Shown here one piece after another: positions 1-64,000 of a DNA stretch of 64,000 bases. The notes under the pieces were generated by a model. It was given only the letters and a program-made list of their open reading frames with translations. It made no database searches and was not told the DNA's origin. Every line of letters starts with the position of its first letter. The first letter of the stretch is position 1. The stretch spans positions 4,258,872 to 4,322,871 of the forward strand of contig NC_037602.1 in NCBI RefSeq assembly GCF_003073045.1, in the 5' to 3' direction. Origin of the DNA: Pomacea canaliculata. Lineage: Eukaryota; Mollusca; Gastropoda; Architaenioglossa; Ampullariidae. Made by a program: the position numbers and the translations under genes.

Positions 1-329
1 AGTGTTGTAGTGTAATTTCAGAACATAAAAATACATCAGAATAAAATATTAAAATATCAGAATGAAAAGATAATATCACGTAATCTTTATTTTAACCCCA
101 CGTCGTCTGAGTAGAGTTGTATAAATGTTAACAAAAGTGATAAAAAGAAGATTAGAAAAACACTCGTATAGGTGCTGAACGCTATCAGTGGTAGACTGAA
201 AAAAAATATATATATGAACGAGTGAGTGAGACAAAGAAAACGACAGCCGTTAGGTCGCTTTCTATACGCCTCCTTTATTGAAGACAATGTTGATAATTGA
301 GATAATGTCTGTCGTCATTTCTGGAACAG

Positions 330-480
330 GACTGCACTTTCTTCACGGGCAAGAGATTCTCCGAGTGTTCGGCCGCTACCAGGCCTGGCTCCTGATGTTG
401 TGCCATACGACATGTCTGGCAAAGAGGGTCACACGGTTCGAATCCCAGTCACTCTGGTGGAAAATATGCCGGAACTCAAG
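330..480 (+). CDS. CIB2: CIB exon carrying two apparent 1-base deletions
   Basis: The exon follows a CAG acceptor and ends at AAG|GTGATA. It opens in one frame with DCTFFTGK, continues in a second frame with [10 protein letters not shown], and ends in a third with [16 protein letters not shown] through MPELK. All three pieces align in order with CIB2 (DCTFFNKKDIL...FYELAPNLVP). The length is 151 bases where 153 (51 codons) are expected. One base is missing near 350 and one near 383. Everything downstream is intact, so assembly error is the leading explanation, with a damaged allele as the alternative. Confidence 0.85.
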
Positions 481-2447
481 GTGATACATTATTCCTCATT
501 AAAAAATGTTTTGAATAAGCTACATAAGAATGAGTGTTAAGCATCGTGTTGTTGGGTTGTGATTCGGTAGGTTTGTAACAGAACAACACTCGAGGTTTTG
601 TTGTAAGGAAAGAGTCGCTAAAAAAGAGAGACTAGCAGAAATACTTTCCGGGAGGAAACTAATCTCGTATTAATATTTATCTTCTTGTTTACATTTTTCA
701 AGGAGAATCCATTCAGACAGCAGATCTGCAAAGTATTCACCGAAGGAGACCATGGACACATGACATTTGAGGAATTTCTGGACATGTTCAGTGTTTTCAG
801 CGAGGCGGCTCCTCGAGACATTAAAGCAGTCTACGCTTTCAAGATATATGGTAAGTAAAGCCCTCGTCATCACCAAACATAACACTAAGCAAACCTGGTC
901 ATAACATTGTTGCACCTGATATGATAAAACTTTGATAATGTCCGCAACCTGTTTCGGAGTAAAGATTGAGGACGTATGGGTGTAGTTTTAACAGATAACC
1001 TTCGATATTTCCCGATTAGATCGACCTAATAGTACAGATTGATAAGTTCGGTTGTTTTTGAAAGTGAGACATGTTATATTCAGTTGTTGTTTTCCATGAT
1101 AGAAAAACGAGCAACAGACTCATGTTCATAAACTAGCTTACATTTGATATCTTGTAACTTTAACTGATGTATTCATGCAAAAAATGAGAATTTCCTACTT
1201 CTGCTTGATTTTGTAATAAAGATTACATTTTCCAACTTCAATTTTTGTACTTGCATCTTCCTTAAAGACTGGGATGAAGATGGTTATTTGAACAAGGCTG
1301 ACCTTAAGGCTACATTGCTTAAACTCACTAAAGATGGTCTTGATGAAGAAGAAGTCCAATTTGTCATCGATAAGGTAAGTTTGAAACTTAACAAATGAAT
1401 GATCTTTTTAGTATCTTTTCTTTGTATCTTCTTGTAGAACATCGGGATAGGGAAGGTAACCACTACAAGGCTATTTTTTCACTCAGTCGGAAGACTGAGG
1501 AAACATAATGATCTTTTTATCTGTATCAAATTAACGACTAGTGTTTGTGAATAGTCGCAACTCGTGTGGCAAGATGTTCACATGCCTCTACATCTAGATT
1601 TTACAAAACATCAATTGTACTTATCAGTAAGACATGGATAATAATCGTGGACGAAGCACCGATATATACTTTGTTCACTGGCAAGTTCTGTGATTCTCAA
1701 ATTCACTCAGCTCTCACGAGACATCTCTGTTAACGCAGAATTAATGGCCTAATATTATTCAATAATACTCCTTTTTACAAAACCAAAATAAACAGTTATT
1801 TCCTTCAAGCTAACACTCATTCTCATCTTATAAACAACTCATAATCACGATTCCGGTCCACTGGTCTCTAGATAATAATGCACAAATATATAAACCCTAC
1901 ATAATTGTACATAATTGAATTGTCATTCATGCATGGCTAGATAATAATGCATAAAAGCAAAATTAGACGAAGTTACATAGGAGTGACTCAGACAATACCA
2001 GCATGTGCTGCTGTTGGTATGAAATGCAAACTTTAATTCTTTATTGTCCTTATCTTCAATAACATTATTTTAAATGCAAAATTATTATGTAATTCTGATG
2101 ATGACAAGACTAGATGACGAAAGTGATGATCTGTTGTACGATTGACAAGGTGTTGGAAGAGGCGGACCTGGACGACGATGGCATGTTGTCGTACATCGAA
2201 TTTGAACACGTGATCTCCAGGGCTCCAGATTTTCTGAAGTAATTCTAGTATTTTTCCCAAACAGAATAAAAAAAATTACCAGAAATGTTGCCTTTAAGTG
2301 CAAACACTTTCCCAAACTTTTTTGTAAAGAGTTCTACGAACAAGTTGTAGTAGTACACATTTGGGTGGAGAACTGAGGGGTGATTTGTAATTTCTCTTAC
2401 AATATTTACTCGACTTTTGTTTCAGCACTTTCCACATCAGGATATAA
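330..2447 (+). CDS. CIB2: Calcium and integrin-binding family protein (CIB2/CIB3-like), 3' part
   Basis: Small EF-hand protein of the CIB family. Known animal CIB2 acts in mechanotransduction complexes and photoreceptors and binds integrin tails. Visible coding exons: 330-480, 703-850, 1268-1374, 2150-2238 and 2426-2447; introns are GT-AG and phases join correctly after exon one. Diagnostic strings are MPELK then [26 protein letters not shown] and the C-terminal FLNTFHIRI before the stop. Two calcium loops are readable: [12 protein letters not shown] (Asp at position 12, as usual in this family's third EF-hand) and [12 protein letters not shown]. The N-terminal exon (MGNKQ-type in vertebrates) is not seen and should lie left of base 1. 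Exon 330-480 needs two single-base corrections to be read through. CIB2 and CIB3 cannot be separated from this sequence. Confidence 0.93.
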
Positions 2448-3168
2448 GCTGCTCGTGGAGGATATAGAAGGGAGACGACCGCTGCAAGCTACCCAAGAGG
2501 AACAACTCTCCTTCACTGGGAGAGATGTCCGTGTATCAAACTCAGTATCCCACCGCCAATACTCAAACTCTCGAAATGTTTTGAACCTTCATTAACAAAA
2601 TTAAAACTCAAGGACCTCTAATACTCACACTGACACACGCATGCATCTACATATACTCGTTTGCGCGCGCATGCATACATACAAGCAAGCAGACACTAGA
2701 CCAACCCCATAAAGTACTTAAACCTCTGTAATTCTCATCAGTTCCCTGTCTCTTGACATTACTCAGAAAGTGATATTGAGCCACGTACAACGAGTTGATA
2801 TATGTCTGTGTTGAAGTCCATATTCAAGGCAATGATATTAATTCCTAATCATGATCATCACCATTTATTTTTTGTGGATGTGATGCTTTTTCTCACACCG
2901 CCACAGTTTTCTCTAGCAGCATTCTAATTGTAATTTTGCAGGATTGTAATTTTCACGACACAGCTTGTAGTTAATATTACAAGTTGTTGACTTACATGTA
3001 TTCACTAAATGTTTGTAAAAAGAGATATGTGATAATTTTGTCACTGTAAACCTTTAAAATGTTCAAATGTTACCTTGCGTTATTTTCAAATGTGACAAAG
3101 TATTTACAATCATGATGTATATTAACCAATACACATTGTTCAGAAATAAAATGAGTTCTGATTAATTT
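2448..3168 (+). terminator. CIB 3' UTR with poly(A) signal
   Basis: From the TAA at 2445-2447 the sequence is AT-rich without supported coding. A canonical AATAAA occurs at 3145-3150 in sense orientation, so cleavage is expected about 10-30 bases later. The end is estimated. Confidence 0.6.
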
Positions 3169-6100
3169 TGGCATTAATTATTTTTGCCTTTCGACAAAGT
3201 TCTTGCCAATGAAAAGAACTAACGTGAGAATAATTATGTACATTTACTTCGCAAGCTTCTATTTAGCTCCGCGTTGCACCTGGGTTCGTATCTCGTGTCG
3301 GGCAAGCTGTTCTTTCTCTGCTTGTAGCATTTGTTTACAGGGCTGGCCATCAGTTTCTTCCCAGAACTCTGTGTTAACAGGCTTCAAGATTTGTTGACTG
3401 GTGAAGAAAAAACTGGCAAATATTTTTGTTCTTCAGATTAGACACAACTGACCACTCCTCACGCACAGGGACAGTCGACTCCATGTTTAGGTCAGGGGTT
3501 ACCTCTATCAAGTAAATGATCTTAGTTGCTGGTGAGAAAAGGAACTAACAGTGGCAGGTTGAGGCAAAGAAACAAATTCTAGCCGCTCATTAATTTTCAT
3601 GTAAAGGGCCATAACTTTATGAAGTGGTACATCACTCGAGAAGTGCTTCAGAAAAAAAAAAATTAAATTGTCATGTCTACAGCATTTACATGAGAATGCT
3701 GTTGGAGTCTCACTCTGAACCATCAACTAAGAGTACATCACGGCACATTTTTATGAGAAAACCTGAGAAGTATTTCACACTGGTCATTTGCAATGTGGCT
3801 GAAAAACTGAACAGAGGAGTCAAGTATAATTCTAGATGAATTTATTTGCATGTTTGAAAGCATACATAAAAATATGTGGTAGAAGTCATAGGTATGTGAT
3901 TTATCTAGTAAAATGCAGTCCAAAGTTTTTTTGTACAAGACACTTTACTCGTAATACTTCGATCGCAAATTCTCAGTAACTTCTCAATATGTAACATACA
4001 AAAGTTCGTGCATCCCCAAGTCTTGTTTCTGCCAATGTACAAAGAAGCCATTTGTCTAATTTGTCATTAAATGACGAACAATGACAATATTGTTTGTAGA
4101 CAAAAATCAAGATGGAGCTAAAAAAGAGGTGAATATAGAATGGAAAGAGTGCAGTCCATGAACGACTACTTAGCAAATAGTTCTTGTCAGAACTTGGTCA
4201 GAAAAATAATCTAACATGAATAAGCTCAAACACCATGCTCATGGGAAAGATTCATCAAGCTTATAGCTCCTTTCAGTCATCAGAAAAAACGAGAGAGGTG
4301 AATCTCAAAATCTCAGGTAAAAATATCCAGTATGTTAAAAGCATGAACTTGAATAAACGGGTGTTTGTCTCAGAGATACTCTCCAACTTCTCAGCTTCTT
4401 GTGGGTCTTGGAGAACATTAAAAACTCTGTCAGACTGTAAAATGGAGCCACTTAATGAGGCATTTTATTCGGAATTTACATCTGACTTGACTTAAACTTT
4501 ATTTTTATGATATTTTCGATGGTTAGCAACCACGGTCATGTCGAGTCTGGTTTCTGAAGCAGGAGGGAGGGTATTTCTGAGGTCATGACCCCAGCCCATC
4601 GATTCAAACGCACCCGAGACCAGAATTGAGAACCTGTTCGGTAAGTTCACAGATGTTCTGGAATGACAGAATTACGAGCAATTTTTTTTTTCATTTTAAA
4701 TCCATACCTTTATACATTAAGTGCACCGAGTGTGCTTCATTTCGTATCATAAAAAAATTGAAGTTCGTTTTCTAACAGGTATCCTGCAGCACGATGTAGA
4801 AAGATTACAGGCTCTGCAAAACTAACCACGCCAATGCTTAGAAATAGCTTCCTCGTTAAATCACAAATATACACACTTGATACAGAGGAGCGAGGATGAA
4901 GAGACAAGGAATGCGAAAAACTGCAGTTGCCATGGTAACAGCAGTATCGCGCATCCTGTCAGTTAAATACTAATACCAGAAATTTTAAGCATTTTTGCAT
5001 TCATTTGTCTAAAGATTCTGATAAGCAGAGAAGACTGACATAGGTGAAGACAAAGTCTGGAAACTAACAATAAGAATTGTCTAGTACAAGGTCCTACAGA
5101 AAAATAACATCGCTGAAAACCGAGCGATAATGACTGGCAGAGGAGAAAAGGCAGAGAATGGATGATATAAAATCTTTATGGCCGTCTGCTAGATGATGCG
5201 ATGACACCAGTAACCTCAGGTGTGTCTATGAACACCTCTCCTTAACACAGAATAGCTGTTCTATAGCATACATAAAGACATGAACAGCAGTGGTTACAGT
5301 ATCAGTTTCCAAACCATCCTGACAATCACAAACTGACAAACCGTTGCAAACTTGATGTAATGAAAACTGAAACACTTTGTCAAGCTATGGAACCTCGAAT
5401 ATTTTTCGAACTCTTGTACTTACAACGCAGAAGTCTGAATGAACGTTTGGCATCGTTACTCTCCCTTCGTGGTCTGCCCTCGTCGTTCCAAGACCCACCC
5501 AGCCAGCATCTCCTGCAACTATTATGCTGCTGATAATATTTATTGCGTGGTCTGTCGATGTTGAAAATGGCTTGTCGATATGAAGACTGGCTAAGAATCG
5601 ACCCGGAGAGCTAATCATGAAAGCTCGGGGTAGAAATCTCAGCATCCCATCTCGCTGAACCCGTCAGGATATTGATCAACATTACGTAAGGCAGAGAAAG
5701 TGTATGTACCGGCAGCCAGGGTCCGGACTCTCCCAGAAATTCCTTTTTTTTTTTTATCTTCCCAATCGCTCTTTCCGCTCTTCCCTCATCCTTCCCCAGA
5801 CACCTGGATATTCGCTTGACATCACACACTTCCGGTGCATATTTCAAAAGAATTAGCGATCCAAAAAAAGTGCCGACTTTTTCTGGCAATTCGTGAAGCA
5901 CAACTGCAATAAAACATGTTAATTAATCAGTCGGTCCATCAGATGCAACTGGGTTGTGATGGATGCTTGTCGCTGGTGCGTGACGCCGAGAAACATAAAA
6001 GTAGAATTCCAATGAGTCGTCTGCATGCCTTGCATCATCTTCAAGAAAGCCACGAACCCGTTAATGAGAATTCCAGGGAGGCAATCTCCCCAAGTGCTGA

Positions 6101-6860
6101 CGTCATGTAGCCGTTTGCCAGCAAAGTGCTGATGCTGACCTTGCAGCAACATTTGACCAGCCTTGAACTTACCTTCAACCTCAGCACTGGCAGCAAAACT
6201 AGGTACACAGAACCCCGCATTGACAAAAATCAAATGTCTTTAAACAGTTATTGTTTGTAATGATATTTGAGAGTAATCTGAAGGATACAGTTTGGCAAAG
6301 ACACAACTTGCATAATTATCTCAAACGATGAGAACACCCCAAAGATCTTTTTTTTTCTGTCAAAGTCAAAGGTCCCACATTCGCATCTCAGAAAAGAATC
6401 CATGTCATTAATGGATTAGGTATGCGCCATTCCTGCGTGTGAGGTAGAATACACAAGGTTCAAGTGGCATTAGAAATGCAAGGCCAGCATCTGGAGAAAT
6501 GATCTTGCTTTCGTTTGCGCCGATTCCTATGCGACACCTCGTGTATATTAAAAAAAAAATTAGTATCCTTATCCTTCCAGCACCTTTCCGCACTGTTATA
6601 CCTGGGAGCAACAAAAAAGCTGACGACTGATTTAATGGCACAGGTAATATTGCTTGCAACTGGCACTTGGACATTTTTCCCAAGATAAGGTGGTGCCGAT
6701 ACTCTACAACTGAGATTTGGGCAAAACTGCCTCAGAAGGACAAAAAGCTTTTGTGTGTGTTTGTTCAAAACATTTACACAAAATTTTCGAACTGGTAGTT
6801 GATATCGTGAGGGAATATTGCTTCTAGTCCCAGTCAGTCACAGGTAAGAAGTAGCCAGTA
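3169..6860. other. Convergent intergenic region between CIB and R9AP-like gene
   Basis: This stretch lies between two convergent 3' ends. I recognise no exon. Open frames at 5385-5901 and 5919-6233 (minus) are unfamiliar and lack a convincing exon chain. A SINE-like box-B motif occurs near 3283. Confidence 0.5.
3255..3345 (+). repeat. Possible tRNA-derived SINE fragment
   Basis: The stretch contains GGGTTCGTATCTCGTG, close to a Pol III box B (GGTTCRANNCC), followed by GTCGGGCAAGCTGTTC. A similar downstream string appears in reverse orientation near 53250-53310 (TTTCGTCTCGGGACACTCTC). Two loosely matching copies suggest a dispersed family, but neither is complete. Confidence 0.35.
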
Positions 6861-6867
6861 TCGGTTA

Positions 6868-6873
6868 TTTATT
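6868..6873 (-). terminator. Candidate poly(A) signal of the R9AP-like gene
   Basis: TTTATT on the plus strand is AATAAA on the gene strand, about 300 bases past the TGA at 7173-7175. The position is plausible; no transcript evidence is available. Confidence 0.4.
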
Positions 6874-7172
6874 AAACATAACATGAAGCTGACTAAGAGT
6901 GTGTTCACCGTACCTAACTCTGATGCAGGTTTATCAATGATAAACATCTGCCAAATGTCTTTATGGTTACAGAGCAGCACACAGCATCTTTCTCACTTAC
7001 AATCCACTGTAGCTCCTCCAGTAGTAGGTCAGGAGAGAGAAAAAAAGTTTATCTTTTTCACATACCCATCGACCAGGCCTGTGGCAATGATTTGTGTTTA
7101 CTTTGAACGCTTGCGCGCGCTCGAGTAGATAGTTTGCGGAAAGAGATGGAAAAAATGAGCTTCAAACTCATG

Positions 7173-9925
7173 TCATCCATTCTCTTTTGACATTGCCATC
7201 GGAACTGCAATGGCAATGGCCAGGAGGGCCAGCACGGTCAGCGTCAACAAAATAACCAGCAGCACCCGTCGTCGTCGAAGAGGACTTGAGGGGACCTGCA
7301 AAAAAGTCGGAGGTCAACATGGATTTTATAGAATTACTGGCACCACAACAAAAACAGTAGTATATAATTTTTCAGACAACATATTAGAAAGCATTACTTT
7401 ACAAGGTAGATAGTTGGGCAATAACTAGAGTGAGGGGATGGATTGTCATGAAAGTTCTCCTTAATGGGGATTTGTATTTGTGTGTGTGTGAGAGAGGGAG
7501 AGAAGGAGCGGTTATAAATGTGATACTGGATATGCATGAAGCCTGTCTGCGCTGATGACAATGGAAAAATGATGAAAATGTTTACAAAACTCACGTGCAG
7601 AGGCTCCTTCTGGCGACCGGCACTGGGATCAGGAGAGGTGCTTCGGCTTCTTCCATCTTGTGATCAATTTAAACACACACACACGCACACGCATAGACGC
7701 AATCAACATACACACAGTCACACAGATAAGTAAACACAAAGTAAGTTAAAACACACACACACACACACACTCACATACACACACATACACACAATATGCA
7801 TGCGAAGTCACACAGACAAGTAAAGTAAATGAACACACACACACACTCTCACCCACACACACTACCCTCTCTGCCTGTCACACACTGGGGTGGGACCATT
7901 GATGTATGTACATCGATTGCTACACAGACTCGTCATCTACGTTTTCCTCTAATAGACATCTCGACACCTACTCGGTGTGGTGAGACGGAAGCAGGCGACA
8001 TGGGTTTGATCGTGTCTGAAGGTCTACACGTGAGAGCGCATCACAGCACGAAGCACAGCTCTCCTCCAAGAAACTAATTTGTTTATATTTTTTTATTACT
8101 TATTCTTGTAGGGGTCCATGACGGGGTGTGGGGCGCAGGCTGGGCTGAAATCAATAGAAGTCAGCCTGCTACTGGGAACCAGCAATTCAGGAAACGCTTT
8201 CCCACCCGAGATTTTCCCATTATCTGAGAATGACGGTGCCAGAGCCAGCGCTGAGATAATGCCAGGCTGCTAGTGGCTTTCGGAAGTGAAAATAAGTGTT
8301 ATTGTGGGCCAGCACAAAAAGTTAAGCTTGGAGTTGAACTCATTTGGATTTTTTCTTTCTGGTTTTGCTGGCAAGCGAGAGCAAGGGAATGAAAATCAGT
8401 TTAAGAAACTGCCGGTCAAAAGACATGCCTGTGTAATGTTGCTGTTAAAATTTTAGGTGTCGTTCACATCGACTGATTTTTTTAAGATGTTAATTGGCAC
8501 AATGGTTTTTTTTCTCTTCTACACTGCTGCTTATTTTTCTGAGGTTTTTTTTTTCGATAGTCTACGAAACGATGTTTAAACTTGACCTTACTTCATATTT
8601 TTTTCCCCAGATCACTGTGTTGAACTCAGGACATGATGCCACTTCCCACAGCTCCAAAGAATACTCACCCATACCCCAAACTCGCTATCCGTTATGGAGA
8701 TCAATTCCACAACCATCATGTACAGAAAGAGATCAAACCGGGTATCCAGGGACACGCAACACCCCAATGGTCTCTGTATCCTTGACAACGCAAGCGTGTT
8801 CATGCACATCCCTGTGGTGAGTATTTTTTTTTTTTAATCTCTTATTGCACATGATGCTTGGGTTTGTTTGAAGAAAGGTGTTTAGCCCATGAACAAATGT
8901 TATTTATTTTGATATAAGGAAATATCAGGATGAACTAAGCTCAGCCAGCTGTAACCATCCATCCAAACATAGTCACGTGATCTCCTCACTTTGCTTCGTT
9001 GTCTCGATGATCTCCCATGGAGGGATGTCCACCGTGCTGCTGACATTGTACAGGATCTCCTGGATGTTGGCGGCTTCCCTGAGACACACGCAACAACCAC
9101 AGCTACATCCCTGAGCCTATACCTTGCCCATACATGCTAAAAAATGTGTCCTGAGATAGTGGTATTTGTTATGGATGTGATGGGGGAGGGGAGGATGACA
9201 TGACAAATAAACTTTCAGTAAAGTGCACGCAGCTTCAAACTATTTATTATTTCTAAAACTTTCTTTAAACATCCAACTTATGTTTATCATAAAATACTCC
9301 TCTAGGGGTCATAAAGTGCTGGCGAAGGTTCACATGTGTTAGATGACATTCGTTAGCTTCCTGATAAAGTTTTTGCCTGAATTAGCCAGCCTTATTATCA
9401 GTTCGTCAATGGAGCTTTCCAGAACTAAACACGAAGAACGAGGTGGACATGTCAAGGAGAACAAATAATACGGGTTATGTACTTGTAGATAGAAGTGTGT
9501 AGAGAGAGAGAAAGTAGAGGGTGCTGCGATGTTAACTACTCTAATTGTAAGCGACCGAGAGATGGAAGGCATTAGAAGAAGAAAGGAAGGTGTGGATGAG
9601 AAAGATCAGAGAAATAAGATTCAGTTAATTTGCAGAACAAGGAACCAATCAAGTTATTGAAAATCTCGATAGCTAGAGGAAAAGTGTTTCTCTGATTTTT
9701 TTTTTTTTTATCTATCTCGAACGATGCAATTCTTCCAAAAATCTCATCAGCTAATCGACGAGATGACAGTAAACAGTAATAACATTGATATATGGAATGT
9801 ATGATAAACAAAAGCATGAAAAAACGTATTTCCCATAGTCTATGAGAGAAAGACAGGTAAGTAGAAATACAAAAATAAGGAAGCATGTTTAACAACTCGT
9901 TTTTTCCGCTTCTTGCCCTTTCTAT

Positions 9926-9972
<47 letters not shown>

Positions 9973-12900
9973 ATAAATATATACACACACAGAGACATAA
10001 ATATATACATACGTGCACACACACACACGCCCACACATACATTCCTTCATTCACAACTTCCTAAGGACAAATTGTGAGGAGATTTTGTCTTGAAGAAGGA
10101 AGTGTGAACTGCAGTGTGACTATACTTCTTTATTCGCTCCAGTTCGTCCTTCTCCTTGGTTACGAACTTCTGATCGTCCGAGGACCGCCGCCTCCTGAAA
10201 GGCGAGTCCTTCGATGCACAGGTAGTGGCTCGAGACAGGATGCTGAGAGGGTCCGCGATGCCAGTATTGATGAAGAGGCAAGTTTCTGAAAAGTTCACCA
10301 GACCATAATGAATGAAAGTCTCCATTGTTATGATGACGATGACGATGACGACGACAATGCTGTTGCTGTTGCTGCTGATGATGAAGATGAGGATAAGGGT
10401 GAGGATGAGGGCGCGGATGAGGGTGAGGATGAGGGTGAGGGCGAAGGTGGCTGCTATTTAAACTGGTTTCATACTCGAATTTTTAAGTTTAACTCTGAAG
10501 AGATCATCTGAACATATTTTACTCTCGGCAGGGTCTTTAATACATCAATTAAAAGACATACATTTCTGTTTATAACTGCCGTGCACTTGTATCTTTGAGG
10601 CATCAGGCTGCTTCATGATGTCCTCTTCCTTCCATCTTCCTGTCTTCTTTGGTTGTAATCAGGACTGCCTATAGAAATGTCAGTATAATAGCTGGACACT
10701 ACAATTGAGATACCTCAAAGATATCACATATCGGAACACATTACAGAGCCAATCCCATAATCCCATTTTCAGTGCAAACATCCTCTTGATAAGAGAACAA
10801 TGGCTAAGACCTCGCTAAGACGAAAAGGCCGTTCCTCGTTCGTGAGGTATCTTCTGCTCTTCAGATCGGTCTTCTGTTGTCCTGCCTCGCTGGTCTTTGC
10901 TTTGTTTCCGTGCGATGTCGCTGACGTCGTTCGATTGGGAGGACGATCGGGTTTGTCGGTGATGATGGGGATCATTGGGTGTGGATTACTGGGCGCACTT
11001 TTGCGCTTAAGTATGTCTGCGGCAGTTTCCCTGGTTCTCAGGATGGCGGACCTGGAGCCTGGCTTAAACACACGCTGCAGTCTCTCTGCTCCAAACATCG
11101 TTAGCGAGATGGATTTTTAGTCCACGCGACCTTTCCAAGTGTATTTATACTTTAATTCAATGCTAGATGATGAGTAAGACGATGAGGATTGACGACTCTG
11201 GCAACAGAAACAATCTGAAGCTGTTCCAATATGCGGACTAAACTATAATGTACAGTGCTGTTGTCCTATTCTGCAATATGTATAAATCTCCTGTTATTGT
11301 TTTCCCATTATTGTTAGTTATATACCCCATATACCAATAATGCTGTTATTAGAGTTCATGCATGGAACTATACAGTGGATTATCTGTCACGATTGTCTTT
11401 ATACACAATGTTTTGTGAGATCCTCTGAAAATATTATTCCGATATTATTAAACGTGTCAACAGCGCTAGTACTAGCAAATCCAGGTGAAACGGAAACAAA
11501 TAATTTAAGAAAAAAAGTGTCCATGAACCAAAAACTGACTGGCTGCGCAAAAGGAAACTTTATTATAAAGAAAACCTTAACAACGGAAAACACTTCTAGG
11601 AGGAACAGGAGCATTTCTTCAGGATGAAAGAATACAAAAGCAGTCGTAAATGCCATTTACAAAACCAGGCAGTTTTATGGTAAATTTCCAGCAAAGGAAT
11701 AAATACGTTATGGCAAGTTTATTACACGCAATACAGTATAAATGCATTCCAGTAAATAACGAATCTGTTATGATCTGTAGACAGAAGATGCAATGAGGAC
11801 GAGGATGAAAAATGAATTGTGTGATCCATGGATGCATACAGCATAAAAATCAGAGCAATAAGCTGAAAAGTGCCATGCAAAATCATTAATGTTTACCCAA
11901 AATATTCGTTTTAAGCCACAACGGAAAAAAAAATAACGAAAGAAAATACGCAAAAATATATTCAAACAGCCAAGGAAGAAGGATAATTGACAGAACCAGT
12001 TTCTCAATCGATGCAGTAAAAGAAAGAGAGCTTTAGTTCCCACTATACCCAACACCTACAACCCCCTAACACCTCAAAATCATTTCTTAATCAACACTGG
12101 AACTAGAATTTCTGAAATGCTTTACGAATATTCAGATTTCTATAAAAAAATATTGCTTTCCCGCTATCTTTGTGTGAGGCAGTCTCACGATTTAATGTGA
12201 AGGAGAAGATGTTGCCGGAAAAGACGATTTGCCAACAAACCTGTGTGCAGGGGAAAGAGAGCCAGCAGAGACCGCACTTTCAGTAGTTGTATCTCGAAGA
12301 ACTCCAGACAGGCTGAGTAAAGACGGTAAAGCCGCTCCAACTCCCCTCGAGTGTCGCTGCTTTTTCTGGTGCTGATGTCATTCAAAAGGAAGGAAAGACG
12401 AAGAACAGTTTCGATTAAATGGACATTTTATATCTTTGGACGAGAATAGATACGAGAGAAGAAAAAAAAGAAAAGAAGAAGACTATTGCCCAGACAGCAA
12501 GATAGAGGTGGTTATCTAAAAAGGACGACAAAAAGATGTACGTATCAAATTCGTGGTTTGTACAGCGTGGGTGAGTACGTACGTGCGCGCGCACCTGTGT
12601 GAATGATATGCTTACATACTATTGTGCGTTAATATCTATGTATAAATACCTTTATAAACAGATAACCTCATATTATATACATTTATTAAATACAAGTTTT
12701 ACCTTTTCAACAACGGAAGTAAGATAATTTTGTTTTCGTGCGCCAAAGCGCATGCTCGGTCTCGACTCTGGCGCAGTTCGTCCCGCAGACGGTCGGAGTC
12801 GGAGACGCCTCCCAGACCCATGGACAGGTTGCAGAACAAAGCTATCTCTTTGCTCAGCGCATAAGCCAGCTGGAAAAAAAATTTTATTACATTTTGTCTC

Positions 12901-15900
12901 TCTGGAGGACCCACAAGGTGATGTTGCACTGAACTGAGATGGGCAGCTGGCAAATTAGAGTAGGTTGGACAGCCAGATAATCTGATTGACCCCAAGTTTG
13001 TATGGATTACTCTCGGAGGTTTTGATTGGACAGACCATAGAAGGAATTGATTAGAAGGTGAAGTAATAAGATGTCGAAGATAGAAAAGATCGGTAAGATG
13101 GCAGCCAGACCTAATCTCAGATCGGAGCAAAGAATAAGGATAGGTACAAATATTTATATGTTATATGTGTGCGTGGTAGGGTCCATCTGAGGGGGGACTG
13201 TCCAAAACCGAGGTCCGCTGGCCCTATTCTCTTTGACAATGACAATGACAATGACAATGAGTAAGGACAAGGAATACATTAACTGAAATGTGTGCTGCAA
13301 AAGATGGTTAGAATCGCAGGTTTGTCCATCTCACACTCTCTGACACGAGACTGGTGTCGGATGACAATCTAAACGTGACAGAACTTCTGATGGGTCGATC
13401 TTCTCACAAGAGTGACTTAATTCTTGCTACTGCTCCGCGCGTGCTTGCTCATGCACGCGAAGGAAGAGAAGAATCGCAATCCTCTTATCTCACGGAGACA
13501 GGCAGCTGATTGGCTGTAAGCCGCTTGCCTTTTGTTGTCGTTTGCTTACAAACAATGCGTCGCTCCTGTCCGGTTTGTTTTGGAAGAGAACACATCCGAC
13601 AAACAGGAAGCCAATCCGACACTTGGTCGTCACGGTCGTAGTCACTGTCACTTTGTTCTACGGATTTCCATACGATTTGAGATCCTCTTCTCAATTTTGT
13701 CTGGATGAAACTTTGCCTTCATGTTATTAGTCGTCGCTGGCATAAATATTTCCTTTCACTATTGTGGTGTTGTTATGTCAAGAGCAACACAACCAGACAA
13801 CACAATACCAAGCTAACTATATTTTATAAAGATCAGGGGTAGCCGGGTAGTCTGGTGGTTGAGGCAACACTATCTGAACTCTAAGATGCGCAGTGAAGCC
13901 GGTTCATGGGGTATTTTCCTCTAGATGACCTGTTTGTGGAGTGGGTACTGACTCCCTGATGAAGGTTAGGCAGCGATGGAGAAGAGATGAGCCTCGGTCT
14001 GACAATGGCTGAGCCCGGGATAAGTCAGGGCTCCTACACCTTTCTCCTCAGTAAAGGTCATAGGACGAACTTTATTTATTTTAAATCATGGCCTGAGGTT
14101 ACTGCTATACTTCATCATGCTTCACTATTCTTTATTATTCAGTAGCGGATAGTCTACTCCTTTTCCCACCTTCCCACTTTTCCTACATTTCTTTCCCATC
14201 TCTTTGTTTCTCTTGAAGCTATTCTACTGTGTCTGCTTTTCTAGCCTCTTTTCAGATCGGTGCCTGACTCTTGAGTCATGAAGCACAAATTTTCTCTTTT
14301 TTAGAGTTAAAGAATGTAGGTACCAACGACTACAAAATTGCGTGTCGTCGATCGGTGGCTGAAAAACCTTTATCGGAAATGACACGGTACTAGCGACACC
14401 TGTGTTGTGACTGTGTTTTATTTTATATATTACTAATTTTGTACATGACCTTTATGTAAAATGTTGGATTATATGTGTTCAGTTATAAGTGTAGCAAACC
14501 TTTCTTTCTAATCACTGAGTTAGTAAAATACTATTTCCTCAATTCTGAGTGACTATCCCACTTTTGATTTCATTATGCACTCTCTTCAACAACCACAGAA
14601 AGAGGTCAGCAACCTCAAAAACATCAGGATTGTACATCCTCACAGGTGAAATTGTGAAAGCCATTATCAGTGTTAATTAGGTATGTCTGTATACAAACAA
14701 TAAGTCACGAGTTTGACATCTTTCGGTGCATGAGGATATTTGTAGGCCTTTATCTCCGTAAACAAACAAAAAAAAGGTATTTATTCAAGTTTATGAAATA
14801 GTATCTTACACTAAGATTTACCCAATCATGAAATAATTATTTGCTTCCCACTTGGTCTTTAACTGTGCACATCGTCAACCATGCGACTTTGTGAAAGTTT
14901 TACACAACGATTCTGCACAAAATTTGCAATCAAATCAAATATTCGAAGGCCACAGTAAGCAATAATAATTATTAAATTAGCCACCTGTAATCCTCTCTCC
15001 TAAGAGAGTTCTCTCAAACTGTCTTTGTATCTTCCTCTTTTTTTCAAAAAAATACATCCCTTTTTTCTCATTTTTGTCATATTAGTATTTTACTTTGACA
15101 GAAAAGTCCTTTCCTCAAACATTTGCTGAACACTTGCGAACACCGGGCAACACATCTACACATTACTTTCACTACTCTCTGTCTTTTGTCTAATCGTTTA
15201 TCACCGAGGTAGTGCTTTGGGAAAAAAAGAGAAAAAAATGGTGAGCAAACGAAGTCTGTTTGCTTGCGCTCGGGTGATCTAAAAAATGATCAATTCCCTC
15301 CGCCGTAACGGGCTGCCACCTCCGCTCAGCATATTTACCCGTTCATGTTTGGTATTGGAAATGAAGCTACTTTGATGCTACCTGAGTGAGTGAGTGAGTG
15401 AGTGAGTGAGTGAGTGAGTGAGTGAGTGAGTGAGTGAGTGAGTGAGTGAGTGAGTGAGTGAGTGAGTGAGTGAGTGAGTGAGTGAGTGAGTGAGTGAGAT
15501 ATAGAGAGAAATATAGAGATATAGAGATAGAGAGATAGAGAGATAGAGATTGTGAGATAGACAATGGCTTCTATCTGTATTTACCTATGTAAGTACCTTT
15601 GCAGGTGAGTGCACAAACCTTAATAAGGATAATTACATTCCATAGAACTTCAACATTAATTCCATTTTATCTAAAAATAAATTGAATTACAGATTATAAT
15701 GCATGGTCCCTGTCTGACTATGAGAATCATATCACGCATCAACAGAATAAAAAATATTTCAAAATATTATCTATATATTATGTGAACATAATCAATATAT
15801 TATGTAAACCTTAACAAATGTTGATATAAAATAAAGATGAGGCAAGATTGGGAAGCTGTGTGGCTAGTGTGACCGACATGTGAGAGCAAGGTTGCGAGGT

Positions 15901-17189
15901 CAAAGCATGCGAGGGGCCGGCGTCTGGAAAAGTCTCTCCGTCCAGCCAGCAGCCAATCGGCATGTGATTTATCGATTAATGCCTGGGAAAAAAGATGGCT
16001 GCCTTTGACACGTTGAACCTCAACCACTTCCAGTTTCTTGTCCACGAGGTGGCTTGACCATAGCAACCCTAGCTTCCAGTGCGTTGACAGGATGGAGGGA
16101 CCTCAGCATGACGGGGGAGTTTGAAAGTGTTGATGTCATTAAGCGCCATTTTGGTATACCAGATCCATTTGTAATAATATACCATTGGAAAGTCTTCATG
16201 TGAGAATAAAAAAGGCCGATTTCTACATAGAATTGTGATCGGTAAGCTTAAGTCGCGACAAGCTTACACTGAGAGTATAGCTGCAGTTATGGAACGTGTA
16301 CTTTCTATGTACACACTGGAATCGATGATAGAAATTGTCAACTATTGCTTCAAAATACTATCACCTTCTTAATTATCATGTTTCTTAACAACCATCAACA
16401 GCCACCACGTGGCCAACCACACCGTTGTTGTCATCAATGCAGCGATATGATGCGGGAGTGTATGTTAGGTCAGAGGGCAATGAGAAGCAGCTCTCCATGG
16501 AAGACAGCAACAAACGACAATACAACAACACATTCATATCCGATCCACCAATGAGATCATCGTGGTCTTGCCTATGATCTACAGTTCTTCGCCTACTTTT
16601 GCATTCAAAAGTCGCACGGTCGAAACAACTCAGGAAAACCTCAGTCTGTTGGTCCTGCAGGAACTCAACATCCGAGGACCGATGGAAGTTGGATGGAATT
16701 CTCTCGATAGGACATGCTTGTCTGTGGTCTGAATATCTAAGCAAAGGTATGTGTTGTCAGATCATCATCATCATCATCGTCATCGTCGTCATCATCGTCG
16801 TCATCGTCATCCATCATCACCACCACAAATTCAGGAGAAACTGACAAAATAAAATCAACGATCAATTACCTTTGTGCATTCTTGTATCGGTTGACTGTCA
16901 GTCCAAGGGTCCACTGAACTGGAACGCATTTTTAGCGCCGTTTTCAGTTCCGTCTCACCATGGGGACAACTCCATCATGCGGCAGACTCTCGCCGCTGGA
17001 AGCGCTGCCTCCACCAGAATCCCCATCACTCCCCGGATGCATCTCCGTACTGAGGTTCAAGGTCGCCGGCCTGACGCCGTTGGCGTGGCTGCACATCGAG
17101 CCTCGGTTTCGTCACGACCTTACAACATCCGCCAACTCCGCGAAGCAAGACCCTCCAAAGGTGTTTTTCTCTTTCTCGTCACTCGGCAT
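7173..17189 (-). CDS. RGS9BP: RGS9-anchor-like / R7-binding-protein-like membrane protein (R9AP/R7BP family)
   Basis: Family members tether RGS7/RGS9 GTPase-accelerating complexes to membranes and speed recovery of G-protein signalling, notably in photoreceptors. Exons in gene order: 17189-17124, 12869-12703, 12365-12241, 11085-10999, 10285-10126, 9078-8990, 7656-7595, 7295-7173. All phases agree, giving about 292 residues. Landmarks against R9AP are RLRDELRQSRDRACALA, ELERLYRLYSACLEF with FPLHT, and KDELERIKK then NVSSTVDIPPWEI (R9AP has NVPRW). The C-terminus has RRRR, a single hydrophobic span VLLVILLTLTVLALLAIAIA and a ten-residue tail ending SKENG. A transmembrane anchor is R9AP-like, whereas R7BP is palmitoylated. 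The start MPSDEKEKN matches the family's short N-terminus. Least certain is the 11085-10999 exon: its acceptor is weak and its donor is A|GTGCGC. Confidence 0.87.
7671..7861. repeat. CA/GT-rich microsatellite beside a splice acceptor
   Basis: Interrupted (CA)n tracts with TACACA and GCACAC variants. On the gene strand this is (GT)n ending about 15 bases before the acceptor of R9AP-like exon 7656-7595, so it occupies the usual branch-point region. Confidence 0.85.
9929..9970. repeat. Compound (TC)n(AC)n microsatellite
   Basis: A run of TC dinucleotides passes directly into CA dinucleotides, followed by TATAAATATA-type sequence. It lies in the intron between R9AP-like exons at 10126-10285 and 8990-9078. 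Confidence 0.9.
10328..10443. repeat. Imperfect GAT/GAC/GAG triplet-rich tract
   Basis: GATGAC, GCTGTT and GATGAG/GGTGAG triplets in succession create an acidic open frame on the plus strand. The tract sits in a minus-strand intron of the R9AP-like gene 43 bases from an exon edge, so the frame is compositional, not a gene. Confidence 0.8.
13233..13260. repeat. Short (GACAAT)n repeat
   Basis: Four consecutive TGACAA hexamers in the first intron of the R9AP-like gene. Confidence 0.75.
13832..14085 (+). mobile_element. tRNA-derived SINE-like element
   Basis: The left end has a box-A-like GTAGTCTGGTGGTTGAGG, then GCCGGTTCATGGGG about 45 bases later in the box-B position. A non-tRNA body with GCCTCGGTCTGAC and GAGCCCGGGATAAG follows, then a TTTATTTATTTTAAA tail. 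This is the architecture of molluscan tRNA SINEs. Family and exact borders cannot be set without a repeat library. Confidence 0.6.
15383..15560. repeat. (TGAG)29 microsatellite with GATA/GAGA flank
   Basis: Bases 15383-15498 are 29 uninterrupted TGAG units. A degenerate run of ATAGAGA/GAGATA units to about 15560 follows. It is intronic in the R9AP-like gene. The open frames it creates encode only repeated Ser/Leu/Thr/His patterns. Confidence 0.95.
16761..16826. repeat. (ATC)n/(GTC)n triplet repeat
   Basis: Alternating CAT and CGT triplets in the first intron of the R9AP-like gene, about 300 bases downstream of its start exon in gene direction. Confidence 0.85.
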
Positions 17190-19730
17190 GATGCTCTCGC
17201 CTGCGCTCCACGTTGCACGCTGTGCTGTTCTTGTAATTCTCCCTGAAGATGTCAGTAATCATGTTTTCCGCTCTCTGGTCCACGTGCTTTTGCATTCCTA
17301 TTCTCTGGAACATAAACTGGTTGGCGTGTGAACCTCACGTCAGCGCAATTTCACGTGCTTTCTCTTTCGTCCGTGAAGTTTTACATTCTGTTTGCACATG
17401 AAGGAGGTGGGAAGCACAGTTTCCTCTTTTTTGGAGGTGTCAGAGGAAGCCTGCAGATAATTTAATATTTTCATTTAGTCTTCAGTTCCTGCAGACATGT
17501 CTTCCCTGCAAACTCCCGAGCCTTCACGTTAGCTCGAGATTTCAGGCTCACGTCTAAGCACGTGCAGAAGCTTTACAGATGCAAACTGTCGTTGTCATAG
17601 TGACACTGGTTACATCAACTTCATATCTTTACTGATGAGAAACACAATCTCCTGCAGTCGTGACTTGAAAGAATTTTCCCAGAATACTTCAGAAGACTTT
17701 TTTTCTCTCATGAATCTGCCAAAAAAGAAGAAAAATTAAAAAGGAAGATCGTATCTTTGTCTATTGTCGATCTTTATTGCGTCTATCATTTTGTGTTTAT
17801 GCTTCTTTATATGTGTTTTCGTGTCAAACACGCTCTGACAAGCAAGGAAAATAGATAATCCAGTGTAAGCAAAGCAGAAACAAAGAAATGTGCAAACGGT
17901 AAACTGCGGGATGTGGACCGGGAGCAGTCGGTGCAGCTGCTGCGTGCAGATGTCGATAAACCCTCGGGTTCATCTCAGTCTAGAACCATCAGAAGCGCAT
18001 GGGTAGGTAAAGAAACTAGCACACGCTTTTCATTAAATTAGCAGATCATGTCTCAGCTTACATAAAATTAAAGTGCGCTTGATCAACCATAATAAAACAA
18101 GAATGAAAGGTTTAGCTTGGTACAAAATGCGTTTCAAATGAAAATTAGATTGATGGAAGGTTTGACTTACCTAAACCTCAGCTGGTAGTTCTCTCCCAGT
18201 CTTTCTTTCTCTCTCATACATACCAAAACACCAAGACTTCACAAAACAGTTTGAAAACACAGCGCTTATAAAGTAAGAGCCATTTGCCCAGTGAACCCAT
18301 GCTTCTAGGTGAACCCTGGCTGTCGCCTTGACAACCTACACCCGTGAATGACGCATCCAGAAATTGGCTTGTCAGAGTCTTCAGGGAACGCACTATAAGG
18401 ATACCCGGTATAAAATGACGGATACGGGTTATTAATCTCTGATTTTTATATTTTCATAACACATTAAAAAAATGAATAACATGTCTTGTTGCTCATTTTC
18501 ATGAGGTGTTACGGGATGGAAGTCCACTACTAGAAATTTCTTCTTTTGTCACTCCGCCATTCGTCCACTCGCCCTCTTACCAGCATCCACACACACACAC
18601 ACACTGCCATCCACCCAGCTAGCCACAGGGTAACTCTTAATCTCTGGAACAGATGAAAGGAGCATCTGTATCCTTAATTAATTATTTTTTGTAAAGTGTC
18701 ATGAGGTTGCCCATTTGGCACTATAAAGCAATTATTATTATTATTAGCAGATACTATAGTATTTCCACGATCAACGAATCATAATACAATTCTTCTAGTT
18801 TAATCTGTGATCAGGACGTACCTTCTCCAGTAAACCAGGGTTAAAGTTTTATAGCGCATGGTTAGCACTTTTCTTAAAAACAAAAATCCAGAAGTTTCCA
18901 GGATTCTCAGTCGCCTTTTTCCCTTATTCAGACGCGCCTAAGGGGAGATCAATAGGGCCACAGCAAGATCAACAGGAGAACAAGTGGTTAAATTCGGACA
19001 CCAGATTTTTTTCATGCTGATATTTATTAAGAAGGTTTTGTTTTGCATATTTATAAAGAAAAAATTTCGAGGAAAAAAGAAACTTGTCCCTGGAATTGAC
19101 GTCTGGCGTAGGGACTGCAATACATAGTATTGGCCTCCTTCATTAAGAATTCAAGCGAAGGACAAGTCAGAAAATTTCAGAATTCAGAAAAAAAGCCGAT
19201 AGGAGGAGCACAGCAGTGCAGGAACACAGTCCATGTCATCGATGATCATGACTGAGGACAAGACTTGGTCATCATCCGGAACCATAAAGCAAAACGTGCG
19301 CCCTTGCCCTCGAGTCTGATTGACCTCAGGACCTTCACCTCTTGCAAGCTTTGAGTACCCACAGGAAAGGTTTCCTGTCCATGCTAGAAATAATCCGTAC
19401 TACAAGACCACAAAGTATTGAGACAATGATAATGAGGTGATGAATACTAGTAGCTCGCTTCATCGGATACACTCAGCTCCTATAAAACTATAAGATTTTA
19501 ACCGTAAAATATCTGAATATTCCTCTTAGTATTCCCAATCTCTTAAAAAAAAAAGCACAATAACTCGGTCGTGACCAGAGAGGTCTCATTTTGATCAGTA
19601 ACACAAAGCAAGTACATAGCCACCAGGTTGTGGATGAAGGCTACCACGGTAACCAAGGAGGGGTTGCATGGATTTTGAGGTCAAGCCAGTAATTTCAGAA
19701 AGTGCACAGACACAGATGCCAGAGCTTCCA
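17190..19730. other. Upstream flank of the R9AP-like gene, no gene seen
   Basis: The stretch carries the presumed 5' UTR and promoter of the minus-strand gene starting at 17189. The 16.9-17.3 kb neighbourhood is more GC- and CpG-rich than its surroundings, compatible with a promoter. A short (CA)n lies near 18590. No exon was recognised. Confidence 0.4.
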
Positions 19731-19737
19731 CAGTCAG

Positions 19738-20205
19738 CACAGTCGAACCTTGGTATCAGAACCCCGGCATATGAACTTTTGCTTCAAGAAATAGAAGTTT
19801 TAATACCCTTCCCCTGCTCACTTGCACCACAAAATGAGGGTTTGAAAATAAACTATAAAATGTTATATCTGAATAAACATTAACCAAGAACTCATATTAA
19901 AAAAAAAAGAACACTACCAACGCACCTGCCTTCGGTGCCAATTTTCCGGTTTTGCATATCTTGTAATCACATAAACTTTGATTTTATTCAGTGAATATAT
20001 ATAAAGTAATTGTTGTTTACCCTTATTATGTTGACCTTTTTTTCCGAAGATAGGTAGATGTTTAGAAAGTGTGTAAATGTTATTAATGGGAAAAAGATGG
20101 TTCGGACTTAAACTAGGTAGGAGTTCTTAAAAAAATTGAAATCTGACTCCCGTTACAAAAATAATTGTTTACCGGCAGATTTTCTGATACTGAGGTTCCA
20201 GTGTA
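19738..20205. mobile_element. Degenerate inverted-repeat DNA element (MITE-like)
   Basis: The left end reads CAGTCGAACCTTGGTATCAG. The right end, reverse-complemented, reads CACTGGAACCTCAGTATCAG, so about 15-16 of 20 positions match. The termini resemble the CAGTCGGACCTC ends of the cleaner element at 39763. The interior has no transposase. A TA duplication is seen clearly only on the right, so this is an old copy or a looser family member. Confidence 0.45.
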
Positions 20206-23200
20206 GAAGGTCTTAGACTTCACAAAGCAGTTCTCTCTCCTGTCCTCCCCACGCCATCCTGTACAACCTTCCAGTCAAGCTTACGATGGTCTCCATGCCA
20301 CCATGGCTCCAGCTTGCTTTCGGAATCCGATGTACTTTTTATTTTCGCGGTTTACTATGTTCCTGCTAAAAAGCCATTCCCGGATGTCTTTGCTATGCAT
20401 TATTCATTTGTCGATTCGATAAATTTATTTCTTGTTGTCCACAGATTGGTTCCGCTATAAGCAGGCCATAAAATGAAGTCAGTGCAAAGCGGTGTTAACT
20501 AAACGAATGAAAGACGAGGTCACAAGGAGTTACTTCTGCTCAGGTCTGTAGGTGGAGCGTTTCCAATCCATCTCTCTTTGATTTTTTTTAAAAAAAAGAA
20601 GCTTGTCTCAAGATGTCAATACGTAAGGTTCTTAATGCTATTTTTGGCTCGCACTCTACACGTGGTTTACTTACGGAACAGATTATCAGTTAATTCTTTA
20701 TTTTTCTCAGCACCAAAAGTGCAAAGAATTGATGTTTTCTATTCTTGTTCTTTGGAGAAACAAACTGGAATAAGAAAGAAAGGAATGAAGGGAAGGAAAG
20801 GAAAGAATAAATTCGATCAGAAAAAGAAAGAAAGAAAGAACTAAAGAAAGAGAGAAAGAACTAAAGCTTGGTCTGCAGCTACAGGATGCACACAGTTGAA
20901 TCCCGACAGGTAAAACTGTTGATGTGAGTCACTGGCATCTCTTACCTATCAGCATCATTAGCATCTGTGGAAGTCGTTGCCCTCCACCTTCCTACAACAT
21001 CTCTGTGGATGGCGGGCTAACACCTGTAACATCGCCAGTCCTCTGTCGCTGATTTCTATTTAGTTCCGACATGTTCCGACAGTTACGAGTGCCAGGCTCC
21101 GCCATGCCCGGTGCTAACCTGCAGACTCGTGCCCTACCCGCCACAACAAAGTCGCCCCCTTCTTTCTCTCCTGACGAGAGGAAGCGAATTAGCAAACTCT
21201 TTTTTTTCCCCTCTAGCAACTGCAAGGCATTTTGAGTGCAGGGCCGCCATAGAAGCCCACTTTCGATCTGGGACAGTGAATGACAAAAGAGACCTGATCA
21301 ATTCGCCCCGGTGAAGATAAAATGATTGCCACTTAAAGTGTTCAAAGAATCGTTTCAACGATGATTACGACCTTCCCTTTACCCCCCTACCCGGCTTTCC
21401 ACCTCCTTACTTTTTATTTATTTATTTTGTTTTTGGCTGGTGATTGGTTTTAAAGATGTAAAGTGTTCCGACTCCGATTCCTATCTCAAAGAATGACAGA
21501 TTCAGGTTTGGGTTGTTCACTCACAAGCTTGCGTTCAGACACGCTCTGACAGGCAGTGGAGTTGTGTACACAACGATTGTATCGACTGACCTAAAAACAA
21601 CGGGTGGTTGGTGACGAGGTGCAGTGCGCTTTGCCGGGTGTCGGTGATGGACGTTGTGTCAGCAGCTGATGTTATCATCGTCAGGCTGAGCTGATGTAAA
21701 CAGGTCCTGTAGACAGGTCAGAGAGATATACAACACAGAACCTAATATAGGTCAAGAGCAAATATATTTGTCTAGTTTGCATGAACACACACACATATAA
21801 ACACACAGACACTAACACCCACAAACACACAGACACACACACCTATACACATGGAGAAAGTTATGCAGAAAGAAGAATCATCAGGCAATCTCAGCGAATT
21901 CACATACAGGTGTAGACAGGAACATGTGTTTTCGGTTAGAAGAGAATGAAATTTAAACATGATCATTGACTTACCTAAAAGTACTAATTAATGATTGGAT
22001 GATAATAAATTTATATGCCAGGTGACTTCAAAACAAACAAAAAAATGTTGCATCGGCAAAAGAATTACCATTCTCATACTATTGAAAATTCATCGAGAGC
22101 AGCCATCTCTAAATGTATTACAACAAGCTTAAAAGGTTTTTACAACTATTTTGTGTCAGCAAATCGTCAAAATATGCAAAATGTTTCTAGGACTCATGCA
22201 TATAACCTATAACCAAAGTATCTGCAGTTTCTACTGTGACAGACATGTTCAATAGTACTGCTAAATCACATGTCTTGCCTTTCTCAGCCTTCTTTTCTCT
22301 TACACAGATTTCTACCTCCGTTCCCTCTTATTCTCTTACGTTCTGGCATACATGACAATGAAAAGACTTCTCTACTTGTCTTGCGGTCTTTCTCTTTCTC
22401 CCTCCTGCCTCACACACTCACTCAGAGGCAAAGAGCGATTGCAGACACACATTCAGTCTGGTCACTTGTCTGTCTCCTCCTGCCATGCCAGACTGCCAGC
22501 TCTCAATGTTTCTGTCTCTGGCAGCAGAAACACAAAGACATACAGAGATTGGTACATACAAGCGAGTACATACGTACAAACGCTGATCCCGGCAGACAGA
22601 CGAAGAATCGAAGACAAGAGCCAGATGAAGAAAAAGCCAGTCTTTAGAACAATCACACCCTCCTTATCTTTCTTACTTTCCAAGCTGCAGCGCTGGCCGG
22701 CGTCATGGTAGCGACTAAGGCACTAAATCCTGTCCAGACCCTGTCACTCCGGCCTCGTGATGTGGAATGTCCTTGGTGCGCTGCCAAGGACTGCTTGTCC
22801 TGCCTTTGCCCAGAACTCTTCCCACCCTGGTCTTCGCAAGCGAGACTAGAGGGCACACGCTGCAAAATCAGTCAGTGCCTCGTTTCCGTCCTCTGTAACG
22901 AAACCCCCAGTTTTGGGCTTCGAAGATTCCCTCTGCCAAACCTTCCTCTCCTCCCCGACCCCCAACAACCCCACCCATCCTTTACACTCCTGCTCACAAG
23001 TTCGTCTTCTGCACCAACTGTGGGTAGGGATGAGGTTGGGGAGGGGGTGAATCCAGGAGTGGTCGAGATGGGTGGTGGGATGCTGGGTGGGTTGAAATTA
23101 CAAAAGGAAGTTTCACTGGCTGCACGGAAGAATGGATCTGGTCTCCGATATATATCCAGACACACACAGAAACATCGGCTCGTCTGAATAATGAATCCCT

Positions 23201-24042
23201 GCCGTGAAACAGCAAAGCTATGAGTATGCGTGCGTGCATCCGTGAGAGAGCGTACGCGCTTTGGACATAGTCATCTCTCAGAGTTACTCCCTCCCCATCC
23301 CCTTTCCCCTTCCCTTCTCCTCCCACTTTGAGGAGGCCAGGCCAGACCGCCCCGTCAATCGGCCTGCCCGCCCGCTGCACGCGCAAGCGTCCTACCCGAC
23401 GAACCACCGCCGACGTTGCCGCTGCCGCTGCTGCTGCTGCTGGTGCTGCTGCTGCACATCGATTGTCACAAGGGCAGTGGCGGGGAGATGACACGCGCGC
23501 CGATCCCCCTCCCTCATCCCCCTCAGAGGAAAGCAGCTGACATTTTAGGGTTTACTCCCCGCCCTCACATCTTATGGAGAGAAACGGACCCGGCAGTTGA
23601 AGCGGTTTGTCTTAGACGCCTGCGTGTTCCGTGCAGTTATTTGGAAGCAAATAAGGTTTCACAACAGATCAGGACCTGGATGGTGGATGGTGGAGGATCG
23701 ACGAGAGTTCTAGTCTCGCCCTCACGAGCCGTGCAAGACTGTGGAAGCGCTCGGTGCCAAGCCGCCCAAGACAATTTTTTTTTGGGGGGTGGAGGATGCT
23801 GAGCTTCATCGAACGGCCGGAGCTGAACTGCTCTACCTCAAAGTAGTGCAGAGGCACAGAGAACATGTCGTCTTTGTCAACATAATCCTAATTTCGCCTG
23901 TCTTGTGTTTTTCGAAAGTCTACTTCTTTTATAATTTGCTGTAGGTAGTAGTTTCTCTTAGAAATCTGGGGATAGTGGCGAGGCTATTACAGGACCAAAA
24001 CTCGTGTCTGGATGTAACACGCACACAAACAAACAATATAAC

Positions 24043-24044
<2 letters not shown>
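20206..24044. other. Intergenic region with a GC-rich patch, no supported gene
   Basis: Purine-rich GAAA repeats lie at about 20770-20870, and a GC-rich, CpG-rich patch at about 22.7-23.6 kb includes (GCT)n at 23411-23453. Open frames of 120-166 codons overlap there on both strands, but none carries a recognisable domain or splice chain. The patch could hold an unrecognised promoter or first exon. Confidence 0.35.

Positions 24045-24117
<73 letters not shown>
24045..24117. repeat. (CA)n microsatellite
   Basis: About 36 uninterrupted CA units. Confidence 0.97.
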
Positions 24118-24119
<2 letters not shown>

Positions 24120-24690
24120 TGCACACAAGGTGAGCGAAACAGCCTTATTGTTTTGTATGAAAACATCTACATTTTTTTCCCTCCTCTTAATCTATATCAT
24201 ATAGCTGATTTTAAAAAAATGCCTGTCCCAGTGTTCAAGGAGAGTGCAATATTAAAGAACAAGAAGACACTTAAAATATAGCTTAACAGATAAAGGAAAA
24301 AAAAGGAAATAGACAAAACAAGCAGAAGCGATGAGGGAGTGAGAGCTGAGGAAGAGATATTCACTTCGAGAAAAAGCTTTTACTTAGAGAAGGAACATCC
24401 ACTTCTGTAACGAAACATGAAGGAGAAAGAAATTTGTTTAAACCTTCATAACCAAAGAAACATGGATGAATGTTTGATCAAGTGGTCAACCTGGCGGTTA
24501 CATAAAAGCTTTGCCAAACTTGCTAAAATATTCAGCAATATGTGTCCCTTTAAGAAAGGTCTTTCTACCATCTAAGGTCTTAATGTGAAGTCTGTGATGT
24601 TAGACTTGCTCTTTCTGTTCATGTTTGTGTTATCTTGAGAACGGATCGGACAGTGTTCTATCATGGAAAAAGATTGTGATATATTCCCAC

Positions 24691-24797
<107 letters not shown>

Positions 24798-24799
24798 CA

Positions 24800-26480
24800 C
24801 TTGCGTGGGTTGGATACAAACAAGACTAGATGGCTAAAACACGCCAGTATGAAGCCTGATACAAATGGAAGAGGCCCCGGGCTAGGAAACGAACTCTAGC
24901 AGCTCTCCAATCAGGGTGCGACGTACCCCGAATGACAAACGGTTCACAGGTAAACTGCATCGTTGACAGAAGCCTCTGGATGCGTATCTAAGCCACAAAG
25001 CCGCTATACAGGTTTTCGATCTGCACACATCTACAGAACCCACGTGGCAAAGAGGAAGTGAGCTGATACACTTTTCCCCCCGAAAACATCTTTTGAATCT
25101 TTTAAGAGATCTTTTCGTGAGTGCCGACGGAGGAACTGCAAAGAACAAAGCCGTCTGTCGGTGCTTCCTGCCAGAGTTTTGTCTTGCAGTTTTTCCTTTA
25201 ATAGCTCTTCTACAATAGGTACCTCATAAAGCATGAGAGAAAGAAAGAAAGAGAGAGAGAGAGAAGCCAACACATAAAGGTAAGTGTTCGTGCTTGAGCA
25301 TTGAGACGGGTTCCATGGGATGTAAAAAATATTTCTTGCTGCAGTTAATGAACTATTTTATACTCTTGAAAGGCGGTAGAATAATGAAGGTTCTACTTCA
25401 TGTAAATTTAATCCTGTGGTTGCCATGGGGAAACTAAGATGGTGGAGGTTGTGGTGTCAAGCTGAATGCGTCTGTGTGAATATGTGTGAGTCAGCAAAGA
25501 ACTTTTAACGAGTTCTTATAAAAAAAATAAATCATTAGGACATTTTTAAATTTAACAGAGCTTTAACCTAACCCGGGCTTTTCATACAATAAATTTCCTA
25601 GACAGATTCATGTGTTGCTCAGATTGGCAATCGGCTTCTTTTCCTGTGTTCCTTCCAGGCCATTAGAGTTTCCAACTTTCTCTGAAAGGCAGTAACAAAG
25701 CAATGATTTGTATATGGAAACAACCTCATTGATGAATGGAAGACTGAACAGACGGTTTTTCCTGAGAAACTTGATTTGCCCGTTCGTCTATTAAAGTATC
25801 AATGTCTTGCACTGCCAGACCCCTAATCAGCAAAACGACATAATCACAGAACATCACAAGCTCGGGTGAATGAACTTCGTTGTCAGACCGTATCATCAGG
25901 GACCAGACAAGTCCAGAGTCAGTAGGCTAATTATAATTATTTTCCCAAGAAGATTTGCTGCTAACAGAATGACCAGGAAGCGACGAACAAGTCGAGAAGA
26001 AATGAAAATTGCTTTGCCTTTGCCCCTTTACCAGTTTTTGTACCAGTTTTGACCAGAAGGTCGGGAGACGTGTCCAGGTTGGCAACTGCAGGTGAGATTC
26101 TTGATTCCTTTGTAGACAGCCAAGAGCGAACCGAGAAGAAGAAAATATTCTGCAGCTTTACACGTGGCGAACGTCCATTCTTACTCTAATCACGGACCCA
26201 GTTGACGGAAACGCAAAGAAAAGAAAGTAAAACCCACATCCACAAAAAGACAGAGAAAGACAGACAAAATAATGTAAAAAGGACAATAATTCTGAATTAA
26301 CAGAGATTCATGCCAATACACAAAGTCCAGGACAAGGAAAGCAAAAATAAAAAAATATTCACTGAGCATGGATAAAAAACAATAAAACTGATTTGAATTC
26401 GACTTCAATTTAAATAACATCATAAGAAATGTGTGTATATAAAGTCAATCAAAGAGCTTGAAATACAGTTTGCTACTGCT
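24800..26480. other. Downstream flank of CLN6, no gene seen
   Basis: No exon was recognised. A GAAA/GAGA tract lies at about 25235-25264. The 3' UTR of the minus-strand CLN6 gene should begin at 26480, but I saw no clear AATAAA close to it. Confidence 0.4.
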
Positions 26481-29400
26481 TCAGTGCTTGGCAATGTATA
26501 ATGTGTAGTATGCCCAAGGTTCAGGCATATATAAAGGCCCTGGATACTTCTGTCGTAAGGTGGAATCGTTCCAGAGCCATGCCACCCAAACCTGTGTCAG
26601 TGCAAGGGTCAGGGTGAATGTCAGAAAAAGGAAGGAACCGTTGGTGTCCGGCCACAGAGACTTCGTCTTCACTTGCCAGCCTCCGTAGACAAGCATGGCA
26701 GCGTAGACCGCGAGGAAGAGCGGGTAAATCTGTCCTTCGGTCACCAAATACCTGCAAATAGTTAAATCATCATCGTTGTCGTCCTGCTCCTTCTCATCAT
26801 CATCGTAATCCTGATCATCAATGTCTTTGTCATTAATTTCAAAGGATGATAAAGATGTTGAAGTAGGAGAACCCCAAAAGGTGTTATGTGAAGGAAATAA
26901 ATGGTTACAGAGAATTGACTTACCAATAGTATACTGCACTGAAAATAAGTAAGAGCCACCATGCAGGCTTATACCGGGTGTCAGCCTGTCCCGCTGGTTG
27001 GAAACACCCCGTGTAGTAAAGAAGGAGGGACAGAAAAAACGGAACGTACCTGCCAGGTAAACAAATGAAATACTAAAGCATTTACAAAAGCCATTTAACA
27101 ACCACGCAAAAAATCAACTGAACTCTCACATCAAATAACATCGTGACTATTTCTTTTCTCAACGAGAGAAAAATTGTTACCTCGTCCCCCTGATATCAAA
27201 CAGTTCACGAATGAAATTCGTTTGTTCGTTCTTTGAGATACATCGTACATGAAGTACATCATATATGATTATTCAAAACGAAAAGTCTTGCAGAACAGGG
27301 GAGTAGATAAAGCTTGCTGCCTTCAGGAACGAAAGAAAGGAAGCAGGCAAAGAATCAAATAGTCCGTAAAAGTTTTATAATAGCTTACCACATGTAATGA
27401 CCGATTTCTTCGTCATAAATATAGAGTAATTCAAAAGACTTCACCTGCAAAGTAAACATATAAACACAAGTCTTTCAGTGTAAAGAAGAATCTTGTTAAA
27501 AGTATGTTATGTATATGATGTCTTCCAAGCAATGTTCAAGCCAAGGTGTTTTCCCCTCAGTACCCGAGTATGGCCTTACGAGACTGGGTAATTTAATTAT
27601 TATTCTATGTTATCTGTGAATGAGGCAATCCTCTACATTTCAGATTTCAGTCTACTATAATTAAATACCAGAAGCCGTTGGGCCAACAAGGAACCAGATC
27701 GCAGTTTTTCGCGAATTGCTTGCCTCTGTGGCACTAATTATGAAAATTCCGCACTTTTTGACCCCTTTTGGCAGTAATGCAAAAGGGGAAAATATTCTGT
27801 AAAATACAAGAAAGGAAGCTACTATTACCTTTTTCTACATGCATCATTCAGTGTGCGTGAGGTTATAGGCGGCGTCCTAGTGAGAATCAATCGTGTGATG
27901 TGATAAAGCTCTTGGCCAGGCACTGCGAATCCGCTTCCGAGTGCGAACTAGCGGAGCAGTGGAGAAAGCGCTTCACTGTTGCATACTTTATTAGAGATGT
28001 AGAGAACCGGTGGAGAAAGTACTCCCTAGAGCTGTATACTTTGTCAGGGATGTAGAGAACCAGTTGAGAAAGTACTTCGCAAAGCTGTATACTTTATAGC
28101 AGGTGTGTGCACTCGTACGCGCATGCGTATTCGCACTGTGCGCTTGTTCTTGATGAAGTCCAGGTACTACAGGTACTACAATGCCGGCCATTTTATCGTT
28201 TAGTGCCAACTGATTTTCGCAAGATCAGTGTCATCACAATCACAAACATTGTGGGTGAGCGTAGTTTCTTTCTTTATTACTGTGCAACTTTGTTACTGTG
28301 TGAGTAAGGCACTTTACTATTGTAGTGCCAAGCACAGTAGTCATGCACATGAAGCTAACATTATTGCTGGAAGCTTCAGCCGACAGATAATGCGTGAAAA
28401 CTATATGGCTGCATTTTTGGTTTTCCTATTGTCTTAAAAGAGAGAACAGCTTTTTAACCCCAAACGGGAAGCAAAGTGGTCATACCATATCACAGTGGTA
28501 ATGCGTGGAGAGAAAACATAATTGTCATCAGAAAATCGCTAACCACTGGCAGCAAAAAAAAAAACAAAAAAAAAACAAAAACAAATTAATAAAATAAATA
28601 TAAAAATAACTTGCTAGCGTTCGACACGATTTTGAGAGAGAAGTCCATCGCTTTGCTGATCCCCCTACTAGTCCCAGTCTTGTTTGTTTGTCTGTCCTTC
28701 CGTCTGTCTATAAAATTCTATGCTTTATCGTCAAGAACCATGGAGCTCCTACCAGTTCAGGTGGACGCAGCTGTTTCATCAGTGGATTCTCGGCGACAGA
28801 GAGGTGGTTCAGATAGCCGAAATGTTGCAGGCGGTGGTTGACAGAGTCGCCGACCAGGTGAATACTAGCCCCCATGACAAAGGTGATGACAGACAGGTAA
28901 GTCACCGTGCTAGACAGGTTTCGCTTGCTTCGCTCCTGTAACTGTTTCAAAATTGACGACATTGTCCCAAGCTCAACAGATTGAAAAAATACTTCAATCT
29001 GAATTTCAGCTTCATTGAATCCTTTTCCTGTTATCATTCTACATCTAATATAGAACATCGTTATATCTAAACTATACAGTAAAATATATCAAGCAATACA
29101 GAAAACTCTTTATCTCATTTGATTAAGGCAAGGGCTGACATCCCACAATTTTAGCGAAGGTGAAATTATTTTCAGAATCATCAGCCATGACGACAGCCAT
29201 ATTATTCAATGCAGATGAACGGGAATGAAGAGAAATATAAATCACTTCAGGCAATCAGCGAGTAAACAGATTTTTACGATTATTGGACAAGCCTTTGAAA
29301 GATACTGTTGTGGCGAATGTATCACCGACAACTCAGTTTTCGCCAATACAGCATCGTTTATGTGTACAAACACTGTGCTCACCCACCTTTTGAACACAGG

Positions 29401-32382
29401 ATGCCGTTCACAGCCTGTAATGACGGAACAGGATGTGAAAATTTCCACGCCTATTGATTCTTTGTCTCATAAAATAGCTTTTTTTCTGCATTTTATTCCT
29501 AACTTGATAATGGGTATGGGAAGTGTTTCATGAGGTGAATGATATGTTTGTAGGCTTTTCTGGAAATGATCTCGGCTGGGTTGCATGTTACCTGCCTCCG
29601 TTCCAGGGTGAAGGTTGAAAATGTTCTCTTTAAAGGGTAACGAAACCTGCGGACATTTCATATCCTATTATTGCCCACTACGTGTTACTAGTATGGTGGT
29701 TATAGAAGAAGGTAATTGGAATGGAAAATTTGTCTTCAATGAGAGGCAGTGGCGCTCAGAACTTTGAGGTTGTCAAACAACCGTTTACTTATAATCACTT
29801 TTAAAACAGCTGTCAGGTAGCCATGTTTTGATGTCGAGTGTAGTTATTTAAATCATCGAACACGAATGTGATCCTAAGTACGGTCGTCTGAACGCCGAGA
29901 TCATGGACCAAGCTGTGTTTTAGAAAAGATTATAATTTAACGGTTTATTTGAAGCCCAGGATTTTGAAGAGAAACGTTGCAGAACGTTGGTTTCTATCAT
30001 TTAAGCCACACAGACCATTTCACTTGTAGTTTCCTTTCATGCGCTTGGTCGAGGAAAAGACTTCTGTTAGTTCGAGGTTTGTTCAGGAATGTTCCAAGAA
30101 AACTTATCCGCTCAGCAGGAGTAGGTTACTGATTTATAAGATGAGGCATAAGGTAGATGACAGGTGTGGTTGGGTGAGGTTGGTTCCTAGATACAATGAA
30201 TCCCTCTCAGATCATTGATTCCACGGCTACTATAAGTTATCCGACCTTTATCTTCCATATGTCTTCTGTCTTCAACAAGGGAGTAGAAGGCTTTTCAAAA
30301 CAATTTTTAAGAGCTACTGCAGTTCTTTTCAACAACTTCGCAGTATCGCTATGAACTCTTGGTACAGAAGAAAGAGAACGAGAAGCTAAGATACAGACTT
30401 TACAAAATTTAGTCTTCGTCATTGTGCTGATCACAGACCGTGGAACTAACGACTTTTACCACCACAAGGGGAGTTTGCAGTTGTAATGCCTCCATGGTTC
30501 CCTATTTGTGCATTCTTGTGAATTCAAATTAAGAAAGAAGCTTAAATGAAAAAAAATGTAAGTCTTTTGTTTACTCTACGTATTGACATCTACTTGAAGT
30601 ACGAACTCCTGTCAACGATTCTCGCTACTCATACCTTGAGCAAGCAGAATGGAGTGATGATGTTGTAAGCCATGTGAAAATAGTCCCCGATGCTCGGGCG
30701 GTCAAGCGGGCTCCATCCCACGGGAACGAACAGCTGCAGCGAAAGATCGGATCAGATAGCAGGAGAATACATTACCAGGTGCGCGGATAGACTGGCACAT
30801 TGAACAGCAAAAAATATGTCCATTTCAGGTGGACAGCTATTTCCCAACAGGCGGGTAAATGATCTGAAACTTCCACTCTAGCATTTTCCTGACATCACAT
30901 AAAAAAATACTTCCCTGGGGGAGAGATGAGAATATGCGTGGATAGTATATCCTATGTAATTGAATGATCAGTAATAATTTATAGAGATCATTTTCCTACT
31001 GAACAGAAGGCTCAACGCTTGAGAAAAAAGGGTGATAGACGAAGAAAGACAATGCATACAACACACATACAGAGACCAAAACATTTCAGAAAACAAGCGG
31101 ACATAAAGATATCAACAGACATAAACACAAGACAAACATACAAAGTGTGTTGGTTGAAGAATACAAAAAGGAGACGGACACAATTTATACATGCAGACAA
31201 AGACCAAAACAAGTCAGGAAATGAACGGACAGAAACACAGCAACAGACATAAACACAACAAAACTATGGACACGAACTACGGTAGAGGGGGGATAAAGGC
31301 TGGCAGACAGTGCGAGTAGAGACGGGTGAGCTTGAGGGTGAGCTTGAGGGTGAGCTTGAGGGTGAGCTTGAGGGTGAGCTTGAGGGTGAGCTTGAGGGTG
31401 AGCTTGAGGGTGAGCTTGAGGGTGAGCTTGAGGGTGAGCTTGAGGGTGAGCTTGAGGGTGAGCTTGAGGCAGTGCATGGAACCGACGTATTGTAGTCTTG
31501 TCTTCGTGCACACGGACTCAGGACTGCAGGTGGTAACACGCATGTTCCAAAGGCGACATAGAGACGAGAGACTGCAGAGCACGCGGCTTCCAAATCTGCT
31601 TCTCACAAAAAAAGAGTCCTATCAAACACCACAAAGTAATAAACGAAGGTTTATTTCCTTCTTTCCATCTTTTTTTCTTGGTTTCCCATTTTTGATGGTT
31701 ATGTTCTCCCTTTTAGACTGCTGCTGCCTCAAGAAAAGAAGGAAGAAATGTAGGAGTTAGGAAAGGAAAAAAAAGTGAAAGAGGAACAAGAAGCAGTCTT
31801 TAATGCTTGGCAAACAGGGTGCAGTAATGAAATACACTTGACTGGTATGAAGGCACTCACAGCGGCAATGGGTCGACCAAAGTCGAAGATCCAGTTTTCC
31901 AGCGCCAGGACCAGCCAGATGTCCCAGTGAAAGCGTTGCTTCCCGATGGAGGATTGATTGTTAGACTGATTTACCTTCCTTCACCGAGAGACCGACAAGT
32001 TTATGTTACAACATGATTCGGCAGCTAGTAACGTGCATACATGGGTTCGGTAATGTGTACCTTTACAGATATCTCTCACATACATACGCATCGACACACA
32101 TACGCATATACATACACACGTACGTGCCCACACCCACACACAAAGAATGTAAAGGGAGCGAAGAGCGAAATGTCAAGAGCAGGTAATGAAGATGGAAGGA
32201 CTTGAGATTACAAAAGATTACAATGAGATTACAAAAGTAATAAGCAGAAACATAGAGCTTGAGAGGAAAAAGAGTGTCAATCGTTCTCCCCTCTACAAAC
32301 ACCTGTCTTTGGAGACTCCAGTCCCACTGGTCACCCGTCTTCGTCGCGACATCGACATTGTGCTAGGTGTCGAGTCTGCCAT
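26481..32382 (-). CDS. CLN6: CLN6, ER transmembrane protein (ceroid-lipofuscinosis neuronal 6)
   Basis: CLN6 is a multi-pass ER protein that, with CLN8, helps export lysosomal enzymes; its human loss causes neuronal ceroid lipofuscinosis. Exons in gene order: 32382-32335 (tentative), 31965-31861, 30733-30635, 28941-28753, 27444-27389, 27049-26924, 26751-26481. All phases agree, giving about 297 residues (human 311). Diagnostic strings are [92 protein letters not shown] and PEPWAYYTL before the stop. Membrane spans are spread across the last five exons. The proposed first exon encodes [16 protein letters not shown]; human CLN6 also has an N-terminal RRR cluster used for ER retention. That exon's donor (CGG|GTGACC) is only moderate. 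Confidence 0.96.
27956..28096. repeat. 53-bp tandem repeat, about 2.6 copies
   Basis: The motif GATGTAGAGAACC...GAGAAAGTAC...GCTGTATACTTT recurs with a 53-base period: the TATACTTT-type core is at about 27984, 28037 and 28090. Copies differ at several positions, so the duplication is not very recent. It lies in the CLN6 intron between exons 28941-28753 and 27444-27389. Confidence 0.85.
28552..28610. repeat. A-rich simple repeat
   Basis: Runs of A broken by single C, then AATAAAATAAATATAAAAAT. It is intronic in CLN6, about 140 bases from an exon. Confidence 0.8.
31325..31468. repeat. Perfect 12-bp minisatellite, 12 copies
   Basis: The unit GGTGAGCTTGAG is repeated exactly 12 times without a mismatch (144 bases), followed by GCAG. 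Because the unit is a multiple of three with no stop, five of the six frames stay open across it and encode GELE, VSLR, LKLT, PQAH or SSPS arrays. It lies in the CLN6 intron between exons 31965-31861 and 30733-30635. Confidence 0.97.
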
Positions 32383-35300
32383 CCTCGTGTTCAACGTATA
32401 CCACGCGGATCCAGCTGCAGAGGTACGAAGTGAATCACAGCAGATTCCCAAACTGTCGGTCTACCCAGTTCGACTTGCCCTCGTTTTGGCCAATCTGAAG
32501 GTAAGATAACGACGGCGAACACAGTCCTGCCTAAAGGTTGTCCAGATACCATGAAGACTGTACTCAGGCTTATCGTTAGCAACAACTTGGTCTTGCGGGC
32601 TGGCCGACTGATAAACTCGCTGTCATAATCAACGTCTGTATCTACAATTTTGTGGCACAGTGTGCTGTTCTTGAACGTCCATCTGTGTGTTCTTCTCTTC
32701 ACTTTCGACTATTCAGGTAATCATCGGATTATCTAATTGTGAAAGTTGTTACAATTGCTCAGCAAGAAGAGCGTGCGTGTCCCAAGGAAGACCTGTGGAT
32801 GCAGTTGTTTACAAACGGATGAACTACACGCGTGTAGGTATATCCTTTGTGTGTGCTTGTGAGGCTGAAAGCACCAAGAAAATTCCGCATTTTCGATTTA
32901 CTCAACAAATTTAACGAATCTTTGAGATCAAGTAAATGTCCAGGATTTTGTTTTACACTGTTTTTACCCATATGCAGCCAAAAACAAAATAGCACCATAA
33001 GACATTTGTGCATATGTTGTCAAATTTATTCATCTTTTATTTTTCTTTGCAGTACCAGCAATTTTTTTTTTTTTTTTGGCGTTCAACATGTTAACATCAA
33101 ACGATATAGCTGATGAGCAAAAAAACTATGAAGTTATCGCACAAAATATGATGCAAGTGGAAAGTTTAACAGGTGATTCACTGTAGCACAAAGTCGATGT
33201 AGGCAGTGCTGAAATTAATGCTGTTAAAGGCTAGCTTTAACTGTTGTCCGCTGATTGGGCTACCTGTAGGCACACACTGTAAATTATCACATGTCATGGT
33301 GTCATTTCAACTGCTTCAGCAACTACTTTCAACAAGTTTAAAACTACATTCTATAGAAACGTCACACTGGCTGTATAATAACTAACCAAACTGCAAAGAT
33401 TGGGAAAAAAAGTATATAAATTATTTCTTCACTCACAAAAAATCTTGTTGTTTTATGAGGTTATTGAGGTCTAAATTTACTAGACAGGATTAAAAAGTGA
33501 TTGGCTGATTGCCACTTGGTGCAATGTTTCAGAAAAACCTGAAAGGATCTTGTTGCACAGAAATACTGCAATGAACCGGCTAATACCATGCATCATGTGC
33601 AATTGGCAGGATGCACTCCTGGTGCATGAAATGTTTAAACGCCTTGTGTGTGCACACAGATGAATGAATGTATGCCCAATCCCCTCAAAATCATGTCCAC
33701 TTCTATATGCTTGTCTCCAAGACTGCTTCCAGATAACAAAAATTTCATTGTATAGGGAATTTGTGCTGTGGCGTTTTAGAGTTAACACAGATTCAAGCCA
33801 CACAAATGATGCAGAATCCCTCAAAGTACACACAATTTATAACTGCCCCACATCCAAAGTCATTTAAATGAATAAATATGATGCTGTACTCATGTTGACC
33901 ATGTGGTTTTCTTTTCACGGTTTCCAACAACTATCATTTATGAGTAAAATGCGCTGACTTTCTAATAACACATTTCAGGCAAAATTATATTCTGATGTCC
34001 CACCATCACTTGAGTTTGTTTCCAACTGAAAACATTTATCACCCAACTTGTTTTGACAAAGCTAAATCCAAAAATTATGACTTCAACATACACAATCTGA
34101 ACTGCATTTTGAAAAAAAAAAAAATAGGATGAGGACTTTCAATTGGTTTTGTGCACAGGTACTGTACTTGAAATTATATACTACAGAGGGGAACATGGGA
34201 TGGGAAAACATCTTTTTTCACAAGCATTTACAGAAATATATGCTCATGGGTAAGACAACCTGATTTTTTGAAGGCCTTTTTAATCACTACATTTAAGAGT
34301 GAATAATGTTTACTCATTTAGATGCTGAGTATGTACATCTCTTAATTTACATAAAAGAAAACCAATAAGACAAACTGTAATAAAGGCAACAAGACATTTT
34401 TTGCACTTGTATGACATTATTTCCTTGCTGTTTATATCACCAAATTCTCTTCAATACAAGTGCTCTCAGGAAAGTCAAAAGTAGGTGTTAAGAATGTCAA
34501 CCTTTGCTGCAAGTAAAGAAACATTAAAAAAACTGAAAAAAAGGACAAAATTTCACCTAGTCACCCTCCTATTTTGAAGCATTATACGGAATGCAGAAGA
34601 AATTACTCAAGAAGGGAGGTAAGAGAGAAGTGGCTGATGACTGAGGGTATGAGCGATCATAATGAGTATAATAAATAATGTAGGAACAATACTGTCAACC
34701 ATCCATTCAAAGGAAACATACACACCTGCTGTATATCCACTGTGATGCCCACTTTCTGTGTATGAAAATATCCTCTTCTCATAGTCAATGCTTTCAATGT
34801 CACAATGATAAAACATGCAAGGCAACTCTACAATATCTGTATTCTGGTTAGGGAATGGGATGATCACATTGAAAATGATGGTTAAATTATGCACAAAACC
34901 AAAGCTGATCAATATGGGAAGCTCGTACAAGATTGCACATGTCTATCAACACCAAAAATCAGTCATGCATTTGTTGGGTGAAGAAAAATACAATTTTGTA
35001 AAAACTAACATGACTTTTTTTAAAGCTGAATAACTAAGAGTCTGTTGTTACTTTTCTTGACATGCATTGTCTGTGTGGACTGTTGAATCCTACATTCTAA
35101 TGTCATGTATTCATAATTATTTATAAAACAAGAGAGTGTCATCATAACAATCTACCCTGAATTTCTAATTCTTATTTCATTTTCTGTTCAACGTCAGTTC
35201 TGTTAATTCAATTAAAAGAAAAATCCTTTCCCCAAACACTTAGCAGCAATGCTAGTTAACATAGACAACAAGTATAAAGCTCTGCATGTTTTGTTATGTC

Positions 35301-37242
35301 AAACATTTTGTTAATCCATGGAAATAGCTTAAAATAAAGCAATACATCAAAATCACTTACATGGATGTACATCCATACTTGTTAAATTTCTCTATAGCCA
35401 AGTTAAAAAAAATTCATTCACATATTAATTCAAATTTAGCATGTAACACAAATTCCAAAGCTTTTTAATATTATCTTGACGGTGTCAGAAGCAATTTTTC
35501 TGATAAAACTTTAGTGTACCATATTTCAGACAGTAAGAACAAATCAATTTGGATTCAATTTGAGCACCAAAGCCACAGAAAAAATGAAAAGTCTAAAACT
35601 AATCTTGACCTTGATTTATTTATTGCACTTTAAATTTGAACATTTTGTGATAAATATTTATGATCTTTGTGCGCACACACACACACAGAGGCATGCACAT
35701 CCTTAGGAATAATAGGGGAAATAACTGGGAAAACAACTGATAGAGGTTCTCTATCCTACATTTAGCAAAGTATACCAACAAAGTAATAGCAAATTATAGT
35801 GGTACTATTACTACAAACATTTTGTAAGCACTTGGAGTGGGTACTTGTTTGATTGTAAAAAAGTGAGTGAAAAAAGGTAACGAGGAATGTCCCACATCAG
35901 CTGCTAAAATAAAATATACAACAATGTCGCTGGACTGCTGGAAAATATGGAGCACACACTGAAAAAAGATGCTGAACAAGTAATAAACACCTATGGCCAG
36001 AGATCATGTCCCTGCATAAGATCTAGCTCTGAGAAACCAAAAACATCACTTCACCTCTAAGGTTGCTAGAGACTAGCCTGTCAAACAGGCTAATCAGGCA
36101 TAGGTTTCCTGCACCAATAATCTATTCTGCACATGAGAACTAAGAGAAGTGACGTAAGTTTTCATGGTACAAAGACAAAATAAAACACAAGAATTGAATA
36201 TTTCCACAGATCAGAAAATAAATAGCGAGAAGCTTTTAACACACAATATGATATGAAACAATGTCTTGGAGATAAGCACAGATGACAGTCAAAACACAAG
36301 ATATGATATACTGTGACAGTCAGATTAACCACAGTAAGGTAAAAAGTACTTGTTTTCTGCAGATTAAAATACTAAGCAACAGTATTGCCCCCTTGCTTTA
36401 TGATGCAGTCATGACTGCAGAAGAGATGTGTCATCTTTACTAAATGCAGCAAAATTATAATCATCCAGTCCAAAGCCAGTGCAATACCATCAGCACAAAA
36501 ATAGCAGTTGATAAAGCATATGAAATGTTCACAATAACTTTGGCAGAAAAAAAATATTCTTTAGTTTATTAAAAAAAAAAAAAAAACTTCACAAAGGCAT
36601 CAGGAAAGACTTTTTTTAATGTGATAAAAACAAACTTTGATAACACCTTTACTTACTGTAAATAACGCAAGAAAGCTCTTTCTCTCTCTCACTCACACAG
36701 AAACACAACTAATAAAAAGATGAGGAAAAATGGATATTCCAGTTTTTTTCCCTACAAAGATCAAACCCAAAAAGACTAAGTTTTTAAAAGTTTTATGCAT
36801 TCTTTTATGGTACTAACATATTCTTATGTATATATTGCAACATTTTTTTAAATTTCGCAAGTAAATACTAGAAGCACTTAAATGAGTTTAAAAATCTGTT
36901 TAGTAAATTAACGTCAGTACATTTTGCATTTCCTGTCAACTGGCAAAGGCAGTTTATATTTAACCGTTAACTATACTGGATTGAAACAAAACGGATAAAA
37001 TGAGATATGAGAATAACAATCAAGGAAGGCAAGATAGACTTGACACTGCAAGTAATGTTATTAAACTGTGGGTCATGGCAACCTAAAATCTACTAAAATG
37101 GGTAGAGGGGAGAAATCCATGGAGAAGTCATGTCACACAAAATGTTTTGATGCATTGAAACTATACAGTTATAAAACCCATTTCAAATTCATTTACCTGG
37201 AAGTATTTTGTACAATTATTTACCCAAAACAAACTGAGCTTG
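32383..37242. other. CLN6 upstream flank and FAM219 3' region, no further gene seen
   Basis: AT-rich sequence with frequent poly-A/T runs. The right part is the presumed 3' UTR of the minus-strand FAM219 gene; TTTATT at 36565-36570 is a sense-strand AATAAA about 670 bases past its stop. Open frames at 32391-32702 and 34607-34930 have no recognised homology. Confidence 0.4.
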
Positions 37243-40200
37243 CTATTGCACGAGGCAACTGTTATGCATCTGACAACAACTGCACCGTTGATTAAGGGGT
37301 CGTGGTGGTATAAGATCAAGATCTTCATCATCAGGTTCAAGGTCAAGATCATAGCCATCTTTTATCAGCTGTTCAGTAATTTCCTTCTGAGCTGCTCGTG
37401 GCAAACGTGGCAGATCAAATTCATCTTCTTCACTAGAAAAAAAAAAAATCGTTTTATTAAGGAACTTCTAATATAGAATACATAAAGTAAATGAACTGAA
37501 TTTTAGAAAACAGATTGAGTACACAGTCATGGTGTCAAAAGACGAAACTATATAAATTGGTGTTCTTCATAAATCTCAATGATGAAATAAAAAATAAAAT
37601 GCTCTCTGCAACAAGGTAAGAACACAAACCTGGAGCCTACATACTGAACACAGAGACATGCAAACAAACTCTAAACTACAGTGTTTCCCTTCACCTTAGA
37701 GTGTAACATGAAAGCAATTAATCTGGGCATTAATTCTTGCCTTTCATCTGACATAATGGTGACTAATGGCTGCTGGTCTGGTGAGAAAGGTAAAACATCT
37801 TTGTCTTTCACCCTATTGGTACTTGCAGGAACTTGCAGTCTGCGAAAGCAGAAAAATATTCTGACAAACAAAATCCCCAGCTCAGGATTATTGGTTAACT
37901 TTAAACACATGATCCAAAATGAACCCCCTGTATCTTTTAAACTACAACAGATACAGCTACAAAATTTGACAGGGTTGTTCAGGGGTATGTAAACTATTTT
38001 TAGGTTGTAAATCTATTATAAAAATGTAATCAAAATGTACTGGAAGGGTAAAGAGATAAAAATGAAATTCAAAATAAAGTCATTGCATGCATTCACTAAT
38101 TTATTCAATATTATAACGAGTCTAAATCCCATTATTGAATATATAAGAAGTTAGAATTATAGTTATACAGCTATAAAAATGTTTGGTTCACATAATTTTT
38201 AAAAGCAATGTACAAGTCTTTTAACTTTAAGGTAGGCCCTTCAACCAAAGCTGATCATGTGTGCAAAATCATAAACTCAGGACAAACAATAACAGGATTA
38301 TTTATCACAGTTCTATAGATCATGTAAGAACAGCTACATTTCTGGATTGTAGTAGATTGAATAATTATAAACCATCTACGTTTCAAATAGGAGCACATCA
38401 CGACTAGAATGATGCAAACCATACAGTGAAGTCTACAGCAGGCAATTCGTTTAAAAATCACTTTCGGTCTGACAACAAGTGAATATGTTTGTTAAATAAT
38501 GCATGGCTTCTACACAAATGTGTAAAACCTAGCTATTGCCCAAAAGTTATATAAGGTCTTCTTTTATAGTGATATGTGACTACCTGCTTATGATAGCTAC
38601 AAAAAAATTAAGCTTTTGTCTGGTCTACCTGTGCTGCACAATGCATGGCTGGGAAATAAACCTAATCCTAATGTGCTATGGAATACATTTCTCAGATTAA
38701 AAAAACAGTTATTTGCAAAAACTGCAATTATGGTGGTTATGATTGATCTTTTCTGCAAGACCAATGTCATTTACCGAGGACAAGCTTGTGTCTTGAGAAA
38801 ACACTGTCCACATCGACAACCTTAAACAAATCTATGGCACAGGCCAGCATCATCAGCCATGCTGAAATTTTGTGGTGCAACTTCAATGGTACTCAGCTTT
38901 GAATGGCTGGTGAGAGGTGTCATCACAAGTAATTGCAAAGTTGTAAGTACTGATTTGTTCATCGAAAAACAAACTTTCCAAACTTTCTGAAATGCGAATG
39001 TTATTTTCAACATATTTTTTGTGTGAACGTGTGTCAAAGTTATTTTTTGAGAATTGTTCTCCTGAGCCCTAGAACAAAGATTATAAAAAATATACCCCCA
39101 CTCCAAAAAAAGCATAATCTTTTTATCTTATGTGATTCTCAATTCTTGATCCATATAATCGGTGCACTGCATGGAACTTTCCGGTCATATTATTTTTTGC
39201 TTAGTCAAAAATGGCTGCCATAGGAAAGCAAGCGAGTGTCTAAAGTAGTTGTTTTTGTCTTCAGTACACAGAACAATAAGTAAATCCCCAAAATAAAATA
39301 CAATGTACAACAGTGGGAATCCAATCTTTAATTTCATGTATTTTTCTCACAAAGAAATAAGAGGTATAATGTACCAAAAGACTGTTTGAAAACACCATAT
39401 TTTGGGGTGTTTTGTGCCTTTCCGTGTCCGCCACTAGGAAACTGCTAATAGGTCATACCTTTTTAAACATCATGACTAAGGAAGTAGTGATATCCCAATG
39501 TCTTATCTGATAAGCATCTGTACTTATGTATTTTTGATAGCCACAGACTAATTCACGAACAGCAAAAAGTTGTCTCAGTATACCTGCTTCTTGAAAGAAT
39601 GTTGCCCTTTTTGGGCTGTTGGTCAATTACTGTCTTTGATTTTCGTGCAAGGTCTCTTTGCCTTTCTGTGGAGTATAGAAAGAAATATTTCTGTAAAAGC
39701 ATGAAAAAATATCAGTAACTATTCTTGCTAAGCATTACATCACTGTATATAGAAGACTAATACAGTCGGACCTCGATAAGTCGACCTTCCCCAAGTCGAA
39801 AACCTCCCTATATCGAATTAACTGTTAGTTTCTGGCCAAATACCTGCGCCTATTATGCCATTTTCCCAAACTCAAAAACTCCGTAAGTCAAATTTTTTTT
39901 CAGGTCCCTTTCAGTTCGACTTAATGAGGTCCGACTGTATTATGTTAGAAATCTCCGTTTCCTACAAAAATTTAGATTACCCCATGACTGAAATCCTATT
40001 TTTGAATTTCTTGCACTTTAGAGGGCACTCACAAGGAATATGCTTTATCTTCTTTTATTTTGGCTTGCTTTTATTTTCTGAATGCACACAAAACAAAAAA
40101 ATAATAACAAATATGAGTGTGGCTTATGATGCTGGCTATGCAAAAATTTTAATGCAATATTTTCCCAAATTGTCTTTTGTCCATGACAGTATCAACCGAA

Positions 40201-41515
40201 GAGCATACAAAGATTTAGTTAAAACCATTAGGTGGTGCTTGTACGAACTTGTGTAAATGTATTTACATAAACCAACACACAAATGCACACACACAGAAAT
40301 GGACAGTTTAATGGGTTCCCTGTAGACAGATGTCAATTATCTTATCACAACCTTATCCTTATCTTGTCATCATTGTAATGTTCTAACAAGCCCTTGTTTT
40401 ATTGTTTTATTTATTTTTGTATCTGACCATACTTCATGAATATAATTTCCCACTGGGATTAATAAAGTTGGTCATTGTCACAGTCTTTTATCATTAACAA
40501 GAAAACAACACACCACACTGATAAATTATTATGAGATTTCCAAGAGATTAAAAGTATATGCAAATGAAAGCAAAGGCAAAATTAAAAAGATTGAATACAA
40601 TTTTAACTCACCAATTTTCTTTTGTAAATCTGAAGTTTTCTTTAGAGCCTTATATGATGCAGATTTTTTACTTGAATCATTTTGTATCTGCAAAAGGATC
40701 ATATCATATCAGACAAAAATGCAAATTGATAGTTTTAAATACTATAAAGAAGCAGGGTAATAATAATATTGTAGAATGGAGCAACATTCTGTGCTTGTAA
40801 ATGTGACATGTAAAATTTTTTAATGCATAAGGAAATAATTAGATCTTAAGGAGGTAAATTTTCATATTTGACAATTATATTTTATTATGACTGAAGGAAA
40901 AAAAAGCAGAGACCATAGAGGTTGCTAAGAGTTTAAAATAGATGCAATAGATGAAAACAAGAGTGAAGGATTAAAAGACAGGATCAAGAGATTTTGCAAT
41001 CTGGTTAAATGTTAATGCAAGGCTGGTATGTACAAAGTACATAAATTATCGACTAAAGTAAAATTATTATCTAAGTCCAGTACAATATTAGATATTTTAA
41101 CAACCAAGCTATTTTACATGGTCTCCGAATAAAATTCAACGGTAAGTTCACTGTTTTCAAATTTCGTTCTATCACTTATGTCTTTGTGCTTATAATAGCT
41201 CATTGATGAAAACTGAATCGCATCACGCAATAAAGAAATATAGCAAATGTTCGTTCTTCATCCGAGAACTTATAAGCAAGCGTTTCTCTGGTATAGAGAA
41301 TGAAATCCTCAAAATTACGATGTGAAACAAGCTCAGGGAAGTGTCATATGGCCTACACCGAGGAGTATCGTCGGTACAGTGTGTAATCAGTCAAACGGAA
41401 TCAGACTAAATACCGGCAGCTCATCAGCATGTGTGGAGGTAAACCGTGAGTTGTTAGTAATATTATGTGATCTCTGATCACTGTCGAATCCACTGTCCTC
41501 CATGTCACTATCCAT
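37243..41515 (-). CDS. FAM219A: FAM219A/FAM219B-like protein
   Basis: Conserved metazoan protein of unknown molecular function. Exons in gene order: 41515-41414, 40687-40612, 39665-39584, 37839-37741, 37432-37243; phases agree, giving about 182 residues (human FAM219A about 185). Family landmarks are ERQRDLARK with QQPKKGN (human KQRELARK, QQPKKNN), RLQVP (RLVVP), SDESEEDEFDL (DTDSDDDFDM), QLIKDGYDL and PDDEDLDLIPP. The C-terminus is Cys-rich, RCSCCQMHNSCLVQ (human TCMCCQ...HIQ). The start MDSDMEDSG is the first in-frame Met of an exon whose donor CCG|GTATTT fits the next acceptor in phase. The intron after 37741 appears to start with GC. The cluster of cysteines near the end suggests lipidation or metal binding, but this is not known. 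Confidence 0.94.
37437..37740 (-). other. Probable GC-AG intron in the FAM219 gene
   Basis: In gene sense the upstream exon must end GATGAAAG to join AG|T as Ser (SDESEEDEF, matching the family's acidic stretch). The next bases are GCAAGA, the classic minor donor AG|GCAAG. No GT in the neighbourhood restores phase. The acceptor TTTTTTCTAG is canonical. Confidence 0.8.
39763..39937. mobile_element. 175-bp MITE with 22-bp terminal inverted repeats
   Basis: The ends are CAGTCGGACCTCGATAAGTC and, reverse-complemented, CAGTCGGACCTCATTAAGTC (two mismatches over 22 bases), flanked by TA on both sides. TA duplication and CAG-starting repeats are typical of non-autonomous Tc1/mariner or pogo/Tigger elements. 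There is no coding capacity. It is inserted in the FAM219 intron between exons 40687-40612 and 39665-39584. Confidence 0.88.
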
Positions 41516-43206
41516 TGGACATTCACGTCCTGCGTCCACGGCCTCTCATCGTTTGTTCATCGCCTGTATTAAAGGAACTTCCTGTTGCATGTCTGCGCAG
41601 ACCGGATGTTATGAGTTGAAAGACGGGAACATCTGTCGTCTGCTATTTGCTTCGCGGTTTTAGGGAAGACTCAGTAATTTAAAAGTAGCAGTTAGAGTCT
41701 GATAACAAAAGGGAACTAGAACAAATGTTTAAAAAAGAAATTAATTGCAAGGGCAAAGCTGTTGGACGGACTGTTGAGTAGTACAAGTATTAAAAAGTAT
41801 AAGGGAGGTAACGTAAAATCTAATATATTGACCCTGAGTAGTGTCCCTTTGTATTTGTTAACCCGCCTGGGTGCAGTGAGATTCAGAGCAAAGTTCATTT
41901 GGTTTATTTAGCAAAATACGTTGCCACTACAAGACTTTGCTTTAAAGAAGCTTTAATTAGTGCGTTCTGATTGCTTCTTTATTGGATTTTTCATTAGTAT
42001 TATCAATAGAGATATAATTTACACACACGCAACATCCAGCTTTAATTAATTGTTCTCTGAAGCAGCATACTTAACCCAGCATTAATTAGCACGTTTTGAT
42101 TAGGGTCCTTTTACTCTGTTATATCTTAGCACATAATACCGAAAACACATGCATTCTATGGGACCCACATGTTTTCTATGCTTTTGATGTAAAAATATTT
42201 TATTTTCTTTGTAAAATATTTACCTTATTATATTCTTCAAGCTTTCACTAGGCACTGTTCTTCCTTGCACGAAGAAAACTATCAAGTGATTTGTTATTAT
42301 TATTTCTTTTTTATTGATCTTTAAGTCATTTTTAAGTAGATCAATACTGTACTATCATGGATGTGTATAGGGTTGATACAAGTTAGTACGTGCTACTATT
42401 GTCTGTTGTTTGTAAACAACTCGTTTACGAATGTAAAACAGAAAGCGTGAATGCGAAGTATGTGTGACTGGATACCAATTCAAGTTGAATGTAAATATGG
42501 CACCATTAAAAGTGGATAAAAGTATTTTGCTCCAAATCATGTTTTTGATTCTGTATTTTTCGTACGTGTTACATCTACGAGCAAATTTTTAATTCATCGC
42601 ATTTTGCTCATATTCTGTGGTTGTGTACCTTGTGAGAGCATTTTTAAAAAATCGGTGCTAAATAAACTACGTACCGTTATAAAGTTTAAGAAAACAGGTG
42701 GGGAAAAACTCCTCTGTATCTATAGATGGCGTAAGATGTTGTGTTATCTCCCTTAGATTAAACAAAAATAAAGCATTATAACCCATCATTGCTACTAAGC
42801 AGATAATTTTTTTTTATCCCCTTTTTAAGAATTATTATTAATTATGTTTCTCTCTAATCATTTCTTGATTCTCTCCTTTCCGAAATTTTCTTATTTTATT
42901 TTAAAATACTTATTCCGTAGCGCAAATATACCCCCCTATGCCAATGCTACCGGATGTAGGCAGGCAACCGACTGACGCCAATAATAAAATTTTTATGCAT
43001 ACTAGAAAATTGTGTAGAGCGCATCAAAAACTCATTTAAATTTAATTTCAGCTCTCTATCAGTCAGAGCCATAGTAAAAAAAATTAACGATTTCAATGGA
43101 CTCGAGCGTGCGATGGTTTCTAACAATCTCATTGCTGTAATTTCAGGAAGTGGAGCATATGTCAGAATCTGTTTACCACCGGAATCAGAGGCAATGTTCG
43201 TTCATC
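41516..43206. other. Intergenic region between FAM219 and the ionotropic receptor
   Basis: This holds the FAM219 promoter side and the receptor's 3' UTR. TTTATT at 42895-42900 is a sense AATAAA about 310 bases past the receptor stop. An imperfect duplication (CTTTAATTAGTGCGTTCTGATT and CATTAATTAGCACGTTTTGATT) lies near 41950 and 42080. No exon was recognised. Confidence 0.4.
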
Positions 43207-46200
43207 TCACAGAGCTCTTCGTCCTGCTGCATTTAGCTTCCTCTCAACCAAGAGAATTGCACATGCAAGAATCAATCCTCCTAAAGCAAAGTACAAGGGA
43301 CCCTGCACTGTCGTCATGGTTACGCTAGATGGAGAAGCTGCTCTCTTGCCCTCCGAACTTTCACTCTGCCACCAACGTTTCTGCAGGTAGATTAACACGC
43401 CTGCTTCATCTAGCTTCATTATTCTGTGTACAGAAGAATATGAATTCTAGTGTATAGCTTGGCATGTAATTATACTGTTTTAAAAAAATCAAATAATGAG
43501 AATTTACGACTGAAACTCTCACGCACGAGAAATGTTATATATTTTTCCTCTAGTTTTAACATGGAATCAGACATTTATAAAATGAACTGGGAATGAGAAA
43601 GTAAACGTTTAGCATATCCTTGTTCCTACAATGGTGTTTGCCACATTCACAAGCGAGAAAATTAATTATGGCGAAGGGTAGATGTGTACATAGGCCAGAA
43701 ACATTGAGAAAATATATTTAAAATATACTATTATCCATACTCTCGACATATATATTTTAAAATCATTCAAAACTAACGTTCATGTCATCTAGAAAGAAGG
43801 AAAGGAAGAAAGAAGAATCTGATGTAAAGAGAATAGCGATCTTCCTCTATGATTGTGCGGTGAGCCGGAACTCACATGTCCCCAATTTTTTGCTTGAGGC
43901 ATGAGTTTTTCTGGACGAACACATGAAAGGAGGACATGCCAGCCACGTAGAGCTGTAGAAATTTGATATCGCCCCTCGTAAAAGTTTCTTCGTTTCCCAT
44001 CGTGCTTTCGTCCCCGACAAATGCGTAGTGGCCTGCGAGAACCTTTTGTAGGTGGACATGCTGGTGAGGACTAAGGACGTCCGGGTCCTCTTTTTCAAAC
44101 GCTGTCAACTTCTTGTAAAGGGTTTGGAATGTGATGTTTTTTGATGTCTTGATCAGAAGGAAAATGCATACATGCATTATTTAAAGGAAATTGTCATATT
44201 TAGGACAGCCGTTATACAATTCCCGAGATTATAAAATTTAAGCTTAAAGTTAGTCCTTTGAGAAATTTAATATCAAGGAGTTTAAGCCTGATTTTAAGAA
44301 AACTTGCTATTACATTGCAGTAAACTTATGAGAAACATGATAATGAAAGGCAGGGCAATGTACCCGAAATTGGAAGCTCGTGATGGAGCCTCCAATTATC
44401 CCCCATCGGTAGTCATTCCGCGCGGCTAGCTCGTCAAGTGATGTGAAGGGAAGCGGAGCCGGTCCTGATACTAGTAGCGAGGTAAACTTGCTCGTGAATG
44501 ATGAGGTGAGCACAAGAACCATGAGACACCAGCATGCAACTAAGAAACGCGCCAGTCTGAACGTCCATCTGGTGGACATAGCTGAAGAATGAAAGTTTTA
44601 TATGAAAACTTTATTGAAGCTGCCAAGCTGGAAAATGATGAATGTTTATCAGCAGAAACAAACAGGTTTTCACAACACTCTTTCAATAGTACCCCCGGAT
44701 AGAAATTAAAAAAACGTAAATCTTTACATGAATATCTAACAGTCTGATCTTCGCAAAAGAATTGGCTGACATAGATGTTGCATAGTCACTATTAATTCCA
44801 CTGATTATTCGCACAGCAGACACCTGTGCAAAGGCACGGATACAAATACATATTTTACAGACACATATAGTTCCCACCTTTCTTACACACACATATACAC
44901 AGATGTGTGCATATTCACTATTCAGTTTCGTTTACCTTGATTGAAAAGCGATCCAAACAGAAACTGTGCGATTTCAAGAACAGACAGGTCTGCGGCACAA
45001 CCATTTAACCAGTTATATGAACGGTGCACAATGACGAAGATGAGGGTGTAAAATACAAACGTGCCGAGTGTGTAAACGTACACCTGCCGAGAAATAGATG
45101 TCAACATTTAATGATGGTGTTTGTTGGACAATGTGCTTTTGCATTGACAACCACCCGTTCTTTACAAAGAGTTTATGATAGGCAAGGAAACAACACTTGT
45201 TCCTTTATCATAGGATACAAAGATAACTTTTGATCATGTCATCTATGTGTTTGAATTCTGTCTGAGAAAAACTGATGCTGGGAGAAGGAAAAAGAAACGA
45301 GAGAAACGAAACTAAAGCTTACTTCCCAGGTAAATGGGGAAAGGTAGGCAATCCATCCATGATCGTGGGTGTCCTCTTGTCTGAAGAAAACACCTTCGGA
45401 AGTAGACTGAAAAGAGGAAGTCCAGTCCGTAATGTTCGCACGTTGTTCACTTGGGGAGAGTGGACCTATGGCCAGGTCGATTTCCTGCATGGAGAAAACA
45501 AAGTCCCGAGGCTCTCGCAAAGTTGTAGTAGTAACTAAAAACGACAAAAAAAACAAAACTATGTCAGTTGTCAAATTAACATAGCTTGAAAAATGTATGC
45601 TGGGAAAAAGCAAGACCGTTTGGTGTGTTTTATTCAGGAGTGAAACAGTATGGTCTGTTTAAATGTAGAGTGAGAATGTTAAATATGGAGGAAGAAGCGT
45701 GTGGCATAATATTGTAGATGCTTCTTGAACTAATGAATTTTAGGGGCAAGTTTGAAAGATTGTATTCTTAGCTGATGGCGAGTAACCTACGGGAGTGAGC
45801 TCCGTCAACTATGTTTTGCTGAAAGGGAAAATACGTGTTTACAAAGATTTTTGTTCTTATTCTGGAAACGGAAGGGATGTGAATATTTGCAGAAATACGA
45901 AACGCCTACTTAAAGTTCAGCGAGTTAGAAGGTCAAACAAGTAAGAAGCAGCAGACCCTTCAAAAAACCTGACAAAAGACAATAAGAACTCGTACCTTTC
46001 TTTCAAAAAGCCCCATAATTCCTGTCCAATGGTCATTTTTTATATCTCCCCAATCATTGTCTACGGGTAAAACCAGTTCGTAACTGAAAAACCAAAAAGG
46101 TTATTGAAAACACTGAGTAGGTGTTTGGAGACATATATGTATACATAATGATGGGTATAATGAAAGTACCGAGTAGCCGTTCAAGTTTGGTAGCAGATAA

Positions 46201-49087
46201 GACAAATTGACTGGTTCAATGTTGCTTTCTGCACTATTTTATAAGTAAAAGGGACTCTCCTATTGAATAATTTGTCATTCTACCTGTGAGAAAATAATCA
46301 CATTTGTTTAACAACAGTTTGTCTCATTAAGCCATTTATATAGCGTTTGGAAGCAGTTCTGAAGCGAGGAAGTAGTTTTGGGTACGATCTGTATAAAAAT
46401 TGAAATAATCAAAATAAACAAGCCAAAAAATGTTAGAGGCAGAATATAAAATACATTGGAAAAAAGTGCTAACCTGAAATTGAGTTTCTCTGAGAAAATG
46501 TCAAGGAGGTCAATACAATATCCGATATAGGTGTTGTTTCCTTGTCGAGTTTCTTTCTTGACAAGTGGAGACCACTGAAAGACCCACTAAAATTCTTTAT
46601 TATACACATATTACAATATATATATAGTCTGTACATATCTTGCAAATTTTAACAACGCATTTTCTCTTGTGAATATTTTAACAGGAATAAAACTGTAACT
46701 ACCTATAAATGTTTCTGGCAGCTTCATAGTTTGAAGGACCAGAATGAATGGTTGCGTTTTTTGCAAATATCGGATCATATAGGTGATATAAACCTAATCA
46801 GTAAATCTCAGCATCCAAAACCCATCCATTAATTAATCATCTGCTAGCAAAGTTCGCTATTCGCACCTGCGATCAACAAGCGCCGGTAACAGTGAACCAT
46901 GTACAAATACACAGGAGGACCTGTCTATTATACCAGGCATATGATTTCGTCTCACCACTGGTCTGTAGGTGTAATCCAGTAAATACCTACATGTGAGCGT
47001 GTGGAAGAACAAGACAGACACAATTTCTCTTGGGTTATTAACTGGAGTGGAAATAACACGTAGATGTCAGCCCATGCCTATACATAAGCCTATATCTGAT
47101 TATTTATCTGTAACCTTTATAATAATAAAACAGAAATTTTTGTCGCAACATAAGCCGTAAACAAACTGTCACCAAAATTATTCTCATGCAGGATTTGTTT
47201 CCCAATACCTCTTTTGTGCCAACTTTCAGTACAGCGCCATTCAGTCCATAATTTACATTGGGGTAGAGAGTATTAGTTGTTTTCGTAGAGATGTCAGGTG
47301 CGACAGAAGAAAATTGACGTCCTCCGGGTGTCCACAATAAAGTTTTGAGCATGCCGACAGTGGTCTGAAATCACAAGCACTCAAAATACCCTCACTGGAT
47401 GCATGTTAATGTTAAATACCTTCCGTACCTCTAATTATACTGTCTAATGTGGAACTATGACAAATTTTGCATCTGTTGAACTATTTTCATGTCGGCAAAT
47501 CAAGCGTGACTACCGTATATCTTCAAGATGTCAATTTTATCTCTTGGACATGCTTTGATTTCCATTTCACCATCGATTCTGAGACAGTTGTAAATATATT
47601 TTTAGAAAAAAAACTTACAAATGTGTGATGACAGCAAAAATGGTCGTGAACTTGAGGCTTTTAATGTATTACAAGTTTCTAATGTCACTTCAAAAAATTA
47701 TACCACGGATCTGACTTTAAAATGAGGTATAACTACAAGGCATATTTTTTAAAGGCTCTCTCTGATTAAATAATGGTCGTAGAAGCTTGTAATACAGTAA
47801 AATATTTCACGAACAATGAATTATTTACTATATGTAATAAACGAGGAATGTTGCCTTAACGGATGATTATGATTATTTTGTTTCTTACTAACCTCAGTAC
47901 TGGGCACAAACACCGCAAAATTGTTGATTTGAAGCTGTCTGATGTCGATGATGTCCAGGAGGTCAAAGTCAAGCAGACATAGCCAAAATGCCTCCCACAC
48001 GATGGATGAAAAAGGACCAATCAGATCAGGGATCTCTCGCATCTGCGGAGGAAAACAACACGTACTGATTTATTAGAACCACAAAGTCAAGTTCTTGTAA
48101 ACTCGAGAGTTTGCGCTGACATGCATTTAAAGATAACAAGCATGTCCTAATTCATGCAAGTACATGTTTTCAAACACGTTTTTCCTTAAATTCAGCATAA
48201 TTTCTCTTCTCACCACGTCCAGCGCAGTTTTCTGATGGTCTTTGGTGCCGAACAGAAGAAAGTGCTGTGAGATCAAGGACTTGGAGAGGACATCGTTGAA
48301 GAAAGCTGGAATTCTGCTGTATATGTTTAGTTTGGTAGGGTAGTATTCTTGGGTATGTTCCAAGAAGAGGTCCAGCATCTCATCTTGTTACACATAGAGA
48401 CAACACATATTGAGCTTACTTGAAAACAAAGGTTCGGGAAGAGTTCTGACGCGAGAAATACATTTAACAGACTAGGCCCTGCGTTTCTCCTCCTCCTCAT
48501 CATCATCATCTTCATCATCATCAATTAAAAATCATCATCAATCAACAATGAATCAATAATCATCAATTAGCAATAATCATCAATCATGATCACATCATTA
48601 TTATTATTATTTTTTTTTTTGCTTAAACAATGCTTGGAGCTTGAAAACATACTTTGGTCCGAGACCACCACAATCTCTTTCCATTGGAGAAGCTGAACAA
48701 TTTTCACCATGTACTCTGAAAAAAGATGAATTACTTTACAAATATACATTTATAAACGCCCATCGTTGAATGTTATAAAAAGATTTGATGTGTAGTAGCA
48801 TTTTCATTCAGTACTTTTTAGCTTTTATAGCTGAAACCCGAGTCATTTTTTAACTTAAAGCTTAGTCTCTGACATGATTTTTTTAAGCTAAACAATCTGA
48901 CGATCGATAAGGTCAAAGGACATCCTTACCGACTACCTCACTGCCTTCAGAGAAGAGGATCGGTTTTTCATTTTGCTTTCATAAACTTGTTATGTGCTCC
49001 AGGTATGTTTGAAACGTTAGAGCTGTTTGCTTCTTTGGTCAGGACGCACGTGATCACAGGAGTTATGACAAGGAGCAAACTTCCCAT
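43207..49087 (-). CDS. Ionotropic glutamate-receptor-like receptor (IR / delta-like)
   Basis: Ligand-gated cation channel of the iGluR superfamily, placed in the plasma membrane. Exons in gene order: 49087-48930, 48715-48653, 48383-48214, 48042-47893, 47364-47209, 46574-46474, 46083-45996, 45484-45323, 45083-44936, 44581-44364, 44147-43876, 43423-43207; about 633 residues. The N-terminus has a signal peptide (MGSLLLVITPVITCVLT) and a short ATD-like region. S1 carries YIGYCIDLLDI, WTGIMGLFE and EIDLAIGPLSPSEQR, whose Arg is the usual carboxylate binder. M1 is TFVFYTLIFVIV, M2 ends GSLFNQ, and M3 has TSSFTSKFTSLL in place of SYTANLAAFL. S2 carries IIGGSITSF and YAFVGDEST, and M4 is YFALGGLILACAILLV. 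Introns are GT-AG in phase, but exon 1 needs one base removed. A chemosensory or synaptic role is inference. Confidence 0.94.
48487..48523. repeat. (TCC)n(ATC)n triplet repeat
   Basis: CTC then CAT triplets just upstream of receptor exon 48383-48214 in gene direction, with more ATCATC fragments to about 48590. Confidence 0.8.
48930..49087 (-). CDS. Receptor first exon with signal peptide and apparent 1-base insertion
   Basis: ATG at 49087-49085 opens a hydrophobic leader followed by KEANSSNVSN, a run of N-glycosylation-type sites. The frame then meets TGA in AAAGCAAAATGAAAAACC. Dropping one A from the AAAA run gives KANEKPILFSEGSEVV, which joins the next exon in phase (G|AG, then YMVKIVQLL) and leaves 52 codons plus one base. 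The alternative is a different upstream first exon. Confidence 0.6.
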
Positions 49088-49876
49088 CTTTCATACAATT
49101 CTGTCTAAAACAGGATACTGAGCAGGGGAATACGACTGATGTAGATAGAAAACAACCAACCCTGACATGGCACCAAAGGGCGCTTTACAAATATCTCAAA
49201 CTAACCACAATGCTAGTGTCGTGTAATTTATAGGGCGTGCATAGAAAACACACAGGATGCTAAATGCTCAGACGAAATCGTAAAATTCAACTTCTAAAAG
49301 CGTTAAAAAAGTAAATTAATAAAATTCTTCCTCATTGTAAATCACAACATGTTTGCAACGCGCTTTCAGTAACTGAAATGTTTCACTTTTCATTGCCAAT
49401 TAGAATGTAAGAAGAAAAAAGAAGAGAAAGAGAGATACAAACCTCCAACGCTTGGTAAAGTGTAGGACGATGAAGGAAAGTGGACGAAGACGTTCAGTTT
49501 TGTGCTTAAATACTAAACATCCATCTGTGACTACATAATTTATTGTCGGGTTGTTTTCGTACAAAATGTTTGCGTGAAATGCACGGTGTATTTAAAGAAC
49601 ACTTACTTCACTGGTCTGGTAAATCACATGCACTTACACGTACAGGAAGCACACCTTTCACAAACACAGATGTCACATTTTTCACGGATAATGATTGCTA
49701 CTGTCTAACTTTAAAACATGGCTCTAACAAGTTTGCTGACGGAGAGTTCTTCAAGAAAATGCATTTGTGTTTGATGAGTTGTTACATTTTTGTTTGGTAG
49801 CTATACATAAAAATATGCTTATTTTTCTGCAGTTCAGCTTTAAACCATATATCTGCAAAGGGAATGAGTGTGGGAC

Positions 49877-49965
49877 ATTGGTGTCGTCAGTTTGGGGAGG
49901 CGGGGAAAGCACTGGCGTCCGAACTGAGAAGCGCGGTGGTTCGAGACCCAAGTTCCGGAGCAAAC
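49877..49965 (+). repeat. tRNA-derived SINE-like fragment
   Basis: GTGGTTCGAGACCC is a near-perfect Pol III box B, preceded by GCACTGGCGTCCGAACTGAG and an upstream TCAGTTTGGGG that could be a weakened box A. No cloverleaf can be closed, so it is a repeat and not a tRNA gene. Confidence 0.5.
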
Positions 49966-52900
49966 TTTCATCAGTCGACTCATCTGTCGAGAGTGATTAT
50001 CTCACTAAATAGAGGATTGAAGTAAAGCAGTAAGAGTACACAACCCTTTAAAAAATAGTTGGCCCATAGAAAAGTGTCGTTTTTAATTCCATCTTCTAAT
50101 TTCATAAAAGGGTTTGAAGGCGACCTTTCCCTTACCTTTAGAATGTTTAAAGCCTTGCGTGCAAACAAATATCTTATTTTAGTTTCTTGTTGTGAAATAG
50201 CATTGAACTGCTGTTAATGTAGCTACAGACTTTTTTGTCTAAGCTTCTTTATGTTTTATATATTGCTGCAGTGCAAGTATTGTTTAGCCTTCGTAATGAG
50301 ATTACTGAATACTACATCATGAAATGGTTGTGTGTGCATGCGCGTATGCGATTGTGTCCAGATATATTTATACACTTTTATACTTGTGCTGTTCTGTTCA
50401 TGCGTGTCAGGATAGATTTTTCAAATGTTTATGTGCACTTGATTGATTGCTTTTATAGGACCTTTGGATTAACATTGTCGGGAAAGAAAAATGATCAAGG
50501 AATAATGGGGACAAATGTTATGTCAAAGATAAACTGGACTTTACCAAAATAAAGAAGAAAAACCCGATTTCTAGAATTTAACTTAAGTACAAATACAAAT
50601 GTCACGCTGCAAAACAGTTTGTTTCTTGAATGTTCCTTGCCACTCAGATAATCGCAATAAACGAAAGCTGTAAACCTGACATGCACCCCGGTAACAACAT
50701 CAACTGCAACATCACATCGTCAGTAAAGACCACTACATCAGTTTGAAGTGAAAACAAAAACTTTTTAAAACTGAAACATTTTATTGGCTTTCTCTGCATT
50801 GTACTCATGAAGTCTAATATTGTATTACAGGCGGGGTCTGTCCTCAGTTAACATTTCGTTGCGCAGCTGTGAATCTGTTTGCCTACAGCGCTATGTACAA
50901 GAAAAAAAGGAGAAAATTTGCATATAATGAAGTCAAGTTCCTCGTACAGCATGGTCATGTTAACCACAGATGAACATTTGCAATGTAAACAAGCCAGCGA
51001 TAAATGTGATTTGCATATTTCTAAGCGGAATGAAGTTGATGAGGCGGCTGATAACTGGCTTCTGTACACAAGAGAAAACAAAACCTCAAAACAGTTACAA
51101 AAAGTTTCTTGGTTTTCGTGCATGAAAGTAAAAGCGGGTTAGCATGGACCTGCATGATGGCACCGACTACAGGCAAGTACAAGCTAACGGTCTACTTGTC
51201 ATCCAAAGCCCCAACAGCAGGATTCGTACCGAGGATGCGAAATGATTTCAATCATTAGGGATAATTTTGAATTTACTTCAGATGTGTGTTTAGACGACTA
51301 CAGCATAGAGATGAATCATACACTGCCTCTAATATATTTTCCTTCAAAACAAACTGATAATTGTAATTATATGCACTGTCGTTGCAACCATACCAAAATG
51401 TTGTATATGTGAAGACTGCCAGCTGGTAATAAAAATGTTAGTGGAACTGAGAAAGAACATTTTCACAAACAAAATAGGATTGTTTGGAAACGCCCAACAG
51501 AGCCCATTATCAATAAGTACCGACATATGTATTATGTTGAACTTAAGTACTACTTTAATTCTTCAAAGTAACCTTACATTAAGATAGAAGGACATTAATA
51601 ATTTGTAAATATGTCAACTTAGCCTGACATTTTCTAAAATGCAGTTATAGATCACTACAGGCCGACATCCCATTTCTTATTATTTGCAAGCTCGCTGCAC
51701 CTGGCATCGAAAAGCTCAAAACATTTATTTCCCACGGATGTATTTCTGGTTAACAGCAGTACACGAATTTCTACGACGCTAATGTCAAAGGTCAAAAGGA
51801 ATGTTCAGAACCAAGAAAGAACTGAGGCATGAATTTCCTGAGTGCCAACTGAACTCTTGTCCATCGTTCACAACAGGAAGCACACAGTCCACATTCTGTG
51901 TCATAGCTATTCTTGTTTCCAATGAACAAGAAAGAGAGAGTTCTAAGAACCTGGTCACCTTGTGATCATCATCAACCCACCCGTCACTATCTGCTCAACC
52001 CTCTCTGGTCTTGGAAATTAGACTTTTTGATGGGCGGCATCGCTTGATGCCAGCTTACCATTTAAAAATATTACAATTCGACATTCGTGACATTTTTTAT
52101 TTCTTGGTATCTTTAACTTTTTTTTCCTTCCATGTATCTGCTGTATCTCGGAAGATATTCTTGAAATGTCAAGCGATTGATTATAGCTATTTGCTGCAAC
52201 ATCATAGCTTTAAGGACATGAGGTATTGCGAGATGTTTGGAAATAAGACAATGATGTTGTACATAGACTGACATAGTCCTAAAATAAGCGGGTGTGGGTG
52301 CCTAGAACACATTCATTTATGCATAATGTATAATTTGCCAGATCTGCTTCATTATTATGCATTTTCTTTGTTTATATTTACATTATAATAAGCTAACTTT
52401 GAGCTAAAATATTAAAAGAAAACGATTGCTGAGACAAACAGACAAGAAGGTTAACAAGGGTTATCTTAAGACAATGACTTTGAGCAGAAGAGTGCTTGGC
52501 CCATTTGTTGTGAAACTTAAAGCCCTAGTTTAAATGAAAGAGGGAGATTTTTTGAAGAATTTTACGATCAGATGATAAAAAATTGAAGCTATGTTGGTGC
52601 TAGACTATGAAAGTTTGTTAGTATGCCGACTATTTTCTTACATGAGCCAGCAGCGATTTCTCAAGCCCTGCAAACCAACACCATTTCTTGAACACGAGAC
52701 ATCAGCCAGATCCATGTCGAAGATGGGAACCAACGAACGTACCTTGGTTGCAAGGGCTTCATGATGGTGACACTAATCCTCTATTGATAACACTCACTAA
52801 ATCGGAGAGTTCACGCACCGCCAAGTTCTGAAAACTTACAGAAATGTCATTAAAAAACCTTTTTCAATCACAAATTTGTAGCAATGTTGGTTATACATAC

Positions 52901-53189
52901 TTTCCCGGCGCAAGTGACACCTACGGCAACATTTTTCTCGATTTGTTAACTTGGTTAAATTAAAGCGTTTTTTTTTATTTAGTCAGTAAGGCACATCATT
53001 GTCCTGAAGAATACTTTGAAATGGACAGGTCATGATATTGAGGTGTTGTTAACAGTTGTCTGCCTTTGACATGGCTTTTCTGGCTCAACACCTCTCGCAA
53101 GCACAGCTTTGTGTTCTATCAAAGTAATTTCTAGGTGATTTTTTTTTAGATTTATCTTAGTGTCAGCACTTGTTTCTCCTTGCATTGGT

Positions 53190-53310
53190 TGGTTACTTTG
53201 ATGGGAAAGGGTCTTAACCTAAAGGTCAGTTCATTTTGTGAGGGTAGTAAGAAGGTAAGGAACCGGCAATACCCGGCGAACAGAGAGTGTCCCGAGACGA
53301 AATCTGAACT
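53190..53310 (-). repeat. Possible SINE fragment, minus orientation
   Basis: Reverse-complemented, the stretch reads CAGATTTCGTCTCGGGACAC and then TCTCTGTTCGCCGGGTATTG, resembling the post-box-B part of the copy near 3283. It is short and degenerate. Confidence 0.35.
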
Positions 53311-54697
53311 TTTTCTGAAAAGTATACATAATTTTCGTTTGGTTTGAGTATAAATAGAGGTGCATGTGTTCTATTTACGCTCGTAAGACAAACAGCGCAC
53401 ACATTGAATGAAAGACGAGTTATGCAACTACATTACCTCCCTTTATTAACTATGTTTTCATTATTTTTCTCACTCTTGCTCGCTAAAAAAAAGTTGGAAA
53501 AAATGACCATAGCTTTAGAATCAATAGTTTTCACAGATCGCTACAATGGACAAAAAGCATTTGGCATCAGCATTAAATATTCGATGCTGACTAATTCTCT
53601 CTTGGTTGCAGAGTGCCGCCTGCGAAATGGCATTCCTCTTGGAAAATTTTTCTTGAATAATCTGGACTCGTTTGAATTGATTTTGGGGGTATTTAAAAAA
53701 ACCGGTTGAAAAGCCTCTGACATAAGATTTTTTCTGAAGTTCATCCTGTCGGATCAAGAATTAGTTATCTCCCCGGAGGCATATATAACGGTTACCGCCA
53801 CATTCAGCTGTAGTTCGAGTATATTTGTATGTGATGATGCTTTTTGATACTCTAAAGATTGATGTGTTTGAATAAAACTGATCTGCCAAACATCCAGAAG
53901 CCAGTTATCTATCTTTGAGTTCATAGAGAAATATCAATCAAGGTGATATGAAAAAAATCAATTAAAGGTATAAAATAAACAAAGGATATTGCACAACTTT
54001 CCAAAATCTTGCACAAACCTGGAGACTACCTCGCTGATTTTTTAAAAAAAAACTAAAGCTTGGTGATGTAGCTAGACTAACAAAAGAAACAAAGCATCAT
54101 CAAAGCTGTCACTGATATTGAAGAGAACCAAACATATTTCTTACGGTTCATACGTAATAGCCGACGACTATTAATTTTTACAGTTTCCTGAAGCGATTAT
54201 ATACATATATGTGAAATAAATAAGTAAACATTTGAAGGAGATTGTCGGAAAAATGTTCTTTAACAATCAACGAGGATGTTTCAAACAGAGGGCAGTTCCA
54301 TCTGCATCATTTCCATCATGTACGCTCGAACTTCATCTTCTTCCCCCTCACCACCTCCTAATTCGAGGAATCTTTCCCATGCATTTTTATCTCAGAACAT
54401 ACATTCCCACAGCATTCAAATACATTTATGAATACATAAATACATACTCGCACGCACCATCACCTGTTTTGAAAACGAAAAGAACAAGTCCTAACTACTT
54501 TGACTTAGCCGTGATTGTTAACCGAGCGTTCTTCATGACGAGGACAACCTCCACAGTAACAATCCTATTGTTCCGAATGTTCCTTTTGCATAGACTTGCA
54601 CTGTCCTCTGTTTACTTTCAACTTTTACTGCAGCTGGCTGCATCAGACCTGTTTCCGATCCGCCCCCAAAAACATGAACATGTTGACATTGTTACCT

Positions 54698-54703
54698 TTT
54701 ATT
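54698..54703 (-). terminator. Candidate poly(A) signal of HCN
   Basis: TTTATT on the plus strand is AATAAA in gene sense, about 425 bases past the HCN stop. Confidence 0.4.
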
Positions 54704-55126
54704 TATTTTCGTCCTAAGAATATTTCCATACAAGTTGCCTTGAAAAAAAATATTCTGTTAATGGTACATGCAGAAACGAACCGTGTGTCTGAAAGATGCA
54801 AATCTGTCCTCGTTCAGGGATGTTGATGTTGTTTCATGTAACGATGCCGTGAGCTGCGTGTAAAGCTAGTGCAGTCATGGTTCGGATCGGTGCATGTGAC
54901 CAACCACCAACAATAAATCTTTTCGGGTGCATACAGAAATCCGTTTGGGTTCTGGGTGTTCAACTCTTGCTTTTTTTCAAATCTACAAGTGGAAACGGCA
55001 TGGTGTAGTCTAAAATCTAATTACGACTTTAATAATCAAGAAAGGCAAAAAAAAAAAAAAACACAAAGAAACAAACAAAAAATAAAACAAACAAACAAAC
55101 CCCTAAACAAAAGTCATGGATAAATA

Positions 55127-56445
55127 TCAGACATTGCTATCAGTTTTTCTTTTGTCCGAGAGTCTTTTCTCGGTACAAGGGCTGTCACCGACTGTGACTA
55201 CCGAGGCTGTGTTAGAGAATGTAACTCGTGGCTCAGTTCGTGTTCTCTCCCCTTGCTTAGCAGTGGTGACTGGCCCTGGAGTTGAGGGGCTTGAGGTCGG
55301 CGTCGAAAGTGTTGGGGCGGAGGTGGATTTCGGGGTGGAGACTGATGGGGGACCAAAGCCCGCTGCTTCGCTCATCAGGCTCACCGAGGTGGAGGTGCCG
55401 GCAGAGGTTGAGGGCGTAATGGTTGAGGTTGCCGTTGGGGGCACCACCGCCGCACAAGCCGTCACCACCGGAAGCAGCGCCGGCTGGTCGCGCTTGATGC
55501 CCATTTCGTTGGTGACGCTCTCCACCAGAATCTCCGCTACGCTTTTCGGACGGTCACCTGACCCTCTTCCCCGCAAGAAGGAACCAGACTTCTTGGCAGG
55601 GGATGAGGGAACTGAGAAGGTTCCGGTTTCCTTCGAGTCTCTGGTGCTCTGGTCGGGCTCGCCGGGAACAGTCAAAAAACGCATCCCAGAGTCGAAGGAG
55701 CCTGAAGACGGATCGTCCTGGCTTAAAGCCTTTGTGTCTCGCAGCCTCCTAGGCCTCGTTTCCTTCTGGTCGAAAGCGGACCGGAAGATTCTGCTGCTCA
55801 GAAAACTGGCTCTCCTCTTCTCGTCTGGCCGGTGCTCTTGTGGATGGCTGCCTTCTTCTTCGATGCTGTCCTGTCGAGGAGTCGCGGAAATTCCATAGGC
55901 GTCACCCACGCTCCCTGATCTCTTCCTCTCGGGGAAATTAGGAACGCGTAGACCGAAGAGGTTGGAGCCAGAGTACACCTTCGGCAACTTGGTCCAGATG
56001 TGACTGTGCTTATGGTCATCGAGGTCTATGAGGTCTCGGTCCTTGAGGTTCTCCTTTGACCTCGACTTCTTTTCTTCCGAAATCTTATGAAGGCGCGACG
56101 AGAAGTCAAACTTGAACGGCCTCTTCTTCTGCTTGCTTCCGTCAGAACTTTCATCAGAGTCTCGATCCTCGTCTTCGCTGGCTGAAGTCGGTATTGGTGT
56201 CGACTCCATGACGATCTCGTTGACCATCTTCTGGTCCTCCTCTAAGTCGGCCCTGCTGGACACGATGCTCGGGTTCTTTCCGATCTTGGTTAGACGCTCC
56301 GCAGCAACCGACTCCATAGTTCTGCGCATGAGCGGATAGCGCTCGAGGACGTCGTTGAAGTGTTCGACGGAGAGCGAGTAAAGATTGACATACGTCTCCG
56401 CCCTGACGCTGGCCACACGTCGAGCGTTCGTCAGCAAGCAGATTT
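55127..56445 (-). CDS. HCN: HCN terminal exon: end of binding domain and disordered tail
   Basis: It encodes 438 residues and a TGA. The first ~60 finish the binding domain ([35 protein letters not shown]). The rest is a Ser/Thr/Pro-rich, charged tail of about 380 residues, more GC-rich than the flanks. Basic phospho-site patterns occur at KRRAS and KRSGS. The protein ends TDSNV. A 260-codon plus-strand frame at 55116-55898 is its antisense shadow. Confidence 0.95.
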
Positions 56446-59400
56446 CTACAAAACAGATTAAACGAGTTTGTTTTAAAGCTGTTATATCCATGCAGTTTTC
56501 CTTTATAGACATTTTGTGCTATTACATAACTAAGCATTAAATTAATCTGCATTGTTTTTTCTGTACTATTTGAACAGGATTAGTGAGATGCAAGAATGTG
56601 AATATACAACGCAAAAAGGGATGCATAAAACTTGACAGCTAAGAAAACTAGCATTAAAATGCACAAAAAATTAGATGAAAATTAATACCTAATTTTTTTT
56701 AGTTTTATTACAAAATAATTAACAATTCAGAGTACTTTTGATTTATTCGATATTACCAGTTTTGTTAAAACACCTACAACGGTACTATATCAAAAACATT
56801 CTCAAATTTCGCTTATTCTGAGTATCGAAGAGCTGATCAGTTATTGTCTTTACTGATAAAATACACAAATTTTTAAATACAGTAGTTCTCAAAAAACTAC
56901 TTGCAGTGGGCGAGAACATGCTGAACATTCATAAGATACCATAATCGGAAAATGGCTAAAAAGATTGTCATCAAATTTCAGGGAAATGCTTAAAGAAATT
57001 CACTACAAAATTGTTTTGAAATTAAGCACAGAGTAATTACATTGAGTTTTCCTCCAAATATGCAATCGTTATTGCAAAGGAGGCACTCAAGAATATTAGC
57101 AGATCTCCTCACTTCACCTCTCTAAAAGACTAAGTTATTATTATTCCTTGATTTTCATCTTACCTCCGAAGTACGAGCCATCTGAAAGGCTAGTGGCCAC
57201 CTCTCCATCAGCTGTGATTATGTCCACGATGCCTTCCTGAATGAAGTACATCTGGGTACCCATCGTGCCTTCTCTTATGATGTAGTCACCGGGCTGGTAC
57301 ACCTCGAATCTCAGTTTGCTCACCACTTCAGACACAAACGATGGATCTGCGTTTGTGAAGAACGGCACAGAGGCCACGAGAGACCGGCAGTTGTGGTTAA
57401 CCACTTCCTGGAACGAGAAAGCATCCAGCGGTGACCAAGGAAAACAGAGTCCTTAAGAAGCATCGGGGAGTCTCTGGATGGAAGAAAGATCAAATTATCC
57501 GAATAAAAAGAAATCGAATATGTCCTCAGAAAGCCCCTCGCCAAACTCTCCAGGAATCTAAAGATCTGGCGGCTGCAGTGGAGGATTCTGCCATAGGCGC
57601 TTCCCAGGCTCATCAAGACTGGTCAGTATCGTTTGATGTCATGATGCACCTATAATATGGTTAATTTGGCCGACCTGCTGCTAATAGAGACCTTTGGCAG
57701 CATGGCGGCCTTTCTAAAAGAGAAGACTGTCTGGATCGGATGATGTAAATTGGATGCATTCCAAATGTTGACATGGGCATGATTCACGTCCCCTGTGTGC
57801 ATTTTATTAGTCGCAGAATGACATAAAATAATGAAATATAGGATGTCAAGAAAATTATCAGAAAAAATTTATCCTGCTCTGAGAGGTGATAGGAATATCA
57901 TTTAACTGTATTCAGGAAGTGGCGCCAAATATAATTATGTATTTATGGGATAATAAGAAATGAGAACTATAAAAATATTAGGACGTAGTAATTTTAGCCT
58001 ATGGGGAAAAATTCACTGAATGCATGTTATGAGAAAAACTTCTCATACTGTTATAGGGTTGCAACCATCGTTTATGTTCAAAGCACCAGCAAAATTGAAC
58101 TTTTTCCACATTTTTTATCCTTCAAAACATAAACTTCAAACTGGCCAGTCTCGCAGCCATCGAGAAGCACTGGGAGATTATAGAACCAGTAAATTCATTC
58201 TTAAAAAAAACAGAAACACTCGCATTATGTGAAATCAACGAATGAGCGATTCTAGATTTGGGTAAAATGATCGGTTACTTGAAGGGGTGGCTATGCGACC
58301 GTAAACGATAAAACCTGTTCTGAAAGGGGACATTATCGAAGAATTTTTCAGGAAATCGCATTTAAAAGCAGGAGAGCCAACGCACATGACGCAGACACTC
58401 GTTGAGTTCGGAAAGGATGGTGAACTCGTCAAACATTTTGCCCTGGTAACGATGTTCGTAATAGTCAGTGATGCGCTGCCTCAGACTCCGGGGTAACTTC
58501 CGGTAGATCATGTACTCCTCCACCTGTTTGAACTGGAAGTAGAAAGAAACTAGTCAACAGTAATGTTCACAAATATGCTCTTTCTCTCTCTTCAGCCTTT
58601 CTTTGTTCTTCAGTCTATTAATATGGATATCAACCAATTGTTTTCCTAATCAAGTCTAATGAACCTCTCTACGAATTTTTATTATTGAAATGTGTACTAC
58701 TCCTTCTGAGATATATATGTATATAAAGAAAATATTTTTAAAAAGAAAAAAAAAACAAGAAAAATCTATTATAAATCGTGTTCAATTTTAGACATTCTCT
58801 TTTCTTGCCGTCCCAATGTCAACAATAGGGTCTCTAACAGAAAATGGAGCGAGAAAATGGCCGTCAAGCTAAGAGGACTTAACCTGTTGCATGACAAACC
58901 TTTTCGTTGTAGAGTCGTCGTGAGGTGTCGAAGGACTGAATGAGTGTGGTGGTGTGAGCTAAAAATAGCGCATAGCAGGTGGCGCCACTGAGCATGCTGA
59001 GGATGGTGAGCCAGGTGTCGGACATGTTTTGTGGCGGGAAGCGACCGTAACCGATGCACAGCATGTGGGACAACGCCTTGAACAGTGCCCACGTGTACTG
59101 CTCCGCCCAGTGGGCATCCTGCGCACACAACGAAAGAGTTAACGTGGACATTCAGGTAGGTGTAGACAAAAACAAAACAAATAACCCCACCAAAAATCTC
59201 AAAACATTCTTCTGAAATGGCGGCAAGATAGAGAGTAGTAGAGCTATCGAAAATAATGAACCTGCGATGATAGTCAGTCAAACAAGGCATGCACAAAAAA
59301 GGACAAAAATGCCTAAGATAAAAAAAAATATATTTTAAACTGTATTGTGGGTGACAGAAGTTCAACAAACTGTTCTTCTCGGTGGCAAAGGTGCCCTGCA

Positions 59401-61372
59401 ATTTTAACAAAATCCAGCAGTCTGCGCTCACCACGGTCTGACCTATGACAGGGCTCTAGGAACACGACCAACGGTCTGAAGGCATATTGTGATTTTTCCA
59501 TGTTCAGTGACGGTAGAAAACAATGACAAGATATTTGTCTATGAGAATCCACAGAATATGTAAAACCCGCTGTGCTTCCGCCTTCCTTTGTGTCGTTGCA
59601 GTTTCTGATAATATTCCTTCAAAATATATGCAATAAACCTCTGTCTATTTTACTCAATTTTCTTCCACGATATTATCTAACAAGAAAAAACAAAAATGCA
59701 GTATTGAATTCAAACTTGTTTGTAGAAAGAAGACAGTTTTCACGTCAGAGTGCTTGAAATTTAAAAATGTCCAGATAGTGAGACCGTTTTTGCCCAAGGC
59801 TGGTGATGTGCTTTGCTCAGATAAAGGTTTTTGTCCGTTTCGGAGCCTGCACAAAAGTTTCTCGAATTTGTCGTACTTGACATCAACAAAAGACCCGTTT
59901 CTGTATGCTTCATGCTGAAGTGCTGTTGACTGGAACAAATGAGACTGGCGCCATCTGGAGCTGAACAATTTTAAGTCCCCAAAACTAAGTTAGCCTCTTC
60001 GAAGCTGATGTAAGAGCTGCTATCTGCAAGACGTGTTTATATTATCACGTCCCCATAGATATACACGCCTTGTCAATCTTAGTTTGCTGGAGGAAAATCA
60101 AACAAATAAACAGACCTGTAGATAAATAAAAACACAAGCAAGGTCTTAAAAAAGTAGGATCCATGAACAACGGGCTTTGTCTTGTAAAAAATTTTCAAGA
60201 ACGTTTATCAAACTAAAGTACACATTACCAAAAGAAATTACTTTCATTTAACTGTGCAGGAAAGGAGTTCACTTAAGTACTTGCAATACACTGAAGGCTT
60301 TATGGTCGCCTTTTGACTCATTAATCCGAAGTTTTACTGATTCGCAGGGTTACAAGCAGCGTCCAGTTAAAAATCCGTGTAAACCTACCGACACATGTGG
60401 GAATGGAAATCAATCCTCCCAACTCACTCCCAACTCGTGTTTTTGCTGCGAGTTCAGCCCTGCGTTCAAGGACAGTAAAAGTGTGTGTTTCTAGATTCAC
60501 CATTGTTAAGATCAACAATAGAGGGTCTGGTGTGAGAGCAGCGGCTGTAAAGCAGATGCCGCCATCTGCACGCTGCAGGGGGAGAGAATCAGGCTTGAAG
60601 CTGGAGTAATAACAAAACCTTACCGACAACAACACTTAGGCTGAGATTGGTGGAAGTAGGGAGACATTGAGACTATTGGAATGAATTTGAATGTTTCTCT
60701 TAACAATGTTATGGTTTCAGGCAAATTTTGTTAAAAGGAAGTGCGTGTACTTTTATTTACCGATTTTTTGTTTATCGTTTATATATTATTCTTTTACTTC
60801 CGGATATTATTGTGGATGAAATATTTTTAAAATTAACGTTCTTCAGACTTAGTTTGTGTAAAGACTACAATTTGCAAAATGCCATACTTTGCTAAGATCC
60901 CATGAAAAAGTATGAAGTCTATGCCTAATAGCAGCTTGCAGTTTCTCAAACCATGAACTTATACTACTGGACTGCTGGCAGACTTCTAAAACGAGGCAGC
61001 TGTGCACAAAGCTTCCGGTTTACTCACATTTCAGATTAACTACTAAAACGAGGCATATTTGTACAAAGCTTCCGGTTCAGTCGCATTCATTTTTTTTTTT
61101 TTAGGCTCGCCGAGACTAACAGCTGAGAACTTCGCAAGAGGCTAAGCGTTGGTCTTGGCAGACGGACAGCAGTCCACCTACACACGTCCATGCTCAAACA
61201 GAACCACGTGACTATCACTGACCTGCAACTCTTCGATCGCCACCCAGCTCGCCTTGGGGAAGTCCTGCAGCATGGGGACGAGAAACTGCAGGCAGCCGTT
61301 CCAGTGGCCCAGCAGGAACATGAGGCAAATGAGGTTGAAGATGCGCATGAATTTGCCGGCGATGGCTAGGAA
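55127..61372 (-). CDS. HCN: HCN (Ih) hyperpolarization-activated cyclic-nucleotide-gated channel, 3' part
   Basis: Tetrameric Na+/K+ channel of the plasma membrane, opened by hyperpolarization and tuned by cAMP; it carries pacemaker current in neurons and muscle. Five exons in gene order: 61372-61223 (S5), 59118-58900 (pore, S6), 58532-58386 (C-linker), 57407-57164 (cyclic-nucleotide-binding domain) and 56445-55127 (end of the domain, long tail). All phases agree: 150, 219, 147, 244 and 1319 bases. The filter CIGYG, the C-linker [14 protein letters not shown] and the domain motif [20 protein letters not shown] identify HCN rather than CNG or EAG channels, and the wording matches protostome Ih channels. 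The N-terminus and S1-S4 voltage sensor are missing because they lie beyond 64000. Confidence 0.97.
57164..57407 (-). CDS. HCN: HCN exon: first part of the cyclic-nucleotide-binding domain
   Basis: Begins [17 protein letters not shown] and continues [17 protein letters not shown] and [12 protein letters not shown]. It ends SDGSYFG plus one base, joining G|AA as the Glu of the phosphate-binding cassette. Confidence 0.96.
58386..58532 (-). CDS. HCN: HCN exon: C-linker
   Basis: Forty-nine codons: [14 protein letters not shown], then [20 protein letters not shown] and [11 protein letters not shown]. The donor is CAT|GTGCGT, which fits the phase-0 acceptor of the next exon. Confidence 0.95.
58900..59118 (-). 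CDS. HCN: HCN exon: pore helix, selectivity filter, S6
   Basis: Seventy-three codons (219 bases). It contains [20 protein letters not shown], then [20 protein letters not shown] (S6), and ends [12 protein letters not shown]. Confidence 0.97.
59119..61222 (-). other. HCN intron
   Basis: The 2.1-kb intron holds no recognised exon. An imperfect direct duplication of about 49 bases lies at 60984-61088, beside the S5 exon. Confidence 0.7.
60984..61088. repeat. Imperfect direct duplication, two copies
   Basis: CTAAAACGAGGCA...ACAAAGCTTCCGGTT occurs at about 60986-61020 and 61043-61077, spaced about 57 bases apart, with differences inside each copy. Confidence 0.8.
61223..61372 (-). CDS. HCN: HCN exon: S5 helix and outer pore
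   Basis: Fifty codons, phase 0 at both ends. It begins [15 protein letters not shown] (S5), continues [20 protein letters not shown] and ends SWVAIEELQ at a GTCAGT donor. Confidence 0.95.
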
Positions 61373-64000
61373 CTGTGACGTCATCAGAGAGAAAAGCACA
61401 GAAAAATTACAACACGATACATTCTTCCGCCCCTTACCACGTTGCTAAGCGAACGCGAGGTGGAGCGGAATCGATACATCAGGAAGAAAAAATTATTTAA
61501 AAAAACCCGCGAGTGGTTGTTACAAAGAAAAAAAAACACCGCTTTGACTTTCCATTCGTAGACTTGCCGGAGCCAGTCTCCAGGACGCTGCGGCTATATG
61601 ATAGGTACACACTCTCGTGCACAGGTAAGCAGGTGAGAGAGAATAAGTACACACCGTTAACACCACTGCATCATCGTGGGCAACCGGGTACGTCACCAAA
61701 AGGGGACAGGTCAGGGGTTCAAAGTTCAGCAAACTTTTTTTTTTAAAAAAAGTGCAAAGCGCAAACTAAGAAAAAAAAGCACTGGCTTGAGGAGATGGGG
61801 AAGGGGCGGGTTGCTGGACTTTACAGAAGAGGAAATCAGCCACACTTCTCCGATACAAGAAAAAAAAACAAGCAGAATGAAGGACAAAATTCCCAGAAAA
61901 TTCTATTTCTTTGGCTAGAGAAAGATGCAAGGAAAAAAGTGCCCGTACCGTGCAGAGAATCAGCAGTAAATCAAAAGGAAAAATCGTCTTACGTTCGATA
62001 TCACGGAAAATTTCTTGTCTTAAAAAGTTGCAGTTTTACACAGAATATTCAGAATATGGAATCCAGCTTTCATACCCTAACCAAAAAATGTTTTGAAATT
62101 GTAACAAGTCTGGAGTAAACAATTTCAGCTACCTTTCAAAAATATCCGCTTGGGGTGAGGCATCTTTATCTTAAAATATATCAAGTACACAAAATGACTT
62201 TATTACGATTTTAATTAAAATATTCCTTTATTTCTAAGACATGGATTCTAAAAGTTGAGAACAGCATTGAAAGCTTAAATACAATCATGCACTGTTGTCT
62301 TGAACTCAATTTTTAGAGATCTGCACGTGAGTGGTGGCAGAAATCGCTTATAATTACCAAATTACCGAAAGGTAATGAAAAAAGCTGGTGCAAAGCCGTT
62401 GAAAATAGGGGATGATAGGATCAAATCAGATTGAAACCGAACCGGAACCGCTTGGGGAAAAAGTGCGTGACTACACACAAATGTGAGCACGAGCTGTAAA
62501 CATAAACATTGTGCTAGTCGTGAAACATGAGCACACAAGACAACTTTTACAAGCTTTTCAGCAGAAAATGAGTTGATTTTCATTTCTATGCCCTTCATGC
62601 ACTATATAATAGGAATGCAGGATTATAACTATTCTACAAAGTATCTGTGAAAACAAGATGCACATCAATGGTTATCATACATCAATTAAATAGAGTTATG
62701 GGTTTCTTTTATGGAAGCAAGAGAAAACAATGAAGTAAATAGCAAAACAGTCATGCAAACACAGCATGAGGGGCTGGAAACAATGAGCATAGCAAAACCA
62801 AACCTGCTAGTAATCAAGGCCAAATTAAAACATTAATAAAGATCTACACACCAATAGTAAGCAAGCAAAGCAAGGTAGCACAGCAGAAGCCTTTACATTG
62901 TTATATATGTAAGCACATAAAGAATATTTTGTAAACTTGTTAATCGTAGAAGCAATATTAAAGTTTAACGGTTAAGCCTGATACATTTTTTTTGCTTGCA
63001 AAAATTTCAACTTTAAATCCTCTCTAATGTTAGAGTAGAAGAAGATATATTTAAGAAAACCATAATTAGTTTAATGAGCAAGATATTTTGGTTTTCCGAC
63101 GCAACTACTGATTTGATAGCTAGCTAAAGTATGAAAATATTTTCTGTGGAAATGATTAGCAAAGGTCCTGATGTAGACATTTTTTGGTAAGAACCATTAA
63201 CTTAGTATTTAGAGATGTTTCGTGTAAACTGACGAGCACTAGTAAAAAATTCCCTTTAAAATGCTAATATCGGTCATCTTTTTAATTTTTCTTGTTTTCG
63301 TAATGCTGTAAGTAATTTGTAACGGCCATTTGTTGGAGGTTAACAGTAATGAACTACAAATGGATTTTTATTTCATCCACTGATTGGCGATTGTTCTTCA
63401 ATCTGGTTTCCATGCTATTATTTTTTCCCATCCTTGATTTTATCTGTGAGAAAGTTAAATCCAGGCACGAACATGCATTTCTTCAAGTCTATGGCTAGCT
63501 GAAAAGAAAAAAGTCAACTGATTATTGAATAGGCAAATGAAAAACGGAAAAAACAAGTTTAAATGTGGTTAACAAAATGTTAAGTTACGTGAATGCATCT
63601 CCAAAAGAACAATATCGATGGTAGTGATGTGACAAACCTATTTGTTAGCATCGAGGCGGTCACAAATATTTCGAAAGCATGATGAGAAACGGTTAAAACA
63701 GGGTTTTTAGAATTTGAGAAAGTGATTAGCCTCTCAGACATAGCGGGACCGACTCTCTTTCGATGCTGTACTTATGTTCATCCCTGGTTTTTGCAAAAGT
63801 CCAGTAACGATCTATAGCTGCCGGAACTATACACGGTTGCAACAGAGATAAGGGAATGACAGATGAAATTTTATTTCCTGTTCAAACACTTGTTATGTTG
63901 ATTCCACGCAAGGCTACATATCAACCTTTGCTCTACTTTTTTTGCAGCCATAACAACAACTGAATGGCGTTCCGAGATACACATCAATCGTAAAAAAAAC
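61373..64000 (-). other. HCN upstream intron, right edge of the window
   Basis: AT-rich, with no exon matching HCN S1-S4 or the N-terminus. One short unassigned open stretch after a CAG acceptor lies at about 63424-63500. Confidence 0.5.

Follow-up and report, generated by a model that had tools for sequence, protein, structure and literature searches.

Genes of human 15q paralogon families gathered on one Pomacea canaliculata contig, probably by descent from an ancestral animal linkage group

Results

Six genes in a 64-kb window

We analysed a 64,000-nucleotide stretch of the Pomacea canaliculata genome (NC_037602.1, positions 4,258,872 to 4,322,871; the window), lying on a contig that we call C13. 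All six genes that a first-pass annotation had described in the window were confirmed at their places:

310..2447, + strand: CIB2/3-like calcium- and integrin-binding gene, read from 310 on, identified by EF-hand_7 and by CIB2/CIB3 structures in the PDB; exons by translation reading at 385-480, 703-850, 1268-1374, 2150-2238 and 2426-2447 (+)
8990..12869, - strand: R7BP/R9AP-type RGS anchor gene, identified by comparison with fragments taken to represent the human proteins, and by shuffles; exons read at 12703-12869, 12241-12365, about 10126-10260 and 8990-9078 (-)
26490..31962, - strand: CLN6 gene (PF15156), with Pfam places at 31816-31962, 30629-30736, 28747-28953, 26905-27051 and 26490-26753 (-)
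about 37243..37432, - strand: last exon of a FAM219 gene (PF15260, 2.4e-14)
43210..46586, - strand: divergent ionotropic glutamate receptor (iGluR) gene (PF00060, 6.2e-10; PDB)
55130..61370, - strand: HCN channel gene, S5 to C-terminus (PF00027, PDB)

The CIB gene is closer to CIB2/3 than to CIB1: its best solved structures in a PDB search were CIB2 (2.9e-51) and CIB3 (4e-50), against 2.1e-36 for CIB1, and the product carries an EF-hand pair and a C-terminal TFHIRI ending. Its exons fall under the Pfam cut-off singly and rise above it only once joined (EF-hand_7, 4.6e-14). Within the first exon as read, CIB-like letters run across three successive frames, amounting to two frame breaks, at approximately 335-390.

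The N-terminal region of the R7BP/R9AP-type product scored 142 against R9AP and 100 against R7BP, using fragments taken to represent the human proteins, and 0 of 2000 shuffles equalled either score. No Pfam family matched this product above cut-off, and the first and last exons of the gene, including the C-terminal anchor region, were not found in our reading of the window. On this comparison with human fragments, the gene resembles RSBP-1 of C. elegans, to which R7BP and R9AP have their only counterpart in the worm (PMC3357403), in being an invertebrate member of the R7-RGS anchor family.

The five CLN6 places, each above cut-off, cover PF15156 model positions 4-135 and 152-279, and a genome-wide profile search returned these five places and no others; an extra short exon was read by eye near 27390-27445. 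The FAM219 match spans only model positions 75-124 of the 124 of PF15260, and neither earlier exons nor the N-terminal part were found in the window. In the iGluR gene a ligand-binding piece lies at around 46.5 kb, M3 at around 44.5 kb and M4 at around 43.3 kb, with PF00060 above cut-off and PF10613 detected below it; possible N-terminal exons, read by eye, extend up to 48.4 kb. The window part of the HCN gene encodes an HCN-type GYG pore, C-linker and CNBD, and its best solved structure is HCN4 (8e-141, S5 to CNBD). Because the S1-S4 and N-terminal exons sit outside the window, in flank segments L006 and L011 (read by eye), the HCN gene extends to about C13:4382870.

Pfam was scanned in six frames, with X in place of stop codons, over all of the window's - strand outside 53.9-54.0 kb and, on the + strand, over everything outside roughly 25.7-32.0, 43.2-49.0 and 55.0-61.4 kb. 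In these covered parts no gene beyond CLN6, FAM219, iGluR and HCN exceeded the curated cut-off, and no MHC genes were found. Rfam and tRNA searches of the window were empty; a codon-usage scan, being too noisy, added no genes.

For the flanking DNA, reading by eye was confined to open frames longer than 62 to 95 residues and would miss short-exon genes; by this reading nothing was recognised in segments L007-L010, L014 and L018-L021. The flank holds a Shaw-type Kv gene, adjoining the CIB gene and lying between it and a HERC1-type gene about 30 kb outside the window. The HERC1-type gene, whose human counterpart HERC1 we take to be at 15q22.31, fits the pattern described below. The Kv gene and the iGluR gene have no partner in it; the first-pass annotation had listed the iGluR as the sole exception, and the Kv gene is another.

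Human positions of the window families

Four of the six window families (CLN6, CIB2, HCN4, FAM219B) have members at human 15q22-q25, and two do not: R7BP/R9AP lies elsewhere by printed positions, and iGluR is not known to have a member there. The HCN, CIB and FAM219 families presumably also have members on the partner chromosomes of 15q; here the human positions of HCN1, HCN2, CIB3 and FAM219A are our assumption. The first-pass annotation had placed HCN1 and RGS7BP together on chromosome 5, and HCN2, CIB3 and RGS9BP together on chromosome 19. Print bears out RGS7BP and RGS9BP. The chromosome 19 set proves to mix arms, HCN2 and CIB3 being, we assume, on 19p. RGS7BP is given as 5q12.3 (PMC7261755) and RGS9BP as 19q13.11 (PMC7582808). 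Also in print are CLN6 at 15q23 (68.2 Mb) and CIB2 at 15q25.1 (78.1 Mb), about 10 Mb apart (PMC9863005), and HCN4 and FAM219B inside a ~3-Mb block of 15q22-25 (PMC9936777), positions that agree with the earlier placing of all four genes at 15q23-q25. A nicotinic receptor paper puts the CHRNA5/A3/B4 cluster on human chromosome 15. PMC10203365 lists no cytobands for the window genes, PMC6170504 has no information about them, and the hagfish genome paper does not mention what was sought.

Under a rough model, the chance that the HCN, CIB and FAM219 members all lie within 10 Mb of CLN6 is 8.5e-6 to 4.1e-5, a figure flattered by the chromosome having been noticed after the fact. Chance is a poor explanation of the grouping.

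Further paralogon families on the same contig

We searched the window's own genome (440 Mb in 24 contigs, C13 holding 5.35% of the bases) for test families that were fixed before any of their results were seen, with human members that we take to be on 15q or its partner regions. Snurportin was found at C13:0.93 Mb, TLE/Groucho at C13:5.84 Mb, ETFA at C13:11.05 Mb and SCAMP at C13:14.70 Mb; SIN3, which we take to be at human 15q24/19p13, was on C2 and not on C13. Four of five single-place families thus lie on C13 (binomial P 3.9e-5 by share of bases), spread over 0.9-14.7 Mb. ADPGK has two copies, the stronger match on C8 and the second on C13; because it has two places it was left out of the binomial figure, and a second figure that counts it as a hit was set aside. 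SIN3 on C2 and the stronger ADPGK match on C8 speak against shared linkage. The one control, CLN5 (n=1), which we take to be unrelated by its human position, was on C3.

Discussion

A paralogon of human chromosomes 6, 1, 9, 5, 15 and 19 is in print, in a paper that covers the CYP19 region of 15q and not the window genes (PMC1215479). The Pomacea window resembles this human 15q/MHC paralogon in that the HCN, CIB2/3, FAM219 and CLN6 families have 15q members; it differs in that a single contig gathers the genes, and in the Pfam-scanned window no MHC gene is among them. Our literature search, whose coverage leaves most subscription papers outside and whose silence is weak evidence, found no publication linking HCN4, CLN6 and CIB2 as microsynteny, and none relating HCN1/HCN3 synteny to genome duplication. 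Lamb and Hunt's group saw nothing to indicate that the three R9AP genes belong to a paralogon, and held a 2R expansion to be unlikely though possible (PMC5795056). Because RGS9BP is on 19q and no paralogon was found for the R9AP genes, it lends the linkage little support.

We conclude, with a probability of roughly 0.82, that the window is an unexceptional part of C13, a contig derived for the most part, with reshuffled gene order, from a single linkage group of ancestral animals. Four of the five further families lie on C13 and the single control, CLN5, lies elsewhere; C13 is thus likely to derive in large part from the group that also underlies the 15q/MHC paralogon of vertebrates. One ancestral group would have given rise to C13 with its gene order scrambled, and the same group, quadrupled by vertebrate genome duplication, to regions of 15q, 19p, 1q, 5 and 9. 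CIB2, CLN6, FAM219 and HCN would then be adjacent here and together on human 15q because both sets stayed on the descendants of one chromosome, and their tight packing in the window would require no special constraint.

The ancestral group, as part of the 15q/MHC paralogon, may correspond to CLGC of the amphioxus scheme, an identity that we infer; GGA28 and GGAZ presumably correspond to human 19p and 5. According to PMC7269912, GGA28 derives from CLGC, as does GGAZ in mixture with CLGL, and scallop retains the linkage groups whole apart from a three-way split of CLGB.

It is improbable that the row is a true microsyntenic block, in which HERC1, CIB2, the R7BP-type gene, CLN6, FAM219 and HCN were bilaterian neighbours held by shared regulatory DNA and later dispersed in vertebrates. 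Four paralogon genes do lie within 64 kb, with a fifth, the HERC1-type gene, just beyond, and the four human 15q genes of the window fall within about 10 Mb. By hand arithmetic, with 15q taken as about 37 Mb long, four random points would fall within 10 Mb in some 6% of cases; the Kv and iGluR genes interrupt the row, and the four other families, which we take to belong to the paralogon, are strung out along C13. Because of that spread, local packing is expected without any block, and we do not regard microsynteny of the row as proven. A stronger form, with the contiguous bilaterian block nearly intact here in about 185 kb through interlocked regulatory DNA and human 15q its exploded remnant, is a shade less credible still. 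The first-pass annotation had proposed an ancestral bilaterian linkage kept tight here and spread after the vertebrate duplications: the linkage is supported by the checked human positions and by the families on C13, but the tightness is not demonstrated, as a conserved chromosome with scrambled gene order would give the same picture.

That unrelated genes merely happen to share human chromosome 15 is very hard to credit. SIN3 and one ADPGK copy lie off C13, and two of the six window families have no known 15q member, which would suit such a coincidence; against it stand both chance figures, the flattered one for the window genes and that for the further families. Nor did we find anything in favour of the grouping having arisen twice, once in this lineage and once in vertebrates, through selection favouring co-location, the least believable account of all: the window families are not known to share any obvious function. 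Whole-chromosome linkage is, moreover, reported to be conserved between scallop and amphioxus (PMC7269912).

We therefore return to descent from one scrambled ancestral linkage group. The pattern is real, but its kind is already well known. It offers an independent contig-scale case in which the gene set of an animal chromosome seems to have been retained from a time earlier than the vertebrate duplications, and it places CLN6, FAM219 and the R7BP-type gene on a conserved chromosome unit. Were the tight block to occur in other phyla too, more than half a billion years of adjacency would suggest a regulatory cause.

The window carries spliced genes

The window consists of animal DNA in which the genes are spliced, and a search of its own assembly (440,159,624 bases in 24 contigs) placed it at G000:C13:4258872-4322871, where G000 is that assembly and C13 a contig of 23,556,918 bases. 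Six genes were identified in it.

Genes read in the window
CIB2/CIB3 gene, + strand: 5 exons giving 153 spliced residues that end in TFHIRI
12869-8990, - strand: R7BP/R9AP-type gene, at least four exons
CLN6, - strand: five Pfam-matched places, which together take in positions 4-135 and 152-279 of the model
FAM219 gene: last exon in the window
Putative divergent iGluR: in the window
HCN channel gene: part in the window; S1-S4 and N-terminal exons, read by eye, outside it in the flanking pieces L006 and L011

The spliced CIB2/CIB3 protein contains an EF-hand pair (Pfam, 4.6e-14), and among solved structures its product matches CIB2 (2.9e-51) and CIB3 (4e-50) ahead of CIB1 (2.1e-36). The first CIB exon read (310-480, + strand) has CIB2-like letters across three successive frames, and thus its frame is broken twice in a stretch of about 60 bases; the remaining, later exons read are open. 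These breaks may reflect either an assembly error or decay of the gene.

A genome search for CLN6 returned the five window places and no others. Between two of the located CLN6 exons lies a perfect tandem array (31324-31469) of about 12 copies of a 12-base unit; another perfect array, TGAG x 29, occupies 15383-15498.

The iGluR-like gene has an M3 region (44313-44597, - strand) that reads TSSFTSKFTSLL; because this differs from the canonical iGluR M3 motif, SYTANLAAF, the gene may be a divergent iGluR. If the S1-S4 and N-terminal exons read by eye are counted in, HCN would have a total length of about 69 kb.

The R7BP/R9AP-type product matched no Pfam family over cut-off. Its N-terminal part scores 142 against R9AP and 100 against R7BP, using provisional human fragments, and none of 2000 shuffles reached either score. 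Worm RSBP-1 is described as a homologue of the R7BP/R9AP genes (PMC3357403), and the outgroup usable for R9AP in another study was limited to one hemichordate and one echinoderm (PMC5795056).

In a rough model, human relatives lie closer together than chance placement predicts

We take human HCN1 to be at 5p12, HCN2 at 19p13.3 and HCN3 at 1q22, with CIB3 presumably at 19p13.11 and FAM219A at 9p13. Published accounts put CLN6 in band 15q23 (68.2 Mb) and CIB2 in band 15q25.1 (78.1 Mb) (PMC9863005), HCN4 and FAM219B within a block of ~3 Mb in 15q22-25 (PMC9936777), RGS7BP at 5q12.3 (PMC7261755) and RGS9BP at 19q13.11 (PMC7582808). The first-pass annotation had placed CLN6, HCN4, FAM219B and CIB2 at 15q23-q25, HCN2, CIB3 and RGS9BP on chromosome 19, and HCN1 and RGS7BP on chromosome 5; these locations held wherever they were compared with print, but RGS9BP falls on the opposite arm of chromosome 19 from the positions taken for HCN2 and CIB3.

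We estimated the probability of this arrangement with a model of uniform placement and assumed family sizes (HCN 4, CIB 4, FAM219 2). In this rough model, and for a human chromosome that was noticed post hoc, the three families HCN, CIB and FAM219 are all represented on the chromosome of CLN6 with a probability of 7.8e-4; for all three to be represented no more than 10 Mb from CLN6, the probability falls to 8.5e-6, or 4.1e-5 at 1.7-fold gene density. With the iGluR counted, the probability that at least three of the five other families lie within 10 Mb of CLN6 is 2.5e-4 to 1.2e-3, under the same rough model and the same post hoc choice of chromosome. By this rough reckoning, the human co-location of the window families exceeds chance.

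Flanking genes

Two genes were recognised in the flanking DNA (pieces numbered with L) before the window, and none, in a reading by eye, in the 40 kb beyond HCN.

Genes before the window
L013 1049-1450 to L012 about 1660, + strand: Shaw-type Kv channel gene, read by eye
G000:C13 about 4.20-4.2286 Mb (L015-L017), - strand: HERC1-type gene, starting about 30 kb before the window

The N-terminal exon of the HERC1-type gene shares 110 identities over 222 columns with a provisional human HERC1 N-terminus, a level reached by 0 of 500 shuffles; among solved structures, an RCC1 piece of the gene is closer to HERC2 (7.6e-12) than to HERC1 (3.6e-8), and by eye the gene continues in L016-L017. Human HERC1 is, we assume, at 15q22.31. 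The Shaw-type Kv gene is directly upstream of the CIB gene, ending about 8 kb before the window, and its pieces, joined by eye, match a KCNC1 structure at 3.2e-63. The human KCNC genes presumably have positions other than the 15q22.31 of HERC1, and the Shaw-type Kv gene falls outside the 15q pattern.

Most of the further families tested map to the same contig

Seven test families, whose human members we take to lie on 15q or in the regions paired with it, were fixed together with three controls before any result was obtained. The results across the assembly cover six of these families (all but COX5A) and, of the controls, CLN5 but neither MTHFD1 nor METTL1.

Places of the test families and control in the assembly
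Snurportin: C13, 0.93 Mb
TLE/Groucho: C13, 5.84 Mb
ETFA: C13, 11.05 Mb
SCAMP: C13, 14.70 Mb
SIN3: C2
ADPGK (ADP-dependent glucokinase-type genes): C8, 13.48 Mb (stronger match), and C13, 22.5 Mb
CLN5 (control): C3

With ADPGK left out, four of five test families are on C13, which holds 5.35% of the bases (binomial P = 3.9e-5, on a small sample).

A probable ancestral linkage of the window genes

A shared ancestral linkage of the window genes is well supported by this small test. The first-pass annotation had proposed such a linkage from the window genes, and the presence of four of five further families on the same contig supports it. A special microsynteny of the window genes, over and above the shared linkage, is possible but less likely. 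The window adds a good, new example of an already known phenomenon.
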